This document shows, piece after piece, positions 1 to 64,000 of a stretch of DNA of 64,000 nt. The DNA is taken from positions 1-64,000 of the forward strand of contig WHUZ01000153.1 in the NCBI GenBank assembly GCA_015179045.1. Reading direction: 5' to 3'. The translations under genes were made by a program, and so were the position numbers. A model generated the notes under the pieces. The model worked only from the letters and a program-made list of their open reading frames with translations. It was not told the DNA's origin and made no database searches. This DNA comes from Kalaharituber pfeilii. Taxonomy: Eukaryota; Ascomycota; Pezizomycetes; Pezizales; Pezizaceae. How positions within the stretch are numbered: position 1 is the first letter of the stretch; the number at the start of each line of letters is the position of its first letter.

Positions 1-1378
1 AGGAGTGGAGAAAGGAGGTAAACGTTTGCAGCTCCGAGTCCTGAAAGAAGGCCAGCTGGAGGGGAGAGGAGCGGGGGCGGAGGGAGTGAATGCGGTGTGC
101 GGGGTGGAGGAGGTGGAGGTGGTCCTGGATGCGGCGCAGGCGCAGGCAATCATCCGGGAGGTGGAGTCACCGTCGGAGCTAGCGGAGCTGTGCACGGCAG
201 ACTTTAAAGAAGGTAATGAGGAGGTAGAAGAAGAGGCGAGAAATTGGAGAGACTGGGAGGTGCAGTGGGCACTGGCGGAGAAGGATGGTATGAAACGGTG
301 TTGGACCGCTGGCAGGGCCAGTGGGCACGATTCTCAGAAGAGGGGGAGGAGATTTCATGAGGAGGAGGATGTGAGGTGGTAGAGGTGGAGACTGCGGAGA
401 GGCTGGGAGGAAGAAGGGGGGCGAGAGGAATGGGAGACCTCGATTGAGGAGGCTGGAAGGGAGAGAGCCGTCTTCTTTTCAGATGGCAGTAAAATCGAGG
501 ATAGCAAGGTGGGGGCAGGTGTGTGGGGGAGGTCGACAGTGGTGGCGGAGGTGGTGGGAAGAACAGCGACGGTTTTCGACGGGGAGGTGAGGGGAGTGAG
601 AAGAGCACTGGAGAGTGCACCGGAGGAAGGTCCTAGTCCTGATCTGTCTGGATTCGAAGCCGCTGTCATGGCGATTCAGAAGGCGGGCAGGGAGGAAAGG
701 GAAAGACGGAGGATGTGAGAAGGGTGGTGAATGCAGTGGCGAGGAAGGGGGGGATGCGAAACTGTTGTGGGTAAAAGCTCACATCGGAATCGCAGGAAAT
801 GAGAAGGCGGATGAGTGGGCGAAGAAGGGGGGACGGTGATGCAGGGGAAGGAGGTGGCCACCGGAAGTGGGGTGCGCCAGAGGGTGAAGGCGTGGAGGAA
901 GGAGAAGAGAGAAGTGGAGGGCTTTGGAGGAGGAAAGGTCATGGAGTGGAATAGGATAGCAGTATCCAATTTCACTGCCTTGCGCCTGGAGAGAGGGGGT
1001 GTGCAGTGTGGTTGAAGAGGATAGGGCGGCTGAGTCGGATAAGTGCAGGTGCGGGGAGGTGCAAACCGGGGAGCACCTCGCTTTCCGATGCAGAAAACCA
1101 GAAGAACCGTCCAGAAGGCTTTGAGAGGTGGGGCGACATGGAAAAGAATTGGAAGAGGAAGGCGGAGAATGGGGAGGAGTATGACGTTTTGGAGAATTTC
1201 TTCGCTGGGGTCAAGTTCTAGAAGCTAGGAGAGCGGGGGCGACGGCGCGTGGGGGCCATGTACGTAGAGAGTTAGTTTAGCCTGTCTCCGGGCTATGAGG
1301 GCTTGCCCAGGGACCCTGCCATGGCCAAGTGCTACAAGCGGGGTTATGTGATTAAAAAAAAAAAAAAAAAAAAAAAAA
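1..1378 (+). mobile_element. Type-B LINE, 3' part (RNase H end, tail B)
   Basis: This is the 3' end of a Tad-like non-LTR retrotransposon that enters from the left window edge. It carries RNase H and C-terminal zinc-finger coding sequence to a TAG at 1219-1221. A short 3' UTR then ends in the tail-B hairpins (about 1279-1353) and about 25 A. The base after the poly(A) begins GTGAATCGAT. The same ten bases stand at the 5' side of the truncated copy at 13091, which is unexpected (see findings). The 5' end and its target duplication lie outside the window. Confidence 0.85.
2..1221 (+). pseudogene. LINE ORF2 C-terminus: RNase H and CCHC finger, frameshifted
   Basis: The product would be the C-terminal part of a LINE ORF2 protein: RNase H, which removes RNA from RNA-DNA hybrids, then a zinc-binding tail. 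Visible motifs are FSDGSK (about 487-504), WVKAHIGIAGNEKAD (about 771-812), and C-G-E-V-Q-T-G-E-H-L-A-F-R-C (about 1052-1095) before the stop. They lie in different reading frames (breaks around 630-700 and 830-1010), so the gene is dead. The first 480 bases are in frame with no motif I can name, and probably belong to the thumb-to-RNase H linker. Sister copies are at 8963-9570, 28927-29480 and 43343-44470. Confidence 0.8.
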
Positions 1379-1825
1379 GTGAATCGATGCGCACCTGCTA
1401 TGACCACGTTGACACTAATCACAGGGACCGGGATGTGGAGGCACTAGCGCAATGTATCTCCCACACAACATAGCAAGAATAATCGAACTTTTGTATGTGG
1501 TTTACATACAAAATCTTCTACAGCAACAGCAATAACAGCCTGAAGGCCTGCTGGTAAACCTATACCTAACAAGAACAATCCGATTTCATTACTTTTCTAT
1601 TCCTCATCTAGCCTTTCGTAGTCTCTTCATTCTGAAGCTCGCTAGGACTGCTAAAGTAATCTTTTCGGTTGCTCATATCTGCATCTTCTGCCATTCACGT
1701 AGAGTGAGTATGGTTGACATCGAGTACTAGCGGCAAGCAATGTTGGGTTATGTCCAGTGTTACCTGGAGCAAGTTTGGCAATACAGGCTGTTGCATAGCA
1801 CTTCTGAGGACTTACCCTTGACCCT
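1379..1825. other. Unassigned intergenic sequence
   Basis: No convincing coding region, RNA gene or repeat boundary is visible here. It is the right flank of the LINE ending at 1378 and the left flank of the ORF1-only insertion at 1838. Base composition is moderate and unlike the AT-rich decayed blocks. Confidence 0.4.
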
Positions 1826-1837
1826 GAGCATGATGAA

Positions 1838-2256
1838 AGCCGAAGAAAATTGCGACCTCTCCGCCGGTCAGGACCGAGACACCAACCCCAACCTCAACCC
1901 CGACCCCGACCCCGACCAGACCACCCGCCCCGCCCCGCCCCCAAAGCCAAATCCACCCGATCCCAGACCCCGAAACGCACAGACCAGCCCGGAAAGAAAT
2001 AGGCATAGTCGTCCACGGAATAGCCCTGAGGAAAGACCTGGGGAAGGTCCGAAGATGGCTGGAGACCTCCAACAAGAATATAGGCAAAGTCACTGGGATT
2101 AGATGGTTGAGAAAAAAGACAATCTTACTGGAAGAGGGAAAAACGACGAGTTCCGTGGTGGTATACCTAGAGACACCAACGGAAACGGAAAAAGTCAGGC
2201 TCGGAGGGAAGTGGTTAAAGTCGTGCGTGTATGAGACAGACAGGGGAAGGAAATAG
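1838..2256 (+). pseudogene. RRM-like ORF1 protein of ORF1-only element, truncated
   Basis: The C-terminal domain reads from GIVVHGIALRKDLGKV (about 2003) through GIRWLRKK, SSVVVYLE and VRLGGKWLK to YETDRGRK and a TAG at 2254-2256. That pattern (IVxHG start, ending at a basic RGRK) matches the RRM-like nucleic-acid-binding domain found in ORF1 proteins of many LINEs. In autonomous elements this domain is followed by zinc knuckles; here the stop comes directly after it. Upstream sequence is Pro/Thr-rich and 5'-truncated, without a usable ATG in frame. Confidence 0.7.
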
Positions 2257-2416
2257 ACGTTGGGTGTTGTTCTACCCGCATCACGGAGGACAAGCGGGCA
2301 ATACTTGTATTTAGTTTTTAGTCAGTCTTTTGTGTTAGTTCTAGTTTATATATACCTCGCCATAGCCCATAGGGCGGCACGCGAGTAATGAAATAAAAAA
2401 AAAAAAAAAAAAAAAA
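1838..2416 (+). mobile_element. ORF1-only (HAL1-like) retroposon, 5'-truncated
   Basis: The element is flanked by the 12-bp target duplication GAGCATGATGAA (1826-1837 and 2417-2428). It ends in tail A (CTCGCC at about 2355, GCGAG before the terminal TAATGA) and poly(A). A decayed proline-rich region comes first, then an RRM-like ORF1 domain that stops just after RGRK, followed by a 3' UTR with a CCCGC...GCGGG hairpin at about 2275-2300. No endonuclease or reverse transcriptase sequence is present, so mobilisation must have been in trans. Confidence 0.85.
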
Positions 2417-3451
2417 GAGCATGATGAACTCTCAAAGTCTGTCCTGCTACGATTCTCCAACCACACTCAGCTATGTAAAAGTGCACTTCATTGTTTGTTG
2501 TGACATTGTAGATGTAAAAATTAACCATCCAATGTCTACTGATACAGTACAACTGATCCTTTGGATTGGATTCGGAAAATGCAATGCAGTCGCTGAATCT
2601 CGATATCATCAAGGAGGTAAATATCGCATAACCAGGTGGCGCTGGAAATTTACAATTCCACCAGATCAATTGCTTTATATATTGTTGTCAAGAATTGGAC
2701 AGAAGAATGTTCGTAGCTTGGCATTGAATTTTTTTTTTCCCCTAATGAACATAGAACACATAAGTTGAAATTGGGATCTACTTTGTGCGGCTGAGTTATG
2801 ATTATTAGCCCTGCATGATGTGCTTAGTTGTGCACGATTTGCATGAGTCCAAATAGTGCAAAGTTCCACGAATACTCAAGTTCTGGTGTCGCTCGGCAAC
2901 ATGCACTGTACTCGGAATGAGATCATATTGGGGATGAACGAGCTAATGCGATTTGTAGAACGTTTTGACAGAGTTTCAGTGATGCTGGATCCTGTACGAA
3001 CTGGATACAAGATGGGAAGTTCTCGCTTGAAGTATACTAGTATGTGCTAGATATGTTACTGTACGGTGTTATTCGCGGAATTTTACGGTAGCAAAAGGTG
3101 TAGATGCCGTTTCCCACATTAGCCCTCGTCCCACTATCCAGGAATATGATATGTTAGATCGCTTTACTAGCTCTCCCTGCACCCAGGAAATTGTATCTGC
3201 GCGCTTACGTAGGCGCTTCAACTTTACTCATAGCAAAGGAACTTTCCATTCTCAGGTCGACGGCAATGAAGGTCACTATCCCATGGTGGGGCGAGACATG
3301 TAGCCGAGGCCCCCCCTGTCCGTAAGGTTGTTGCGAGAGAAACTGAAGTTCAAAAATTGAAAAATATGGAGAAACCTGCAAAGCTGTATGATTAGACTTC
3401 GAAGAATTGGAATCTGTCATCAAAACCAAATTCGGACAACTTCAGGAGGAG
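2417..3451. other. Unassigned sequence between two retroelements
   Basis: About 1 kb with only short ORFs that resemble nothing I recognise. It may be old host sequence or degraded repeat. The exact 5' edge of the following LINE, near 3430-3455, is not clear. Confidence 0.4.
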
Positions 3452-5834
3452 ACCGATGGGGGAGCGCTCGGCTGAGTCTGGCAGGGATCTTACGCAAGCA
3501 AAGAGCTGGAGGCCTATTCAACTCATCAATTGTGTGGGAAAACTGATGGAGAAGGTGGTTGCTGATGACTTGCAAGAAGCTGGACTATTCCACCATGGGC
3601 AGTTTGGAGGAGTGAGAGGAAGGTCTGCAATTGATGCCTTATTCCGGGCAGTTGTGAAGAGCCAGAGAGCCTTGGCACGTGGCGGTGGGGCAGTGTGGAT
3701 TATGGAGGATGTCAAGGGAGGCTTTGGGAACACACGTTGGGATATGGTCAAGCACCGAGTACAGGGTTCTAAAGCTGAAAAATGGTTGCCCTGGTTAGAA
3801 ACCTTCTTCCGGGAGCGAGAGTTTGAGGTGGAATGGGATGGACAGGTGAGGGGCAATGGCAGATCGAATGTAGGTGTGCCGCAGGGCTCGCCTTTATCCC
3901 CAGTTGTGTTCCTCATATACATGACACCAATCTTAGAAGAGATGGAAACAAAGTAAGCTACAACAGTGAGAGACTGTGAAGTGGAGCTGCCCTCATTTGT
4001 AGATGATATGAACTGTGTTATTCTGGATTGGGAAGGAGGAAAGGATATGAGGAGAATTGGGGAGAGAATTGCAGGAGTACTCAGGGAGGTTGCTGAAGCT
4101 CACGATCTACCACTGGAGACCTCAAAGGAGGAGGTCCTAGTCATCGGTAAGAAGGCCAAGAGAAGGGCAGATGTTGAGAGGTGCAAGTGGCTAGGGGTGA
4201 TTTGTGATAGCACTCTTGATTTCGACCTCCACTGGAAAGGCCGGATCGAGAAAGCCAGGAAACTCATGAGCGCGCTGTCTGGGCTAGGCAACTCTCAATG
4301 GGGTATGAGTCCTATCTCATGGAGAAAGGCTTATACAGGCATGGTAAGGGCAGTGGCCCTTTGGGGATCCGAAATTGGGTGGAGAGGCCAGAAGCAGTGG
4401 AGAGAGGAGTTTGAGAAGTTGTAGTATCAAGCACTTCGCAAATGCACTGGTGCAGTCCGAGGGGCAGCGAGAGTAAAGGTCGAGGCCATTGCTGGAGTAG
4501 AGAGTGTAACGACGATTCTCGATCAAGGCCAAGCAAGATATGCACTAAGATCAGTGAGGGACCCTACAGGAGTTGGAGATTTATGGCCGGAAAGCTTCAC
4601 TGGAATGGTAGCCCCAGACCCAGACAGAGAGAGTGAAAGGGGGAGGGACTGGAGAGACTTTAGCTTGAGTTATGCTACAGACAAAAATGATGGGTTTGAG
4701 TCAGTAGCTGGAAAGATTGCCAGCACTCTCGAGGTCAATGAGGAGGAGAGAGTGTCCTGGGGGCGAGATGTACACCTACCACAGACAGGCATTGAGGTCA
4801 TTGACCTCAAGTTGTACAAGGAAGACGCCCCAGCCAAATGGGAAAAGGCCATCAATGAGGCTAAGGGTGACTCGGTGGCTATTTTTACAGACGGCAGCCG
4901 CAGTGAGGAAGGCGGTGTTGGTGGCGGATGGTGCTGGAGGCAGGTGGTAGCAGGTGAGTCAGAGGGGTCCCGGTGGGTAGGCACAAAGGCAACTGTGTGG
5001 GACGGTGAGGTCTCAGGAATGAGGGGTGCCCTTGAAGCAGTTGATGGCAGTGCAAAAGTACTACTACTCGCAGATTCTCAGGCAGCTATCAGTGCAGTCC
5101 AGAAAGCAGGAAAAACTGGCAAGGCAAGAACCGCAGACCTAGCGCGGGTGATAGAGCTGATAACAGAGAGGCGGCGGAGGCTAAGGAAGGCGGATGCAGT
5201 GAAGCTGGCATGGGTCAAGGCCCACGTGGGGATAGAAGGCAATGGGAAGGCGGATGAGTTGGCCAAAGAGGGGGCCAAGGGCATGAGGTATGATGGGCAG
5301 GCCACTGAGGGTGAGCTGCGTCAAGAGTTAGTTCGAAAAAGAAAAGAGGAGAGGGAGCGTGCAGGGTTCGGGAAGGGCAAATTCGTGAAGTGGGGCAGGA
5401 GAGCACTCACAAATTACACATGGCTGCGGACTGGAAAAGGCGGAGCTATGTGGAGGAGGATGGTCAGTGGCGAGGAGGTACAATGCACATGTGGTGAGGC
5501 ATGGAGTGCTGAGCATGTGGTGTTCAGATGCACAGAACTGGAGCGGCCCCAGAGGAAGAACAAAAATGGGGCACATGTCACCTGGCAGTCCTGGGAGGAC
5601 CTAGAGGAGAAAGGATGGAAGCAAGAAGGCGTGTAAGGTGACCCGGTCGAGTACTGGTTTGCCTGCCTCGATCTGGGGTAGCCGGGGACCGGGGGACGGA
5701 GGGCACTGGGTGCTCCAGGGTGTATGTAGATTCCGCAGTTAGTTGTCTCAAACCTGGCCCGGGTATATGGGTCCCTGCCATAGGCTGGTAGCCTGTATGC
5801 GGGGTTACGTGAATAAAAAAAAAAAAAAAAAAAA
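3452..5834 (+). mobile_element. Type-B LINE, 5'-truncated within RT
   Basis: Contains the reverse transcriptase core, thumb, RNase H, CCHC tail, 3' UTR, tail-B hairpins and poly(A) (5815-5834). The 3' flank begins GAGTGGGGCGGTGT, which is also the insertion site of the inverted copy at 43176-44652. That copy starts at the position equivalent to about 4370 and has a perfect target duplication. This copy continues about 0.9 kb further 5' and lacks a matching duplication, so its 5' part probably came from another LINE by recombination. Confidence 0.85.
3456..5681 (+). pseudogene. LINE ORF2: RT core, RNase H and zinc tail with in-frame stops
   Basis: One frame runs through the whole segment, broken only by stop codons: TAA at 3954-3956, TAG at 4422-4424 and TAA at 5634-5636. 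Visible domains in order are the RT finger block (SWRPIQLINCVGKLMEKVVAD), the RT motif VPQGSPLSPVVFLIYM (about 3877), the catalytic-site relative FVDDMNC (about 3996), a thumb region, RNase H (FTDGSRSEEGG at about 4888, LADSQAAI, WVKAHVGIEGN) and a zinc tail CTCGEAWSAEHVVFRC (about 5487). The usual YADD-type box is FVDD here. The third stop is GAA in the inverted copy, so it arose after or during duplication. Confidence 0.85.
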
Positions 5835-5922
5835 GAGTGGGGCGGTGTGCAGAGTGCAGCGAGATCGACATAGTAAGTAAGCATATATATGTTCGGGGCC
5901 ATCCATCTTATCCGGGCCAGTC

Positions 5923-5980
5923 TTTTTTTTTTTTTTTTTAATTTCACGTAGCCCTGCTTGCAGCTGTTCGCCATGGCGGG
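5923..5980 (-). mobile_element. Tail-B mini-insertion
   Basis: A 58-bp insertion reading, on the minus strand, from the hairpin base CCCGCC to poly(A). It is flanked by TCCGGGCCAGTC (5911-5922) and the one-mismatch copy at 5982-5993. It is present in both arms of the inverted repeat, so it predates the duplication. Confidence 0.85.
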
Positions 5981-6112
5981 ATCCGGACCAGTCGGTAACC
6001 GGGCTGCTCATCAATGGGAGGGGACGGGCCACTGATCAAGTCACAAGGATTAAAGACCAAAAACGAGCCTAGATGCATAATTAATAGAGATGTTGCCGCT
6101 TTACAATACATG

Positions 6113-7025
6113 ACGAGGGGCAAAACCAAGTCGATCTACCTGGGAACCTACGCTACAGTCAACGACGCGGAACTACTCGCCGTGAGTGAAGCCCTAGACA
6201 CGACCGACGGAGAACTCATGATCCTCACCGACTCCAAGATTGCGATAACAAAGGCGAGGGGATCGCGAACGGCAACCCGACACACGAGGGAGCGGCGCAC
6301 AAAACCAGGATAGCGTGGGAGAGGCGGATAGAGAGGGGGGACCAGGACCTATCGGTAATGTGGATCAAGGGACACAAAGGCATACCGGGAAACGAAGACG
6401 CAGACAGAGCAGCCAGGATAGGCACAGCATTACAATAGCAAACTGAAGTAGTCACAGAGACAGGCATGAGACAGAACTCCAGACACGCGAGAGCTTGAGA
6501 AAGAAACCGACTAGAATTAGCGTACCGACCGACCCTTACAGAGGCTCTTTTTTTTTTTTTTTTTATATCATTTATCGCTTACCGCCCTGTGGGCTATGGC
6601 GATGAGGCTCGGGAAGCAAGTAACTCAACTGGCGGGCTTGCTAGGGGGGGAGGGCCTAAGGGCATGGAGACACAAGATAGGGAAATCAAACGACCCGGAC
6701 TGCCGCTGGTGCGGCGAACAGGCAAAGACCACCGGACACCTTATGGAATCCTGCCGAGTATGGCGGAGAAGATGGCCCGGAATGGAAGACATACGCAGAC
6801 CCCCAAAGAAAGGAGACGACGAACAGGACCCCCTACACAAGCTAATGGAGATGCTAAGCGAAGAAGACTGAAGGAACATTAGGGGAGCATCGGATCACTG
6901 TCTTACTGGTGTACTTACTTATCTTCATATTTTTTAACCACTTATTTTATTATTTTCTTATTTCTCATACTACTCATGTATTTAAATTATACCTCGCCGT
7001 AGCCCCCAGGGCGGAATGCGAGTAA

Positions 7026-7058
<33 letters not shown>
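6113..7058 (+). mobile_element. Type-A LINE, 5'-truncated
   Basis: Inserted in the CCGGGCCA repeat with target duplication ACA(A/G)TACATG (6103-6112 and 7059-7068). Contains RNase H (YATVNDAELLAVSEAL, WIKGHKGIPGNEDAD), the CRWCGEQ zinc tail, a 3' UTR, tail A and about 28 A. It carries its own tail-A mini-insertion at 6548-6603. The reading frame is broken near 6255. The inverted copy is at 42022-42894. Confidence 0.85.
6548..6603 (-). mobile_element. Tail-A mini-insertion (56 bp) with empty site
   Basis: On the minus strand it begins ATCGCC, ends GCGATAAATGATAT plus poly(A), and is flanked by GAGGCTC (6541-6547 and 6604-6610). The right arm has the uninterrupted site (single GAGGCTC at 42471-42477), so this is a recent, left-arm-only insertion. 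The outer stem is ATCGC/GCGAT rather than CTCGC/GCGAG, a compensatory pair. Confidence 0.95.
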
Positions 7059-7060
<2 letters not shown>

Positions 7061-7560
7061 AGTACATGATTTCTTAACTGACATGAATAGTACTATGAAC
7101 ATCATCATTTTCCTCTTGATGCACTTCATTATCTGAGTCTTCTGTAGTGACTTTGACTTTCCACATCAGGATAACAAGAAGGTGAACGGGTACGTAGGCG
7201 CTTTCTCCAGCCACATCACTGGGGTATACATCCTTGTGGACAGGAACAGTTTTCTGAGGGTAAATTGCCAGCTTGAATTAGTGTTTTCACGTTGAGACAA
7301 ATTTTTTCATACTGCAGTACATAAAGCTATTGACTATAGTGAGATTTTTTGTAGTATAATAGCGATTCAAGCGTCCATACCGAGTTTGTAGAAGATGTTG
7401 ATCAGAGCGAGACTTGCCAACAATACGACAAAAGAGCAAAGGGACTAGTATTTGAACTTGCACAGAGCAGGAAAGGATGTGAGTGGTGGAGGAGTGTGCA
7501 TATATTAGTGCAGCGAACATACATGAACTGATATACACTTCTGTGAGATAACCACCAAAC

Positions 7561-8367
7561 AGTCAAAGTGTACTGAAGCTTACCTAGTGTTGATCAGATA
7601 CATCTTAGCGAGTCTTATAATAATACAATAGTAGTACCTTATCCGATCTTCGGTAAGTCTTACCCTTAGCCATAACAGAAATATATCCCAGCTGAATATG
7701 ATATTTGATGTAATTCTATGACTTATAAATAAGAAATAAGTAATACAATTATATATAGGAGATAAACATAGCAACAAACCATATAGATCACATGATAATG
7801 AAGATAAGAAAGGCCCTGCCTTGGCGAACAGCTGCACGCGGGGTCATGTGAAATAAAAAAAAAAAAAAAAAAAAGATAAGAAAGAATTAAGCCAATAAAA
7901 TAATAATGTAATATATATGTTATAGGAAATAGGAGGCAGAATTAAGCTGTCTATTTTAACTCTTTTACTCTCTATACGGATTCGACCCTAAAGTTATACA
8001 CCTTTTAGATGACAATACCTATACTTTAGCAGTAGCTGAAGACTGGTTTAACAGGATAACTATAGTACTAATGACTATGCATATAAGGTAAGTTTGCTGT
8101 AAGGTATATAACTTCATATAGTCATCTATATCTTGCTTCTGAAACCTTTCTGAGCGCAACTTGAACCCCAGAAAATAGAGATCAATAATAATAAGTTCTT
8201 GGAAGTTAATCATGTCATTAACTTAAGATGCACTAATAGGGTAGTAAAGTACTAAATCCATTGACAAGACTATGGCAATAGCAAAGATGACGATGCTTAT
8301 AAGTTGATTGAGAAGATTGTTAGAATTTGTCAGAGAGTTTTACGACTGATATCTAAGGAAATCTTGA
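7561..8367. other. AT-rich non-coding sequence
   Basis: AT-rich sequence with many stops in all frames, shared with 40789-41550 in the right arm. Apart from the mini-insertion at 7813 I see no gene. It may be a RIP-decayed retroelement. Confidence 0.5.
7813..7874 (+). mobile_element. Tail-B mini-insertion (62 bp) with empty site
   Basis: Begins GCCCTGCC, ends GTGAAAT plus about 19 A, and is flanked by GATAAGAAAG (7803-7812 and 7875-7884). The right arm keeps the empty site (one copy of the ten bases at 41271-41280). This proves target-primed insertion of a 43-nt body with nothing else. Confidence 0.97.
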
Positions 8368-8379
8368 GACCTTGTGGTC

Positions 8380-8449
8380 AAGCCTGCCTCCGGGCTTTGA
8401 GGGTATAGACCCAGGGCCGCTGCCATGGCGGAAAGCTGCAAGCGGGGTC
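8380..8449 (+). mobile_element. Tail-B short element, interrupted by ORF1-only element
   Basis: Starts at AAGCCTG after the target site GACCTTGTGGTC (8368-8379) and covers three small hairpins up to GCGGGGTC. It is then cut by the element starting at 8450. The full nested structure, with both target duplications, survives in the right arm at 40012-40776. Confidence 0.9.
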
Positions 8450-8849
8450 TTTTTTTTTTTTTTTTTTTTTTTTTTGTATCAATACTCACAGGCCGCCCAA
8501 AGGGCTATGGCGAGGGTTTATTATACCAGAAAAGAAAGAAGTCAACATCTGCGTCTAGCTACTCCTAACTACATGTAATGCCCGCGAAACTCCTTCATGG
8601 TGCGGGTGACAGGTCCGGTATGCCCTACTTCCGTCCCCTCTCCGATTCATACCGGTCCGACCTAAGCCAACGTCCCCCGAGCCTCACCCTCCCAACCTCG
8701 GTCTCCTTCTCCAAGTAAACTACCGCCGATCTGGTTTTCTTTCCTTCCTCAACCAACGTGGTCTTCTTCCTCAGCCAGCGAATTCCAGTGATCTTTCCCA
8801 ATTCCTTATTCGCGGCCTCCAACCATTGTCTGACCTTCCCACCGCCATC
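8450..8849 (-). mobile_element. ORF1-only element, joined to LINE sequence
   Basis: On the minus strand it carries the RRM-like ORF1 end (KVRQWLEAANKELG to YESERGRK), the CCCGC...GCGGG 3' UTR hairpin, tail A and poly(A). At about 8849 it passes abruptly into type-B LINE 3' UTR, whereas the right-arm copy continues into the proline-rich ORF1 N-terminus. The junction is either a template switch or a deletion. Confidence 0.8.
8625..8849 (-). pseudogene. RRM-like ORF1 C-terminus, ORF1-only element
   Basis: Reads KVRQWLEAANKELGKITGIRWLRKK, then TRSAVVYLE, VRLGGRWLRSD, YESERGRK and stop. It is the same domain as at 40283-40536, with one S-to-R change. The upstream residues (MGRGGVDAFVCRDGG) come from the fused LINE 3' UTR and are not part of the original protein. 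Confidence 0.75.
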
Positions 8850-9571
8850 TCTACAAACGAAAGCGTCAACCCCTCCCCGTCCCACTTCCCCGAGGCACTT
8901 AAAAATAGCTACGTCTTACTTCCCCCGCCACCTACGAACAAACGAAAATTCGCCCCCTCCCCTTACACCTTCAGCGAACCAAAAAACTCTCCCAGCGCAT
9001 TCACCACCTCTCCATTCTCCTGCTCCACCATCCATTTCTTGTCGTCAATATCCTCCCACCTTCCCCATCCTTCCAAGTACTCCACCTCCTCACACCTGAA
9101 CGCCAGGTGGTCCGCCGTTTGCCTTTCTCCGCATCCACATATACTCCCTTCCATCGCTTTCCCAATTCTTACTTCCCACTCCTTCCCCATCTCCTTTCCC
9201 GTTCTCAATCTCGTGAACGCCGTTGCGGCCCCCTTCTCCACTCCATCACTGCGCCCCCCACGTATCCCCTTTCTTTTCTCTCCGCCGCGCGCAGTCGCTT
9301 CCACTTCTGCCGCAGCCCCCCTTCTGTCACCACCGACCTCCCTATCCTGTCCGCCGCCTTTTTTGCTTCAACGTCCGCCGCCTCATTGCCGGCGATACCA
9401 ATGTGTGCCTTTACCCACATCAGTTTGACGTCTCCCCCTCTCCTCTTTCTTTCTGCAATTTGGTCCACCACCCTCCTTAGGTCTCCGGTTCGTGCTTTCC
9501 CTAATCTTCCTGCCTTCTTCACTGCCGCGATTGCTGCCTGTGAATCAGTTAGGACGACTACGTTCGCCAAG
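8850..9571 (-). mobile_element. Type-B LINE fragment (RNase H end and 3' UTR)
   Basis: Coding sequence for LTDSQAAIAAVKKAG, MWVKAHIGIAGNEAAD (minus strand, about 9570-9240), then a frameshift near 9235-9300 and the zinc tail CGCGERQTADHLAFRC, ending EFFGSLKV and stop at 8963. Its own tail B is missing and replaced by the ORF1-only sequence. At 9571 it abuts the AT-rich block at GCCAAGCTACTTAG without a visible target duplication. Confidence 0.8.
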
Positions 9572-10780
9572 CTACTTAGATAATGTTGGATGTAAGAATC
9601 TTTTCCTTACAAAAAATTTTTTCTACTAGGTTTTATATTCATTAAGAGTTTTAATGCTCTCACTGACTGAATAAATAAGTCCATAGATACACCAGTCTTA
9701 CTGTCAGCTACAGACAGTTAAAAATCTATAAGAGATCTTGCACGGTATAAGGTATACCGATAATCATATTAGCTATGGAGACTCTTATAAGAGAGCTAAT
9801 ATATTGCTAATAATACTAATTAGTTTTCGATAATTGTCAGTCAAGATGACTGCCCTAAAATGGGAGGTAATATTATAGCTAAGGTAAGGCTTACTTGATA
9901 AGAACACTTATCCTAAACTATTAGTAAGACTAATACTGATAAAGTAAACTAATTACCTATTAAGCTTAGCAGAAGGTTCTTTGTCTTTAGAATAGAGTAG
10001 TATTATGGAAGTATATATCATTATTTATAATTAGATTTCTAGACCTTTGAGGTATTCAGTTTATAAAGCTAATATATACATATATATTAGTATATATTAG
10101 TATCTTATATCTGTACTATTTTTATATGTTTCTACTATATGGATCTATAAATATATATATTGATAGTAATTAGAAATTACTATATTGTAAGTTCTTTATT
10201 TATCTATTAACTAGTTATATATAATATTAGTAAAAATAATTTTTTAGTAGAGTGCAGCCACCCTACCCTGGGTGTGGCAATCGCCTTGAGTACTTTCAAT
10301 GCCTCAAGCATACCTAAAAACTTAATATCCTACCCCAAGATACCTAGTATAAGAAAAAAATTGCATTAGGCTGCTCTATATATAAGGTGCCCACTTACTA
10401 CACTCTATTATCTAAGTAATGATATATATATAAAAAAAAAAAAACTCTATTACCCCTGGCATAGCCAAATTCACTCTCTTCTAATACTTCAATTATATAC
10501 TAAGTAATACCTTTCAATATTACTGTATATATACTCTCAAAGTTAGTATGAGGACTTATGCAAATATAAGACTATTTACTGTAAATAAGCTTGCTACTAA
10601 AGTATACTATTTACCATAACAGTACTATTTACTATAAATGCTATGCTTATCTTAATACCTAATTATATATTTATAACTATTATGATATATATACAGATAC
10701 TCTTCCTTATTCTAGCATGCTCTCTATATAATATAACCCATTTTGCTACATCTTGCTACTACAAACTATTATACCTGTTA
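9572..10780. repeat. AT-rich RIP-like block
   Basis: Very AT-rich sequence packed with TA steps and stop codons, shared with 38780-39960. It looks like a retroelement destroyed by C-to-T mutation. A minimal tail-A insertion lies at 10413-10444. No gene. Confidence 0.7.
10413..10444 (+). mobile_element. Minimal tail-A insertion, left-arm copy
   Basis: Only TAAGTAATGATATAT plus poly(A), between CTCTATTA(T)C repeats (10403-10412 and 10445-10454). The same event is at 39072-39108 in the right arm, where CGAGTAATGATATAT is better preserved. Confidence 0.8.
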
Positions 10781-10941
10781 AATTTGGCTTGGTATAGTAC
10801 ATCTTGAGGCATCATGAAGAGCTGTCATACTTGTTAATATAGCTTATTCTACTATAGCTTGCACTATCAAGAGAGGCCTATCATACCTATTAAAAGACCT
10901 TGTTCTGTAGCATGTTACATTATTAAGAGGGACTAATCATA
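10781..10941 (+). repeat. 56-bp minisatellite, first part
   Basis: Degraded units of about 56 bp (AGCATGTTACATTATTAAGA, CATACCTATTAAAAGACC). The array is interrupted by the DNA element at 10942 and resumes at 12627. In the right arm it is continuous. Confidence 0.8.
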
Positions 10942-12624
10942 CTATATTCTACTAGAATATTATGTACAACTAGAATATTGTGCACTTTCAAAACATGTGG
11001 ATTTTTGTAGTAGTGGTTACAATTTATATGCGAGTATTATAAAACTTTAAAATAATATTTTTAACATATTCTGAAATATATTCTGTATCTTAGATTGCAT
11101 CTATTGGAGGACAGTATAGTGTACTATACTGAAATATACTTAATTAGGCAATAGAGTATCTCTATTTATAAAATTAGATACAGACCAACTAGAGTATTAA
11201 TATGCTTAATTATATATTAGCATATACCTATAATTATATATACTAAGTTTGGTACTAATATAAGTATTGTAGTAGAAGCTAACTAAAAATATTCAAAAAT
11301 AGTAGCAATTTTATAGTAATAGAATCAGGCAGGCTAATAGAAGATATAATAGACTTAAATATAAGTAGAAAGGGTTCTTACAACTAAATTATATAGGAAA
11401 GATTTATTTTTGGTAGTTCTAGTCTCGTATATAATAATTAGAAGTATAGAGAATAAGATACTCCTATCTATATTTAGTAAAATATAATATAGTATATAGT
11501 TTAATATACTAGGTATATAAGATTTTATAATAGAGTAAATTAATTATAAAATATCTAAAATTATAGATAATAAGTTTAGTACTAATATAAGTTTTATAGA
11601 AGAAGTAGTAGCTAAAAATATTTAGAAAGAGTAGTAGTTTAAGAGTAATAAAAGTAAGTAAGTTAAATAGAAATAGAATAAACTTAAATATAAGTAAAAA
11701 CTATTCTTATAATTAAAATATATAGTAAAGATTTATTTTTAGTACTTATAAGACTCTATATTATAATTTAGAGTCTAAAAAATACTATACTATATTCTAT
11801 TAAATTTTATATTATATTAGATATAATATAGTATATATTTTATTATATAAGATATATGAGAACTTATAATATGTAAAAAATATTAAAACTTTCTAGAAAT
11901 AAGAAAAAAGTAAAAAAATTCTTAAAATATAAAATAAAATAGAGATATTATATATATCTTCAAAAAATATAAGGACTAGTATCTGTATATAGCTTGAAAG
12001 ATAAAAGTATAGAAGGTGTAAATAATTTAATCTATTATATATTCTTATATACTAAGTATATTAACTATATATTATAATATATCTTATAAAATATGAATTA
12101 TAGCATACTATTTCTTACAACTTCAATTATTATAAGAGGTTGTAAAACTATTACAAATAAATCTTTATCATATACTTTAGCTGTAAGAACTCTTTCTACT
12201 TATATTTAAGCCTATTGTATCTCCTATTAGCCTGCCTGCTTCTATAACTACCGAATTGCTACTATTTCTGAATATTTTCAGTTAATACTTCTGCTACAAT
12301 ACTTATATCAGTACCAAACTTGATATATATAATCATGAGCATATGCTAATGTGTAATGAAGCACATCAGCACTCTAGCTGGTCTGTGTCTGATTTTATAA
12401 ACAGAGGTTCCCTATTGCCTAATTCGGTATATCTCAGTACACTACAGCATGTCATCCTCAGATGAATGCAAACTGAGGTGCCAAAACTACTCTCCCATGT
12501 ATAATTGAGATGTACCTAAATTCCTGATGTAATAGAACCACTCAGTAATTTGTAATAGTCTTATTTTCACTTATCCGGGGTTGCGCAATATCCCGGTTAT
12601 GCGCAATATCCCGGTAGAACACAG
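10942..12624. mobile_element. Long-TIR, Tc1/mariner-like DNA element, RIP-decayed
   Basis: Inserted at a TA dinucleotide (10940-10941 and 12625-12626). The right arm has the empty TA at 38575-38576. The right terminus, inverted, reads CTGTGTTCTACCGGGATATT; the left reads CTATATTCTACTAGAATATT, differing only by C-to-T and G-to-A changes. The arms of homology extend about 500 bp inward. A third internal copy of arm sequence lies at about 11500-11760. No transposase frame survives, so it is a non-autonomous or gutted element. Confidence 0.85.
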
Positions 12625-12626
12625 TA

Positions 12627-12925
12627 CATATTAAAAGACCTTATTCTGCAGCATGTCGTACCGTCGAGAGGGACCTACCATACCTATTAATAGAGCTCAT
12701 TCTGCAGCATATCGCGTCATTAAGAGGGACCTGCCATATCTATTAACAGAGCTTATTCTTCAGCATATCGTATGCTGTTGAGAGGGGCTGCCATACCTGT
12801 CAATTGAGCTCATTCCGTAGTATCTCAAGCCGTCGAGAGGGGCCTACCATACCTGCTAAAAGACCTCATTTTGCAGCATATCACACCGTTGAGAAGGACC
12901 TGCTATACCTGTCAATTGAGCTTAT
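12627..12925 (+). repeat. 56-bp minisatellite, second part
   Basis: Five units of about 56 bp with the core CATTCTGCAGCATATCG and GAGAGGGACCTACCATACCT. The units differ by a few bases. An open frame across the array (12804-13040) exists only because of the repeat, not because it is a gene. Confidence 0.9.
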
Positions 12926-13090
12926 GCTGCTTCCTTTCACGATGTCACAGCCACCTACATACATATCGATATTATACTTTTCTGCAGCCGACAGGTCAAG
13001 CCGAGCCGATGTGCCAAGCCGGAAGGTAAGACCTTACTAATAGGTGACTCGAAAAGGCTTGACAAGCCATCCCATTCCCATGCGACAAAT

Positions 13091-13316
13091 GTGAATCGAT
13101 GGCGGAGAATGGGGAGGAGTATGACGTTTTAGAGAATTTCTTCGCTGGGGTCAAGTTCTAGAAGCTAGGAGAGCGGGGGCGACGGCGCGTGGGGGCCATG
13201 TACGTAGAGAGTTAGTTTAGCCTGTCTCCGGGCTATGAGGGCTTGCCCAGGGACCCTGCCATGGCCAAGTGCTACAAGCGGGGTTATGTGATTAAAAAAA
13301 AAAAAAAAAAAAAAAG
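13091..13316 (+). mobile_element. Type-B LINE, heavily 5'-truncated
   Basis: Starts GGCGGAGAATGGGG, the point equivalent to 1161 in the copy at 1-1378, and is nearly identical to it through the stop, tail B and poly(A). Its 5' flank is GTGAATCGAT (13081-13090 region) but its 3' flank is GGTCAGGCCC, so the two ends do not match. GTGAATCGAT is instead the 3' flank of the first copy. Confidence 0.9.
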
Positions 13317-15746
13317 GTCAGGCCCCAATTGAAATTCAACCATACCCGGCGCTGGGTTACCAATGTACAGTATGGGGCCAATCGAAGAAACGCTGTAGCA
13401 AACATCTTCCATCCATTACCGGCTGTGGGACAAGCAGGGGGTGGAAAAACGGAATGGCGGAGGATGTGGGAAAGAAAACAACACTGCAGAGGACCCAGAA
13501 AGCTGGCTTTGCGCTGCCATGGGCTTGCACTAGCCAGTTAAGGCAACGGGTTTCTCGCTCCATGACGGAGACGGCGTATGCCACAGACGCCCTCAACTCA
13601 TTGAAAAGCCAAGCGAAAATTGATAGCGTCCACATGCAATTTGGGACTGCAAAATAAGCGCACTATTGTGGCTTCCCTTCAGGAAATTTGAGTGCCACTT
13701 AACAGGTCCTACGTTCAATTGGTTCCAATCAGCTGCACTATACTATCAAAGTTAAAACTTACATATGCTTTGGGACGGCATCTTGAGTAGGGTTCAGTGC
13801 TCCCAACGGCATTACGAGCTGTTCTATCACTTCACACATGTTTGCTGTTTTAGCACATTTGGATTTCTTCATAGCTACTTCTGATTTGCACCCTTAAGAG
13901 TAAGAATGACTTGATATTTGATGAACGACTTAATTCTAAATTGTTCCTTAAGACTGTGGGCAATCTGCCCTCTCTAAATAATAACATAGTATAAGAAATA
14001 GTAACATAGCAAATGAGCGTAGCTAGAGGTTGTCAACTTTGCAGTGCATTGTCCTCTGTGAACAAAGCCTGTAAGGTGTGGTGCTCTGGACAAAGGCATA
14101 CTCTTTGTCAACAGGGAGCTTTGTCCAGTTCAGCGTTCAGCGCTATACTGCAAGCCACACCCGCATGTGGCAAGCCCACTCCGCATGCGGCGACAACCTG
14201 ACATTCAACAAAGAGGCATGTCGTACCAGGCGATTGTGTGATGTCAATGCATCTGCAGACACATGTAACACGATGAGATGCGCATCCTGTACAAAATGTC
14301 AATGACAAAAAGTAAATACGTTCTACCCAGCGAATAGAATGTGCTTGTGTAATCTATGTAGTACTCTAGCTTGTGATAACGCCTTGTGCTATCATTTTGC
14401 TCATGAGAATACGTGGTTATATTATCGTTAGTTACGTAGCTAATGTGTATCACTTGCATGTGCAACCACATATATGTACCTATGCTCAAGTTCTCCACAA
14501 ACTACTCCACGCTGCAAGAGAAGATCCGTCTTCAATCCAGGCGCTTCGCTGGATTGGCAGTGCAGTGCGGAAGTATGCAATGTGCAATAATTGCTGGGGA
14601 TCTGAGCCCAGAAACAAACCGAGAGTTAACCCGCGTCATGTTACGAAGTGATGCATTCAGTGAACTTGCGGAGAGCAGATAGGGTTGCTTTCACTTTGAA
14701 GTCTATTCTTGTGTGTGACGCCTAAACGGGATGATTGGTAAGTGCCTTTAAAACAAAATACATCCGCAAAGTTATTTTCCGGCAAAACATTCATTTCCGC
14801 TGCATTGAGAGTGGCCAGAATTTCTGATCGTTATGTCGTTGGTGTAACTACAGTACTCCGCTATGGACTAGCCACGCTCGTATCTCGGATTTAGCGTATA
14901 TTTTGCGAATAGACCCACTAAGCTTTGGTTTGGCTCAATTAACCTCTGAAATGCGCTTGCTTATTTTAAAGTGGTACTACAGCTAAGTATGCAGATCGCA
15001 CTGTTTTGGTAGTCTGGTGCCCAGAGCGCCTGGGCACGAGACTACTGTTTTGGCAGAATTAAAGTGTGCTCGATGATGTTACCAGTGCTGCTTTAAGCAG
15101 AACAAGTCGGTGACAACGACATAGGCTTGCAGTTTGACTTACATACTGTTAACCATGGCCGCTTTGGGTGCGTTTAAAAGACGGTTTACTGAGTTTGCTT
15201 TACCCAAGTCGAAATCACAACAGTTTCTAAGCCAACAAGGAACATAGCGCTCACAAGAGGAAGTGATGAACAAGCTAGAAAAAAAGGAAAGGTTTTTTTT
15301 TTTCTAAAAAAAAAAAAAATAAGAAAAAAATCCTTCGCATCTCAAAAACAGCACATTTCACCCGCTTGATCGGTTGTTTGAGACGGTCCACTGTAGAGGC
15401 GGCAAAGCCAGTCACCCGGCGGTAAGCCTCGGGTGCAGAACGGAGGGTTGTTAGCAACGATCGCTCACTTGCTTGGCTGCTACTGTAGAGTACAGTTTCG
15501 TAGATTCCAGTTCCAAGGGTTTAGAGTGCATTTTCTCATGGATTGATAAGATCACGCACCAAATTTCTCACCTGCCTCACCTGCTGCTTACTTAGAAATC
15601 CTGAATCGTAAATTTCCGGCGGGAGGTTAAGGATCTTCTTTTATAATTAAGCATAACAGCCTAGCTGCAGCACAGGCAGTGGATGCCTCATTCTAACTGT
15701 TGCGCAGTTGACAGTTGTGCGGTGTTTTAATGAAAGCCGACCAACC
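13317..15746. other. Unassigned 2.4-kb sequence
   Basis: Non-repetitive sequence with only short ORFs (for example 13454-13657 and 13357-13635 on opposite strands), none recognised. There is an A/T-run fold near 15283-15330 (T11, then A13). It might hold exons of an intron-rich host gene that I cannot identify. Confidence 0.4.
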
Positions 15747-15756
15747 TCCTGGATTT

Positions 15757-16848
15757 CACTCTGGAGTCGGTGGAGACGTTTGTGGGCTACGAAGCAGTGC
15801 GAGTGGAGGCGAGAGCATTGAGCATTGAGGTTCGAGGGAGAAGAGCTGAGGAGAGGGGACGAGGAGAAAGTCTACTTGAGGGGGTCATTGAGACATGACG
15901 ACGAGATACCGCTGGTTACCTTGCCCTCACTGCACCGAGATGCCGAGAGAGGGGAATGGGAGAAACACATAGACGACATAAAAGAGGAGGGGTGGGTACC
16001 AGTATACACGGACGGGAGCATGAGGGAGGAGAAGGCAGGGGCGGGGATGTTCTGGGGGGGCAGATCGGAGTCGGTATATTTGGGAGAGGAAGCCACAGTG
16101 AACGACGCGGAGCTGGTGGCGATAAGCGAGGCGATGGAGAGGCTAGAAGGGGAATTGATGATTGTAACGGATTCCAGACACGCGATTCAGAGGATGACGG
16201 CGGTTGCGAGGGGGGACATAGCACACGACGGAGCGACGAGGAGGATGAGGAGAGCATGGGGAGAGAGAATAAGGAGAGGAGACTGGGACATAGCGGTGAT
16301 ATGGGTGAAAGCGCACAGGGGGATCCCCGGTAATGAGAAGGCAGACAGGGCAGCGAGCACGGGGACCGCCTTGCAGTACAAGCCGGAAATTATAACAGAA
16401 GCGGGACAGAGACAGAAGGGGAGGAGAGAGAGAGCGGAGGAGAGGAACCGGCTGAAACTGACATACAGACCGTTGGAGAGGCTAGGAGGCGGGGTAGGGA
16501 GGCTGGCGGGCTTGCTGGGGGGTAAGGGACTGAGGGCATGGAGGTGGCATATAGGAGAAGGTGACGGACCGGAGTGCAGGTGGTGTGGAGAGAGAGAGGA
16601 GACAACGAAACACTTGTTGGAGGAGTGTAGAGTGTGGAAGCGGAGGTGGCCGGGGGGGGAGGAGCACGTGAAAAGGCCTCCGAAGGGGAAAGAAGGGGAG
16701 AGAGATCCGTTGGGCGCGTTGATACAATTGCTAGGGGAGTAGGGGAGAAAAGAAGGGTCATGTGACGTAGAAAGTAGCTAGGTAGCACATCGCCATAGCC
16801 CGTGGGGCGGCAAGCGATTAATGATATAAAAAAAAAAAAAAAAAAAAA
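15757..16848 (+). mobile_element. Type-A LINE, 5'-truncated, best-kept RNase H
   Basis: Flanked by TCCTGGATTT (15747-15756 and 16849-16858). Ends in tail A with the outer stem ATCGC/GCGAT (about 16792-16820) and poly(A). Coding is open from 15825 to 16742. A 7-bp tandem duplication AGCATTG (15814-15820 and 15821-15827) shifts the frame against upstream coding sequence. Confidence 0.92.
15825..16742 (+). pseudogene. LINE ORF2 C-terminus: RNase H and CCHC finger
   Basis: An open frame of about 305 codons without an authentic start (a TTG begins it). The RNase H motifs are YTDGSMREEKAGAG (about residues 60-73), EATVNDAELVAISEAM, TDSRHAI and WVKAHRGIPGNEKAD, giving the usual D-E-D-D set. The C-terminal finger is CRWCGEREETTKHLLEEC. 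The enzyme would remove template RNA after first-strand synthesis. This is a 5'-truncated LINE copy, so a promoter and RT are absent and expression is unlikely. Confidence 0.85.
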
Positions 16849-17433
16849 TCCTGGATTTGAGTCTTCTTTCGTATTGGCAACCTCTGATCAACAAAGTGAC
16901 CATAGGTTTAGTTGATGCAGTAAGCACTGGATGAAGAGGAGTTCTACGGAGATTACCGCATTTGAACCTCCAGAAGCGGCAATAGCAGGCTGCTGTCAGC
17001 AATCATGATAACAATAGTAGTATGCCTGTCTAGAGGTCAGGTAAAATTCCAAAACCATCTGCAGCCCGAGTACTGTGAAATGTTGATGCTCAATTGACTG
17101 GGTTGGCCATTGTGACGGAGCTGAATGCATATGCGTGCGCTGCGTCAGCAGCTCGCCTCTGTGGTAGGTAGTTGGCAACGGTTGACGGTAAGGTACCGGC
17201 CGCAGTTCTATTGCCATCATGCAATGTACGGGACCTCCCCGGGCAGACTCAGCATGTTATGTGCAACTGCATCAGCGAATGGCAACGCAGCTAGCTCAGA
17301 CAACAGTTTCTCCATGAGTGGCAACCCGATCTTCCTCAAGAGTTTGCACCTGCTGTTTTTTTGTTTTTTTTTTAATTTCATTACTCGGCTGAACCTTCTT
17401 TAAGGTGGAAAAAAACAGAAATAATATCATAAG
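16849..17433. other. Unassigned sequence with possible tail-A scrap
   Basis: No gene recognised. At 17364-17387 a T-run is followed by AATTTCATTACTCG, which matches the last bases of tail A in reverse and may be another minimal insertion. About 65 bp at 17238-17304 (containing ATCAGCGAATGGCAACGC) recur inverted at 17993-18056, flanking the LINE fragment. Confidence 0.4.
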
Positions 17434-17552
17434 TAGTCAATGGGTTATCACAGGAAACACAACATGTAATTCTAGTGCAGACTCAGCACGCACCCTACCC
17501 TAAGCCTGCAATAGAATTACATGTTGCGTATCCTGTGATAACTTATTGACTA
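17434..17552. repeat. Fold-back repeat, 119 bp
   Basis: Two inverted arms of about 41 bp (TAGTCAATGGGTTATCACAG... and its complement ending at 17552), separated by about 37 bp, with a few mismatches. It could be a small MITE. No target duplication is obvious. Confidence 0.7.
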
Positions 17553-18209
17553 TGATACGCGCATCGCGCACATAGCCGGAGGTAGACCCACCCCCAGAGG
17601 AGCGGCAGGAAGGGTATGAGAAGCATGGGAAGCAAGAATAGACCGGGGAGGGCTGGACGTAGCGATAATGTGGGTCAAGGCACACATCGGAGTACAGGGC
17701 AACGAGAATGCCGACCGAGCGGCGAAGATCGGCGCCATGATCCAATACCAGAAAGAAGTCGCAACGGAAGCCGGAATCCGGACGGAGGCCAGGTCCCAGA
17801 GAGCCGAAGAAAGGAACCGCCTAGGTCTGGCCACTCCAGCGACTGGGGATCCTGACAGGAACCCTGGCAGGTCTACTAGGAGGGAAAGAACTCGGACTAA
17901 AGTCCTGGAGGTTCAGGATTGGAAAAGACGACTTCCCGGAGTGCCGATGGTGCGGGGAAGAAGAAACGACGTCGCACATATGGGAGAGACGCAGGTTGTC
18001 TGAGCTAGCTGCGTTGCCATTCGCTGATGTAATTGCGCATATGTGCTGAGTCTGCGGAGGACAGTGCTGAAATGCTTGCTCATCTGCAAGTGACCTTAAG
18101 AGGAGATCACAGCGTCGATGGATATACTTCTATTTTTTCGTACTTGTACTTTGTTTTGATGTAACTAGACCTCGCCATAGCCCATAGGGCGGCACGCGAG
18201 TAATGATAT
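17553..18209 (+). mobile_element. Type-A LINE fragment without poly(A)
   Basis: Contains VAIMWVKAHIGVQGNENAD (about 17655-17720), EAGIRTEARSQRAEERNRLGL and a shifted zinc-tail region (GKDDFPECRWCGEEE in another frame). Tail A is at 18171-18209 (CTCGCC...GCGAGTAATGATAT), but ordinary sequence follows instead of an A-run. This is a dead copy whose poly(A) was lost, or a rearranged end. Confidence 0.75.
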
Positions 18210-18373
18210 TAGTACTAGTGCGGGCACAGGTGCTAGAGTAGGCGCTAGTGCTAGTACGCGGGCTGAGCTTTCGTCTTGCGTAAGATCGATAAATGCTCGC
18301 ATAGTCCAAGTAGCAGATGCAGTAGTAGAGCTCTCAATAAACCATATGCAAGCTGCTTACCAGTTAGAGGAGC

Positions 18374-18433
18374 TTTTTTTTTTTTTTTTTTTTTTTATCA
18401 TTACTCGCATTCCGCCCTGGGGGCTACGGCGAG
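18374..18433 (-). mobile_element. Tail-A mini-insertion
   Basis: On the minus strand it begins exactly at CTCGCC, ends GCGAGTAATGATA plus about 24 A, and is flanked by GTTAGAGGAGC(TT) (18363-18373 and 18434-18446). It contains no other LINE sequence. Confidence 0.95.
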
Positions 18434-18564
18434 GTTAGAGGAGCTTGTCGGTGAAGTGGTTGGCATGGATGCAATTGTAGCCTCCACAATTTGTGCAAGA
18501 GAAGGGTGAGCTATAACCATACTGCTGCGTGGGCAATGGATTGGTAGAGGTATGAGTGAGATAT

Positions 18565-18594
18565 GCGAGTAATGATATATATATATAAAAAAAA
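18565..18594 (+). mobile_element. Possible minimal tail-A insertion
   Basis: GCGAGTAATGATAT followed by TA repeats and A8. Only the 3' strand of the outer stem and the terminus are present. No target duplication was found, so the call is tentative. Confidence 0.45.
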
Positions 18595-18638
18595 GGAACC
18601 AAGAAGCAGACCTATTGGTTTTATAGATGACATACATA

Positions 18639-19496
18639 CTGTGGTTCACCACTTTCCCGGACACCCCACTTTCCCGGACACATTTACCACCAAAACTGCG
18701 CAACTTTCGCACTCAATATCTCAACAACCACAACAGCATTTGTGAATGCACTTTGTGTAGCTATTAGACAAAGTGTAATTCTTGCTATCTAGCACTTTTT
18801 CTTCGTTCAAAATTTGTGGGTGCAAAGGGATTATGGCTTGTCGCATTTACGTTGGAAGGCTTGGCATTTATTTGTATGGGATCTCCATACAAAATGTTTA
18901 TCAGACTCGAATGTAGTTCTACTCTTCAACGCTAATTACAATAGCTATGATAGTATATGTCAAGAATCACCTGAAGAGGTATAGTAAGGTGCTGCATTTA
19001 GTTTACTTTCATTTGTTGAATTGTAGAGTTGGTGTACAACTATCTACTTTTCGGCGTTGTTCTCATACAAATGGTTTCTATGGGAAATATGAATATTGTG
19101 AATAATTTCACAACCATTACAGGTAGTACCTAACTACATTGTTCATAGTTTCTAACTGAGTGATGCTATTGAATGTGAGTGTCTGAGTTTTTTTTATGAA
19201 TTGATTGCAGGTGTAGCATGCAGAATTCGGGGGTGGTGACATTTGTATGGGGATCCCATACAAATAAATGCCAAGCCTTCCAACAAAAATGCGACAAGCC
19301 ATAATCCCTTTGCAACCACAATTTTTGATGAAGAAAAAGTACTAGATAGTAAGAATTACACTGTGCCTAATAGCTACACAAAGTGCATTCACAAATGCTG
19401 TTGTGGTTGTTGAGATATTGAGTGCGAAAGTTGCGCAATTTTGGTGGCCGGGAAAGTGGGGTGTCCGAGAAAGTGGTGAACCACAGTACTCCTTGA
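18639..19496. mobile_element. MITE with about 255-bp terminal inverted repeats (TA site)
   Basis: Termini read CTGTGGTTCACC...GGTGAACCACAG between TA dinucleotides (18637-18638 and 19497-19498). The arms (18639-18893 and about 19242-19496) are highly similar and end in TTTGTATGGGATCCCCATAC-like palindromes. The core is about 350 bp without a transposase frame. The TA target and TIR style fit Tc1/mariner (pogo/Fot1-type) elements. Confidence 0.9.
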
Positions 19497-19599
19497 GTCT
19501 GGCACGGGATCTGAAGACTTCTGCAGTGCCCTGCAGAGACGATACAGTCCCCGGTAGACATCCCTGCAACCCGGCAGGGTAGTCTGGCCTGCCCGGAGA

Positions 19600-19805
19600 G
19601 GTCCCGTATTTATTCGGAATTCTGACCAGAAGCCCAGGCCAGCCAGCACAAATATGGATGGCCCGGGCCACTCATCTCGGCATGCGGGCCACTGGCCCAA
19701 TTAGCATGGCTGGCCCGGGCTATCCACTTTTGTGTACAGTAGAAGAAGTGGCTGACCTGGGCTAGTGATGAGTGGCCCGGTAAGATGGCTGGCCCCGAAC
19801 ACGTT
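19600..19805. repeat. CCGGGCCA-type repeat ends, core deleted
   Basis: Contains TATTTATTCGGAATTCTGAC, CAAATATGGATGGCCCGGGC and then, inverted, AAGATGGCTGGCCCCGAACA. These match both ends of the family at 5888, 36661 and 50886, so this looks like an internally deleted copy of about 200 bp. Confidence 0.65.
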
Positions 19806-20795
19806 TACCGAACCTGATCTCCTGCCATGCAGTTTTTAACAGTTTAATCGAGCTATTCAATAGGCTAGGGATAGGTATTTATGTCCACAAAAACGAGTGC
19901 CTGCATGTAGAAGCAAATGTAGCTGTGCAGCAGCTTTTAAGTCGCACCAGTACGTTGATTCCCGAAAAAGTGTAGGCTCGGGAGAGCAGTGCTAACTTAG
20001 GCACTAATAACTCTGGTGAGCATGAATAATGGACGACCTCCATGGCCTGGGGCTCAGTCGCGCGATTGCAGAAAGGCGGGTCATGGAATGGAAATTGTGT
20101 CTTGTCGTTCGCTCACCCCGCTCACCTCTCACTCATCTCCAGTACTTTTCTTTCGTTATCTTTTCATTTCTTTCCTTCTCAACTCTTGCTTCGTGTTGAT
20201 ACTTTGTGTCCGGTTCTGCAGCTGCCGTCCTACACGCGTGTTTGGATTTTCCTATTGTATATTCGAAAACGAGCACTCTGCACTCGCAACTACTGACCCC
20301 TCCTGCTCTCTACATTTTGATTCCTCAGGTGTGGGCGTCGCGATATTAATACTTGCGGAATACATGAACCTCCGAGTGGGTACACCAGCGTATATACTAC
20401 CACCACATATCGCGATCGGTGCCTCTTTCGACCCCCACATGCCCCACTTCCACGACGCTCTTCCACCTCAAGTACTGCTCTTGCGTCGTACTCGAGGCCC
20501 TTTATCAATATCAATCATCGCCTGCGCCTTTATTCTCTTAAGCGTCGTTCGGGCGCTTGTCTCCGCTTCCAATGTCCGTCATCCACGTCGACATCCATAT
20601 CCGGAGGATGCGGTAGTTCCTGCCCGTGCCACCGTCGAGGAGTACAGGACAGAGCTCTCTTGACCAATTGCAAGTGGTTGTAACTCCGCCGCCATAGAGA
20701 CAGACTCCGAGTGACAATGGCTTTTACCAGGAACATCACGATCAGTTGAACTTCATCCACCGAAAGCCGGCGCCAGACCTGCCCCTGACAACGCC
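19806..20795. other. Region of uncertain ORF, no repeat
   Basis: Apart from the hypothetical frame at 20022-20663, nothing is recognised. Pyrimidine-rich stretches at 20110-20200 resemble fungal promoter CT tracts, but no clear transcript start can be assigned. Confidence 0.3.
20022..20663 (+). CDS. Hypothetical ORF, uncertain
   Basis: An open frame of about 213 codons from ATG at 20022. Hydrophobic stretches fall around residues 45-65 and 163-180. I recognise no domain. Low-complexity pyrimidine-rich DNA and the absence of a family match make chance likely. A splice-like AG before GTGTGGGCG (20330) suggests that parts could be UTR or introns of an unrecognised gene. Confidence 0.2.
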   Translation: MNNGRPPWPGAQSRDCRKAGHGMEIVSCRSLTPLTSHSSPVLFFRYLFISFLLNSCFVLILCVRFCSCRPTRVFGFSYCIFENEHSALATTDPSCSLHFDSSGVGVAILILAEYMNLRVGTPAYILPPHIAIGASFDPHMPHFHDALPPQVLLLRRTRGPLSISIIACAFILLSVVRALVSASNVRHPRRHPYPEDAVVPARATVEEYRTELS

Positions 20796-20808
20796 AATTG
20801 TTCCAGAG

Positions 20809-20809
20809 C

Positions 20810-20840
<31 letters not shown>

Positions 20841-20873
20841 CATTACTCACATGCCGCCCTGTGGGCTATGGTG
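20809..20873 (-). mobile_element. Tail-A mini-insertion, CAC/GTG stem variant
   Basis: Flanked by AATTGTTCC(A/G)GAG (20796-20808 and 20874-20886). The body begins CACCATAGCCC and ends GTGAGTAATGATATT plus poly(A). The G-to-A change in the lower stem is matched on both strands of the stem (CAC with GTG). Confidence 0.92.
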
Positions 20874-20906
20874 AATTGTTCCGGAGTGAGCGATGGTGCG
20901 GGGGTG

Positions 20907-21085
20907 AGCTACGTCAGAGTGAGCGCTGTGGTCTTGATGCACAGGGTGTACGTGGAGCTGCAGGGCTTCGGGGTGTAGATGTAGCCCAGGTGGCAGCACA
21001 GCGGCGCGCCGGAGGGGGAGTAGATGCAGTAGCTGCTGTTGGGGCAGCATGCGGCGATGGTGCGGTTCGATGCGCGGCCTATGTG
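20907..21085 (-). CDS. Possible C-terminal exon of a cysteine-rich protein
   Basis: The minus strand reads NRTIAACCPNSSYCIYSP, then GAPLCCHLGYIYTPKPC and STYTLC, to a stop near 20907. It has eight cysteines in about 45 residues, as in small secreted fungal proteins. Immediately upstream is a plausible intron end with CTAAC and CATAG (near 21086-21110). No upstream exon with a signal peptide could be fixed. The mini-insertion at 20809 lies just downstream. Confidence 0.25.
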
Positions 21086-21784
21086 CAGTCACACCCGTCA
21101 GTTAGGCTCATAGACAAGGGTCGCGGAGCCTTGGGACAAGTGGCCCACATATATGTTTGCCCTCCGGTCAAACGACTCCAGCCCGTTCACGTCGAGTTCG
21201 CTCAGATCGCCTCCGGCGCCGGCGAATATATCCCTCCCACCCAACCATGCCCCCCCACTTCGACCATGAGCGTCCCGCCGGCGCCTCTCCTGTAACTGGC
21301 ATTGAGCTCACGGCGCAGCACTGCCTCACGAAATGGCACGTCCCCTGCGGTGACGGATGGTGGTGCTACAACCGCGCGGCAAGCGCAACAGGGAGCTGGT
21401 GCGTGAGAACGCTGAACCCCGGGTGGCCATTCGTGACCGACATACAGACGGGCGCGATACAGCCAGGTATGCAGCAGTGTACGGAGGGGATGATTGAGTG
21501 TGCGAAGGAGGCAGGTGGGGGAGGTTTCCGACAGGAATAGGGTGCACGGTGCTCCAGGGGAGGATGGGGTGCGGACCGACGGCGGACGATACGGTGTCAA
21601 GATGGATTTTTTTCCGAGGCCGACACGCCGCAGATCGGTGGGGTAGGGGAGGATGATGATGAGGATGGGGGAGACCCTGAGAGCAACACTGAGGCACGCT
21701 CAGACGACAATCGTACAAGTGAGCTTCCCCCTGGCACGGCAGCAGCAATTTGTGTGTCGTCTCCTGACTCCTGAGCACTGTGCT

Positions 21785-21824
21785 GCCCTGCCTTGGCGAG
21801 CAGCTGCGCGCGGGGTCGCGTGAC

Positions 21825-21851
<27 letters not shown>
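21785..21851 (+). mobile_element. Tail-B mini-insertion
   Basis: Begins GCCCTGCC and ends GTGAC plus about 28 A. Flanked by a perfect GAGCACTGTGCT (21773-21784 and 21852-21863). The body is about 40 nt. Confidence 0.97.
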
Positions 21852-21855
<4 letters not shown>

Positions 21856-21863
21856 ACTGTGCT

Positions 21864-22723
21864 AATCAGGGCTGGAGCACTCTTCTTTCTCCGGCGCTGC
21901 TAGGATGAAGAGAAGATGACATTGCTTGCAGAGCTCAGCGGGGAGAAGGAGGGACGGGAGTTGCTAAGGCAAACACACGTGGCGGAAATGGACGGTGATG
22001 GGGACAGGGATGTAGGGGGGTATTATACGCTAATGAAGTTGGGGGGGGGGGCCAGAGTCTCCAACGTGATTCTGGTGGAGAGTGTGAGGACAGGGAATTT
22101 TGGAAATACCGGAACCGGAGGGGCAGAGTGGAAGAGTACGACAAATTGGGAAGAAGAAAGGAGAATGTTACTGATGGGGGCGGGGTCTGCGGATGGGGAG
22201 GCTGGAAATTATCTGTCGGAAGGGACTCAGAAGATGCAATTGCGAGGGATTCAAGAGAAGGACTGCTAATGCAGGACCCGAGGGAAGACGAGGAACCAGG
22301 GCCAGAGGTTCAGGAAAATCCTGCAAACGCTGGTGGGACTATGTATTCGTTTGTGCCGGGGCAGCAGGACATTTTGAGTATGAGCAACACCGATAGGAGC
22401 ACAGAGGGGGTGACGGGGATATTGAGAGGCATGCTAGGGGGACCGGAGGCGGAGGGGTAGCATATATTGCGGGAGGCGGAGTTGGTGTACTGTGATAGAT
22501 GGAATGGAGATAGATACTCGAATTGAGACCAGGGATTGGGAAATGCATGGTAGCTGTTAACTCGGGATGTTTCATGTATTGTGTTGTGCGCTTGTGTTAG
22601 GGTGTTGATGTCGGTGTTCGGAGCTAAACATGGTTCCTCGTTACGTACTCAGTGTGGTCGTTTGTTCGATCGGGACTGCTTAGTAATAATGTCAGGGTAA
22701 CCTGCATCGATTCTTTTATGGCT
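21864..22723. other. Unassigned G-rich sequence
   Basis: Overlapping short frames (21916-22269, 22128-22460) occur in purine-rich DNA. None resembles a known protein. No repeat boundary was found. Confidence 0.35.
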
Positions 22724-22730
22724 GTAAAGA

Positions 22731-22795
22731 TTTTTTTTTTTTTTTTTTTTTTTTTTATATCAGTACTCGCATGCCGCCCTGTGGGCTATGGCGAG
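22731..22795 (-). mobile_element. Tail-A mini-insertion
   Basis: On the minus strand it begins at CTCGCC and ends GCGAGTACTGATAT plus poly(A). The flanks GTAAAGATT (22724-22732) and GTAAGAATT (22796-22804) are an imperfect duplication. The terminal AGTACTGATATAAAAA is the form also found in the Helitron segment at 55271. Confidence 0.85.
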
Positions 22796-22804
22796 GTAAG
22801 AATT

Positions 22805-23738
22805 TGTGTGATGATGAGTGTGCTTGAGAGTGAAGTGATTGCGATTCCGTAGTTTACTGACGAGGTGGTGTGCAGAGAGTTCTTTCTGCGGTAACTTATC
22901 CCTGAAGCTGGGGCCTATATGAGCTACTCGATGGTGGGGGTTTGGAAGATGATAATGCCATCAGGCCCCAGGGGCTTGGAGAGAGAGATAGTGTCCGCAG
23001 GTAAAAGGACATATTTGTGGATGCTGAGACTTTAGAGTGGCGGGGAGTGAAGAGAGCTTGAGGTTAAGTAGAGAGAGCGAGATGCGAGATGGAGATATGG
23101 GCAAGAGGAGGAGGGGGGGATTTGCTTGCTAGTGTCCGGCGAAACGGAAGACCAGATGAGGGCGGTTTGAGGCCTTGTATATACCTTCGGCCGCCGGGAA
23201 GAAGCAGTGGGCTGTATTGATTCGAATTCCACTCCTACAGGACCTCGGAATGTTACTGTAGCTTGCAATACCTCGCCATAGTCCATGTCAAGCGGTTCTG
23301 GTTTTCATTTTCCTTTACCGTTTTCGTTTTCTAATTTCATTATACACTTGCTGGGCTGCGGGGTGTTGCAAGATTGGAGTCCTCGTGCAAAGTGATAAGC
23401 AGGGATAGAATTTATGCCCACTCCTCACGCCAGCTCCTATCTTGCAGCCCTGTCCACACTAGGATCTCCTCCAGGACAACTCTAGCTTTGACAAGAGGAA
23501 CCGTTCCCGCCACCACGTCCTGGTTACTCTTTGATCCAAACGTGGCAATTTTGTAACACTGGCCAATCGTTTTCCATTCAACTTCCGCTTCTGGCCCATC
23601 GCCCTCGTCGGCCCAATGTTGAGTCTCTAAAATATTTCGCGACCTGTTGCTAGAGTATATCCCACAAACTCCCGTCAAAGTTCCGCGGCCGTCCAGGACA
23701 GAAAATAATCATCCAATCGTTGCAACATGTAATAAGCT
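22805..23738. other. Unassigned sequence
   Basis: A minus-strand frame at 23412-23678 (GIYSSNRSRNILETQHWADE...) has protein-like composition but no family match. A scrap of tail A (CCTCGCCATAGTCCATG) is at about 23270-23287. Nothing else is recognised. Confidence 0.35.
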
Positions 23739-23750
23739 GAAGAATGATCT

Positions 23751-23800
23751 ATAGCCCATAGGGCGGCACGCGATTAATGAAATAAAAAAAAAAAAAAAAA
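23751..23800 (+). mobile_element. Tail-A mini-insertion lacking the 5' outer stem
   Basis: A body of about 33 nt starting ATAGCCC (inner stem onward), ending GCGATTAATGAAAT plus about 16 A. Flanked by a perfect GAAGAATGATCT (23739-23750 and 23801-23812). One of the shortest complete insertions in the window. Confidence 0.97.
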
Positions 23801-23812
23801 GAAGAATGATCT

Positions 23813-24780
23813 GTCAGCAGCAGTGATGTTCAAAGGTTCACGCAATATCAGTGAAGTGAATTGTGCCTGCATGGTATGACAATTTCCAGCGACTAGAGAG
23901 ATGACGAATTAAGCGGTGTTTGAGACTGGAACGCGTTCTGCTGCGACGGGAGCCAGTTGGAGATAACGAAAGGCGCCGATAGCACGGGCACGAGAACAGG
24001 AGCGGAATATGTGATCAAGTACCCAGAGACAGGCTATGGGCAAACAGAGTCCATAAATATAAGACAGCTTGTGGCAGACGGTTAAGCTCCACGGCCAAGC
24101 AAGAGGAGGGGGCTGAGTAGCATCAAGGGCGCCAGACTGGCTAATAAGAGCAGGTGCCCAGTGTTCCCAACGGTCTGGGCATAGAAATCTAGACCTGGGC
24201 TGGCCTGAAACAGGAAGCGGCTGGCAAAGGAAATACAGGATACCGTCGATATCGATATAAGTAGGTCTTCGGGCGGTCACCACACATTCTTATAACAAGA
24301 ATATAGTTCTAACAAAATTTCTTGGCGGCCCTCACTCTAGCTATATACCGTTGTGGTGGTAACCACGGTACCGATGGAAAGAATAAGGCCATACGCGGGC
24401 CGGAGCGGTACTCAGCGGTAGCGCCACATGATGACACATGCATGGGATGAGGAAGAAAGCTACATTTAAGAAGCGAGATATGTATGTATAGGCTTAGTTG
24501 GAAGGCGAAGGTGGTCTATAAATTGTATGTAGATAGGACTGTGGAAGCAGGCAAGCAAGGAGCAACATACATGGATACAGACATACACGGAGATATACAG
24601 ACATGGACAGATATGGACACGCACAGACAAGACAATTGAAGACCCTTTCCTTAGTATTTGATTATTGAGGCCGCCTGTGAGGCTTCATTCCGCCAGCTCT
24701 AGACACCGGTACCCGTGCGAAACAGTGGATGCTGTTGAGCCGTCATCACACCGTTAACCAGGACTAGAATGTGAAATATG
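23813..24780. other. Unassigned sequence, possible LTR-like stretch
   Basis: No coding region is supported. The stretch 24290-24780 has a promoter-like GTCTATAAATTG (24511) and repeated ACATGGACAGATATGGACA, which might be part of an LTR, but no pair was found in the window. Confidence 0.3.
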
Positions 24781-25480
24781 TTTTTTTTTTATTTTTATTA
24801 TTATCATTGCTCGCATGCCGCCTATGGGCTATGGCGAGATTAGGTACATAGGAGATTAAAGGAAATAAAGGAAGTAGGCTCCTCCATCCCAATGCTCGGA
24901 AAAGTTAATTCGCAGAAAGGAAAATGTTTCACCGCCCTGCCCATTCTAGCATCGTGATCAATGGACCTCTGCCGTCCTCCTTCGCCTCCGGGGGTTCTTT
25001 CACGGCCTCCTGAGGGCCACTTCTGCCTCCGGGCTCTGCATTCTTCCCAGACATGTTCCGCCATCTCTTCCCCTTCTCCGCACTGCCGGCACTCTGCGCT
25101 CTCCGCCTTTCCCACAAGCAGTCTGTTGTTTAGTCCCAACCTGTCCCTTTCTTCCACTCGCCGCTCTTTCCCCTCACCTTCGCTGCTCTGTCCGTCCGCT
25201 TTCTCGTTGCCCTCTAAGCCTTTATGTCCTTTCACCCACATTATGGCCACATTCATCATGCCGCCCACCGTAGCAACTCTACAGGTTGTCCGCTCCGCGT
25301 ATTTCCTACATTCTGCAGGGGTTCCATCAGCGTTGTTGTGCCTCAGCCATCACCTTCTCCATACCCGCATCATGCTAGACGATGTCTGGATGCTTCCCCC
25401 TCCTTCTCGTATGGCAACAGGTTTGGCTCCCGTGGTGACTCGTCGCAGCTCATTGTGAGTCCTCCACCAGTCTACCAATC
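24781..25480 (-). mobile_element. Type-A LINE fragment
   Basis: The minus strand encodes VAIMWVKGHKGLEGNEKADG (about 25260-25200) and a zinc tail CRQCGEGEEMAEHVWEEC (about 25095-25040), then a 3' UTR, tail A with CTCGCC/GCGAG (24801-24838) and a short mixed A-run. Upstream RNase H sequence is shifted. The 5' limit, near the HeLo-kinase pseudogene, is not exact. Confidence 0.75.
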
Positions 25481-25512
25481 TGTGCCCATAGAGAACAGAA
25501 AGCGTGCCGTAG

Positions 25513-27306
25513 TTATTCGGGTATATTACAACTGGCCAGTGGCACTACCACCGCATCCCAAAATGCCTCAGATCTCTCTTCATCTGGCATTGAGGCAAGG
25601 CCTGATCCGGTATCAAACTGATCTTTCAGGCACCAGTGCACAGCTTTTTTGTACCCATTGCCCATAGTGGATGTCAGATACTCCACAGGGCCCTTCAGCA
25701 ACCGAGATTGGAACTTTGTGGATTATACTTGGCGACATTATATTTCCCCGAGTCCTTAATAGGATCCCATGTACCAAGCTCCAGTAAAACCAAACCTAAA
25801 CTATAAATGTCATATTGCCGGTTATAGCTCGCCGACTTTTTGTTGGAACCCTGGTATTCGGGATGGTGATAAAGGTCTGCCTGCTCGTCGATCTGGAACT
25901 TCTCTGAAATTTGTCCTGGAGCATCTAGGCTTGCCGAATTAAACCCGCGAGAAACAAGTGTAAGTCATGCGTTCTGCCAGGGAGTGTCGTGTCGCCCGAG
26001 ATTATAATGTTATGACTGCTTATGCCTTTGTGCAGCCATCCAGTCAGGTGCATGTAGAACAAGCCTTCTGCGAGTTCTCTGGCAAGACGATAGCGACTTC
26101 CGAGGCTGAAGTTTGATTGCCCTGTTATGAGCTCCAGAAGAGTCCTATGTGGAGACGCGTCCGTGCGATAGATAAGAGCAACCGCATCGCTCTTTCCGGG
26201 CTGTTTTAGGTATCTATGAGAATATAAATGTTTGACTCTCAGGCAAAATAATGGAACTAGTACTTACCCCATACAGTTCATGATATGCATTGAATCTTTG
26301 AAGTTCGATGTTGCAAGAGTGGAATCAGATAGAAATATTGCAAGGTCCCTTATCCGACAAATACCTGCGTCTCCAGGCAACTCTGGCGACAAAATCTTCC
26401 ATTCAATCATCACTGGTGTGTTGCCATATGTTCCAAACTCCCGCCCTGAGTGCCTATTTTTAATAACAAGATTGGAATAGGTTAGACGGGGTCCAGGATC
26501 ATTGGTTAATACGTTATTAGCTGTCCCATTACGGATGCGGTCCTTCAATGCAAGATATGTTGCCTTGCGCTGAGCGATGTGCGCAATCATAGATTCATTG
26601 ACTTGAACGGCGTTCGCGAGTTCGGTAAGCCCTTGCCGATTCTGTGAATCTTTCTCAACATCCAGAACTCTCGAATACAACCTTCCCTTCAGCACGGCTG
26701 CGAATCCAATAATCTTTTCTAATGTGTCATTATAATTCCTGAGATCTGCGATGAGATTTTCCAGTTTCAATTTTCCGAAGAGTGAGAATCTAAGGCTTGA
26801 TAGAAAGTTATGTCTCGACTTCAATTCCTTAGCGAGATTTTTGTGCTCTTCAATCCGCACTGCTGCAAGCTGCTGATGTGCGAGGTGAAAAGAAGAGACC
26901 ATGGAGCTTGCAAGTGCCTTTTGGACATCGTCTAGTATACGTGAGGCTACTCCAGGGCTATCTAAGTTGGACCCTTCGACCTTATATTTCTTTTGCTGCT
27001 TTTCAACTTCCAGAAATTTCCGGGAGATAAGAACCATCGTGTCCAGCACTAGTACCAGCTTTTCCGGATGTGCTGCCCACCATTCGTGCAGTTGATGCTG
27101 GGGCTGATCTGTTCCGGAGTCGTGCTTGGATTTGAGCCCCATGTATTCTCCCCAACATTCATACCGAAACCGTTCGATGCGGAGCTGGATTTGATGTGTA
27201 ACGGATATTGCACCGATTTCTTTGGATTCGCAATAGGCAGCGTATATTGCGACAGTCGGGGGAACAATTGCACTGCACTAAGCACAAGCCCAACTGCTTC
27301 GGCCAT
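25513..27306 (-). pseudogene. HeLo domain plus kinase-like protein, frameshifted
   Basis: Family knowledge: fungal HeLo-kinase proteins pair a HeLo (HET-S-type, membrane-acting cell-death) domain with a degenerate kinase. Here MAEAVGLVLSAVQLFP starts at 27306. After a C5 run (27258-27262) the frame must shift to continue AIYAAYCESKEIGAIS, LRIERFRYECWGEY and MGLKSKHD. The HeLo helices continue to LFGKLKLENLIADLRNYND. A 54-nt intron (26267-26214, GTAAGT...CATAG) joins to a kinase-like part: YLKQPGKSDAVALIYRTD, GLFYMHLTGWLHKGISSHNI (HRD-like loop degenerate), YDIYSLGLVLLELG. The end is RLLKGPVEYLTSTMGNGYKK to SCNIPE and stop at 25513. At least two more frame breaks (about 26000 and 25710) make it a pseudogene. 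Confidence 0.75.
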
Positions 27307-27459
27307 TATATTTGTCGTTTGTCAGGTATAAGGGGTACGACTGCCGCACCGGTAATTTGCTAATGTCAAAGCAGGTAGCAAAGAGTGGGGATTTTCAAAG
27401 ACGTTTAAATATCCATCAGGTTTGATAACACACGGAACTATTATCTTCCCCATTGGTAT

Positions 27460-27498
27460 CCCTCGCCATAGCCTACAAGGCGGCACGCGAGTAATGAA

Positions 27499-27532
<34 letters not shown>
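27460..27532 (+). mobile_element. Tail-A mini-insertion with inner-stem covariation
   Basis: Flanked by a perfect TTCCCCATTGGTAT (27446-27459 and 27533-27546). The body starts CCCTCGCC and ends GCGAGTAATGAAAT plus about 32 A. The inner stem is GCCT/AGGC instead of GCCC/GGGC, which keeps pairing. Confidence 0.97.
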
Positions 27533-27534
<2 letters not shown>

Positions 27535-27840
27535 CCCCATTGGTATATTGCAGGAAATCAGCAGCACAAAATTCTACCAGGGATCGCAGCATAAACACGT
27601 GTACAAGGCAGAGCACAAATAGAACTACCATTTTTGCCTCGCCACAATGTCTATTTACTGGGTGCCCCACGACCTTGTTATGCAGGTGCGTTTGCACGAT
27701 CTGACAACCTTGTTCAGCTGATTATATGAATGACTTGTCACATGCTCAGCCACTTTCGCAACTTAAGTTCCAGCTGAAATGAAATCAGCTTGCAATTCAT
27801 GCGATGATCGCGCCAGGCAACTATTGATATAATTCGGTGT

Positions 27841-28522
27841 TTTTTTTTTTTTTTTTTTTTTTATATCAATACTCGCTTGCCGCCCGACGGGCTATGGCGA
27901 GGGTCTTTATTAAAAGAAAGAAAAACCACTTCCTAACTACCCCAACAAACAAACACATCTCCGCTAAATACATGTGTTACCCGCGGTGACTCTCAGTGGT
28001 GCGGGTTTCCCAGAGTGCCAGTACCTATTTCCGTCCCCTACCCCACTCGTACTGGTCCACTCTCAGCCATCGTCCCCCAAGCCTCACTTTCCCCACCTCG
28101 ATCGTCTTCTCCAGGTAAAGCACCACCGAACTGGTCTGCTTCCCCTCTTCAACCAGTCTTGCCTTTGACCTCAACCAGCGGATCCCTGTCGTCTTGCCTA
28201 TCTTGTTGCCCGACTCCAGCCACTTTCTCACCTTTCCCAGATCCTTCCTTAAGGCGATTCCATGTACTACGATGCCCTGTGCGGGAGTAGAGGCATCGGG
28301 AGTGGCGGATTTCTTCGTGGTGGGCTTTTTTGGGGCGCTGGGGAGTTTGGTGGGGCCCGGGGAGGGACCGGGGTTCTGTGTGCTTGTGTCTTTCCCCTTT
28401 AAGTGACTCTCGAATGCTTCCTCTTGGCTCGGAAGCTTCTGTCTCTTGGGTGTGGTGGGGGGGGGAAAGGGGGAGGGGGTGGGGGTGGGGGTGGGGGTGG
28501 GGGAAGGCAGGGGAGTATCTGC
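27841..28522 (-). mobile_element. ORF1-only (HAL1-like) element
   Basis: Flanked by ATAATTCGGTGT (27829-27840 and 28523-28534). On the minus strand: a proline/CCCCCA-rich start, RRM-like ORF1, a 3' UTR hairpin ACCCGC...GCGGGT, tail A and poly(A). It is 5'-truncated in the proline-rich tract (28441-28510, a G/T-rich simple repeat on the plus strand). Confidence 0.92.
28025..28480 (-). pseudogene. RRM-like ORF1 protein, N-terminus missing
   Basis: The frame reads KRQKLPSQEEAFESHLKGK, then GPSPGPTKLPSAPKKPTTKK, GIVVHGIALRKDLGKVRKWL, GIRWLRSKARLVEEGKQ, SSVVLYLEKTIEVGKVRLGG, YEWGRGRK and stop at 28025. The KLPSQ(D/E)EAF motif is shared with the element at 40054, so these two belong to one subfamily distinct from the one at 47348. 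The domain is intact but the start is lost. Confidence 0.75.
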
Positions 28523-28534
28523 ATAATTCGGTGT

Positions 28535-28926
28535 GGGGATATCAGTATGGCTGCGATTGGTTTATGCTGTCTAGCGAAGGTTCGCCTTGCCTTGCACCTT
28601 GCAAGATTGCTTGACTGAAGTGGTTTGAATTCAACATAGCCTCTACCATCACCGTATAGGTAACGATGTGCATACCGATAATGCTGGCACCTTAGTACCT
28701 CTCCGATACCTGAATGCAGGCAATATCTCATAGAATATAGTGCTGATATATACAATGAATTAATTATAAACCATATTGAGTGCGCGGATTCTGAATTTGA
28801 AAGAAAAGATATGAAAATGCCACACCTAGAGCATCTATAGTAGTATTACCTCTGTACCTTAAAAAATATCTCTTTTTAGTACTTACTAAGAAAGACCTGT
28901 TCTCTATCATATCTTACTTACTCATA
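28535..28926. other. Unassigned AT-rich sequence
   Basis: Flank between two retroelements with no gene or repeat boundary recognised. Confidence 0.35.
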
Positions 28927-29480
28927 TTTTTTTTTTTTTTTTTTTTTAAATCACATAAGCCCGCTTGCAGCGCCAAGCCATGGCAGGGTCCCTGGGCAAG
29001 CCCTCGAAGCCCGGAGACAGGCTTAACAAACAAAGAAATTTCTATCTACCTCTACAACCTGATTCCAGAAACCTCCGGCCGGTTTCTGCCTCAGGGAGGC
29101 TCCACTATATATCTCCCCCTCTCCCCCCTCCCCTCTTCTCCACACTTTCGCATCCCGGCAAGCAAACTTCCCCGGCAAGCAAACTTTCCCCGGCAAGCAA
29201 ACTTTCCCCGGCAAGCAAACTTTCCCCGGCAAGCAAACTTTCCCCGGCAAGCAAACTTCCCCGACGGCAAATCGCACGGCGCCCTAGAACCTGATCCCAG
29301 AGAAGAACCTTTCCAACTCATCCCACTCCTCCCCATTCTCTGCTGTCCTTTTCCAGTTCTTCTCTATATTCCCCCATTCTCTAAAGCCTTCTAGGCGAAA
29401 CCTCTGCTGACTGCACTGGAAGGCTAGGTGTACCCCCGTCTGGGCCTCCCCACAGCTCCACTTCTCCAAAGAGGGACATA
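28927..29480 (-). mobile_element. Type-B LINE 3' end with 18-bp tandem repeat
   Basis: On the minus strand the coding end (CGEAQTGVHLAFQC, NWKRTAENGEEWDELERFF, stop at 29284) is followed by about six tandem copies of an 18-bp unit containing GGCAAGCAAACTTTCCCC (plus strand, 29154-29262). The 3' UTR, tail B and poly(A) (28927-28947) follow. The 5' side abuts another LINE without a visible duplication. Confidence 0.85.
29154..29262. repeat. 18-bp tandem repeat in LINE 3' UTR
   Basis: About six near-identical units of CCCCGGCAAGCAAACTTT. The first and last are one or two bases shorter. Other type-B copies in the window lack the array. Confidence 0.92.
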
Positions 29481-29484
29481 AGAG

Positions 29485-31036
29485 AACACCATGAAAAGCT
29501 GACCCTGGAAGCGTCAGAGAAAGACTTTGAACTAGATCCATGGAAAGCAGAAACTATCATCATAGGATTCAAGAGAGAGAGTTACAGGCTAGAAGGACTG
29601 TATACTGATTGGGAGTTGAAATTCGATAATCATTTTAATTAGTAGTTACACCTAGGCAAAGCAGTATAGAGAGTAGCAGCCAGACTGAATGGAGTACCCC
29701 CAGCTAAAAGAAGACAATTGTATACAGGCATAGCTAGAAACATTGCTACTTGGGGCTGCTGGACATGGGTGAGGTATACAAAAGGGGCCCCCTCAGAATG
29801 AAAGCTTAGATTGCTGGAGAGGCAGTAATACGTTGTGGCAAGAGAAATAATGGAGGCCCCATAGGGGATGAGACGGGACATGGTAGAAGAGCTAACTAAC
29901 CTAGAATCTATTGAGACGTTCGCATATGGAGAGGCAGATAGAGTAGAAGCCCGAATACTAAGGTTTGAAGAGGAGCCAGTCAGAAGACCACAGCTAGATG
30001 CCAGATACCTGAGGGGGCCACTGGAGCATAAAGACCCCCTTCCTCTCCATGTACACCTGATACATCCATCTGATTTAGGCAGGGAGGAGTAAGAGAGGCT
30101 AATAGCTAAGGAGGAAGATGAAAAGTAAACAAGCATTTATATGGATGGAAGTAGAATGAAGGACAGGACGAGCACTGGAGTATATCAGACCGGAGAAGAC
30201 ACATTAATATACCTGGGAAAAAGATAGACGGTCAATAATGCTGAGCTGATAGTGGTTGGGGAGGCAATGCGAAGAGAGGGAGAGCTGCTAATTACCATAG
30301 ACTCCAGTACTACAGTGACAAGAATGAAGGAGATAGCCAGAGGGGACCTTACGTCGGAGGGTGCAGTGGAGCTGGTGAGGAGAGGATGGGAGGAGAGGAC
30401 ATCGAGAGGGGACCAAGACCTGGCGCTCCTGTGGGTTAAAGCACATGAAGGGATAGTGGGTAACACCAAGGCAGACAGGGCGGTCAAATGAGCCATGGCG
30501 TTACAATACTAGTACGAGACAGTGATGGAGGTGGGCATCCGACAAGAGGCAAAGAACAGGAGAGGGGAGGAGAGAAAGAGACTACAACTAATGTACAGAC
30601 CACTGGAATATCTGGGGACCAGAAGGAGAATGCCCATACTCGCAGGCATAATGGGGGATAAAGGACTGAGGCAATGGAGACACCAGATAGGAAAAGAAGA
30701 GTCACCGAAGTGCAGGTGGTGTGGAAAAGCCCTCGAGAATTACAGACACATAACAAAAGATTGTGAGGCATGGAAGAAGAGATTACCAGGAGGCGAGGCG
30801 GGGATGAAGATACCAACGGGGGGGAGAAGGGGAAGAAGAAAAAGGGAGAGAAGGAGGGGATGAAACTGGTTGAGGTGTTGGGCTGGGCAGCGAGCTAGTT
30901 TCTTTGTTTCACACAGTCTACTTTTCTTTATGATTTATCAGTTACTATTTGTCCTTTAGGTACCTAACACCTCGCCATAGCCTACTAGGCGGCATGCGAG
31001 TAATGAAATAAAAAAAAAAAAAAATAAAAAAAAAAA
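29485..31036 (+). mobile_element. Type-A LINE, RIP-like decay, single frame kept
   Basis: Covers the end of RT, the linker, RNase H, zinc tail, 3' UTR and tail A (inner stem GCCT/AGGC; 30971-31010), with a mixed A-run to 31036. Coding sequence stays in one frame from about 29550 to 30863, with about ten stop codons, most explainable as CAG, CAA or TGG changed by C-to-T or G-to-A. That pattern points to RIP or cytosine deamination rather than indel decay. Confidence 0.85.
29550..30863 (+). pseudogene. LINE ORF2 C-terminal half with about ten in-frame stops
   Basis: The reading runs from ETIIIGFKRESYRLEGLYTD and TGIARNIATWGCWTW (RT thumb) through ETFAYGEADRVEARILRFEE to RNase H (YMDGSRMKD, TVNNAELIVVGEAM, LLWVKAHEGIVGNTKAD) and a zinc tail CRWCGKALENYRHITKDC. 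Stops include TAG and TAA codons near 29641, 29668, 29824, 30090, 30126, 30225 and 30489. RNase H active-site acids are still visible, but the protein cannot be made. Confidence 0.82.
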
Positions 31037-31144
31037 TCAGGGTGACCGAACAAAGTATCAATGATGCCATGGTGATGAGAGATGACGCATGGTAATAACG
31101 CCATCCATAGTTAACCATAATGCCATGATGATGATCGAGAAGCT

Positions 31145-31301
31145 TGTTAATTAGCACTCAATGTTAAATAGAATAAATGCAAATAACCGACACACTAGAC
31201 GCCTATATATAGAGGCCTATACGACCTCTATATAAAGGTCAAGTTTCAAGCGTTGTCCTAAATTATACCTACATTTCGCTGCAATCGCAGACACTATAAC
31301 A
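31145..31301 (+). repeat. LTR-like or LINE 5' UTR sequence
   Basis: Begins TGTTAATTAG and ends ACTATAACA (TG...CA style, TGTTA/TAACA inverted ends), with CTATATATAG and TATATAAAGG boxes and the shared stretch AGCGTTGTCCTAAATTA. A related sequence is at 46746-46954. It runs directly into an ORF1-like frame, so it may instead be the promoter end of a LINE. No flanking duplication was found. Confidence 0.45.
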
Positions 31302-31515
31302 GACAAGAAGCGCACCCGTGTGCGACCCAAGAGAAAAGCAAAGGTCAACGGCATCGAATTCCACGCTGCAAAAGACTGGAAGTCTCATGAGAAAATGATA
31401 TCCACTCATAAGGACAATCAGTGGACGCTCCACAAGTTTGGAGACATCATTGAGTATACCAGAAGACACAGAGGAGAGGCAGATGGTCAGAGACTCGACA
31501 AAACCTCTCAGGATA
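31302..31515 (+). pseudogene. Fragment of LINE ORF1 N-terminus
   Basis: Reads RPKRKAKVNGIEFHAAKDWK, SHEKMISTHKDNQWTLHKFG and DIIEYTRRHRG. It aligns with residues 30-80 of the large ORF1 at 59389 (RPRVNNIEFYMVKDWKAHED, QQWTLHKFADIIQHTRKG). The match ends after the arginine-rich part. This is a 5' scrap of a related element. Confidence 0.7.
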
Positions 31516-31716
31516 GGCACTTTCTCCCTGTATGCACACTGGCCGTTTTTCCCACTTATGATCGCCTGGTCTCAGCTAGGCCTCAGTTTGAGTCCGAGCT
31601 GGCCATGGAATTGCTCCAAGATACCGGTAGCCTCCGCTTGTCTGAGAGTGCTTTCGCTTGATCTGCCAGTAGTACGGCAACACATAGGGAGGAAAGGGCA
31701 GAAAGATTTTTTGCGC

Positions 31717-31719
<3 letters not shown>

Positions 31720-31751
<32 letters not shown>

Positions 31752-31973
31752 CACATAACCCCGCTTGTAGCACTTGGCCATGGCAGGGGCCCTGGGCAAG
31801 CCCTCATAGCCCGGAGACAGGCTAAACTAACTCTCTACGTACATGGCCCCCCACGCGCCGTCGCCCCCGCTCTCCTAGCTTCTAGAACTTGACCCCGCAT
31901 TCTCCTACCTTCTAGAACTTGACCCAGCGAAGAAATTCTCCAAAACGTCATACTCCTCCCCATTCTCCGCCTT
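31720..31973 (-). mobile_element. Type-B LINE 3' end, 254 bp
   Basis: Flanked by a perfect ATTTTTTGCGCACT (31706-31719 and 31974-31987). On the minus strand it holds the last codons before the stop, a 3' UTR with a duplicated CTTCTAGAACTTGACCC, tail B and poly(A). It is closely related to the copies at 1-1378 and 13091. Confidence 0.97.
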
Positions 31974-31987
31974 ATTTTTTGCGCACT

Positions 31988-32267
31988 AATATAGTTAGTA
32001 GAGGCTTGCTATGCATGGATGAGGCTTGCAATATCCATACATTTATTTTTTACACTAGTCAAATATCTACTAGTAGGGACTAATTGATCATCTCTATTTC
32101 TTTAGCCTCAAATAAATAAAATAACAACACTCTATACTAGTAATTGTTTTATTGCATACTTATCCATTTGCATTTTCATGGCAGACATATTAGAATATAA
32201 GCTAACAACTACATATGCTCTATACTATATGCAAGGACCATAAGGCAGAAAGGTAGCATGGCAAGAG
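31988..32267. other. Unassigned AT-rich sequence
   Basis: Short AT-rich flank with no gene. The following ORF1-only copy starts somewhere near 32268-32282. Confidence 0.35.
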
Positions 32268-32274
32268 GCAGCAG

Positions 32275-32563
32275 GTAGGAGTGCTTTACCTGGAGAAGGC
32301 GACCGCGGTGGAGAAAGTGAGGCTTGGGGGACGTTGGTTGAGAGTGGATCAGTACGAGTGGGATAGGGGACGGAAATAGGTACTGGCCCTCTGAGAGATA
32401 CATATACACTCCCGTGTCACTGAGAGTTACCGCGGGCATCACTTCTAGTTAGTTGGGTTCGATTTGTTGTTGTTTGTTTTGTGTTTAGTTAAATATAAGA
32501 CCCTGGCCATAGCCCGTTGGGCGGCAAGCGAGTATTGATATAAAAAAAAAAAAAAAAAAAAAA
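32275..32563 (+). mobile_element. ORF1-only element, strongly truncated
   Basis: Starts near LYLEKATAVEKVRLGGRWLR, with stop after YEWDRGRK at about 32378. The 3' UTR hairpin (GAGAGTTACCGCGGGC), tail A (CTGGCC...GCGAGTATTGATAT) and poly(A) follow. No matching target duplication. The 3' flank holds a terminal repeat like that of the 10942 element (TGCGCAATTGCCCGGTAGAG at about 32580), so the insertion probably lies next to or in a DNA-element remnant. Confidence 0.8.
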
Positions 32564-32612
32564 TGTGGCATCCGAAGAGTGCGCAATTGCCCGGTAGAGC
32601 ACGTGACTATCA

Positions 32613-33086
32613 ATTTCTTTTCCTTATGTTAAGGATTATCATTCGTATAGCTTGATATGCAGCGTACTGTTGCATCATTGTACTTGAGATTTACTTCTCT
32701 TTACTTCATCATGACAGCGTACTGACATATGCACTGAAACATAATCATGGTCTGTCGTCATGACATGAGAAAGCAGGTTTGCATATGTTGTTTTCAGGTT
32801 TTTGCTCTACTTGAGGATTTCTCGTTATCACCAAAAGTTGTCTATATATGTCGCTTTATGTTCCTGTATCTATTGCAATGCAGCAAGCGACGTACTCGAC
32901 TCAATAAGCGTAAATACCTTATTCCGCTTCCCTTCACTCTGAATTATATGGACCGCGCTTGAATTAAGCTAATATTCCCAGCAACGGAATTCGCGGTCTT
33001 GATGCGTACGGCCATCTTTAAACGGCACTGGCTCCAATAGCTTCGGAACCTGGAAATTGCATATCGGATGCTTGGGAATCTCATTA
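32613..33086. other. Unassigned sequence
   Basis: No gene recognised. A short frame at 32747-32962 has no family match. Confidence 0.35.
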
Positions 33087-33493
33087 CTACAGTTTTCCCT
33101 TGCTATACCGGATCTGTAAAATACGGCCCTTTTCGTTCGGTATCCGTTATAGAATAAAATGCTTGGCAGAATAGAACAGGGATGGGCAGCAAAAATAATG
33201 TAATTGGGAAGTGGATCGACAACGACAGCCTAATTTAATTAAGTTTAGTAACCTTTGCAAGGTGAATGCAATGTGGGGTAGCCAAGATTGGATGTACCAG
33301 TGTTAGTGTATCCGGTATAGCAAATATTATTTGTATGGAGACAGGGGGGTAAGTGCCTGGCAATTCCTGTCCGGTCCGGTATTCTTAGTGCGGCCGGTAG
33401 CAAGAGGGTTTTGTATGAGAGCGGGATGTAGAGCATCCGGTATAGCAAGGTTTCCGGTACAGCGAGGTCCGGTATAGCAAAGGAAACCTGTAG
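33087..33493. mobile_element. MITE, TA target, mariner/Fot1-like ends
   Basis: Ends CTACAGTTTTCCCTTGCTAT and, inverted, CTACAGGTTTCCTTTGCTAT, flanked by TA (33085-33086 and 33494-33495). The inner copies of CCGGTATAGCAA (33328, 33438 and 33468 region) form subterminal repeats. At 407 bp it is non-coding. The ends fit pogo/Fot1-type fungal elements. Confidence 0.88.
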
Positions 33494-33751
33494 TAGATCC
33501 GGAGACGCCTGCAGCTGTCAAAGCGTACAGAAGGGATCAGAGCAACCTTTGAGGCTGCATTCCGGTTAGCAGTGCCACACCCGTGCATGCAGAACGCTCT
33601 GCCAAGACACTAAATTCCCCCGCATGTACTAGGCCGTAGTCTAAGCCTAGATCAGGCCCGACAGTTACATACTTAGCTATCCACCTAGGGGCTTGGTATG
33701 AGACTAGCTATCCACGCATACGTGTTCCAAATGACGGTGGTGGTCCCACTA

Positions 33752-33801
33752 TTTTTTTTTTTATTAATCACGGAACCCCGCATACAGGTTTCCAGTCTAT
33801 G
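33752..33801 (-). mobile_element. Tail-B mini-insertion, older
   Basis: A T-run, then TTAATCACGGAACCCCGCAT, ACAGG and TCTATG, matching the 3' end of the LINE at 3452-5834 in reverse. No clear target duplication remains. Confidence 0.6.
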
Positions 33802-34254
33802 ATATATATTCCTAACGACGAGGACAGTCCTGAGAGAAGCAAGAGTGCTTCATACGACTCAGAAATCTCACATCCATCGCGATAAACGAATTGCAAACGG
33901 ACAACACTCGCGGTCTATGCAAACGTATGTCTTCTCCGATTGTTGAGACTTTAGTTGTGAATCAGCGACCATCGCAGAGTGTAGCGATTGAAAGTTCTGG
34001 TATGCATGGAGAGGTGACAATCCCTAGTTGATATTTATATGATAGGTGCTATACTTATATCTAGATGGTAGGAACCGCCAAACAACTCGGCCTCAGAAGG
34101 GCTCGGAGATTCATCAACTCCAGGTGATAACTGCAGCATCCCTAGAGCCGAGACCTCACAGTGCATAAGCACAAGTAGTATATCTCGACCGGAATCTCCT
34201 GCCTTGTTGACACCGAGCTCGAGCTGCTTTCCGTCAGGAGTATCCGAATTAAAC
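33802..34254 (+). promoter_or_regulatory. Upstream region of the BTB-like gene
   Basis: A 450-bp non-repetitive stretch leading to the ATG at 34255 (context AAACATGAC, with A at -3). No individual promoter element can be named with confidence. Confidence 0.3.
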
Positions 34255-35610
34255 ATGACGCAATCTCCCACACCAGCTGCAAAGAATGACGTTCCGCCAT
34301 CAGCATTTCCCCAGCATCGACCAACGGATATGCAGGTCCCGGTTGAGGATATCTATCCTGAGGGTGACCTCATCCTGAATCTTAGGCACAGCGAGAAACC
34401 TTCGTCAGTAACTCCTCACAAAATTGCAGCTCCACTGGTTCGGTTCAGGGTGTCCTCCTCTGCGTTCAAAATGATGGATGGGGCTCTTCGCAAGCTGGCA
34501 TCGTTGCATACTTCAGAGACAGTGGATCTGTTTCCTCCTATTCCTGAGCAGTTGTGGGGATATCGAGATGATCTTGTTACTGCCAGCTTGCTTTTGCCAG
34601 TTTTGCGGGATGTGCATATCAGCGCATTTCGGATTCTTATGAAGTTAATTCATTCCCGAACAAAGGAATTCTTCTTGGATACCAGCCCATTTCGTGAGCC
34701 CAGCGCCATCAATTTGGTTACGGCTACTGCTGAAGTTGCATGGGGTTTGGGGTACGCGCATCTAGTTTGCCCTTGGGTACAGAGCTGGTTCGCTCACTGT
34801 CGACGAAAAGTTCCTGTGCTCAAGCTGGAGAAGTACATTCGCGGTCACGAAGCTTGTAGTGAGCTACTGGTATGTACAAGCTTCCACGTTCTCCGGCTAG
34901 CGATAGCCGTTGGCGATAAAATTGCCTGCAGGAATGCTATAGTGGCCATCCTGAACAACCACAATTATTTACAACTCTCTTCTTCCCTGAACCAGGAGTT
35001 GTTTGCCATACCATGGATAATAGGTTTGCCAGTTGCTTATCTTTAATCTGATGAAAATGAATCTGTGCTAATTGGTGGTTTGAGCTGGACAGAGGGTATC
35101 TTGGAAGCTCGTTCGTCTGTGGATCAGATGTTTGTTCATCACCTCCGGGATGTGCATGAGATGTTTTCTTCGGCTATTCATGAATATGCGTTGCCTGACG
35201 ATAATGGGAACGGCCGATATACATATTACAGGCTTGGAATATATGTCGCGTTTTTGTCAAAAGAGTTTAACGTGAGGAATTTGGAATTTCCTCAGGATGA
35301 CAGTATACGAAAACTTGAACAGTTCAGCCTTGACTTCATTAGCAGGAAGATTGGAAAACTTCACGAATTGTTAGGGATTACAATTCAACCAAAGACGGTA
35401 CTAGATGATCTAGGTGGTTATGTATCGGAAGTTTTCAGCGACAAACGCTTGGAAAGGGTCATACAGATAACTACAGGCGTTAGATTCCCACAGCTCATGG
35501 ATTTGTCTGCGGAGAGGTTCCCTATACCTCCACAGCCAGCACAAATGAGTGCGGACGCGAGTGCGGAAACGATCACCACTATGGTGCAATCTAGCGGGAG
35601 CGCACAATAA
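34255..35610 (+). CDS. BTB/POZ-like fungal protein, probable 69-nt intron
   Basis: The N-terminal half has DIYPEGDLILNL, then VRFRVSSSAFKMM, VDLFPPIPEQLWGYRDDL and HISAFRILMKLIHSRTKEFF. That order is like fungal BTB/POZ proteins (DGDVIL...FRVSS..F...LL.VIH), which often act as adaptor-like proteins of unknown partner. The frame is continuous to 35610 except for TAA at 35044-35046. That stop lies in a candidate intron 35024-35092 (GTTTGCC...GCTAAT...GACAG, phase 1). Splicing gives WIIEGILEARSSVDQMF and a protein of about 428 residues. Alternatively the TAA is a nonsense mutation. The ATG at 34255 is preferred because the in-frame sequence upstream has no ATG. Not flanked by target repeats, and codon use is unlike the transposons. 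Confidence 0.65.
35024..35092 (+). other. Candidate intron in BTB-like gene
   Basis: A 69-nt segment with GT at 35024, branch-like GCTAAT at about 35067 and CAG at 35090-35092. It contains the only in-frame stop. The length and branch spacing fit ascomycete introns, although the donor GTTTGC is non-consensus. Confidence 0.55.
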
Positions 35611-35831
35611 CCCAATGAACGCTCTGATGAAATGTCAAGGAGGATTTATGGCGGGAAAGTGGAGTTTTGGATTCCGGGTACTATGGTGAGTTCTAGTTAG
35701 TTTCAAGATGACTTTGTTGATCTGCTTTGTGGACAGGGCCAGTTCAAATTTGTACCTCGCATTGGAGAAACGTTTTGTGCTTAGTCTGGTCATCGTCCTG
35801 TTTGATTTTGTATGTAAATGAGAGACATTAC

Positions 35832-35876
35832 GCCGCCATAGCGAAAGAGCGATAAGCGGGGTTATGTGACAAAAAA
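35832..35876 (+). mobile_element. Possible decayed tail-B mini-insertion
   Basis: GCCGCCATAGCG...GCGGGGTTATGTGAC followed by only A6. It has the tail-B pattern, but the target duplication is unclear. Confidence 0.5.
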
Positions 35877-35984
35877 CTCTAAGCTTTTTTGTTCAGTACT
35901 AATATGACGTGGAGACAACTACGTTGATCTCAGGCACTTATATTCTCTGTTGAACCATATAATGATATTCCACTCCATGCTCCC

Positions 35985-36165
35985 GACAAAATATTGCAAT
36001 GTGCACTCTCGCACAATTACCATCAGAGGCCCTCGTGGTCGAAGTTTTGAACATCAAACCCTCGCTCGTGACTGGTTTAGTGCATGTTTTTTGGTGGACA
36101 GTTTAGTGGACCTTTTCTTTGGAACCCATTTCCCCGTTTGATGAATTTCTTTCTTATTTATTATG
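35985..36165 (+). repeat. Dispersed repeat shared with 51811-52540
   Basis: CAATTACCATCAGAGGCCCT to CCCGTTTGATGAATTTCTTT is nearly identical to sequence at 51811-51859 joined to 52429-52535. This gives the pre-insertion form of the element at 51860. Its class is unknown. Confidence 0.8.
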
Positions 36166-36200
36166 TAACTAAACCTCGCCATAGCCCATAGGGCGGCACG

Positions 36201-36232
<32 letters not shown>
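36166..36232 (+). mobile_element. Tail-A insertion with broken 3' stem
   Basis: ATGTAACTAAACCTCGCC, GCCCATAGGGCGGCACG, then directly about 33 A. The GAGTAATGAAAT terminus is missing. This implies that poly(A) can follow a terminus cut inside the stem, or that a small deletion occurred later. Confidence 0.75.
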
Positions 36233-36233
<1 letters not shown>

Positions 36234-36235
36234 AT

Positions 36236-36540
36236 GTGTGGCCCGGGTCAGTCGGTAACTGGGCTACTCATCACTAAGACGGGCCACTGATCCATTCACA
36301 AGGATCAAAGACCAAAAACGAGCCAAGCTGCATAATTAGGTACATGGGTAGAGATGTTGCTGCTTTACAGGACATGATTTTTCTTGCCTGACATGCATTT
36401 TTTTTTCTTTTCTTTTCTTTAAATTGCCGCTTACCATACTGAACATTTATAGCGCTCGCAACATCGCTCCATTTACATGATTTCTTGAATGATATGACTA
36501 GTATTATGAACATCATCAGGGCATTTATTTGGAAATGAGA
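36236..36540. repeat. CCGGGCCA-type repeat fragment
   Basis: GGCCCGGGTCAGTCGGTAAC, CAAAGACCAAAAACGAGCC and GATGTTGCTGCTTTACAG match the copies at 5988 and 45080. No gene. Confidence 0.7.
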
Positions 36541-36579
36541 CCAGTGGTCGAGGTCAGCCAGCACAAATATGGATGGCTC

Positions 36580-36660
36580 TTTTTTTTTTTTTATATATAT
36601 TTTTTATATCAGTACTCGCATGCCGCCCAATGGGCTATGGCGAGGTTTTATTTCAGAAAA
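36580..36660 (-). mobile_element. Tail-A mini-insertion (81 bp)
   Basis: Flanked by a perfect 15-bp AAATATGGATGGCTC (36565-36579 and 36661-36675). On the minus strand it starts with about 16 nt of 3' UTR before CTCGCC and ends GCGAGTACTGATAT with a mixed A/T-run. Confidence 0.96.
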
Positions 36661-36805
36661 AAATATGGATGGCTCGAAGCTACTCATCTTGAAATGCAGA
36701 CCACTGGCCCGGGCCATTACGGGCCATTAGTCTTAGCATGGGTAGATGTCTTGATATGGTTCGCTTGTTATTTAACACTAATAGCAAGGGTCACCATCTC
36801 CTTGA

Positions 36806-37685
36806 CTATTTTGGGTGCAGGGTAGGCGAGCAAAGCTTACTAGTTTCCGTCCAGTCAACAAGACAGGCAAACCAGTTGAATTCTGTATAGCAATTGGGGA
36901 TATCCTTATTACCCTGCTTAAGATTGCTGAGTTGCCGGCTTGCAGTTCCCTGACGGTCGGGATCCCTAAACGCCTCATTCAGAACATTGAAGAGAGCCAT
37001 AATACTAGTTAAGGTAATGGTATTATTGTCGATGTAGGGCTGGACTTGGGACAAGACCTTCCCTTCGAGGAGGCCTATGGCATAGACAAACTTATGATTC
37101 TCAGTGGGGAAGAGTTTAGAGTTGCCTAGCAGCTTGAGTGTGACTATGGTCTTGAACGTCTTCAGCAAATCTCGAGATCTATCGAATTTAGCAGGGTCTG
37201 CTACTTTGGCAGCTCGATAGTGGTAATCAACAGGTTCGGATGTTGAAGTAATTTTTTTTTTTTTTTTTCACGTGACCCCGCATGCAGCTGTTCGCCAAGG
37301 CAGGGCCCCTGGGTCTAAACCCTCAAAGCCCGGAGGCAGGCTTATGTTGAAGTAATTGATAATGCCTTGATTGTTTGGCGAGCATCATCCAACTGGGTCT
37401 GTAGTACTGATTGTTGGTTAATGGCAGCATCGAGGTAATCTTGGAGCTCCTTGATCTGATGTTGGCAAGAGTGAGTTCATCCTGCAGTGAGGTACCTCTA
37501 GCATTCATAGCATTCACGAGATTGGAGATTTCCTGTCGATATGTCTGAAACTCAGTTGAATTGTTAGGCATGGGCTTAATTTCCCAAGCTTGTAGGTAGG
37601 TGACAAAGTCGGTGGCATTGGAGGAGGGTATCAGAGCTGAAGAGGATAATACATTAGAAGCAGGCACGCCAATGGAAGGCATGGA
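36806..37685 (-). pseudogene. Ty3/gypsy Gag remnant
   Basis: The minus strand gives SSNATDFVTYLQAWEIKPMP, QEISNLVNAMNARG, then, after the insertion at 37254, LLKTFKTIVTLKLLGNSKLF, AYAIGLLEGK-like VYAIGLLEGKVLSQVQPYID, LNEAFRDPDRQGTASRQLSN and TEFNWFACLVDW. This is the capsid-like region of fungal Ty3/gypsy Gag. Frames are broken and neither LTRs nor pol are visible nearby. Confidence 0.75.
37254..37343 (-). mobile_element. Tail-B short element (90 bp) starting AAGCCTG
   Basis: Flanked by a perfect ATGTTGAAGTAATT (37240-37253 and 37344-37357), inside the Gag remnant. On the minus strand it starts AAGCCTGCCTCCGGGCTT. The same 5' end is seen in the independent copy at 40012-40776. Confidence 0.97.
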
Positions 37686-37690
37686 TACTG

Positions 37691-38126
37691 ATGTACTGGT
37701 TGGCGAGTGGGCAGGTCTGTTATAGTGTAACGTCAGCGGTGGGCTTGGGCGGAGGCCTTGCTAAAGGGTATAGTCAGCTTAGGTATTGGCAGCGGGTCAG
37801 CGACTATAGGTCGAGGACTACGGAAGCACCAGTGGCGACGGCGGCGGCAGCAGCTCAGCAGCTAGGAGTCACGGACTATAGCAATGGCAGTAGTGGAGAA
37901 GTATGAGAAACCAGATAGGTCTATTAATCAACAAGACAATAGCCAAGGAGAAGAAGAGCCATCTATAGAGGCGGACCTGGGGCTCTTATATGCTTGAAAA
38001 TTGACATAGAAAGGAATACAGGACTATAATGATATGAGAAAGAGAATCCGAAATGCAAGAGCAGCAATAGTAATACTAATATTGAAAGACATATGAATGA
38101 GCTGTCAGAGAGCTAATCAACCGGAC
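37691..38126. other. Unassigned sequence before right arm
   Basis: No gene recognised. A GCGGCGGCAGCAGCTCAG simple stretch occurs at about 37840. The sequence diverges from the left arm at 38127. Confidence 0.35.
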
Positions 38127-38279
38127 TGGGATGGCTTGTCAAGCCTTTTCGAGTCACCTATTAGTAAGGTCTTACCTTCCGGCTTGGCACATCGGCTCGG
38201 CTTGACCTGTCGGCTGCAGAAAAGTATAATATCGATATGTATGTAGGTGGCTGTGACATCGTGAAAGGAAGCAGCATAA

Positions 38280-38770
38280 GCTCAATTGACAGGTATAGCA
38301 GGTCCTTCTCAACGGTGTGATATGCTGCAAAATGAGGTCTTTTAGCAGGTATGGTAGGCCCCTCTCGACGGCTTGAGATACTACGGAATGAGCTCAATTG
38401 ACAGGTATGGTAGCCCCTCTCAACAGCATACGATATGCTGAAGAATAAGCTCTGTTAATAGGTATGGCAGGTCCCTCTTAATGACGCGATATGCTGCAGA
38501 ATGAGCTCTATTAACAGGTATGGTAGGTCCCACTCGACGGTACGACATGTTGCAGAATAAGGTCTTTTAATATGTATGGTCAGTCCCTCTCAATAATGTG
38601 ACATGCTGCAGAACAAGGTCTTTTAACAGGTATGACAGGCCTCTCTCGACAGTGCGAGCTATAGTAGAATAAGCTATATTAACAGGTATGGCGGCTCTTC
38701 ATGATGCCTCGAGATGCACTATACCGAGCCGAATTTAACAGGTATGACAGTCTGTGGCAGCGAGATGTGG
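38280..38770 (-). repeat. 56-bp minisatellite, uninterrupted array
   Basis: About eight to nine units of about 56 bp with CAGGTATGGTAGGCCCCTCT and ATGCTGCAGAATGAGCTC. It is the uninterrupted version of 10781-10941 plus 12627-12925. Confidence 0.9.
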
Positions 38771-38779
38771 CAAAATGGG

Positions 38780-39960
38780 CTATATTGTATAGAGAGCATG
38801 CTGGGATGGGGAAGAGCACCTGTATATAGATCACAATAGCTACAAATATATAATTAGGTGTTAAGATAAGCATGGCATTTATAGTAAATAGCACTGTCAT
38901 GGTAAATGGCATACTTTGGTAGCAAGCCTATTTACAGTAGATGGTCTTACATTTGCATAAGTCCCCATGCTGACTTTGAGAGTACACGTGTCGTGATATT
39001 GAAAGGTATTACTCAGTATATGATTGGAGCACTGGAAGAGAGTGAATTTGGTTATGCCAGGGGCAATAGAGTTTTTTTTTTTTTTTTTTTTTTATATATC
39101 ATTACTCGGACAATAGAGTGTAGTGAGTGGGCACCTTATGTGTAGAGGGGCCCAATGCAATTTCTTGAATACGCCAGGGCATAATGCAATTTCTTTCTTA
39201 TACCGGGCACCTTGGGGTAGAATGTCAAGTTTCTAAATATGCTCGAGGCACTGAGAGCGCTCAGGGCGATTGCCGCACCCAGGGTAGAGTGGCTGCACCC
39301 TACTAAAAAATTATTTTTACTGATATTATACATAACTAGTTAATAGATGAATAAATAACTCACAATATAGCAATTTCTTATTACTATTAACATATATATT
39401 AATAGATTCATATAGTAGAAACATACAAAAATAGTACAGATGCAAGATACTAATATATATGTATATATTAGCTTCATAAACTGAGTACCTCAAAGGTCTA
39501 GAAATCTAATTATAAATAATAACATATACTTCCATAACACTATCCTATTCTAAAGACAAAGAGCCTTCTGCTAAGCCTAATAGGTAATTAGTTTGCTTTA
39601 TCAGTATTAGTCTTACTAATAGTTTACGATAAGTGTTCTTCTTATCAAGTAAGCCTTACCTTAGCTATAACATTACCTCCCATTTTAGGGCAGTCATCTT
39701 GACTAACAATTATCGAAAACTAATTAGTATTATTAGCAATATATTAGCTCTCTTATAAGAGTCTCTATAGCTAATATAATTATCGGTATACCTTATACCG
39801 TGCAAGATCTCTTATAGATTTTTAACTGTCTGTAGCTAACAGTAAGACTGGTATATCTATGGACTTATTTATTCAGTCAGTGAGAGTATTAAAACCCTTA
39901 ATAAATATAAAACCCAGTAGAAAAAATTTTTTGTAAGGAAAAGATTCTTACATCCAACAT
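38780..39960. repeat. AT-rich RIP-like block, right-arm copy
   Basis: Counterpart of 9572-10780, with many stops and TA-rich sequence. No gene. Confidence 0.7.
39072..39108 (-). mobile_element. Minimal tail-A insertion (15-nt body)
   Basis: A T-run of about 22, then ATATATCATTACTCG, between GGCAATAGAG (39062-39071) and GACAATAGAG (39109-39118). The body is only CGAGTAATGATATAT, which is the 3' strand of the outer stem plus terminus. Confidence 0.9.
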
Positions 39961-40053
39961 TATCTAAGTAGCTTGGCTATAGCTCTTAATGCCTTATTAG
40001 ACCACAAGGTCTTTTTTTTTTTTTTTTTTTTTTTTCACGTGACCCCGCTTGCA

Positions 40054-40536
40054 TTCGGTCGATATCACACCCATGGGAGCACCACCCCGCGCAGAGGAGA
40101 CTCCGAGCGCGACTCCACCCCCCCCCCCACCGCCAAGAAGGGCAAAGGAAAGCTGCCGAGCCAAGACGAAGCCTTCAAGCGCCACCTGGCAGCCACCTCA
40201 CGCAAAGGTCCCTCTCCCCGCCCCAGGAGCACTTCCACCTCCCCACCAACCAACCCCGATGCCACCACCAGATTTAAAACCGGCATCGTAGTACATGGGA
40301 TCGCCCTACGGAAGGACCTAGGGAAGGTCAGACAATGGTTGGAGGCAGCGAATAAGGAACTGGGAAAGATCACTGGAGTTCGCTGGCTGAGGAAGAAGAC
40401 CACGTTGGTTGAGGAAGGAAAGAAAACCAGCTCGGCAGTAGTTTACTTGGAGAAGGAGACCGAGGTTGGGAGGGTGAGGCTCGGGGGACGTTGGCTTAGG
40501 TCGAACCGGTATGAATCGGAGAGAGGACGAAAGTAG
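40054..40536 (+). pseudogene. RRM-like ORF1 protein of nested element
   Basis: Reads KGKGKLPSQDEAFKRHLAAT, then a Ser/Pro-rich linker, GIVVHGIALRKDLGKVRQWL, GVRWLRKKTTLVEEGKKTSS, VRLGGRWLRSNRYESERGRK and stop at 40534-40536. It is open for the whole 160 codons but without its own ATG in this frame, because upstream sequence belongs to the disrupted tail B. It is 5'-truncated relative to the element at 47088. Confidence 0.75.
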
Positions 40537-40706
40537 GACATACCGGGCCTGTCACCCGCACCATGAAGGAGTTTCGCGGGCATTACATGTAGTTAGGAGT
40601 AGCTAGACGCAGATGTTGACTTCTTTCTTTTTCTGGTATAATAAACCCTCGCCATAGCCCTTTGGGCGGCCTGCGAGTGTTGATATTAAAAAAAAAAAAA
40701 AAAAAA
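40054..40706 (+). mobile_element. ORF1-only element nested in tail B
   Basis: Flanked by GACCCCGCTTGCA (40041-40053 and 40707-40719), a duplication of the tail-B hairpin itself. It encodes the RRM-like ORF1, then the ACCCGC...GCGGGC 3' UTR hairpin, tail A with CTCGCC...GCGAG, and poly(A). Confidence 0.96.
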
Positions 40707-40788
40707 GACCCCGCTTGCAGCTTTCCGCCATGGCAGGGCCCCTGGGTCTATACCCTCGAAGCCCGGAGGCAGGCTTGACCACAAGGTC

Positions 40789-42014
40789 TCAAGACTTCCT
40801 TAGATATCAGTCGGAAAACTCTCTGACAGATTCTAACAATCTTCTCAATCAACTTATAAGCATCGTCATCTTTGCTATTGCCATAGTCTTGTCAATGGAT
40901 TTAGTACTTTACTACCCTATTAATGCATCTTAAGTTAATGACATAATTAACTTCCAAGAACTTATTATTATTGATCTCTATTTTCTGGGGTTCAAGTTGC
41001 GCTCAGAAAGGTTCAGAAGCAAGATATAGATGACTATATGAAGTTATATACCTTACAGCAAACTTACCTTATATGCATAGTCATTAGTACTATAGTTATA
41101 CTGTTAAACCAGTCTTCAGCTACTGCTAAAGTATAGGTATTGTCATCTAAAAGGTGTATAACTTTAGGGTCGAATCCGTATAGAGAGTAAAAGAGTTAAA
41201 ATAGACAGCTTAATTCTGCCTCCTATTTCCTATAATATATATATTACATTATTATTTTATTGGCTTAATTCTTTCTTATCTTCATTATCATGTGATCTAT
41301 ATGGTTTGTTGCTATGTTTATCTCCTATATATAATTGTATTACTTATTTCTTATTTATAAGTCATAGAATTGCATCAAATATCATATTCAGCTGAATATA
41401 TTGCTGTTATGGCTAAGGGTAAGACTTACCGAATATCGGATAAGGTACTACTATTGTATTATTATAAGACTCGCTAAGATGTATCTGATCAACACTAGGT
41501 AAGCTTCAGTACACTTTGACTGTTTGGTGGTTATCTCTCAGAAGTGTATATCAGTTCATGTATGTTCGCTGCACTAATATATGCATACTCCTCCACCACT
41601 CACATCCTTTCCTGCTCTGTGCAAGTTCAAATACTAGTCCCTTTGCTCTCTTGTCGTATTGTCGGCAAGTCTCGCTCTGATCAACATCTTCTACAAACTC
41701 GGTATGGACGCTTGAATCGCCATTATACTACAAAATATCTCACTATAGTCAATAGCTTTATGTACTGCAGTATGAAAAAAATTTATCTCAACGTGAAAAC
41801 ACTAATTCAAGCTGGCAATTTACCCTCAGAAAACTGTTCCTGTCCACAAGGATGTATACCCCAGTGATGTGGCTGGAGAAAGTGCCTACGTACCCGTTCA
41901 CCTTCTTGTTATCCTGATGTGGAAAGTCAAAGTCACTACAGAAGGCTCAGATAATGAAGTGCATCAAGAGGAAAATGATGATGTTCATAGTACTATTCAT
42001 GTCAGTTAAGAAAT
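40789..42014. other. Right-arm flank: AT-rich sequence and CCGGGCCA repeat part
   Basis: Counterpart of 7069-8367 without the mini-insertion at 7813. The frame at 41544-41867 is not conserved as protein in the left arm and is not called as a gene. Confidence 0.5.
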
Positions 42015-42018
42015 CATG

Positions 42019-42021
<3 letters not shown>

Positions 42022-42052
<31 letters not shown>

Positions 42053-42894
42053 TCATTACTCGCATTCCGCCCTGGGGGCTACGGCGAGGTATAATTTAAA
42101 TACATGAGTAGTATGAGAAATAAGAAAATAATAAAATAAGTGGTTAAAAAATATGAAGATAAGTAAGTACACCAGTAAGACAGTGATCCGATGCTCCCCT
42201 AATGTTCCTTCAGTCTTCTTCGCTTGGCATCTCCATTAGCTTGTGTAAGGGGTCCTGTTCGTCGTCTCCTTTCTTTGGGGGTCTGCGTATGTCTTCCATT
42301 CCGGGCCATCTTCTCCGCCATACTCGGCAGGATTCCATAAGGTGTCCGGTGGTCTCTGCCTGTTCGCCGCACCAGCAGCAGTCCGTGTCGTTTGATTTCC
42401 CTATCTTGTGTCTCCATGCCCTTAGGCCCTCCCCCCCTAGCAAGCCCGCCAGTTGAGTTACTTGCTTCCCGAGCCTCTGTAAGGGTCGGTCGGTACACTA
42501 ATTCTAGTCGGTTTTTTTCTCAAGCTCTCGCGTGTCTGGAGTTCTGTCTCATGCCTGTCTCTGTGATGACTTCAGTTTGGTATTGTAATGCTGTGCCTAT
42601 CCTGGCTGCTCTGTCTGCGTCTTCGTTTCCCGGTATGCCTTTGTGTCCCTTGATCCACATTACCGATAGGTCCTGGTCTCCCCTCTCTATCCGCCTCTCC
42701 CACGCTATCCTGGTTTTGTGCGCCGCTCCCTCGTGTGTCTGGTTGCCGTTCGCGATCCCCTCGACTTTAGTTATCGCAACCTTGGAGTCGGTGAGGATCA
42801 TGAGTTCTCCTAGGGCTTCACTCACGGCGAGTAGTTCCGCGTCGTTGACTGTAGCGTAGGTGCCCAGGTATATCGACTTGGTTTTGCCCCCCCC
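42022..42894 (-). mobile_element. Type-A LINE, right-arm copy
   Basis: Minus strand: YLGTYATVNDAELLAVSEAL, VMWIKGHKGIPGNEDAD (open to about 42523), zinc tail CCWCGEQAETTGHLMESC, 3' UTR, tail A and poly(T) at 42022-42049. It lacks the mini-insertion that splits the left-arm copy. A deletion removes a few residues after SEAL compared with the left arm (DTTD). Confidence 0.88.
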
Positions 42895-43026
42895 CATGTA
42901 TTGTAAAGCGGCAACATCTCTATTAATTATGCATTTAGGCTCGTTTTTGGTCTTTAATCCTTGTAACTTGATCAGTGGCCCGTCCCGTCCCAGTGATGAG
43001 CAGCCCGGTTACCGACTGGCCCGGAT

Positions 43027-43087
43027 CCCGCTATGGCGAACAGCTGCAAGCAGGGCTACGTGAAAAAAAAAAAAAAAAAAAAAAAAA
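43027..43087 (+). mobile_element. Tail-B mini-insertion, right-arm copy
   Basis: Flanked by GACTGGCCCGGAT (43014-43026 and 43088-43100). The body runs from CCCGCTATGG to CTACGTG plus about 26 A. Counterpart of 5923-5980. Confidence 0.95.
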
Positions 43088-43172
43088 GACTGGCCCGGAT
43101 AAGATGGATGGCCCCGAACATATATATTCTTACTTAATATGTCGATCTCGCTGCACTCTGCACACCGCCCCA

Positions 43173-43175
<3 letters not shown>

Positions 43176-43211
<36 letters not shown>

Positions 43212-44652
43212 TCACGTAACCCCGCATACAGGCTACCAGCCTATGGCAGGGACCCATATACCCGGGCCAGGTTTGAGACAACTAACTACGGAATCTACAT
43301 ACACCCTTGAGCACCCAGTGCCCTCCGTCCCCCGGTCCCCGGCTACCCCAGATCGAGGCAGGCAAACCAGTACTCGACCGGGTCACCTTCCACGCCTTCT
43401 TGCTTCCATCCTTTCTCCTCTAGGTCCTTCCAGGACTGCCAGGTGACATGTGCCCCATTTTTGTTCTTCCTCTGGGGCCGCTCCAGTTCTGTGCATCTGA
43501 ACACCACATGCTCAGTACTCCATGCCTCACCACATGTGCATTGTACCTCCTCGCCACTGACCATCCTCCTCCACATAGCTCCGCCTTTTCCAGTCCGCAG
43601 CCAAGTGTAATTTGTGAGTGCTCTCCTGCCCCACTTTACGAATTTGCCCTTCCCAAACCCTGCACGCTCCCTCTCCTCTTTTCTTTTTCGAACTAACTCT
43701 TGACGCAGCCCACCCTCAGTGGCCTGCCCATCATACCTCATGCACTTGGCCCCCTCTTTGGCCAACTCATCCGCCTTCTCATTGCCTTCTATCCCCACGT
43801 GGGCCTTGACCCATGCCAGCTTCACTGCATCCGCCTTCCTTAGCCTCCGCCGCCTCTCTGCAATCAGCTCTATCACCCGCGCTAGGTCTGCGGTTCTTGC
43901 CTTGCCAGTTTTTCCTGCTTTCTGGACTGCACTGATAGCTGCCTGAGAATCTGCGAGTAGTAGTACTTTTGCACTGCCATCAACTGCTTCAAGGGGACCC
44001 CTCATTCCTGAGACCTCACCGTCCCACACAGTTGCCTTTGTGCCTACCCACCGGGACCCCTCTGACTCACCTGCTACCACCTGCCTCCAGCACCATCCGC
44101 CACCAACACCGCCTTCCTCACTGCGGCTGCCGTCTGTAAAAATAGCCACCGAGTCACCCTTAGCCTCATTGATGGCCTTTTCCCATTTGGCTGGGGCGTC
44201 TTCCTTGCACAACTTGAGGCCAATGACCTCAATGCCTGTCTGTGGTAGGTGTACATCTCGCCCCCAGGACACTCTCTCCTCCTCATTGACCTCGAGAGTG
44301 CTGGCAATCTTTCCAGCTACTGACTCAAACCCATCATTTTTGTCTGCAGCATAACTCAAGCTAAAGTCTCTCCAGTCCCTCCCCCTTTCACCCTCTCTGT
44401 CTGGGTCTGGGGCTACCATTCCAGTGAAGCTTTCCGGCCATAAATCTCCAACTCCTGTAGGGTCCCTCACTGATCTTAGTGCATATCTTGCTTGGCCTTG
44501 ATCGAGAATCGTCGTTACACTCTCTACTCCAGCAATGGCCTCGACCTTTACTCTCGCTGCCCCTCGGACTGCACCAGTGCATTTGCGAAGTGCTTGATAC
44601 TACAACTTCTCAAACTCCTCTCTCCACTGCTTCTGGCCTCTCCACCCAATTT
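43176..44652 (-). mobile_element. Type-B LINE, 5'-truncated, perfect target duplication
   Basis: Flanked by ACACCGCCCCACTC (43162-43175 and 44653-44666). It includes thumb, RNase H, zinc tail, 3' UTR, tail B and a T-run of about 34. It shares its 3' insertion site with the longer LINE at 3452-5834. Confidence 0.96.
43343..44470 (-). pseudogene. LINE ORF2 C-terminal part, long open frame
   Basis: Open for about 375 codons from ATG at 44470. RNase H motifs FTDGSRSEEGG, WDGEVSGMRG, LADSQAAI and WVKAHVGIEGNEKAD are all present, followed by the zinc tail CTCGEAWSTEHVVFRC and the end YWFACLDLG. It keeps GAA where the left-arm copy has TAA (5634), so its C-terminus is the unmutated version. A TAG upstream of the ATG matches the one at 4422 in the other copy. 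RT is missing through 5' truncation. Confidence 0.85.
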
Positions 44653-44845
44653 ACACCGCCCCACTCAAGTGGCATCTACGTACATCTATTAGCAAGTGCT
44701 GTCAGCAATTCAGAAAATACCCGCGAAAATGTGCCAATAAATATGACAGTACCATTCTCTGCATATTAACCTGAGCACCATCAAACTTGCTACACTTTCT
44801 CAGAATTGGCAACAAAGTATACATCGAGATCAATAAGTTCCTGAG

Positions 44846-44906
44846 GCCCTGCCATGGCGAACAGCTACAAGCGGGGTCACGTGAAATTAAAAAAAAAAAA
44901 AAAAAA
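44846..44906 (+). mobile_element. Tail-B mini-insertion
   Basis: Begins GCCCTGCC and ends GTGAAATT plus poly(A). Flanked by a perfect ATAAGTTCCTGAG (44833-44845 and 44907-44919). Confidence 0.97.
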
Positions 44907-44971
44907 ATAAGTTCCTGAGTAGGATCATTGACTCATGGCGACTCAGAGTGTGTCTAGTATAGGATTTGGTA

Positions 44972-45024
44972 TTTTTTTTTTTTTTATATCATTACTCGCA
45001 TGCCGCCCTATGGGCTATGGCGAG
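44972..45024 (-). mobile_element. Tail-A mini-insertion (53 bp)
   Basis: On the minus strand it begins exactly at CTCGCC and ends GCGAGTAATGATAT plus about 14 A. Flanked by a perfect TATAGGATTTGGTA (44958-44971 and 45025-45038). Confidence 0.98.
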
Positions 45025-45196
45025 TATAGGATTTGGTAGTAGTATATACCTGTTCGGGGCTAGCCATCTTATCCGGGCCAGTCGGTAACTGGGCTACTCA
45101 TCACTAAAGCGGGCCACTGATCAATTTACGGCATAATTAGATACATGAGTGGAGATGTTGCCGCTTTATGGTACATCATTTCTGAACTGACTTTCC

Positions 45197-45319
45197 AGGA
45201 AGACTTTAATTTATTTTCCCTTTTTCCCTTCTCTTTTCCCTCTCACCATGTATTTAACCTCGCCATAGCCCACAGGAGCGCCACGCGAGTAAAGATAAAA
45301 AAAAAAATTAAAAAAAAGA
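45197..45319 (+). mobile_element. Tail-A insertion with 60-nt UTR
   Basis: Flanked by TGACTTTCC (45188-45196 and 45320-45328). The body has pyrimidine-rich UTR, CTCGCC...GCGAGTAAAGAT and a mixed A-run. Confidence 0.85.
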
Positions 45320-45408
45320 TGACTTTCCTTTTTCTGTGTTTTTTAAAAAAAAATACAGTATCGCTTACCGCTGTTCACTATGGCAGGTCAACTGACATGC
45401 ATAGTGCT

Positions 45409-45441
45409 TTTTTTTTTTTTTTTTTATTTCATTAATCGCAT
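45409..45441 (-). mobile_element. Minimal tail-A insertion (15-16 nt body)
   Basis: A T-run of 17, then ATTTCATTAATCGCAT, between perfect CATGCATAGTGCT copies (45396-45408 and 45442-45454). Only the 3' stem strand (GCGAT) and terminus are present. Confidence 0.93.
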
Positions 45442-45557
45442 CATGCATAGTGCTAGAAGTATCACTCCGTTTACAGTACATGGTTTCTCAACTGACATGA
45501 ATGGAAGTATGAACATCATCATTTTCCTCTTGATGTGCCTCACCATCTGACTCTTCT

Positions 45558-45609
45558 GGCGAACAGCTGCGAGAGGGGTCACGTGAAAAAAAATGAAAAA
45601 AAGAAGAAA
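45558..45609 (+). mobile_element. Tail-B mini-insertion starting GGCGAAC
   Basis: Flanked by TCTGA(C/T)TCTTCT (45546-45557 and 45610-45621). The body GGCGAACAGCTG...GTCACGTG is about 28 nt, then a mixed A-run. It starts in the loop of the tail-B hairpin. Confidence 0.92.
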
Positions 45610-45730
45610 TCTGATTCTTCTATACCCCGATTTTAGGATTCCACATCAGATGACACGAGGGTGAATAGGTACGTAGGCGCTTTCTGCAGCCACATCGCTG
45701 GGTTATACATCCTGCTTGACAGGAACACTT

Positions 45731-46056
45731 TTTTTTTTTTTTTTTTTTATCACGTGACCCCGCTTGTAGCTGTTCGCCTTTTTTTTTTTTTTTTTTTTTT
45801 TTTTTATTTCATTACTCGCGTGCCGCCCTACGGGCTATGGCGAGGGTTTATTTCAAAGAAAAAACTAACTAAACGACTAAATACATGTGGGGCCCGCGGG
45901 TCTATTTGTGTGTTGCGGGGGAGCGGCCAGCATCTGTCTCATCTCCTTCCTCTCTCTGTCTCGTACTGGCTCGCCTTGAGCCATCTCCCTCCAAGTCGCA
46001 CCCTGTCAATGTCTTGAGGGTCCTCCAAGTAGACCAGCTGTTCGCCATGGCAGGGC
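45731..46056 (-). mobile_element. Tail-B mini-element hosting an ORF1-only fragment
   Basis: The outer body starts at GCCCTGCC on the minus strand, with target duplication GACAGGAACACTT (45718-45730 and 46057-46069). It is split by the insertion at 45779-46035. Confidence 0.95.
45779..46035 (-). mobile_element. ORF1-only element fragment (257 bp) nested in tail B
   Basis: Flanked by AGCTGTTCGCC (45768-45778 and 46036-46046), a duplicated piece of the tail-B hairpin. The minus strand holds VYLEDPQDIDRVRLGGRWLK and YETERGRR then stop, followed by 3' UTR (CCCGCGGG), tail A and poly(A). Confidence 0.95.
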
Positions 46057-46293
46057 GACAGGAACACTTTAGTGAGCGGCACGAGCCGAGCCAGCTTGTC
46101 ACGGGCCTACCCAGAGAGGCTGGGGATATCCACCTGAGTTGACCCATAAGGCTGCTAGTGACCATTCGGCCTGATCAACCGATAGCTACAGCAGGGCAAT
46201 ACAATTGACAGGTCGGGTCACGGAAGCGTATCACAAGCAGAGCGCATGATTGAGTGAGTTGCGCCACTGAGTGGCAAGAGTACGCGTAGGCTT

Positions 46294-46712
46294 TTTTTTT
46301 TTTTTTTTTTTTTATGTCAATACTCGCAGGCCGCCCGAAGGGCTATGGCGAGGTCTTTATTAAAAGAGAGAAAAAGAAGAATAAGTCAACAACCCCCCAC
46401 TAACTACTCTCACCCAAAACTAGCTACATGTATTGCCCGCAGTCTTCTCCGTAATGCGGGTGGCGTCCGGTGCTTCCTACTTCCTCCCCCTCTCCGGCTC
46501 GTACCGGACGGACCTAAACCATCGCCCGCCGAGCCTTACCTTCTCGACCTCCGTTTCCTTGCCTACGTACACTACCACCGAGCTCGTCTTCTTCCCCTCC
46601 TCCTCGAGCAATGTCTTCCTCCTCAGCCAGCGAATCCCCTCTATCTTCCCCATTTCCCTGTTCGCTGCTTCCAGCCATAGTTTGGTCTTCCCCAGATCCC
46701 TCCGCAGGGGAA
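46294..46712 (-). mobile_element. ORF1-only element, truncated
   Basis: Flanked by ACGCGTAGGCTT (46282-46293 and 46713-46724). The minus strand encodes LRRDLGKTKLWLEAANREMG, GIRWLRRKTLLEEEGKKTSS, VRLGGRWFRSVRYEPERGRK and stop (about 46479), then 3' UTR with a GCGGGC hairpin, tail A and poly(A). Confidence 0.95.
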
Positions 46713-46745
46713 ACGCGTAGGCTTGTTGTGCACAGCCTCAGACAT

Positions 46746-46954
46746 TGTTATTGATTGTTAAGCATTGTTATTGATTGTTAAGCATTGATATCGATTGTTA
46801 CGCATAGATAGCATAAGCAATAGAACATACAGTGGGCATGCGCGGGGAGCTGGCTATATAAGGAGGGCCTTCTGCCTTCGAGAGATGGTCAAGCTTCAGG
46901 CGTTGTCCTAAGTTACACCCTCACTTTAGCTACATCATCGTAGACTCCGTAACA
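46746..46954 (+). repeat. LTR-like repeat inside the hAT element
   Basis: TGTTATTG...CCGTAACA ends, a duplicated 20-bp unit (TTGTTATTGATTGTTAAGCA), GCTATATAAGGAGG and GCGTTGTCCTAAGTTACA shared with 31240. No flanking duplication was seen, so an LTR is only one reading. Confidence 0.45.
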
Positions 46955-47087
46955 CAGCTCGAGCCCGAGCCCACGCGAGCTAGCTCGAGCTTAAGACAGC
47001 CAAGATCACGATAGTGTTTCTCTTGACAGCTCGCTAAAACGCTCAGCCAGCGCAGGGTTTCATAAACTGTAAATACCTAATATGGTA

Positions 47088-48486
47088 CAACAACCACCTC
47101 AGGACGAGCGTTTGGAAGCGACTCCACAACCACAACGTCCCCCCCGCTGAAAATCACATAGATCGAAAGCGCTCAGCGAGCTGAGTCTTTTGATCTAGTT
47201 TTTATCCTCAAACACTCGGAACTACGTTTTTCCCCCGAGGGGGGAATTCTTGAGGATCCCTCAACTCACCACCACCGTTGCCACCCCACCGTCGAGGCGC
47301 CAAGAGCCAATAGACAACCGCGGATAAGGCTAGACAACCAATAGAAAATGCCACCGAAGGGCAAAAAGACACAGACGGTACCCCCCCCACCGCCCACCCC
47401 AGCGGCGGTCACCACTCCGCCCCCAACGCGGCGCAATATTTGGGGGGAATTGAGGAAACACGGCATCGGCTGGTACGAGGTAGTCGAACAGATGTGGAAG
47501 GAAAAAGCCAAAGACACGACGTCCCCGGGGAAAGGAGCGACCCTGATAATACGGTTCCTAGGGGACGGCGACATCGACCCGGAGGAGATCCTCGGCCTTC
47601 AACCCGGCCAGATTCCCCCAGGGCTCCAAGTCGCACCACCGCCACAGACACTGGGGCTCAGCCCCATCCAGAACATAGACACCGAGCCGACACCACCAAC
47701 GCCACCACAGCCACTGGGGCTCAGCCCCATCACGAACGTGGACACCGAGCCGTCACCGCCACAGCCACAGACACTGGGCCTCAGCCCCGTCGTGCAAATA
47801 GACATGGCGCCAGCACCAACGCCACCACAGCCGCTGGGGATGAGCCCAATCAGCCACATACACATAGCCCCGGCGAAGGCTCCTACCACCCCCAAGGTGG
47901 GAGCAAATAAAACCCCGACACACGCAACAAGGAAGAGGAAGGCAAGACCCGCCTCCCCGACCACGAAAACCACTTCCGAGGCCACTCCCGCAGCCGCCAA
48001 ACCCACCCTCAACCCCCGTCCCGAAACCAGGTCCCCGACCCCCCGAAGATCAGACAGCCCCCTGGAGAAAAAAGGCATAGTCGTCCATGGAATCGCCCTG
48101 AGGAAAGACTTGGGGAATGTCCGGAGATGGCTAGAGACAGATAACATAGGCATGGGCAGGATCACCGGGATTCGATGGCTGAGGAAAAAGTCAATCCTGT
48201 TGGAAGAGGGGAAAAAGACAAGTTCCGTGGTGGTATACCTGGAGACACCTACGGAGACCGGGAAAGTCAGGCTCGGAGGAAGATGGTTAAACACAAGTGT
48301 TTACGAGACAGACAGGGGAAGGAAGTAGACAGGTTTTTTCGGGGTTCCCGGCTACCCGCACCACGAAGGACAAGCGGGAAATACATGTATTTAGTGTTTA
48401 GTTAGTCCTTTTCTTTCTTTAAATATACACCTCGCCATAGCCCACAGGGCGGCATGCGAGTAATGAAATAAAAAAAAAAAAAAAAA
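47088..48486 (+). mobile_element. Full-length ORF1-only (HAL1-like) element
   Basis: Flanked by TATGGTA (47081-47087 and 48487-48493). It has a 5' UTR of about 260 nt, one intact ORF (47348-48328), a 3' UTR with CCCGCACC...AGCGGG hairpin and ACATGTATTTAG, tail A and poly(A). No endonuclease, RT or RNase H is present. As the longest copy in the window it defines the family. Confidence 0.9.
47348..48328 (+). CDS. RRM-like ORF1 protein of ORF1-only element (intact)
   Basis: Product of 326 residues. Residues 1-28 are Lys/Pro-rich (MPPKGKKTQTVPPPP), followed by a folded-looking part RRNIWGELRKHGIGWYEVVE (about 29-80). Four imperfect repeats follow, each with (P/T)LG(L/M)SP and a D-containing linker (about 98-190). 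Then come a basic Ser/Thr-Pro region (about 190-240) and the RRM-like domain GIVVHGIALRKDLGNVRRWL...YETDRGRK (about 243-326). ORF1 proteins of this type bind element RNA. The zinc knuckles expected after the RRM are absent and the stop follows RGRK directly. It is probably expressible if transcribed, and RT must come from elsewhere. Confidence 0.8.
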   Translation: MPPKGKKTQTVPPPPPTPAAVTTPPPTRRNIWGELRKHGIGWYEVVEQMWKEKAKDTTSPGKGATLIIRFLGDGDIDPEEILGLQPGQIPPGLQVAPPPQTLGLSPIQNIDTEPTPPTPPQPLGLSPITNVDTEPSPPQPQTLGLSPVVQIDMAPAPTPPQPLGMSPISHIHIAPAKAPTTPKVGANKTPTHATRKRKARPASPTTKTTSEATPAAAKPTLNPRPETRSPTPRRSDSPLEKKGIVVHGIALRKDLGNVRRWLETDNIGMGRITGIRWLRKKSILLEEGKKTSSVVVYLETPTETGKVRLGGRWLNTSVYETDRGRK

Positions 48487-48781
48487 TATGGTAATAAATT
48501 AGAGACTTGGAGAGTCGGAGCTCATTCTAACCTGCCAACAACTTCTATAAATATCAAAAGTGGTTCAATTACATAGACCTATATCAAGTCTTTTATGTTT
48601 AGTATCTCTCAAGGTCTCTAGAAGGTAAGTTGCACATTTTAAGAATGTATATGTAGGCCTCTCTATTCCCTCTATTCTCTTGAAATTCTTTTCTCTTTAC
48701 TACTACCTAATATCAAGACTTCGAGACTCATACTACACTTCAAGATTCTTGTTCCTTATATTACATTAGCAATTTATCAAT

Positions 48782-49960
48782 ATGACAACCAATTCTACAT
48801 CAATTCGTGATGCCTTTCTTGCCAGCCTAGCTGGCCGATTTTCTTCAGTTAAAGATCAAAGCAACGGCTGGACCAGAAAGAGGCGAAGAAAATCACAACC
48901 TCTCTCCCGGTTCAGGACCCTGGGCAGCACCCCCGCCAACACCCCCACCACACGACAACCCCCACCTCCGACTCCCAAGCCCCCCCATCCAAGTCCTAAG
49001 ACACACCAGAAAGCCAGCCGAAGCCACCAAGAAGACAAGCACACCCTCCGCCCCCCCCAACTAACCCCAGCGCCACCACATCGAAGTACGGCGTTGTAAT
49101 ACACGGAATCGTCCTGAGAAAAGACCTGGGAAGAGTCCGGAAATGGTTGGAGGCAGGGAGTGCGGAACTAGGGAAGACAGTTGGTATCAGGTGGTTGAGA
49201 AAAAAGACATTGCTGCTGGAAGAAGGAAAAAAGACCAGTTCAGTTGTAGTGTACTTGGAGGAACACACTGAAATAGACAGGGTTAGGCTAGGAGGGAAAT
49301 GGCTGAGGACCAGCCCATACGAACAAGACAGAAGACGGAAGTGAAGGACGCTCTCGTTCTGTATGGATTTTCTACCCGCATCATGTTTCAGATCCGCGGG
49401 CCCTACATGTATCTAAAGGCTACGTTCAGTTTTTTCTTTTCATCTTAATAAACCCTCGCCATAGCCCGTAGGGCGGCACGCGAGTAAGTAAAAAAAAAAA
49501 AAAAAAAAAAAGTTAAAGATCAGCATACTGTTTTGAACTCTCATCATCATAGTTACCTGTATGAAAGATGTATGATTTTGTGACGAAAAATGAGCACGAA
49601 ATTTTATGTATGCATTGTTCGAAGACTTGGCAAGTCAAAAGCCATACAACAACCACATCCATCCCATTTTCGGAATTCACATGCATCAGTTCCACCTTCG
49701 CGTCAACTAGTAACGCCACAGAATTGAAGAGACGAATACCATTTGACAGGATGGTTCCAACAAAGTGAGCTAAGCCAGAGGGCTTTTCTGAAACACAGTA
49801 TCGTGAACTCCTTTGCCGCTTTCTTATCTCAACAAATCCACTAATCAAACTAGCAGTGGAGGAACTTGCCGCAGGAGTAAATGTAGAAGAAATACTGAAT
49901 TTAGCGGATAGCGGCGAGGAGGATGAAGCTGTAGAATAGTTTAGATTAGTTATCAATATC
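48782..49960 (+). pseudogene. hAT transposase N-terminus (BED-like finger), interrupted
   Basis: MTTNSTSIRDAFLASLAGRF, then SSVKDQ, is cut by the ORF1-only element at 48859 and resumes at 49512. Downstream, DFVTKNEHEILCMHCSKTWQ with SHTTTTSI resembles a BED-type zinc finger, and YRELLCRFLISTNPLIKLAV resembles the start of the hAT catalytic region. The frame contains stops (for example after VPTK at 49766), and no DDE catalytic block survives. A subtle point: the frame across the insertion joins cleanly when the duplication is counted once. Confidence 0.6.
48859..49511 (+). mobile_element. ORF1-only element, 5'-truncated
   Basis: Flanked by GTTAAAGATCA (48848-48858 and 49512-49522). RRM-like region YGVVIHGIVLRKDLGRVRKW (another frame from the proline-rich start), VRLGGKWLRTSPYEQDRRRK, stop, CCCGC...GCGGG 3' UTR hairpin, tail A and poly(A). 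Confidence 0.95.
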
Positions 49961-50181
49961 ATGTAATCAAGCTCGAGCTCACCTTCTATTTGGCGAGCTC
50001 GGCTCGAGCCGAGCTCACTTACCCACGAGCTGGCTCGAGCTCACCCTCCAGCTCGGCTCGAGCTAGCTCGTGCCGCTCACTAGTTCAACACTTTCCTGAA
50101 AATAATTTGCCAACTTGAGTAGTGCTGTCATGTTGACAGTACAGTATATTCGCCAAGACCGACAACAGGAGCGGCTACATA

Positions 50182-50185
<4 letters not shown>

Positions 50186-50212
<27 letters not shown>

Positions 50213-50252
50213 GTCACGTGTCCCCGCATGCAGCTGTTCGCCATGGCAGGGC
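50186..50252 (-). mobile_element. Tail-B mini-insertion
   Basis: On the minus strand it begins GCCCTGCC and ends GTGAC plus about 27 A. The flanks GAG(C/T)GGCTAC(A/G)T (50169-50180, 50253-50264) are an imperfect, slightly offset duplication. Confidence 0.85.
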
Positions 50253-50317
50253 GAGTGGCTACGTCTATAGGGCGACGATAAATGCAAAATTCTCACTCAA
50301 GTACGTAGGGTATGTAT

Positions 50318-50877
50318 TATCAATGAATCCAACAGGCTAGGCTAGGCTAGGCCAACCAGGCCGGTCTAGGCCATTCAGGCCAGTCTAGGCCGACCAGGCT
50401 ATTTACGTAAATTCAAGCGAGTTTGGAATTTAACCCAGGTGAATTAGATTTTAATAGTCCTGGATATTTCCACTATCAGTAATTGACAGTTGCGCATCTC
50501 GTATCATCATCGAAGAATTGAGTCCAGTCTGTTGTATTACCTGGAAGGTCCATCATTTCTAAAATATTTCTTAGTGTATATACTTGAATACAAAGTGTGA
50601 TACATACTTGACAAAAGTCGTAGACCGCTGCTGTTTAAAATTCTAGACATATGGGAGATTCTACTCATTTAAATACTCAAACAATCTGGTAAATGCTGGC
50701 CTCAATTCACCTGGATAGCTGTGGAGTGATTCGTTTAATTGACCTGAACCGGCCTGATTGGCCTGGACTGGCCTGGTTGGCCTGATTCATGTGGATCAGG
50801 CCGGTCCAGGCCGGTCCAGGCTGGTCCAGGCGGTTTCAGTCCAATGCAGATCACGGCCTGGCCTGTTGGATTCATTG
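50318..50877. mobile_element. hAT-like MITE, about 560 bp
   Basis: The ends CAATGAATCCAACAGGC and its inverse are flanked by GTATGTAT (50310-50317 and 50878-50885). Many CCAGGCC/GGCCTGG motifs lie in the outer 100 bp at each end. Non-coding core. Confidence 0.85.
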
Positions 50878-51002
50878 GTATGTATTCGGAATTCGGACGA
50901 GTAGCCCGGCGCAGTCAACGCAAATATGGATGGGCCGGACCACTCATCTCGGAATCCGGACCACTGGCCCGCGCCATCCACTCTTGTGTGGAAGAAATGA
51001 GT

Positions 51003-51809
51003 GGCGGGTGCCGGGGTACACCACCGAACGGGAACGACGTCGTTATTCCTAGGGCGAAGGAGCACGGTGAATGATGGAGAGCTAATAGCGATAGGCGAAG
51101 CGCTCCAACAACAGGGCGAGACTCTAATAATCACCGACTCACAGACAGCAATAGCCAGACTACGGAAGATAGCGGGGGGGGACCCGACGGTCGACGGAGC
51201 CTCTAGAGAAGTGCGAAGACGATGGGAGGAACGAGCGGCCAGAGGAGACCTAGACCTCGCGATAATATGGGTAAAAAGTCACAAAGGAATCCAGGGGAAC
51301 ACAGAGGCAGACTGGGCGGCAAAGATCGGAACAGCCCTACAGTACGAAGACGAAATCGTGACGGAAGCGGGAATAAGACAGGAATACAAAGCCCTCCGAG
51401 CCATCGAAAGGAACCAAGCGGACCTTAACTACAAACCAACGAAACTGGTAGATAGGAGACGATACCTTTCAACATTGGCAGGGATTCTCGGCAACAAAGG
51501 GCTGAAGGAATGGAGACACAAAATTGGGAAGACCGAGTCGCCAGAATGCCGATGGTGCGGAAGAGCCCTGGAGAATTGGGAACACTTAAGGAAAGATTGC
51601 ACCGTTTGGGGGGAAAAATGGGGAGGAGCGGAAGGTATAAGACAGTTAGATAAGGACAAGAACTTGGCGGAGATTCTCGAGTGGGCAGGGAAGGAGTAAG
51701 GGTTTTCTACATACATTGTCTAATTTTCTATTTTATGTACTTAAACATCGTCATAGCCCATAGGGCGGCATACGATTAATGAAATAAAAAAAAAAAAAAA
51801 AAAAAAAAA
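51003..51809 (+). mobile_element. Type-A LINE, 5'-truncated
   Basis: RNase H and zinc-tail coding, 3' UTR, tail A with outer stem ATCGT/ACGAT (51746-51778) and about 24 A. The 3' flank CAATTACCATCAG belongs to the repeat at 36012. The 5' flank is a CCGGGCCA repeat, so the two flanks do not match and a rearrangement is likely. Confidence 0.85.
51004..51699 (+). pseudogene. LINE RNase H and CCHC finger, open frame
   Basis: Open to 51699: STVNDGELIAIGEAL, LIITDSQTAIARLRK, IIWVKSHKGIQGNTEADWAA, then the zinc tail CRWCGRALENWEHLRKDC. The first catalytic Asp (YTDGS) region is missing through 5' truncation. No start codon or promoter is evident. Confidence 0.8.
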
Positions 51810-51859
51810 CAATTACCATCAGAGGCCCTATTGGTCGAAGTTTTGCACATCAAACCCTC

Positions 51860-52427
51860 TTTTTTTTTTTTTATTTCATTAATCGCGTGCCGCCCTAAGG
51901 GCTATGGCGATGTATAAAGGCTAACTAAAAAAGGAAAAAGGGACTAACGCTAAGTACATGGTGTTTGGACCGGGGACCCGAGCCTGTCTACTCCCTCTTT
52001 CTTTTTGGCTCGTAACCCTCCAATCTCAGCAACTTATACAAGCGGGAGGGTCTGCGAGGGCTGCTTTGTCACGGTGAGGGCTATAGAAGTATAGAGATAC
52101 CGTTAAGTCTATTGAACGTAGAGTCGCAAGAACAGCAGGTTTATATACATGAGAAAGCATAGCATAACGTGACTTGTGAACCATGACTGAATAGGAAATC
52201 ATCAGGGAAGATATCATATCAGGAAAGGTGAGAAAGGCACGGGATGCGTGGCTTGCAAGAGAACGCCGTGGCGTAAGCCACATAAAAGCTGGCGTTGTGG
52301 CGTATTCATACATAATCCAATAGCGAGGTTAAATGCATGAGTGGAACGACACAATAACAGAGAACAATAATAATAGCAACAGGTGGCAACGGATGTAATG
52401 TTCCGACACAACTTCCCCCCAAGTCTG
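51860..52427 (-). mobile_element. Tail-A retroposon, 568 bp, mostly non-coding
   Basis: Flanked by ACATCAAACCCTC (51847-51859 and 52428-52440). The uninterrupted site is at 36050. The minus strand ends with YEPKRKRE and stop, 3' UTR, and tail A with stem ATCGCC/GCGAT. The inner part (52030-52420) shows no ORF of known type, so it may be another family using the same tail. Confidence 0.92.
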
Positions 52428-52440
52428 ACATCAAACCCTC

Positions 52441-53117
52441 GCTCGTGACTGGTTTAGTGCATGTTTTTTGGTGGACAGTTTAGTGGACCTTTTCTTTGGA
52501 ACCCATTTCCCCGTTTGATGAATTTCTTTCTTATTTACTAGGTGAGGCCGTCAGTTGCCGTCCTGATTAGGCAATGTTCCCTAGGAATGGGGGCCCTATG
52601 CGAAGTCAAATAAATGTTCCGGAGGCGTGACTGGCAGAGTGATGGTAATACTATATGTGCTGGTGGAGGGGGGGTGCGGTAGAGAGGAGGGTGTGGTAGA
52701 GAGCGGTGCGCGGTAAAGGAGCGGGGTTTAAGCTTTTTTTCCTTTTTTAACTTCTTCGAACTGACCTGCGCCTTGGTCGAAGTGGAAAGCTGTGGTCTTC
52801 AGTGATGGAGGTAACCAAAAGCGCCATGGAGAGGTGTAGAATTGAGGGCCCCGGTTCAATTCTGAGCTGGGGAAGAGGGTTGTCCAGCATCTCTCCGAGA
52901 TGGACTGTAATGCTCCGGTTCCAGCAATGATCTCTTGGGAGTTAGAATTTACCGTAAAATCTCTTAGCAAGTCAGAAATTTCTAATGATGAACAATTGGG
53001 AGCTGGAACCGGGGTAACTTGTTTTTATTTTTCACATATCTGTTTTTTTTTCCTAGCATTTTGACATTGCTTCTTCAAGTTGCTCTCAAAGTCTCAACTA
53101 ATACATAATATATCTAT
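52441..53117. other. Repeat remainder and unassigned sequence
   Basis: 52441-52535 matches 36056-36165. The rest has no recognised gene. The frame at 52728-52970 (minus) is without a match. The 3' end of the Helitron should lie in or near 52700-53117, but no CTRR end with hairpin could be fixed. Confidence 0.4.
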
Positions 53118-56100
53118 CTATACATGAACTGCTATATCTATTGAATCTAACCTCCTCTCCTCCGCTATTCTTGCTGTGGTATTTTTTAGTATAGCAATAT
53201 TTGAAAGACGATTAAATGGAACAGAACTTAAAAAGGCCAAATCCTGCAAACATTTGACTCGAGATAGTGCAACAAATGTTAAGCCCGACTGATTTTCTTT
53301 TAAACCTAACTCTACTACCACTTTTGGCAATGTGAGTCCCTGAGACTTGTGAATAGTTAGGGCCCATCCGCCCATGCCAAAACCAATGGAAATTGTTTTC
53401 TAGAACACGGATGTCTATTGTATTCAAAGCGGCTAGTGAAAGGAGCTATTGGTATTACTCGTGGATATGACTCCATAAATGGTGGACCTGAATAGTGATC
53501 TAATTCTACCAATAAGCAGATAGGAAGTGCTTGACGAGATTCATCAACACTATTTAAGACCAAACCACGAATAGTTCCCATAGCTCCATTCACAATACCA
53601 GCTTGTACCCAGAGGTTTTTTGTTACCATAACTCTAGCTCCAATAGCTAATAGTACACAGGTGGTAAATCTCCAGCTGCTTCCGAGTTCAGTTTCTTTAT
53701 TGTCGATATAATAGCTCGTGGTGCTGAATGTATGGCTAGTGCACGGTATACTGGACAGTGCATAGAAAGTAAGTATTTGGCATTCTATGCCTTTACCTCC
53801 TTTCTCGTACACATAAGAGCTACAGCTCTATTAAATGTATGCCTGTCCGCTTCACTCATAATATCTAAAACACGAGCCTGAACAAATTGTTGCCAGTCAT
53901 GATGAGTCCATGCTCCATCTCTGGCTCGTAGAAGCATAGATCGAAAATGAATCTGATCCTCTCCTCTTTGACGCATACTGGTTTGAAGACGAATAAAGGT
54001 CGTAAATTGACTATATAGAAAGTAACCTCTATCTTGTAATAACAAGCTAGTAGGATTTCCCTTTTGTCTGGAATCTGGTTTAACGTACATCGGAAGATCT
54101 CCTACTGGAGGCAGCTGGGCAAAGTCTCCCATCAATATGATATGAACACCACCAAATATCACACCTTGACGGTCTGGGAATGCTATTCCAAGTCTTCGAT
54201 CAATCCGAGCTAGAAAAGCCTGTCCAATCATTGACATTTCATCAATAATGATAATTTTCGTATGTTGACATTTATTTTGAAGAGTAGTTGCAGCAGCTGG
54301 TGTAATATTATCATCGTTACCTGTTAGACTCATTTGTAAGGTCCCATGGATAGTAGATCCATTAACATTATGAGCTGCACATCCAGTATATGCTAGAACA
54401 GGTACTACCTCTTCGATTAACCTTTCAGGTAGAAGAGTAAGTGAGATTGCATATCTTAAAGCATTAATAAGATAAGACTTTCCAGCTTCTGCTGTTCCAG
54501 CTACAATCATTAAAAGTTGAGAAGTAGTAGCATCATCCCGGTGGTTCCAATGGTTCATAATTTTGTCGAAGGCAATTCGCTGTTCTGTATTAAGTGTTTG
54601 AGGTAATACCTCAGAAAGATTTATTGTAACTGGAGTAACTTATTTTGTCTCCTGTATCCAGCTAGCACCATGTACCACATTTGTATATCCACCAAAGATA
54701 TTGAGATCACAATTCCAACTATAGTTGATATCTTCAGCTCGGTAACCCAGATGACTGATAGCAATATCTAGTTAATCTTGTTGATCATTAGTGAGTATAT
54801 TTTGACCATGGGGACGTATGCTAGCTATATCTATCCAATCTTCTGTTTCTAATTCTTCCTCCTATAGTTGATTGCCTTTCAGATCTGAGTCATGTCCATG
54901 ATCCAAATTGGCAATACCATGATAGCCACTTATTAGAGTACGGACTGTAGCTGGTAGCAAAGGAAGGAAAAATTGTAATCGTGCACACCAGTCTATAGTA
55001 TCAAGATTATCACTGGCTAAATCTTTCTCAATACCCATTATATATGCTAGAGTCCTGAAAGGAATATATTTGAGTAATGTTATATGACAAAATAGAATAT
55101 TTGTTGCATCCACTGGAGGGTCAGAAATTGTTCGAATAACTCGACTTTTTCGATTTCGATTTGATGTTGCTATCCATCTCTCATTACGATAAGTATATGA
55201 TTGAAGCAAATCATGAAGGCAGATATCTTCTAGCTCTGGGTCACGACCAATATATCTTTCTAAAATACCTTTTTTTATATCAGTACTTATATATCATTTT
55301 CAGGGTAAGAACTATTGGAAAATACCTTGTCCTGATATTACCTCTGCCCCATCTTCTAAATTTTGTAAAGCTTCAGGCTCTATTCTTAGAGGAACCAGTG
55401 TTGTATTTGTAAGATTAAGAGTAATCACTTTCCATGATGACTCTAGTAAGCTTAACTCTTGCAGAAGATGGCAAGCTTCTTGAGCAGAAAAGTCTCGTTC
55501 AATAACAAAAGAGTAAAGCATCTTCTTAAACAGAAGTTGAGCAGGAGACTCATCTGTACATTTCGTAGCTGCTGTTCTCATAATAGACTGAAGATTTGTA
55601 GAAGCTGTTTCTGCTTTAGTTGCATACTTTGCAATGTAGTTCAAGACCGCCTCAATACTGAGAATAGGCTGGAAGTCTGTATTCGCTCTCCAGGCTTGTA
55701 AGTATAATGGATTATACTTATTTGTATCTATATCCTCCTCTGTTCTTTCTAAGTTCAAATACCACTTTCCATCTGCATTTTTACAGACTTCAGTTTTTGG
55801 ATGTGGTGTAGCAGGAAAATGAAAACGGCAGTGTAGTGTTGAGTTCTCTGCAGCCTGCCCTCTTTTTTTTCGCAAGCAATATGAACCACATATATGCTTT
55901 TGAACACGGTTTGATAAATAAGAAAGATCTAAAGCTAGGTCATTGGCTAAAGGAAGGTTGTGGCGGCACGGGTGTAGTGGTGCAGGATGTAAACCTTTAA
56001 CAGGAGTATCTGCGCGAACTCGACTCTGATCCCAATAGGTCTCTAGTGTTAGACGATCATCTAAGTCATTCAGAGAGATAGATGTGAGTGTTAGTGCTCC

Positions 56101-58406
56101 TTCAATCCATAGAAACCCATGTAAATGTCCTGAACCTCTAAACTGCCACTCATATCGAAACCAGTAGTCATGAACTCGCATATTTGGGTAATGAAGAACT
56201 ATTTTTTTGAGAAATAGCTTAAATCTATAGACGAGAAATTCGCTAGCCAGCTGGGGATGAGTCTGTAAATTCTGGTTTCGACGGAGTACTGCTTCACGCT
56301 CCAGTAGAGTTAGCAGATCTAAAACTGGGCCTCCTCCAAGTCGTGCTCTCTTCTCCTCAATTAATCGATGTAAGTCCACCCAATGTATATCAGCAGCACT
56401 AAATGTGGCAAATGCATGTGGACATGCTGTACGGACTATTGAGGATAATTCTGATCGTTTATAGTTCCAGAATGGTGCCAGTCCTGGAATTGAGGAGGAA
56501 AAGCGGCAGATTCTTTGGCCTAATAGATGTAATGGGTTTTCAATCTCTTCTCGTAGTTGACCAACTGTAACATTTTCAAATTGACCTTTTCTCACAAAGA
56601 ATGTAGCTGTTGCTCCTAGTTGCCAGCGATATTTTGAATTTAGTGCAAAGAATATGAATCGCGGGTCTTCTGCAAATCTGCCATCTCGATATCGAATTAA
56701 GTGACAAAAGTAATCAGCTGGTGTTACTTTCTTCAAACGCTGGCCATTGTATATCAAATCCGCAGCTCCAGAAGGAAATAAGCATGGAAATGCTTTAGCA
56801 ATATAACCTTTTTCCCTAAACTCATTTATAGGATTCTGTTGTACTTGAGGGTAAATCACTGGAGGTACTAGTTGAGAAACAGGTCTTTGATTAAGAAATC
56901 GCTGTAAGGCTGAACGCTCATTAATAGTGATTTGACCTCTATGTACACCAGTCTCAACTTGGTCATTATCCTCATTATCCACAGGTCCAGTTTCTGTAGT
57001 AGTATCCCAGTCCTCATCTAAGATTAGCTCAAAGCGTTGCTGTGTTGACATATTTTCTAGATTGTTGACATAGGCATCCAAGCGAGAAACATCTTGCTGT
57101 ACATTTCGATACTATCGATTATGTTGACAAAGATATTGCACCAAGCTCGAACACGGTGTACATTAATTTCAAAGTCTTTTAATGACTCAGCTTGTGGAGT
57201 ACGGCCTCCCTCTCGTACTCGTAATATGACCATTGGAATCTCATGAGGTAGCCGTGGAATGATATGGAAATTCTCAGTTGGGTCTTGTGGAAAGTTAATA
57301 ACATGTACCTTTTAGATGTTAGTCTTTTCTTATAGTCAAGTAGATTAAATAAAATTGAAACAATACCTTTCCTCCCTTATATTGCCCATATCCACGGACT
57401 TTATAGACACGAATAACTGGATGTACTAAAGCTAACATCATAGCCTCTATAGGTGAGGGTTTACCTACTGCAGATAGCTCTTGAGGTATCTCACCTGGAG
57501 ACATGTCGTTTTGAGTACTGAACATATGGATTCCAGTCCATGTAGGAGATGATCTTTCATTATGACAACGCTCACAAATTGAAATACCATCTCTTACTCG
57601 TACTTTCAGAGCAATCCCTATTTCCTCACATATTGAGCATTCATTTAACTGAATATTTGATAAGCTGTTGGCAAAATTTTGTAGTGATCTATATACTACC
57701 TCAGACTGTATTTGTTGTAGCTGTTGATGTCTGAGAGGTGGAGTTTGATTTTGTCCGGTAGGAGATAGAGATTGCTCTTGATGTCTAATAGAGTTAGACT
57801 GTTCATCACTAGTGATAGACTGTTCATGATATCTGCCACGTCTGCCAGTAGCAGACCGCTCACGATATCTAATAGCAGTAGACTGCTTATAGGAGTTGAT
57901 AGAGATGGTCTGAGACTGCTCATAAGAGCTAGTAGAGGTGGTCTGATATTGCTCACAGAAGCTGATAGGAGCAGACTGATTCTGATCTCTAGTAGAGCTA
58001 AATTCCTTATGCTCTTTGAGTTGTCTAGAAGATGGTGTTGTAGATATTGACCGTCTTGGAGGTGATCGTACTGGAGACTGACTACGACAGCGAGTAGGTG
58101 ATAAAGAAGCAGATCTTGGATAGGTAGCATAGTCCATATTCTGAAGTTCTGGAATAGTCCTAGCTACCTGCAACTGAGGAGTCTTATTACGTCTGCTTTC
58201 TAATTCTTGCTCTCGCTTTGCCTATGATAATACAAACTCTTTAGCTTCAGTTTCATAGAAATTTCATGATTCAAACTTACTGTTAAGGTTACAATACGTT
58301 TATTTCGGCAGGTATTGCAAGTCTTCATTCGACGGCCATCCTGGGTATAAGTCCAATATGCAGGATCATACTTTCGTAGGCAGCGGGAACAGGCAATAGG
58401 ATCCAT
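53118..58406 (-). mobile_element. Helitron, decayed autonomous type
   Basis: Encodes, in order on the minus strand, zinc-finger N-terminus, DUF6570-like region, HUH Rep endonuclease and Pif1-type helicase, as in fungal Helitrons (rolling-circle transposons). Terminal TC and CTRR could not be located, so the true limits are wider than the coding span. Confidence 0.9.
53118..58406 (-). pseudogene. Helitron Rep-helicase gene with three short introns
   Basis: Exon 1 (58406-58281) has CSRCLRKYDPAYW and CNTCRNKR fingers. Intron 1 (58280-58222) is 59 nt, and intron 2 (57366-57309) is 58 nt with GACTAAC. Exon 2 has CSICEEIG, CERCHNE and GEIPQELSAVGKPSPIEAMM. The Rep domain has the HUH motif in RGSGHLHGFLWI (about 56130) and the two-tyrosine motif LNYIAKYATKAE (about 55640). 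The helicase has Walker A AGTAEAGKS (usual G at the sixth place is E), IIIDEMSM, GDFAQLPPVGD and the end WALTIHKSQGLTL. Damage: a lost base near 57141, TAG at 57112-57114, stops near 54885, 54777 and 54640, TAG at 53791 and small indels near 53700 and 53370. Most stops fit TGG or CAA changed by C-to-T or G-to-A. Confidence 0.88.
55269..55325 (-). other. 57-nt in-frame intron candidate with 9-bp direct repeats
   Basis: The minus strand reads AG|GTATTTT...AGTACTGATATAAAAAAAG|GTATTTT. Removal restores ISGQGILERYIGRDPE without any change. AGGTATTTT flanks the segment at 55319-55327 and 55262-55270. TACTGAT can serve as a branch site. The last 18 bases before the repeat equal the end of some tail-A elements. 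It contains an in-frame TAG, so without removal the protein ends at FQ. Confidence 0.75.
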
Positions 58407-58659
58407 TAGTCTAGGTATAGTTGTGAGGTTAAAAGTATGTTGACTAAGGGTAGAGAGTCGAGTCTGTATACGGGTTGGTTATGAGACTATGGGAGTTATT
58501 GGCAATGTAGGATATTGAGCGGTATTGAGCTAGACTGCTGTTACAGGATGCCAAGAGCTAATCACGGGACTGCCATCACGGGACTGCATGCCAAGAAACA
58601 GATGAGTCTCCCATGATGAATTAATGTACACTTCGTTCCCAATTTAAAGAATTGGCAAC

Positions 58660-58722
58660 TACGTTGCCAATTATGTAACTAAACCTCGCCATAGCCCATA
58701 GGGCGGCATGCGAGTAATGATA

Positions 58723-58755
<33 letters not shown>
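58660..58755 (+). mobile_element. Tail-A insertion
   Basis: TTATGTAACTAAACCTCGCC, GCCCATAGGGC, GCGAGTAATGATAC and about 32 A. The same UTR piece precedes tail A at 36166. No target duplication found. Confidence 0.8.
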
Positions 58756-58758
<3 letters not shown>

Positions 58759-59388
58759 AACCCTATATGAGCGTTTCTTTGCAATTAGCTACAGTCGCCA
58801 TGTACGGCTTGACCTCCTTCCGTTTTGCTGCATCTTTTTCCTCGATGGAGGCAACTCCTAGCTTGACAACTACACTTGCAAGACTCTCTTCCAACCTTCT
58901 GAGCCTTTGATTGATTGCACTTGTTTCTCTTGCCTTCTGGTTTTCCCACACACCTCTACAACCTCCTCGGGCCACGTCCAAGATCACGTGACCGAGCCCG
59001 TATCTCGACCCACAGGACAGCTAGCGACAAGCGGACAACGACAGACGACGCCCCTCGGCCCGAAGGTCGCGGGGACCTCTAAATATCTACCAAAAACGAA
59101 CATTTAGACACCTTCCCCAAAGAAACAGCCATCAACGCTCTGGGAACGCCCCCCAGAACCTCCACCAACCCCCCAACCCACCTTCAGCTCGTACAGTCGC
59201 CTCGACGGCGGGGGCACCCCGAGACCCCATCAGCAGCCTCCCCACCACTACGAAAATACGCAACCCAGATAAGGACAGTATTTGCCACCCACTATTCGCC
59301 ACTCACATCCACTAGCTACACACACCCCTTGCCACCCAAACGCCACCCAACATACTAAGACCAATAGCGTACAACCCACCAGCCACCG
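58756..59388 (+). promoter_or_regulatory. Flank and probable 5' UTR of the intact LINE
   Basis: 58763-58987 has a minus-strand frame with coiled-coil-like NQRLRRLEESLASVVVKLGV, perhaps a host gene scrap. From about 58985 the sequence becomes CA-rich and purine-poor up to the ATG at 59389, as expected for a LINE 5' UTR with internal promoter. The exact 5' end is not defined. Confidence 0.4.
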
Positions 59389-62300
59389 ATGGCTCCAACC
59401 ACGAAAGCCACAAGAGGCCGAACCAACAGCCGGGCCGACCCTCTTCGGCAAGCCAAAAGCGCCACACGGACGGCAAAGCGCCGCCCAAGGGTAAATAACA
59501 TAGAGTTTTATATGGTGAAGGACTGGAAGGCGCATGAAGACATGACATTTATCGCCGAAGACCAGCAATGGACCCTTCATAAGTTTGCTGACATTATCCA
59601 ACACACCAGAAAGGGAGAACCGGAAAAGGCAGAAAGAATGGAAAATGCAACCACCCTAGCGGTGGGGCGAGGCGTATTCGCAGACGAGGAGGACATTGAG
59701 GTCCCTGTTAGGACAATAACTATCGACGACATACAGGCAGGCAGGGTTCTGACCCAGCAAATAATTGAGTTCATCGAAAGAAGCAAGGCCATGGACTCCC
59801 GCCCACCCGAAGACCAGATGGAGGAGACAATTGTAGTAAAGCCACCCGCCCCTAATACCTACGACAAGATGGAAGAAATGATCATGGTGAGACCACCAGA
59901 ATTAAGAACTACGATTCCGGCGACATATGACAATGAGTCAGAGGTCCCGGATTCACAGGAGGAACCTGCATCCACAAGCAAGACCACGTCCCTCCCCCTA
60001 TATAAGGACCCAGACTTTAGTGACAATGAAGGGTACACCCCGGTGCCTCACGCCGGAGCACACATGCTCATTAAAGATGATGACACACAAAGCGAGTCAT
60101 CAGACGACACAGTAATATATATACCGGCAACTCCCAGCACTCGGCCACCAACTCCGGACAGACCCCGAACCCCGGACATGGATGAGAGTGCCTATGAGGA
60201 GCAATTCATGCTGGATACAGCAATAGCCGCAGCGAGGCAGGCACGATCCTGGGAAACCAAGATGACTCAGGGCCGTATGAAACAAGAGACTGCCAGATAT
60301 ATGGGAGCTTCAGCAGCAGAAGCCCTACGGGGACTAGAGAAACGATTCGGACTGGGCAGGTGGGAAAGAGAAGTGGATAATGACCTTAAAAGATGGACGA
60401 GGGATATGGCTGATAAATACTGGGCCTGGAGGAGCGAGCAAGCAGCAGGAACGGATAGCATCCATACTGACATAAGCCGGGAACTAGAAGAGGCACAACA
60501 AGACCTAAAACAGCACACGAGAGTGTGCTTAGAAACACACCACGAGGGCATTCGCCACTTCATGCTCAACCAGATGGCAGTCGAAAGAAAGAAAATCAAG
60601 GATGAAATACTATACGAGATATTCAACCGAGACACCCTCAGAGAGCGGGACGACAGTTGGGTGAGGATTATCCTAGACGCCTTACAATACCACAGCAATA
60701 TCTTGGATGACCTAAGAAGAAGACTCGGGGTAGTCACGCCAGGCAGAATCGAAATGGAACCAGAACTCACACTGACACATACAACAAACTGGAATGACCT
60801 TACCTCAGGAGCAAACACGCCCGAATTGACAGCAACGGCCACACCCTTGGAGACAAAGACGCCTACATTAATTGACCTCAGCACGCCTAGCGCATCACCC
60901 ATGCCAAATAACAAACTAACTACTGAAGAAGGAGGGGACCAAATGGACAGAACTTATACAAACGTGAAACTTGAGGATAGCAGGCACGCGGTCAGGCTCA
61001 AGACAATACCATCGCCCCTCACAGGAATGATACGAAGGCCGGTAGGAAAGAGAAGCTCCTCGGTACCTGCCCGGAAGACTACAGAAGAAGGAGGAGATAG
61101 TATGGATTATGACCTCACCAATACGAACCTCAAAGACAGCAAGCACGCAATCGAAATTGACAGAGACATAGCCATGCGAGACAACACAGACATGTCGAGC
61201 ACCATACACATGTCCAACAGCATACCAACAAACTCAAGCCCGGCGCAAGAACCATTGATAAAGTCTACAACTACAGTACAGCTTCCTAAGAAATCACGAG
61301 GTGGATCCAAGCCCCAAGGAGATGGACGAAAGGGAGCAGCTACCAATAGAACAGCTAGAAATAATACTAACAAAACAGCCACCAGTGAGGGTGCTCCTAC
61401 CACTGAGAAACTGGACAATAAGAAGGGGGCCGAGACGAGAGGCACAAGTAGTACTCCCAACATACCGACACATAAAGGAGAGAAAAGCAAGGAGAGGACA
61501 CCAGAGAATGAGACAAAACCCTCCAAATCCACTGAGAAAAGGAAATCATATGCTACGGCAGTAAAAGAAGCCAAACTCATAAGAGAAGACAAACCCCAAG
61601 CAGGAACCCCAACTCAGAGACAAGAGGAAAAGCGGACACTACTCAAGGGGCCAGCACAGAAGGGTGAGGAAGAAGTAATACCCAAGGAGAAACTGTGGCA
61701 GGCGAGAGTCTTTGGGGCGCAAAACTGGCAGAGTATTAGTGAGGATCCAAGATCACACTCAGTGTTCGAGCACAAAAAGGCCATGAGAGACAGGATCAAT
61801 CGAAACCTAGGAACGGAAGCAGAGTACCAAGTGAGATTCGTTGCCCTGGACCCAGAATACCCCCACGAAAGAATCTTAATCATGGCAGATACTCAGTATA
61901 AGAAAGGACTTAGGTCTCTAGGCCCCCTAGAGAAAGCAACATGCAATGGACACCAACATCTAAAAGTCGACTGGGATCACAGAATGGTTGAGCTAGTAAC
62001 TTTTAACATAGGAACCAATGAGGCTCCGAGCAGGGTGGAGAGAGAATTGAGAGCTGACAATCCAGGAGTATTGGCCAATAGATCAGTACGCAGATTAACT
62101 AACAAACAGGTCCCAACACAAGGAAACAAGGCACTATCCATTTTTGTGACTGATGGAGTAGTCGAGACCCTAAAATCAGGCTTACTCTTCAGAGGCGATA
62201 GAATAAAGCTATACCTAAGACAGGATCTAGGAAAGGAGACCTCGAATAAAGCCAGAAGATATAGGTACACTGCTCCAGATGGATACTGCCGACATTTCGT

Positions 62301-62538
62301 AGTGGGACAGGTAATCGAGTGGCTCCCCAGACAACGCAACCTTCCAGAACATCTGAAGAGCTCACCAGCAAGGCGAGACTACGAAGACCCAGTCGACCTC
62401 AATGAAACTCCATTTGCAAAGTCATGCCAGGCTTGTCGAAAGAAAGGCGGACACGAGGAAGGGTGTGAACGAGCGAGAGCAGCACAGGAGAAAGCGACCC
62501 CATATAGGGCACCAGGGTATCGACAAATAAGACTATGA
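59389..62538 (+). CDS. LINE ORF1 protein, 1049 residues
   Basis: Intact ORF, long for an ORF1. Residues 1-40 are basic (KATRGRTNSRADPLRQAKSA); 41-80 hold NNIEFYMVKDWKAHEDM and QQWTLHKFADIIQHTRKG (also found as a fragment at 31302). Residues 130-270 are acidic and Pro-rich. About 280-440 is helical and likely coiled (ETARYMGASAAEALRGLEKR, SRELEEAQQDLKQHTR). 460-760 is low complexity. 765-1015 is a folded C-terminal part (WQARVFGAQNWQSISEDPRS, VRFVALDPEYPHERILIMAD). A zinc-knuckle-like CQACRKKGGHEEGC lies at about 1017-1030. Expected role: binding element RNA in the retrotransposition complex. Its stop overlaps the ORF2 start as ATGA. Confidence 0.88.
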   Translation: MAPTTKATRGRTNSRADPLRQAKSATRTAKRRPRVNNIEFYMVKDWKAHEDMTFIAEDQQWTLHKFADIIQHTRKGEPEKAERMENATTLAVGRGVFADEEDIEVPVRTITIDDIQAGRVLTQQIIEFIERSKAMDSRPPEDQMEETIVVKPPAPNTYDKMEEMIMVRPPELRTTIPATYDNESEVPDSQEEPASTSKTTSLPLYKDPDFSDNEGYTPVPHAGAHMLIKDDDTQSESSDDTVIYIPATPSTRPPTPDRPRTPDMDESAYEEQFMLDTAIAAARQARSWETKMTQGRMKQETARYMGASAAEALRGLEKRFGLGRWEREVDNDLKRWTRDMADKYWAWRSEQAAGTDSIHTDISRELEEAQQDLKQHTRVCLETHHEGIRHFMLNQMAVERKKIKDEILYEIFNRDTLRERDDSWVRIILDALQYHSNILDDLRRRLGVVTPGRIEMEPELTLTHTTNWNDLTSGANTPELTATATPLETKTPTLIDLSTPSASPMPNNKLTTEEGGDQMDRTYTNVKLEDSRHAVRLKTIPSPLTGMIRRPVGKRSSSVPARKTTEEGGDSMDYDLTNTNLKDSKHAIEIDRDIAMRDNTDMSSTIHMSNSIPTNSSPAQEPLIKSTTTVQLPKKSRGGSKPQGDGRKGAATNRTARNNTNKTATSEGAPTTEKLDNKKGAETRGTSSTPNIPTHKGEKSKERTPENETKPSKSTEKRKSYATAVKEAKLIREDKPQAGTPTQRQEEKRTLLKGPAQKGEEEVIPKEKLWQARVFGAQNWQSISEDPRSHSVFEHKKAMRDRINRNLGTEAEYQVRFVALDPEYPHERILIMADTQYKKGLRSLGPLEKATCNGHQHLKVDWDHRMVELVTFNIGTNEAPSRVERELRADNPGVLANRSVRRLTNKQVPTQGNKALSIFVTDGVVETLKSGLLFRGDRIKLYLRQDLGKETSNKARRYRYTAPDGYCRHFVVGQVIEWLPRQRNLPEHLKSSPARRDYEDPVDLNETPFAKSCQACRKKGGHEEGCERARAAQEKATPYRAPGYRQIRL

Positions 62539-64000
62539 TTAAGGTCGCATACCAGAACGTTGGCAGGTCAATACTGGGGACGGACCTAGCCCTACAGGAA
62601 GCAGCAGACAAGAAAATAGATATACTTTTTATAGGGGAATGCTGGAGAGCACCAAGGGGAGGAACTACATTTCATCCAAGCTATATGAACGTACATTCTC
62701 CTATAAAAAGCGGAGCAATAACAGCCTACGTAAGGAAGGACAGAATAATGAGCATGAAAATAGACGGCAAAGCCAACCACATCACAGTACAATTAGACGA
62801 CCGAATGATTACTGGAGTGTACTGGAACAGAGACACCGATATTGAGAAGGAATTGGAAGAGATAGGAGTAACGGATATGATAATAGGGGACTGCAACAGC
62901 CATCACTATGACTGGTCTCCGAAACAAGATACTAGAGGCATACTACTAAAAGACACCCTCCAAGCACGAGGACTACTCCAACAGATAGATAGAAATACTA
63001 TCACATGGACACGGACAATCAATGGACAGATAAGAACGGCACTCTTGGACCTGGTATTCGCAAGACCCAGGGAATGGAAAACAACAAAGACAACATGGAT
63101 TTCTGGTACAGACCATGTGATGATTATCGGAACATTGGATACCAGAAAGAAGACAGAGGCCAAAACCATTAAAGTAACAGACTGGGACAAATGGGAAGAA
63201 TTTGTTGATAAATATGGCAACAGAAAACTAGCCGAAGGTATTGATGGGTATGAACTACTATGTGAATTAAGCCAAAAGTTTACAAAAGATGCATACATCA
63301 CCAGACGCACGAAACGATGGTTCGACAAGGAGGTAAAAGAGGCACGTCAAATGACCAGAACCATTCTAAAGAGCGGGGCTAGCCACACAGAGAAAACAAG
63401 AGCGAGAAGACTACTTAGGGAGATAATAAGAGATAAGAAGAAGGAATACTGGGAAGGCTTCTTAGAAGAGGACAGAATCACCTCACCATGGGATATTTTC
63501 AGGCTAGCAAGAGACCCTTTCCGCCAAAGAGACCTCATGGGGATACCAGGCTCAGACGAGGAGATAGCTAAGGTATTGATTGAGCGCAACTTCATATCAC
63601 AAGGACAAGAAACTACGACCACTACTATCAGACCAACAGGACTCACCGTTGAAAAAGATCAAGCCAGGATGATGATAGAAAAGGCACTAACAAAAGCTAA
63701 ACCAAGATCAGCACCGGGACCCGATGGCATACAATATGGCTTACTGAAGCTTCTGAAGGGTACGACTCTATGGACTGCTGTAAGAGAGAGAATTGTAGAA
63801 TATATAAACGGTGACTACGATTTTGCCAGAGGCTTTGAGGTGGTTATGATACTCAAGAAAGGGAAACCCAGAGATCAGGTAGGGAGTTGGAGACCCATAA
63901 CGCTTCTGAACACAGTAGCGAAGCTAGGTCAAAAAGTCATCGCAGACCTGCTACAAAGAAAAGACGACCTTTTCAGAGACACTCAGCTTGGAGGAAGACG
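62535..64000 (+). CDS. LINE ORF2: AP-type endonuclease and start of RT, runs off the window
   Basis: Starts at ATG 62535-62537, overlapping the ORF1 TGA by one base in ATGA, so reinitiation is likely. The frame is open to the window end (about 488 codons). Endonuclease motifs: MIKVAYQNVGRS (N at start), DILFIGECWR (E), MIIGDCNSHHYDW (the GDxN box), LLDLVFARP and SGTDHVMIIG (SDH-like, here TDH). The RT begins with KPRSAPGPDGIQYGLLKLL, FEVVMILKKGK and SWRPITLLNTVAKLGQKV. Without the RT core, RNase H and tail it cannot be assigned to type A or B. No inactivating change is visible. Confidence 0.9.
   Translation, partial: MIKVAYQNVGRSILGTDLALQEAADKKIDILFIGECWRAPRGGTTFHPSYMNVHSPIKSGAITAYVRKDRIMSMKIDGKANHITVQLDDRMITGVYWNRDTDIEKELEEIGVTDMIIGDCNSHHYDWSPKQDTRGILLKDTLQARGLLQQIDRNTITWTRTINGQIRTALLDLVFARPREWKTTKTTWISGTDHVMIIGTLDTRKKTEAKTIKVTDWDKWEEFVDKYGNRKLAEGIDGYELLCELSQKFTKDAYITRRTKRWFDKEVKEARQMTRTILKSGASHTEKTRARRLLREIIRDKKKEYWEGFLEEDRITSPWDIFRLARDPFRQRDLMGIPGSDEEIAKVLIERNFISQGQETTTTTIRPTGLTVEKDQARMMIEKALTKAKPRSAPGPDGIQYGLLKLLKGTTLWTAVRERIVEYINGDYDFARGFEVVMILKKGKPRDQVGSWRPITLLNTVAKLGQKVIADLLQRKDDLFRDTQLGGR

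Follow-up and report, generated by a model that had tools for sequence, protein, structure and literature searches.

LINE copies that lack their 5' part, such as those of human L1 and zebrafish ZfL2-2, are known to carry additional bases or short overlaps where the 5' end meets the target, as described in the accessible parts of two reports (PMC2912911, PMC2666801), and their truncation points usually vary (excerpts of PMC3747384). In stringent-type LINEs and SINEs (eel UnaL2; L1 and SINEs of plants), the tail is preceded by a conserved 3' hairpin that shows paired changes and that, according to the same excerpts, the reverse transcriptase is believed to recognise (PMC3747384). Among fungal LINE products, Magnaporthe MINE and other chimeric retroelements, which have target duplications, were formed during LINE reverse transcription according to the part of the report consulted (PMC2104539). 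Structure also defines the 5' end of XRN1-resistant viral decay fragments, with stall sites at or near structural landmarks (excerpts of PMC4352041).

We analysed a stretch of 64,000 nucleotides (hereafter the window) from the 78 Mb genome of the desert truffle Kalaharituber pfeilii. It contains short insertions, here called minis, each made of the terminal hairpin of a LINE tail (type A or B) and a poly(A) tract. Minis resemble 5'-truncated copies of human L1 and ZfL2-2 in having a LINE 3' end, poly(A) or a tail, target duplications and no 5' part. Unlike usual truncated LINEs, however, tail-B copies mostly share a single start base, with another base serving a second class. The 5' truncation of LINEs is commonly put down to the polymerase giving up; tail-B starts point to RNA structure instead, which appears to set where these insertions begin. 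Stringent-type tails are alike in that tail A also has paired changes, whereas SINEs of this type have a separate promoter-bearing head and minis are the hairpin alone. Like MINE, minis are fungal LINE products with target duplications; in MINE, as far as the cited excerpts go, another RNA (WEIRD) is joined to the truncated LINE by template switching, whereas in mapped minis just 0-4 extra bases lie between the target duplication and the hairpin. With XRN1-resistant viral RNAs there is an analogy only, the structures here being ordinary stem-loops and the decay fragments putative. No description of hairpin-only retroposons with a fixed start was found in the open-licence literature searched with limited search words, partly as excerpts (including PMC7550596 and PMC2837659).

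Insertions in the window

The tail-B minis and related copies in the window are as follows.

3396..5834, + strand: LINE copy containing pieces of reverse transcriptase and RNase H (PF00078 and PF00075) and a related tail, B' (5761-5834)
6548..6603, - strand: tail-A mini, start ATCGCC, the first pair of its own hairpin; duplication GAGGCTC (+ strand) at 6541-6547 and 6604-6610
7813..7874, + strand: tail-B mini, 42-nt hairpin and spacer 7813-7854, A tract 7855-7874; exact duplication GATAAGAAAG at 7803-7812 and 7875-7884
21785..21851, + strand: tail-B mini of the GAGCAGCTGCGCGC haplotype; exact duplication GAGCACTGTGCT at 21773-21784 and 21852-21863
37252..37343, - strand: copy of the LINE tail comprising the upstream hairpin, the spacer and the terminal hairpin, running on through AAGCCTGCCTCCGGGCTT ahead of GCCCTGCC; upstream limit unmapped
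44846..44907, + strand: tail-B mini; exact duplication TAAGTTCCTGAG at 44834-44845 and 44908-44919
45558..45602, + strand: shorter tail-B copy, start GGCGAACAG by the inner stem, 3' limit approximate; flanks CTGACTCTTCT / CTGATTCTTCT, a duplication with one mismatch
45729..46056, - strand: tail-B mini interrupted by a tail-A LINE fragment nested in it (~45779-46035), with two nested duplications, the outer exact GTGTTCCTGTC (as + strand GACAGGAACAC, 46057-46067 and 45718-45728), the inner GGCGAACAGCT
50186..50252, - strand: older tail-B mini; only a diverged duplication (10/12 bases), a few bases off the A tract

The preliminary description had named the minis starting at 7813, 21785, 44846, 46056 and 50252 as separate insertions with a common start. 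Indeed, all five start at GCCCTGCC, end in poly(A) and occupy separate target sites, with four exact duplications and one diverged; since these duplications are all different, the insertions are separate. The start sequence GCCCTGCC occurs nine times in the window against a shuffle mean of 2.1, and none of 100 shuffles reaches nine. The other four occurrences are LINE copies continuing upstream (37306, - strand; 40739, - strand) and unrelated sequence (318, - strand; 24934, + strand). Exceptions to the common start are the copy at 45558 (+ strand), which starts 10 nt inside the hairpin, and those at 5923 (- strand) and 43063 (+ strand), which start CCCGC; the latter two lie one in each arm of an inverted duplication and were therefore counted as a single insertion.

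The same inverted duplication preserves exact empty sites for two minis, one tail-B and one tail-A. At ~41271-41282, the inverted duplicate of the 7813 site reads straight through with a single copy of the target, and the tail-A mini 6548..6603 is likewise missing from its duplicate. These empty sites prove that the inserted unit is exactly the hairpin plus the A tract.

Several known classes were compared with the minis. A DNA transposon is made unlikely by the poly(A) end and the varied duplications. A SINE with a promoter-bearing head (tRNA, 5S, 7SL or similar) does not fit either, nothing but the duplication and the few extra bases standing ahead of the hairpin; a search of the window against Rfam at the gathering threshold gave no match at the minis, and the one tRNA that ARAGORN found in the window (52796-52874) sits away from them. 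HDV-like ribozymes occur at LINE 5' ends (R2, SIDER), and minis share with them a defined 5' end and a seven-pair stem directly after it. The known folds of these ribozymes, a double pseudoknot after the 5' end, need more room than a mini offers: by inspection, the 38-nt hairpin has no further stems and nothing that fits the second and fourth, and the window has no Rfam match.

Start positions across the genome

For a sample unselected for start, 100 tail-B copies were picked by their 3' half alone, and a 5' end was taken as mappable where the flanking duplication scored at least 8 (83/100 copies). Among these, 71 of 83 start within -4..+2 of the G of GCCCTGCC, where the terminal hairpin has its first pair; in a control with flanks exchanged among copies, 2 of 494 pairs fell in this range. 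The 17 copies without a duplication scoring 8 comprise, by eye, about four mini-like copies with weak duplications, about ten long copies and three unclear ones. The genome-wide sample thus gave a sharp peak at the base predicted in the preliminary description, not a flat distribution, and, taken with the empty sites, this means that random truncation does not account for a start at the terminal hairpin's foot.

A second sharp start lies 37 nt upstream, at an A in the first pair of the preceding hairpin, where 21 of 31 mapped copies begin. This set was drawn from 60 of the 100 listed places (222 in total), eight others having been collected earlier and the later-listed rest being left out; 29 of the 60 had no duplication, many perhaps because the copy exceeds the 450 bases examined. 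Starts near -122/-126 and -363/-377 are represented by two copies each in this set, too few for further start classes. Two exact bases, each a hairpin's first pair, account for the starts of most mapped tail-B copies. In a wider set, 13 of 97 mapped minis fell outside -4..+3 and one long copy starts at -30. Target duplications measure 12-14 bp in 60 of the 84 minis with mapped starts.

Random 5' truncation, or descent of all copies from one ancestral insertion, is hardly credible any longer. Loss of 5' sequence is normal for LINEs and is seen in tail-A copies, and the inverted duplication has indeed doubled one insertion of the window, but the concentration of tail-B starts at two bases speaks against both. 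Spread truncation points are not found where 71 of 83 starts lie within seven bases. A common ancestral insertion is further contradicted by target duplications that differ among copies and by the empty sites, and for the bulk of tail-B copies both explanations are refuted. It is shown that independent insertions, with duplications mostly of 12-14 bp and derived from several LINE subfamilies, start at the first pair of a hairpin.

The rule is broader than first supposed. The main peak claimed in the preliminary description is real, with a second class at the upstream hairpin foot and the inner-stem case at 45558 to be added to it. Nor is the fixed start confined to tail B: tail-A LINEs have a weaker peak at the start besides scattered truncations (9/13 in one sample), and in three copies with the related tail B'' the start is at the equivalent base.

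LINE parentage of the minis

The parent LINEs belong to the endonuclease - reverse transcriptase - RNase H type, and their 3' end is a hairpin with poly(A) after it. The sequence L193, which lies upstream of the tail-B copy L169, matches PF14529 and PF00078 and, weakly and below the cut-off, RNase H; among four extended copies, three have RNase H-like sequence before the tail and the fourth has ORF1-like sequence. Minis share their 3' end with a LINE carrying endonuclease and reverse transcriptase, as expected of LINE-mobilised retroposons, and their variable target duplications and poly(A) end (83/100 copies, two empty sites) are those of target-primed insertion.

Could minis nevertheless form a SINE or small-RNA family of their own, made from a separate gene and merely borrowing the LINE tail? 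An exact pattern search of the genome found 1030 copies with the hairpin start, of which 109 also have adjoining LINE sequence and 921 do not, and SINEs may outnumber LINEs in this way. However, seven exact hairpin haplotypes are common to minis and long LINE copies, which would call for several separate genes; a length of about 40 nt leaves little room for a promoter, and in the window these places have neither an Rfam match nor a tRNA. We regard such a family as very improbable. The haplotype comparison covered only hairpins beginning GC and within six substitutions, at loci partly chosen for their start (L001-L030) or for LINE sequence (L131-L190), so that its 109 to 72 is no rate. The shared haplotypes indicate that minis arose repeatedly from LINE RNA. 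Of the sources considered in the preliminary description, an independently made hairpin RNA is thereby disfavoured, and processed RNA appears to fit better than stopping of the reverse transcriptase.

How the starts may be set

The reading we prefer, with a probability of roughly 0.55, is that LINE RNA is trimmed to the foot of a hairpin and then retroposed by the LINE machinery. LINE transcripts would be shortened from the 5' end, most simply by a hypothetical 5'-to-3' exonuclease, until the hairpin, perhaps held by the LINE protein, halts the shortening. The putative stub of hairpin and poly(A) would retain what the LINE enzyme needs and could serve as template for target-primed reverse transcription; the enzyme would run off its 5' end, often leaving one untemplated A on the cDNA (T in the element).

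In favour of trimming we count the sharpness of the main start, the same, weaker rule in tail A and the second start, as 5'-to-3' trimming would stop at 5' feet. The outer stem has a pair probability of 0.91-0.95 with 0-37 nt of upstream sequence and 0.46 with 200 nt; it forms best without upstream RNA, which also favours a trimmed template. At the junction, the extra base beside the start G is T in 18 of 26 cases, C in five and G in three (T excess, p 3e-6). Extra bases that are mostly T where the LINE RNA has G suggest that the copied template ended there. Overlap of the start with the target is near chance (21/58; p 0.04 against 25%).

Several observations count against trimming. Template jumps or end joining can also give extra bases, and jumps were suggested for ZfL2-2 in the part of the report cited (PMC2666801). 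Tail-A copies in the sample mentioned are mostly scattered truncations. The stability of the terminal tail-B hairpin is ordinary against shuffles (z -1.28 and -0.09), this hairpin is missing from the minimum-energy fold of one 201-nt tail, and the pair probability of the upstream hairpin drops from 0.83 to 0.25 with more context. In addition, XRN1 is seldom stopped by ordinary hairpins, and where a structure does halt it, the stop lies some bases short of the first pair.

The main rival holds that the template was a longer LINE RNA, released by the reverse transcriptase after copying of the putative recognition hairpin, when its hold on the RNA is lost. In keeping with release, the main start coincides exactly with the edge of the conserved terminal hairpin, and the scattered tail-A truncations indicate that the enzyme does stop early on longer RNA. 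Nevertheless, we think release unlikely: a start at the upstream hairpin foot would need a second binding site, a polymerase moving 3' to 5' should presumably stall at the 3' foot and not the 5' foot, and stops would be expected to scatter over some bases with the templated G before the start, a base seen there in only the three cases above. Alternatively, a longer cDNA might fold into the same hairpin as DNA and have its free 3' end trimmed back to the hairpin's foot before being joined to the target. The complementary strand should be able to form the same hairpins, so the same two feet would stop such trimming; it would, however, require RNA removal and cDNA folding ahead of second-strand synthesis, and we consider it improbable.

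Trimming of the RNA may have a wider consequence, which we propose tentatively, at somewhat below even odds: uncapped hairpin stubs of about 40 nt from 5'-to-3' decay of LINE transcripts would be retroposed on a large scale by two or more LINE families, element starts would record to the base where trimming stopped, and leftovers of RNA decay would be a regular source of mobile DNA. If RNA is trimmed first, decay and retroposition are rivals for one set of transcripts, and the genome is a base-resolution fossil record of decay intermediates. A hairpin with poly(A), about 40 nt, would then seem to suffice for mobilisation of an RNA by a LINE, as a minimal template.

Tail B is too invariant to score for paired changes. 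The tail-A hairpin is kept by such changes, as in stringent-type LINE tails, with 28 double-sided cells against a shuffle maximum of 16 in a test that ignores the kinship of copies.

Insertions in the window and their empty sites

The preliminary description had claimed that five insertions in the window (at 7813, 21785, 44846, 45731-46056 and 50186-50252) share one fixed 5' start and end in poly(A). All five are confirmed as insertions, each at its own target site, with an exact target duplication in four of them and a diverged one in the fifth. Retroposons of this kind, made only of a LINE terminal hairpin and poly(A), are called minis here; A, B, B' and B'' denote distinct LINE 3' tails. 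The window contains the following features:

4372-13078 and 38123-44652, inverse orientation: inverted segmental duplication, blocks 86-99% identical, arms about 25 kb apart
4425-5633: LINE RNase H frame, matching a Kalaharituber pfeilii protein at 98% identity over 65% of its length
6548-6603: tail-A mini, its start ATCGCC being the first pair of its own hairpin
26264-27277 (-): HeLo (prion-inhibition) domain protein
45779-46035 (-): tail-A LINE fragment nested within a tail-B mini, target duplication GGCGAACAGCT
53785-57111 (-): Helitron frames with Helitron_like_N and PIF1 helicase

Since some insertions occupy one duplication arm and are absent from the other, their empty sites are preserved. 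For the mini at 7813, the second arm lacks the insert and carries the target once and uninterrupted, which is the strongest single proof of insertion; the tail-A mini also has an empty site in the other arm. One more copy in the window, at 45558, starts by the inner stem of the hairpin.

Start positions in the genome

The assembly, probably that of the desert truffle Kalaharituber pfeilii (Pezizaceae), has 78,031,657 bases and 360 contigs, the window being contig 61. Querying all of it with only the tail-B 3' half, so that the start itself was not selected, gave 718 exact copies. Starts were mapped on the 100 listed of these 718 by a target duplication scoring 8 or more, present in 83, and are counted from the first hairpin base pair (in tail B the G of the start sequence), minus meaning upstream. 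The proposed peak at this base is indeed sharp: 71 of the 83 mapped starts lie within -4..+2, against 2 of 494 pairs in a control where flanks were exchanged between copies (matches of any position in 74/494). Of the remaining 12 starts, four lie at -37/-38 and two at +5, where the duplication match extends into the hairpin across a mismatch; the other six are at +9, -6, -10, -111, -185 and -216.

Exact-pattern copies with GCCCTGCCWTGGCGARCAGCTGC number 1030, 109 being preceded also by CCAGGG, as in LINE copies; the exact CCAGGG LINE sequence is absent from 89% of start-bearing copies, a share including any LINE copies mutated there. A shorter 21-base start, with one mismatch allowed, occurs 2894 times. 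Among the matches listed, exact tail-B starts are dense in the first 0.6-0.8 Mb of contigs 1 and 2 of the assembly and sparse beyond, hinting at repeat-rich and repeat-poor compartments there.

Within 120 nt, 19 of 86 tail-A copies were mappable, 12 of them at -2..+2 of the first pair (control: 5/250 matches, none at -2..+2). A separate sample took the first 20 of 345 exact copies and gave 13 mapped starts, four at -3..+2 and nine scattered from -75 to -353 (swap control 33/380). Tail-A LINEs therefore combine ordinary scattered truncation with a start peak much weaker than that of tail B. Three tail-B'' copies (L058, L061, L192) start at an A in place of the tail-B G, and by inspection this A is able to pair with the same U; in the other B'' copies examined, LINE sequence runs on upstream. 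For tail B', the 3' part has 432 copies and the upstream sequence is present in 312 (one mismatch allowed in each), so minis are at most a minority, one copy (L056) starting two bases ahead of its own hairpin foot.

Origin, junctions and a second start

Among 183 tail-B hairpins, 72 have LINE sequence in front, 109 lack it and two are intermediate; as loci were partly pre-selected, this is not a rate. Of the 38-nt haplotypes in the two groups (31 and 46), seven are shared, and the linked set CCTTGG-GAG-GCGCGC, with ACACA or ACAAA after it, is found in 4/72 long and 6/109 mini copies. Minis thus originated repeatedly, with several LINE subfamilies as their sources. When four long copies were extended upstream, RNase H-like sequence directly preceded the tail in three and ORF1-like sequence in one. 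One of the four, L193, carries endonuclease and reverse transcriptase domains that pass the cut-off, together with a sub-threshold RNase H match. ORF1-like frames were seen at 47345-48325, shortly followed by tail A, at 39937-40533, and in L192, adjoining a tail-B copy, which raises the possibility of half-LINEs with ORF1 only.

Mapping succeeded for 97 of the 109 minis, 84 of which start within -4..+3. Extra junction bases occur in 26 of these 84, the base beside the G being T in 18, C in five and G in three. At this position LINE RNA has G. T is over-represented (p 3e-6 against 25%); G shows no clear depletion against 25% (p 0.08), yet is far from the templated-copying expectation. Target overlap in 21 of the 58 minis without extra bases is a slight excess (p 0.04 against 25%). 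For L1, PMC2912911 reports overlap at chance level in full-length copies and higher in truncated ones, and extra bases in 12-15% of Alu and truncated L1 copies; for ZfL2-2, PMC2666801 puts extra bases and overlaps at about 40% and 50%, its authors suspecting template jumps. Mini junctions resemble run-off at an RNA end more than broken-off copying, a likeness that is suggestive only. In tail-B copies L031-L130 the hairpin ends in GTGA, and the stretch from there to the A tract holds variable short motifs (CACA, TATATA, AAGGG, AATT), as though reverse transcription had stuttered at initiation.

The LINE sequence preceding the terminal hairpin has 222 genome occurrences at up to one mismatch. 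From the 100 places listed, 60 were sampled and 31 were mappable: 21 starts fall in -42..-35 and ten farther upstream (-52 to -384), leaving -34 to -5 empty. The swap control matched in 24/295 pairs, one in -40..-21 and none in -60..-41. In the predicted fold the next hairpin, AAGCCTG-CCTC-CGGGCTT, has its first pair at base -37; at a smaller hairpin lying between these feet, none of the 31 mapped copies starts. One copy of this second class (L140) has 15 T between target duplication and start. L1 also has known poly(T) starts, for which PMC2837659 gives twin or dual priming as the cause.

Proposed shortening and hairpin folding

We put the probability at roughly 0.55 that minis derive from LINE RNA whose 5' end would be shortened as far as a hairpin, the shortened hairpin RNA then being retroposed. 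This reading fits because there are two successive starts at 5' hairpin feet, an untemplated junction T and several LINE sources. Its main rival, release of the reverse transcriptase once its own recognition hairpin is copied, seems to us less likely. Under 5' shortening, since ordinary hairpins are not known to stop XRN1 often, a bound LINE protein may be needed. According to PMC4352041, XRN1 stall sites lie at or near structural landmarks in two viral RNAs. LINE tails, target-primed insertion and RNA decay stops are already known singly; their combination is, to our knowledge, new, and the open-licence literature searched yielded no description of fixed-start LINE retroposons that consist of a hairpin only.

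Paired changes support the tail-A hairpin: 28 double-sided cells against a shuffle mean of 7.8 and maximum of 16 (78 distinct tails), 19 of the 28 being C-G to A-U changes of the foot pair, the cells being counts of sequences with kinship uncontrolled. Covariation is silent for tail B and the upstream hairpin because paired variation is nearly absent there. Compared with shuffled sequences, the hairpins of tails A and B' are more stably folded (z -2.1 to -2.8), which does not hold for either tail-B hairpin (z -1.28, -0.09).

In one LINE tail folded over 201 nt the terminal hairpin is absent. Across 68 long copies, mean pair probability of its outer stem is 0.91 alone, 0.95 with 37 nt upstream, 0.77 with 60 and 0.45-0.46 with 120-200; that of the upstream hairpin falls from 0.83 with 37 nt to 0.25 with more context. 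In these models the hairpins would therefore form best after upstream RNA is lost, a pattern consistent with progressive trimming, but by the same token the full transcript would not need to show them.
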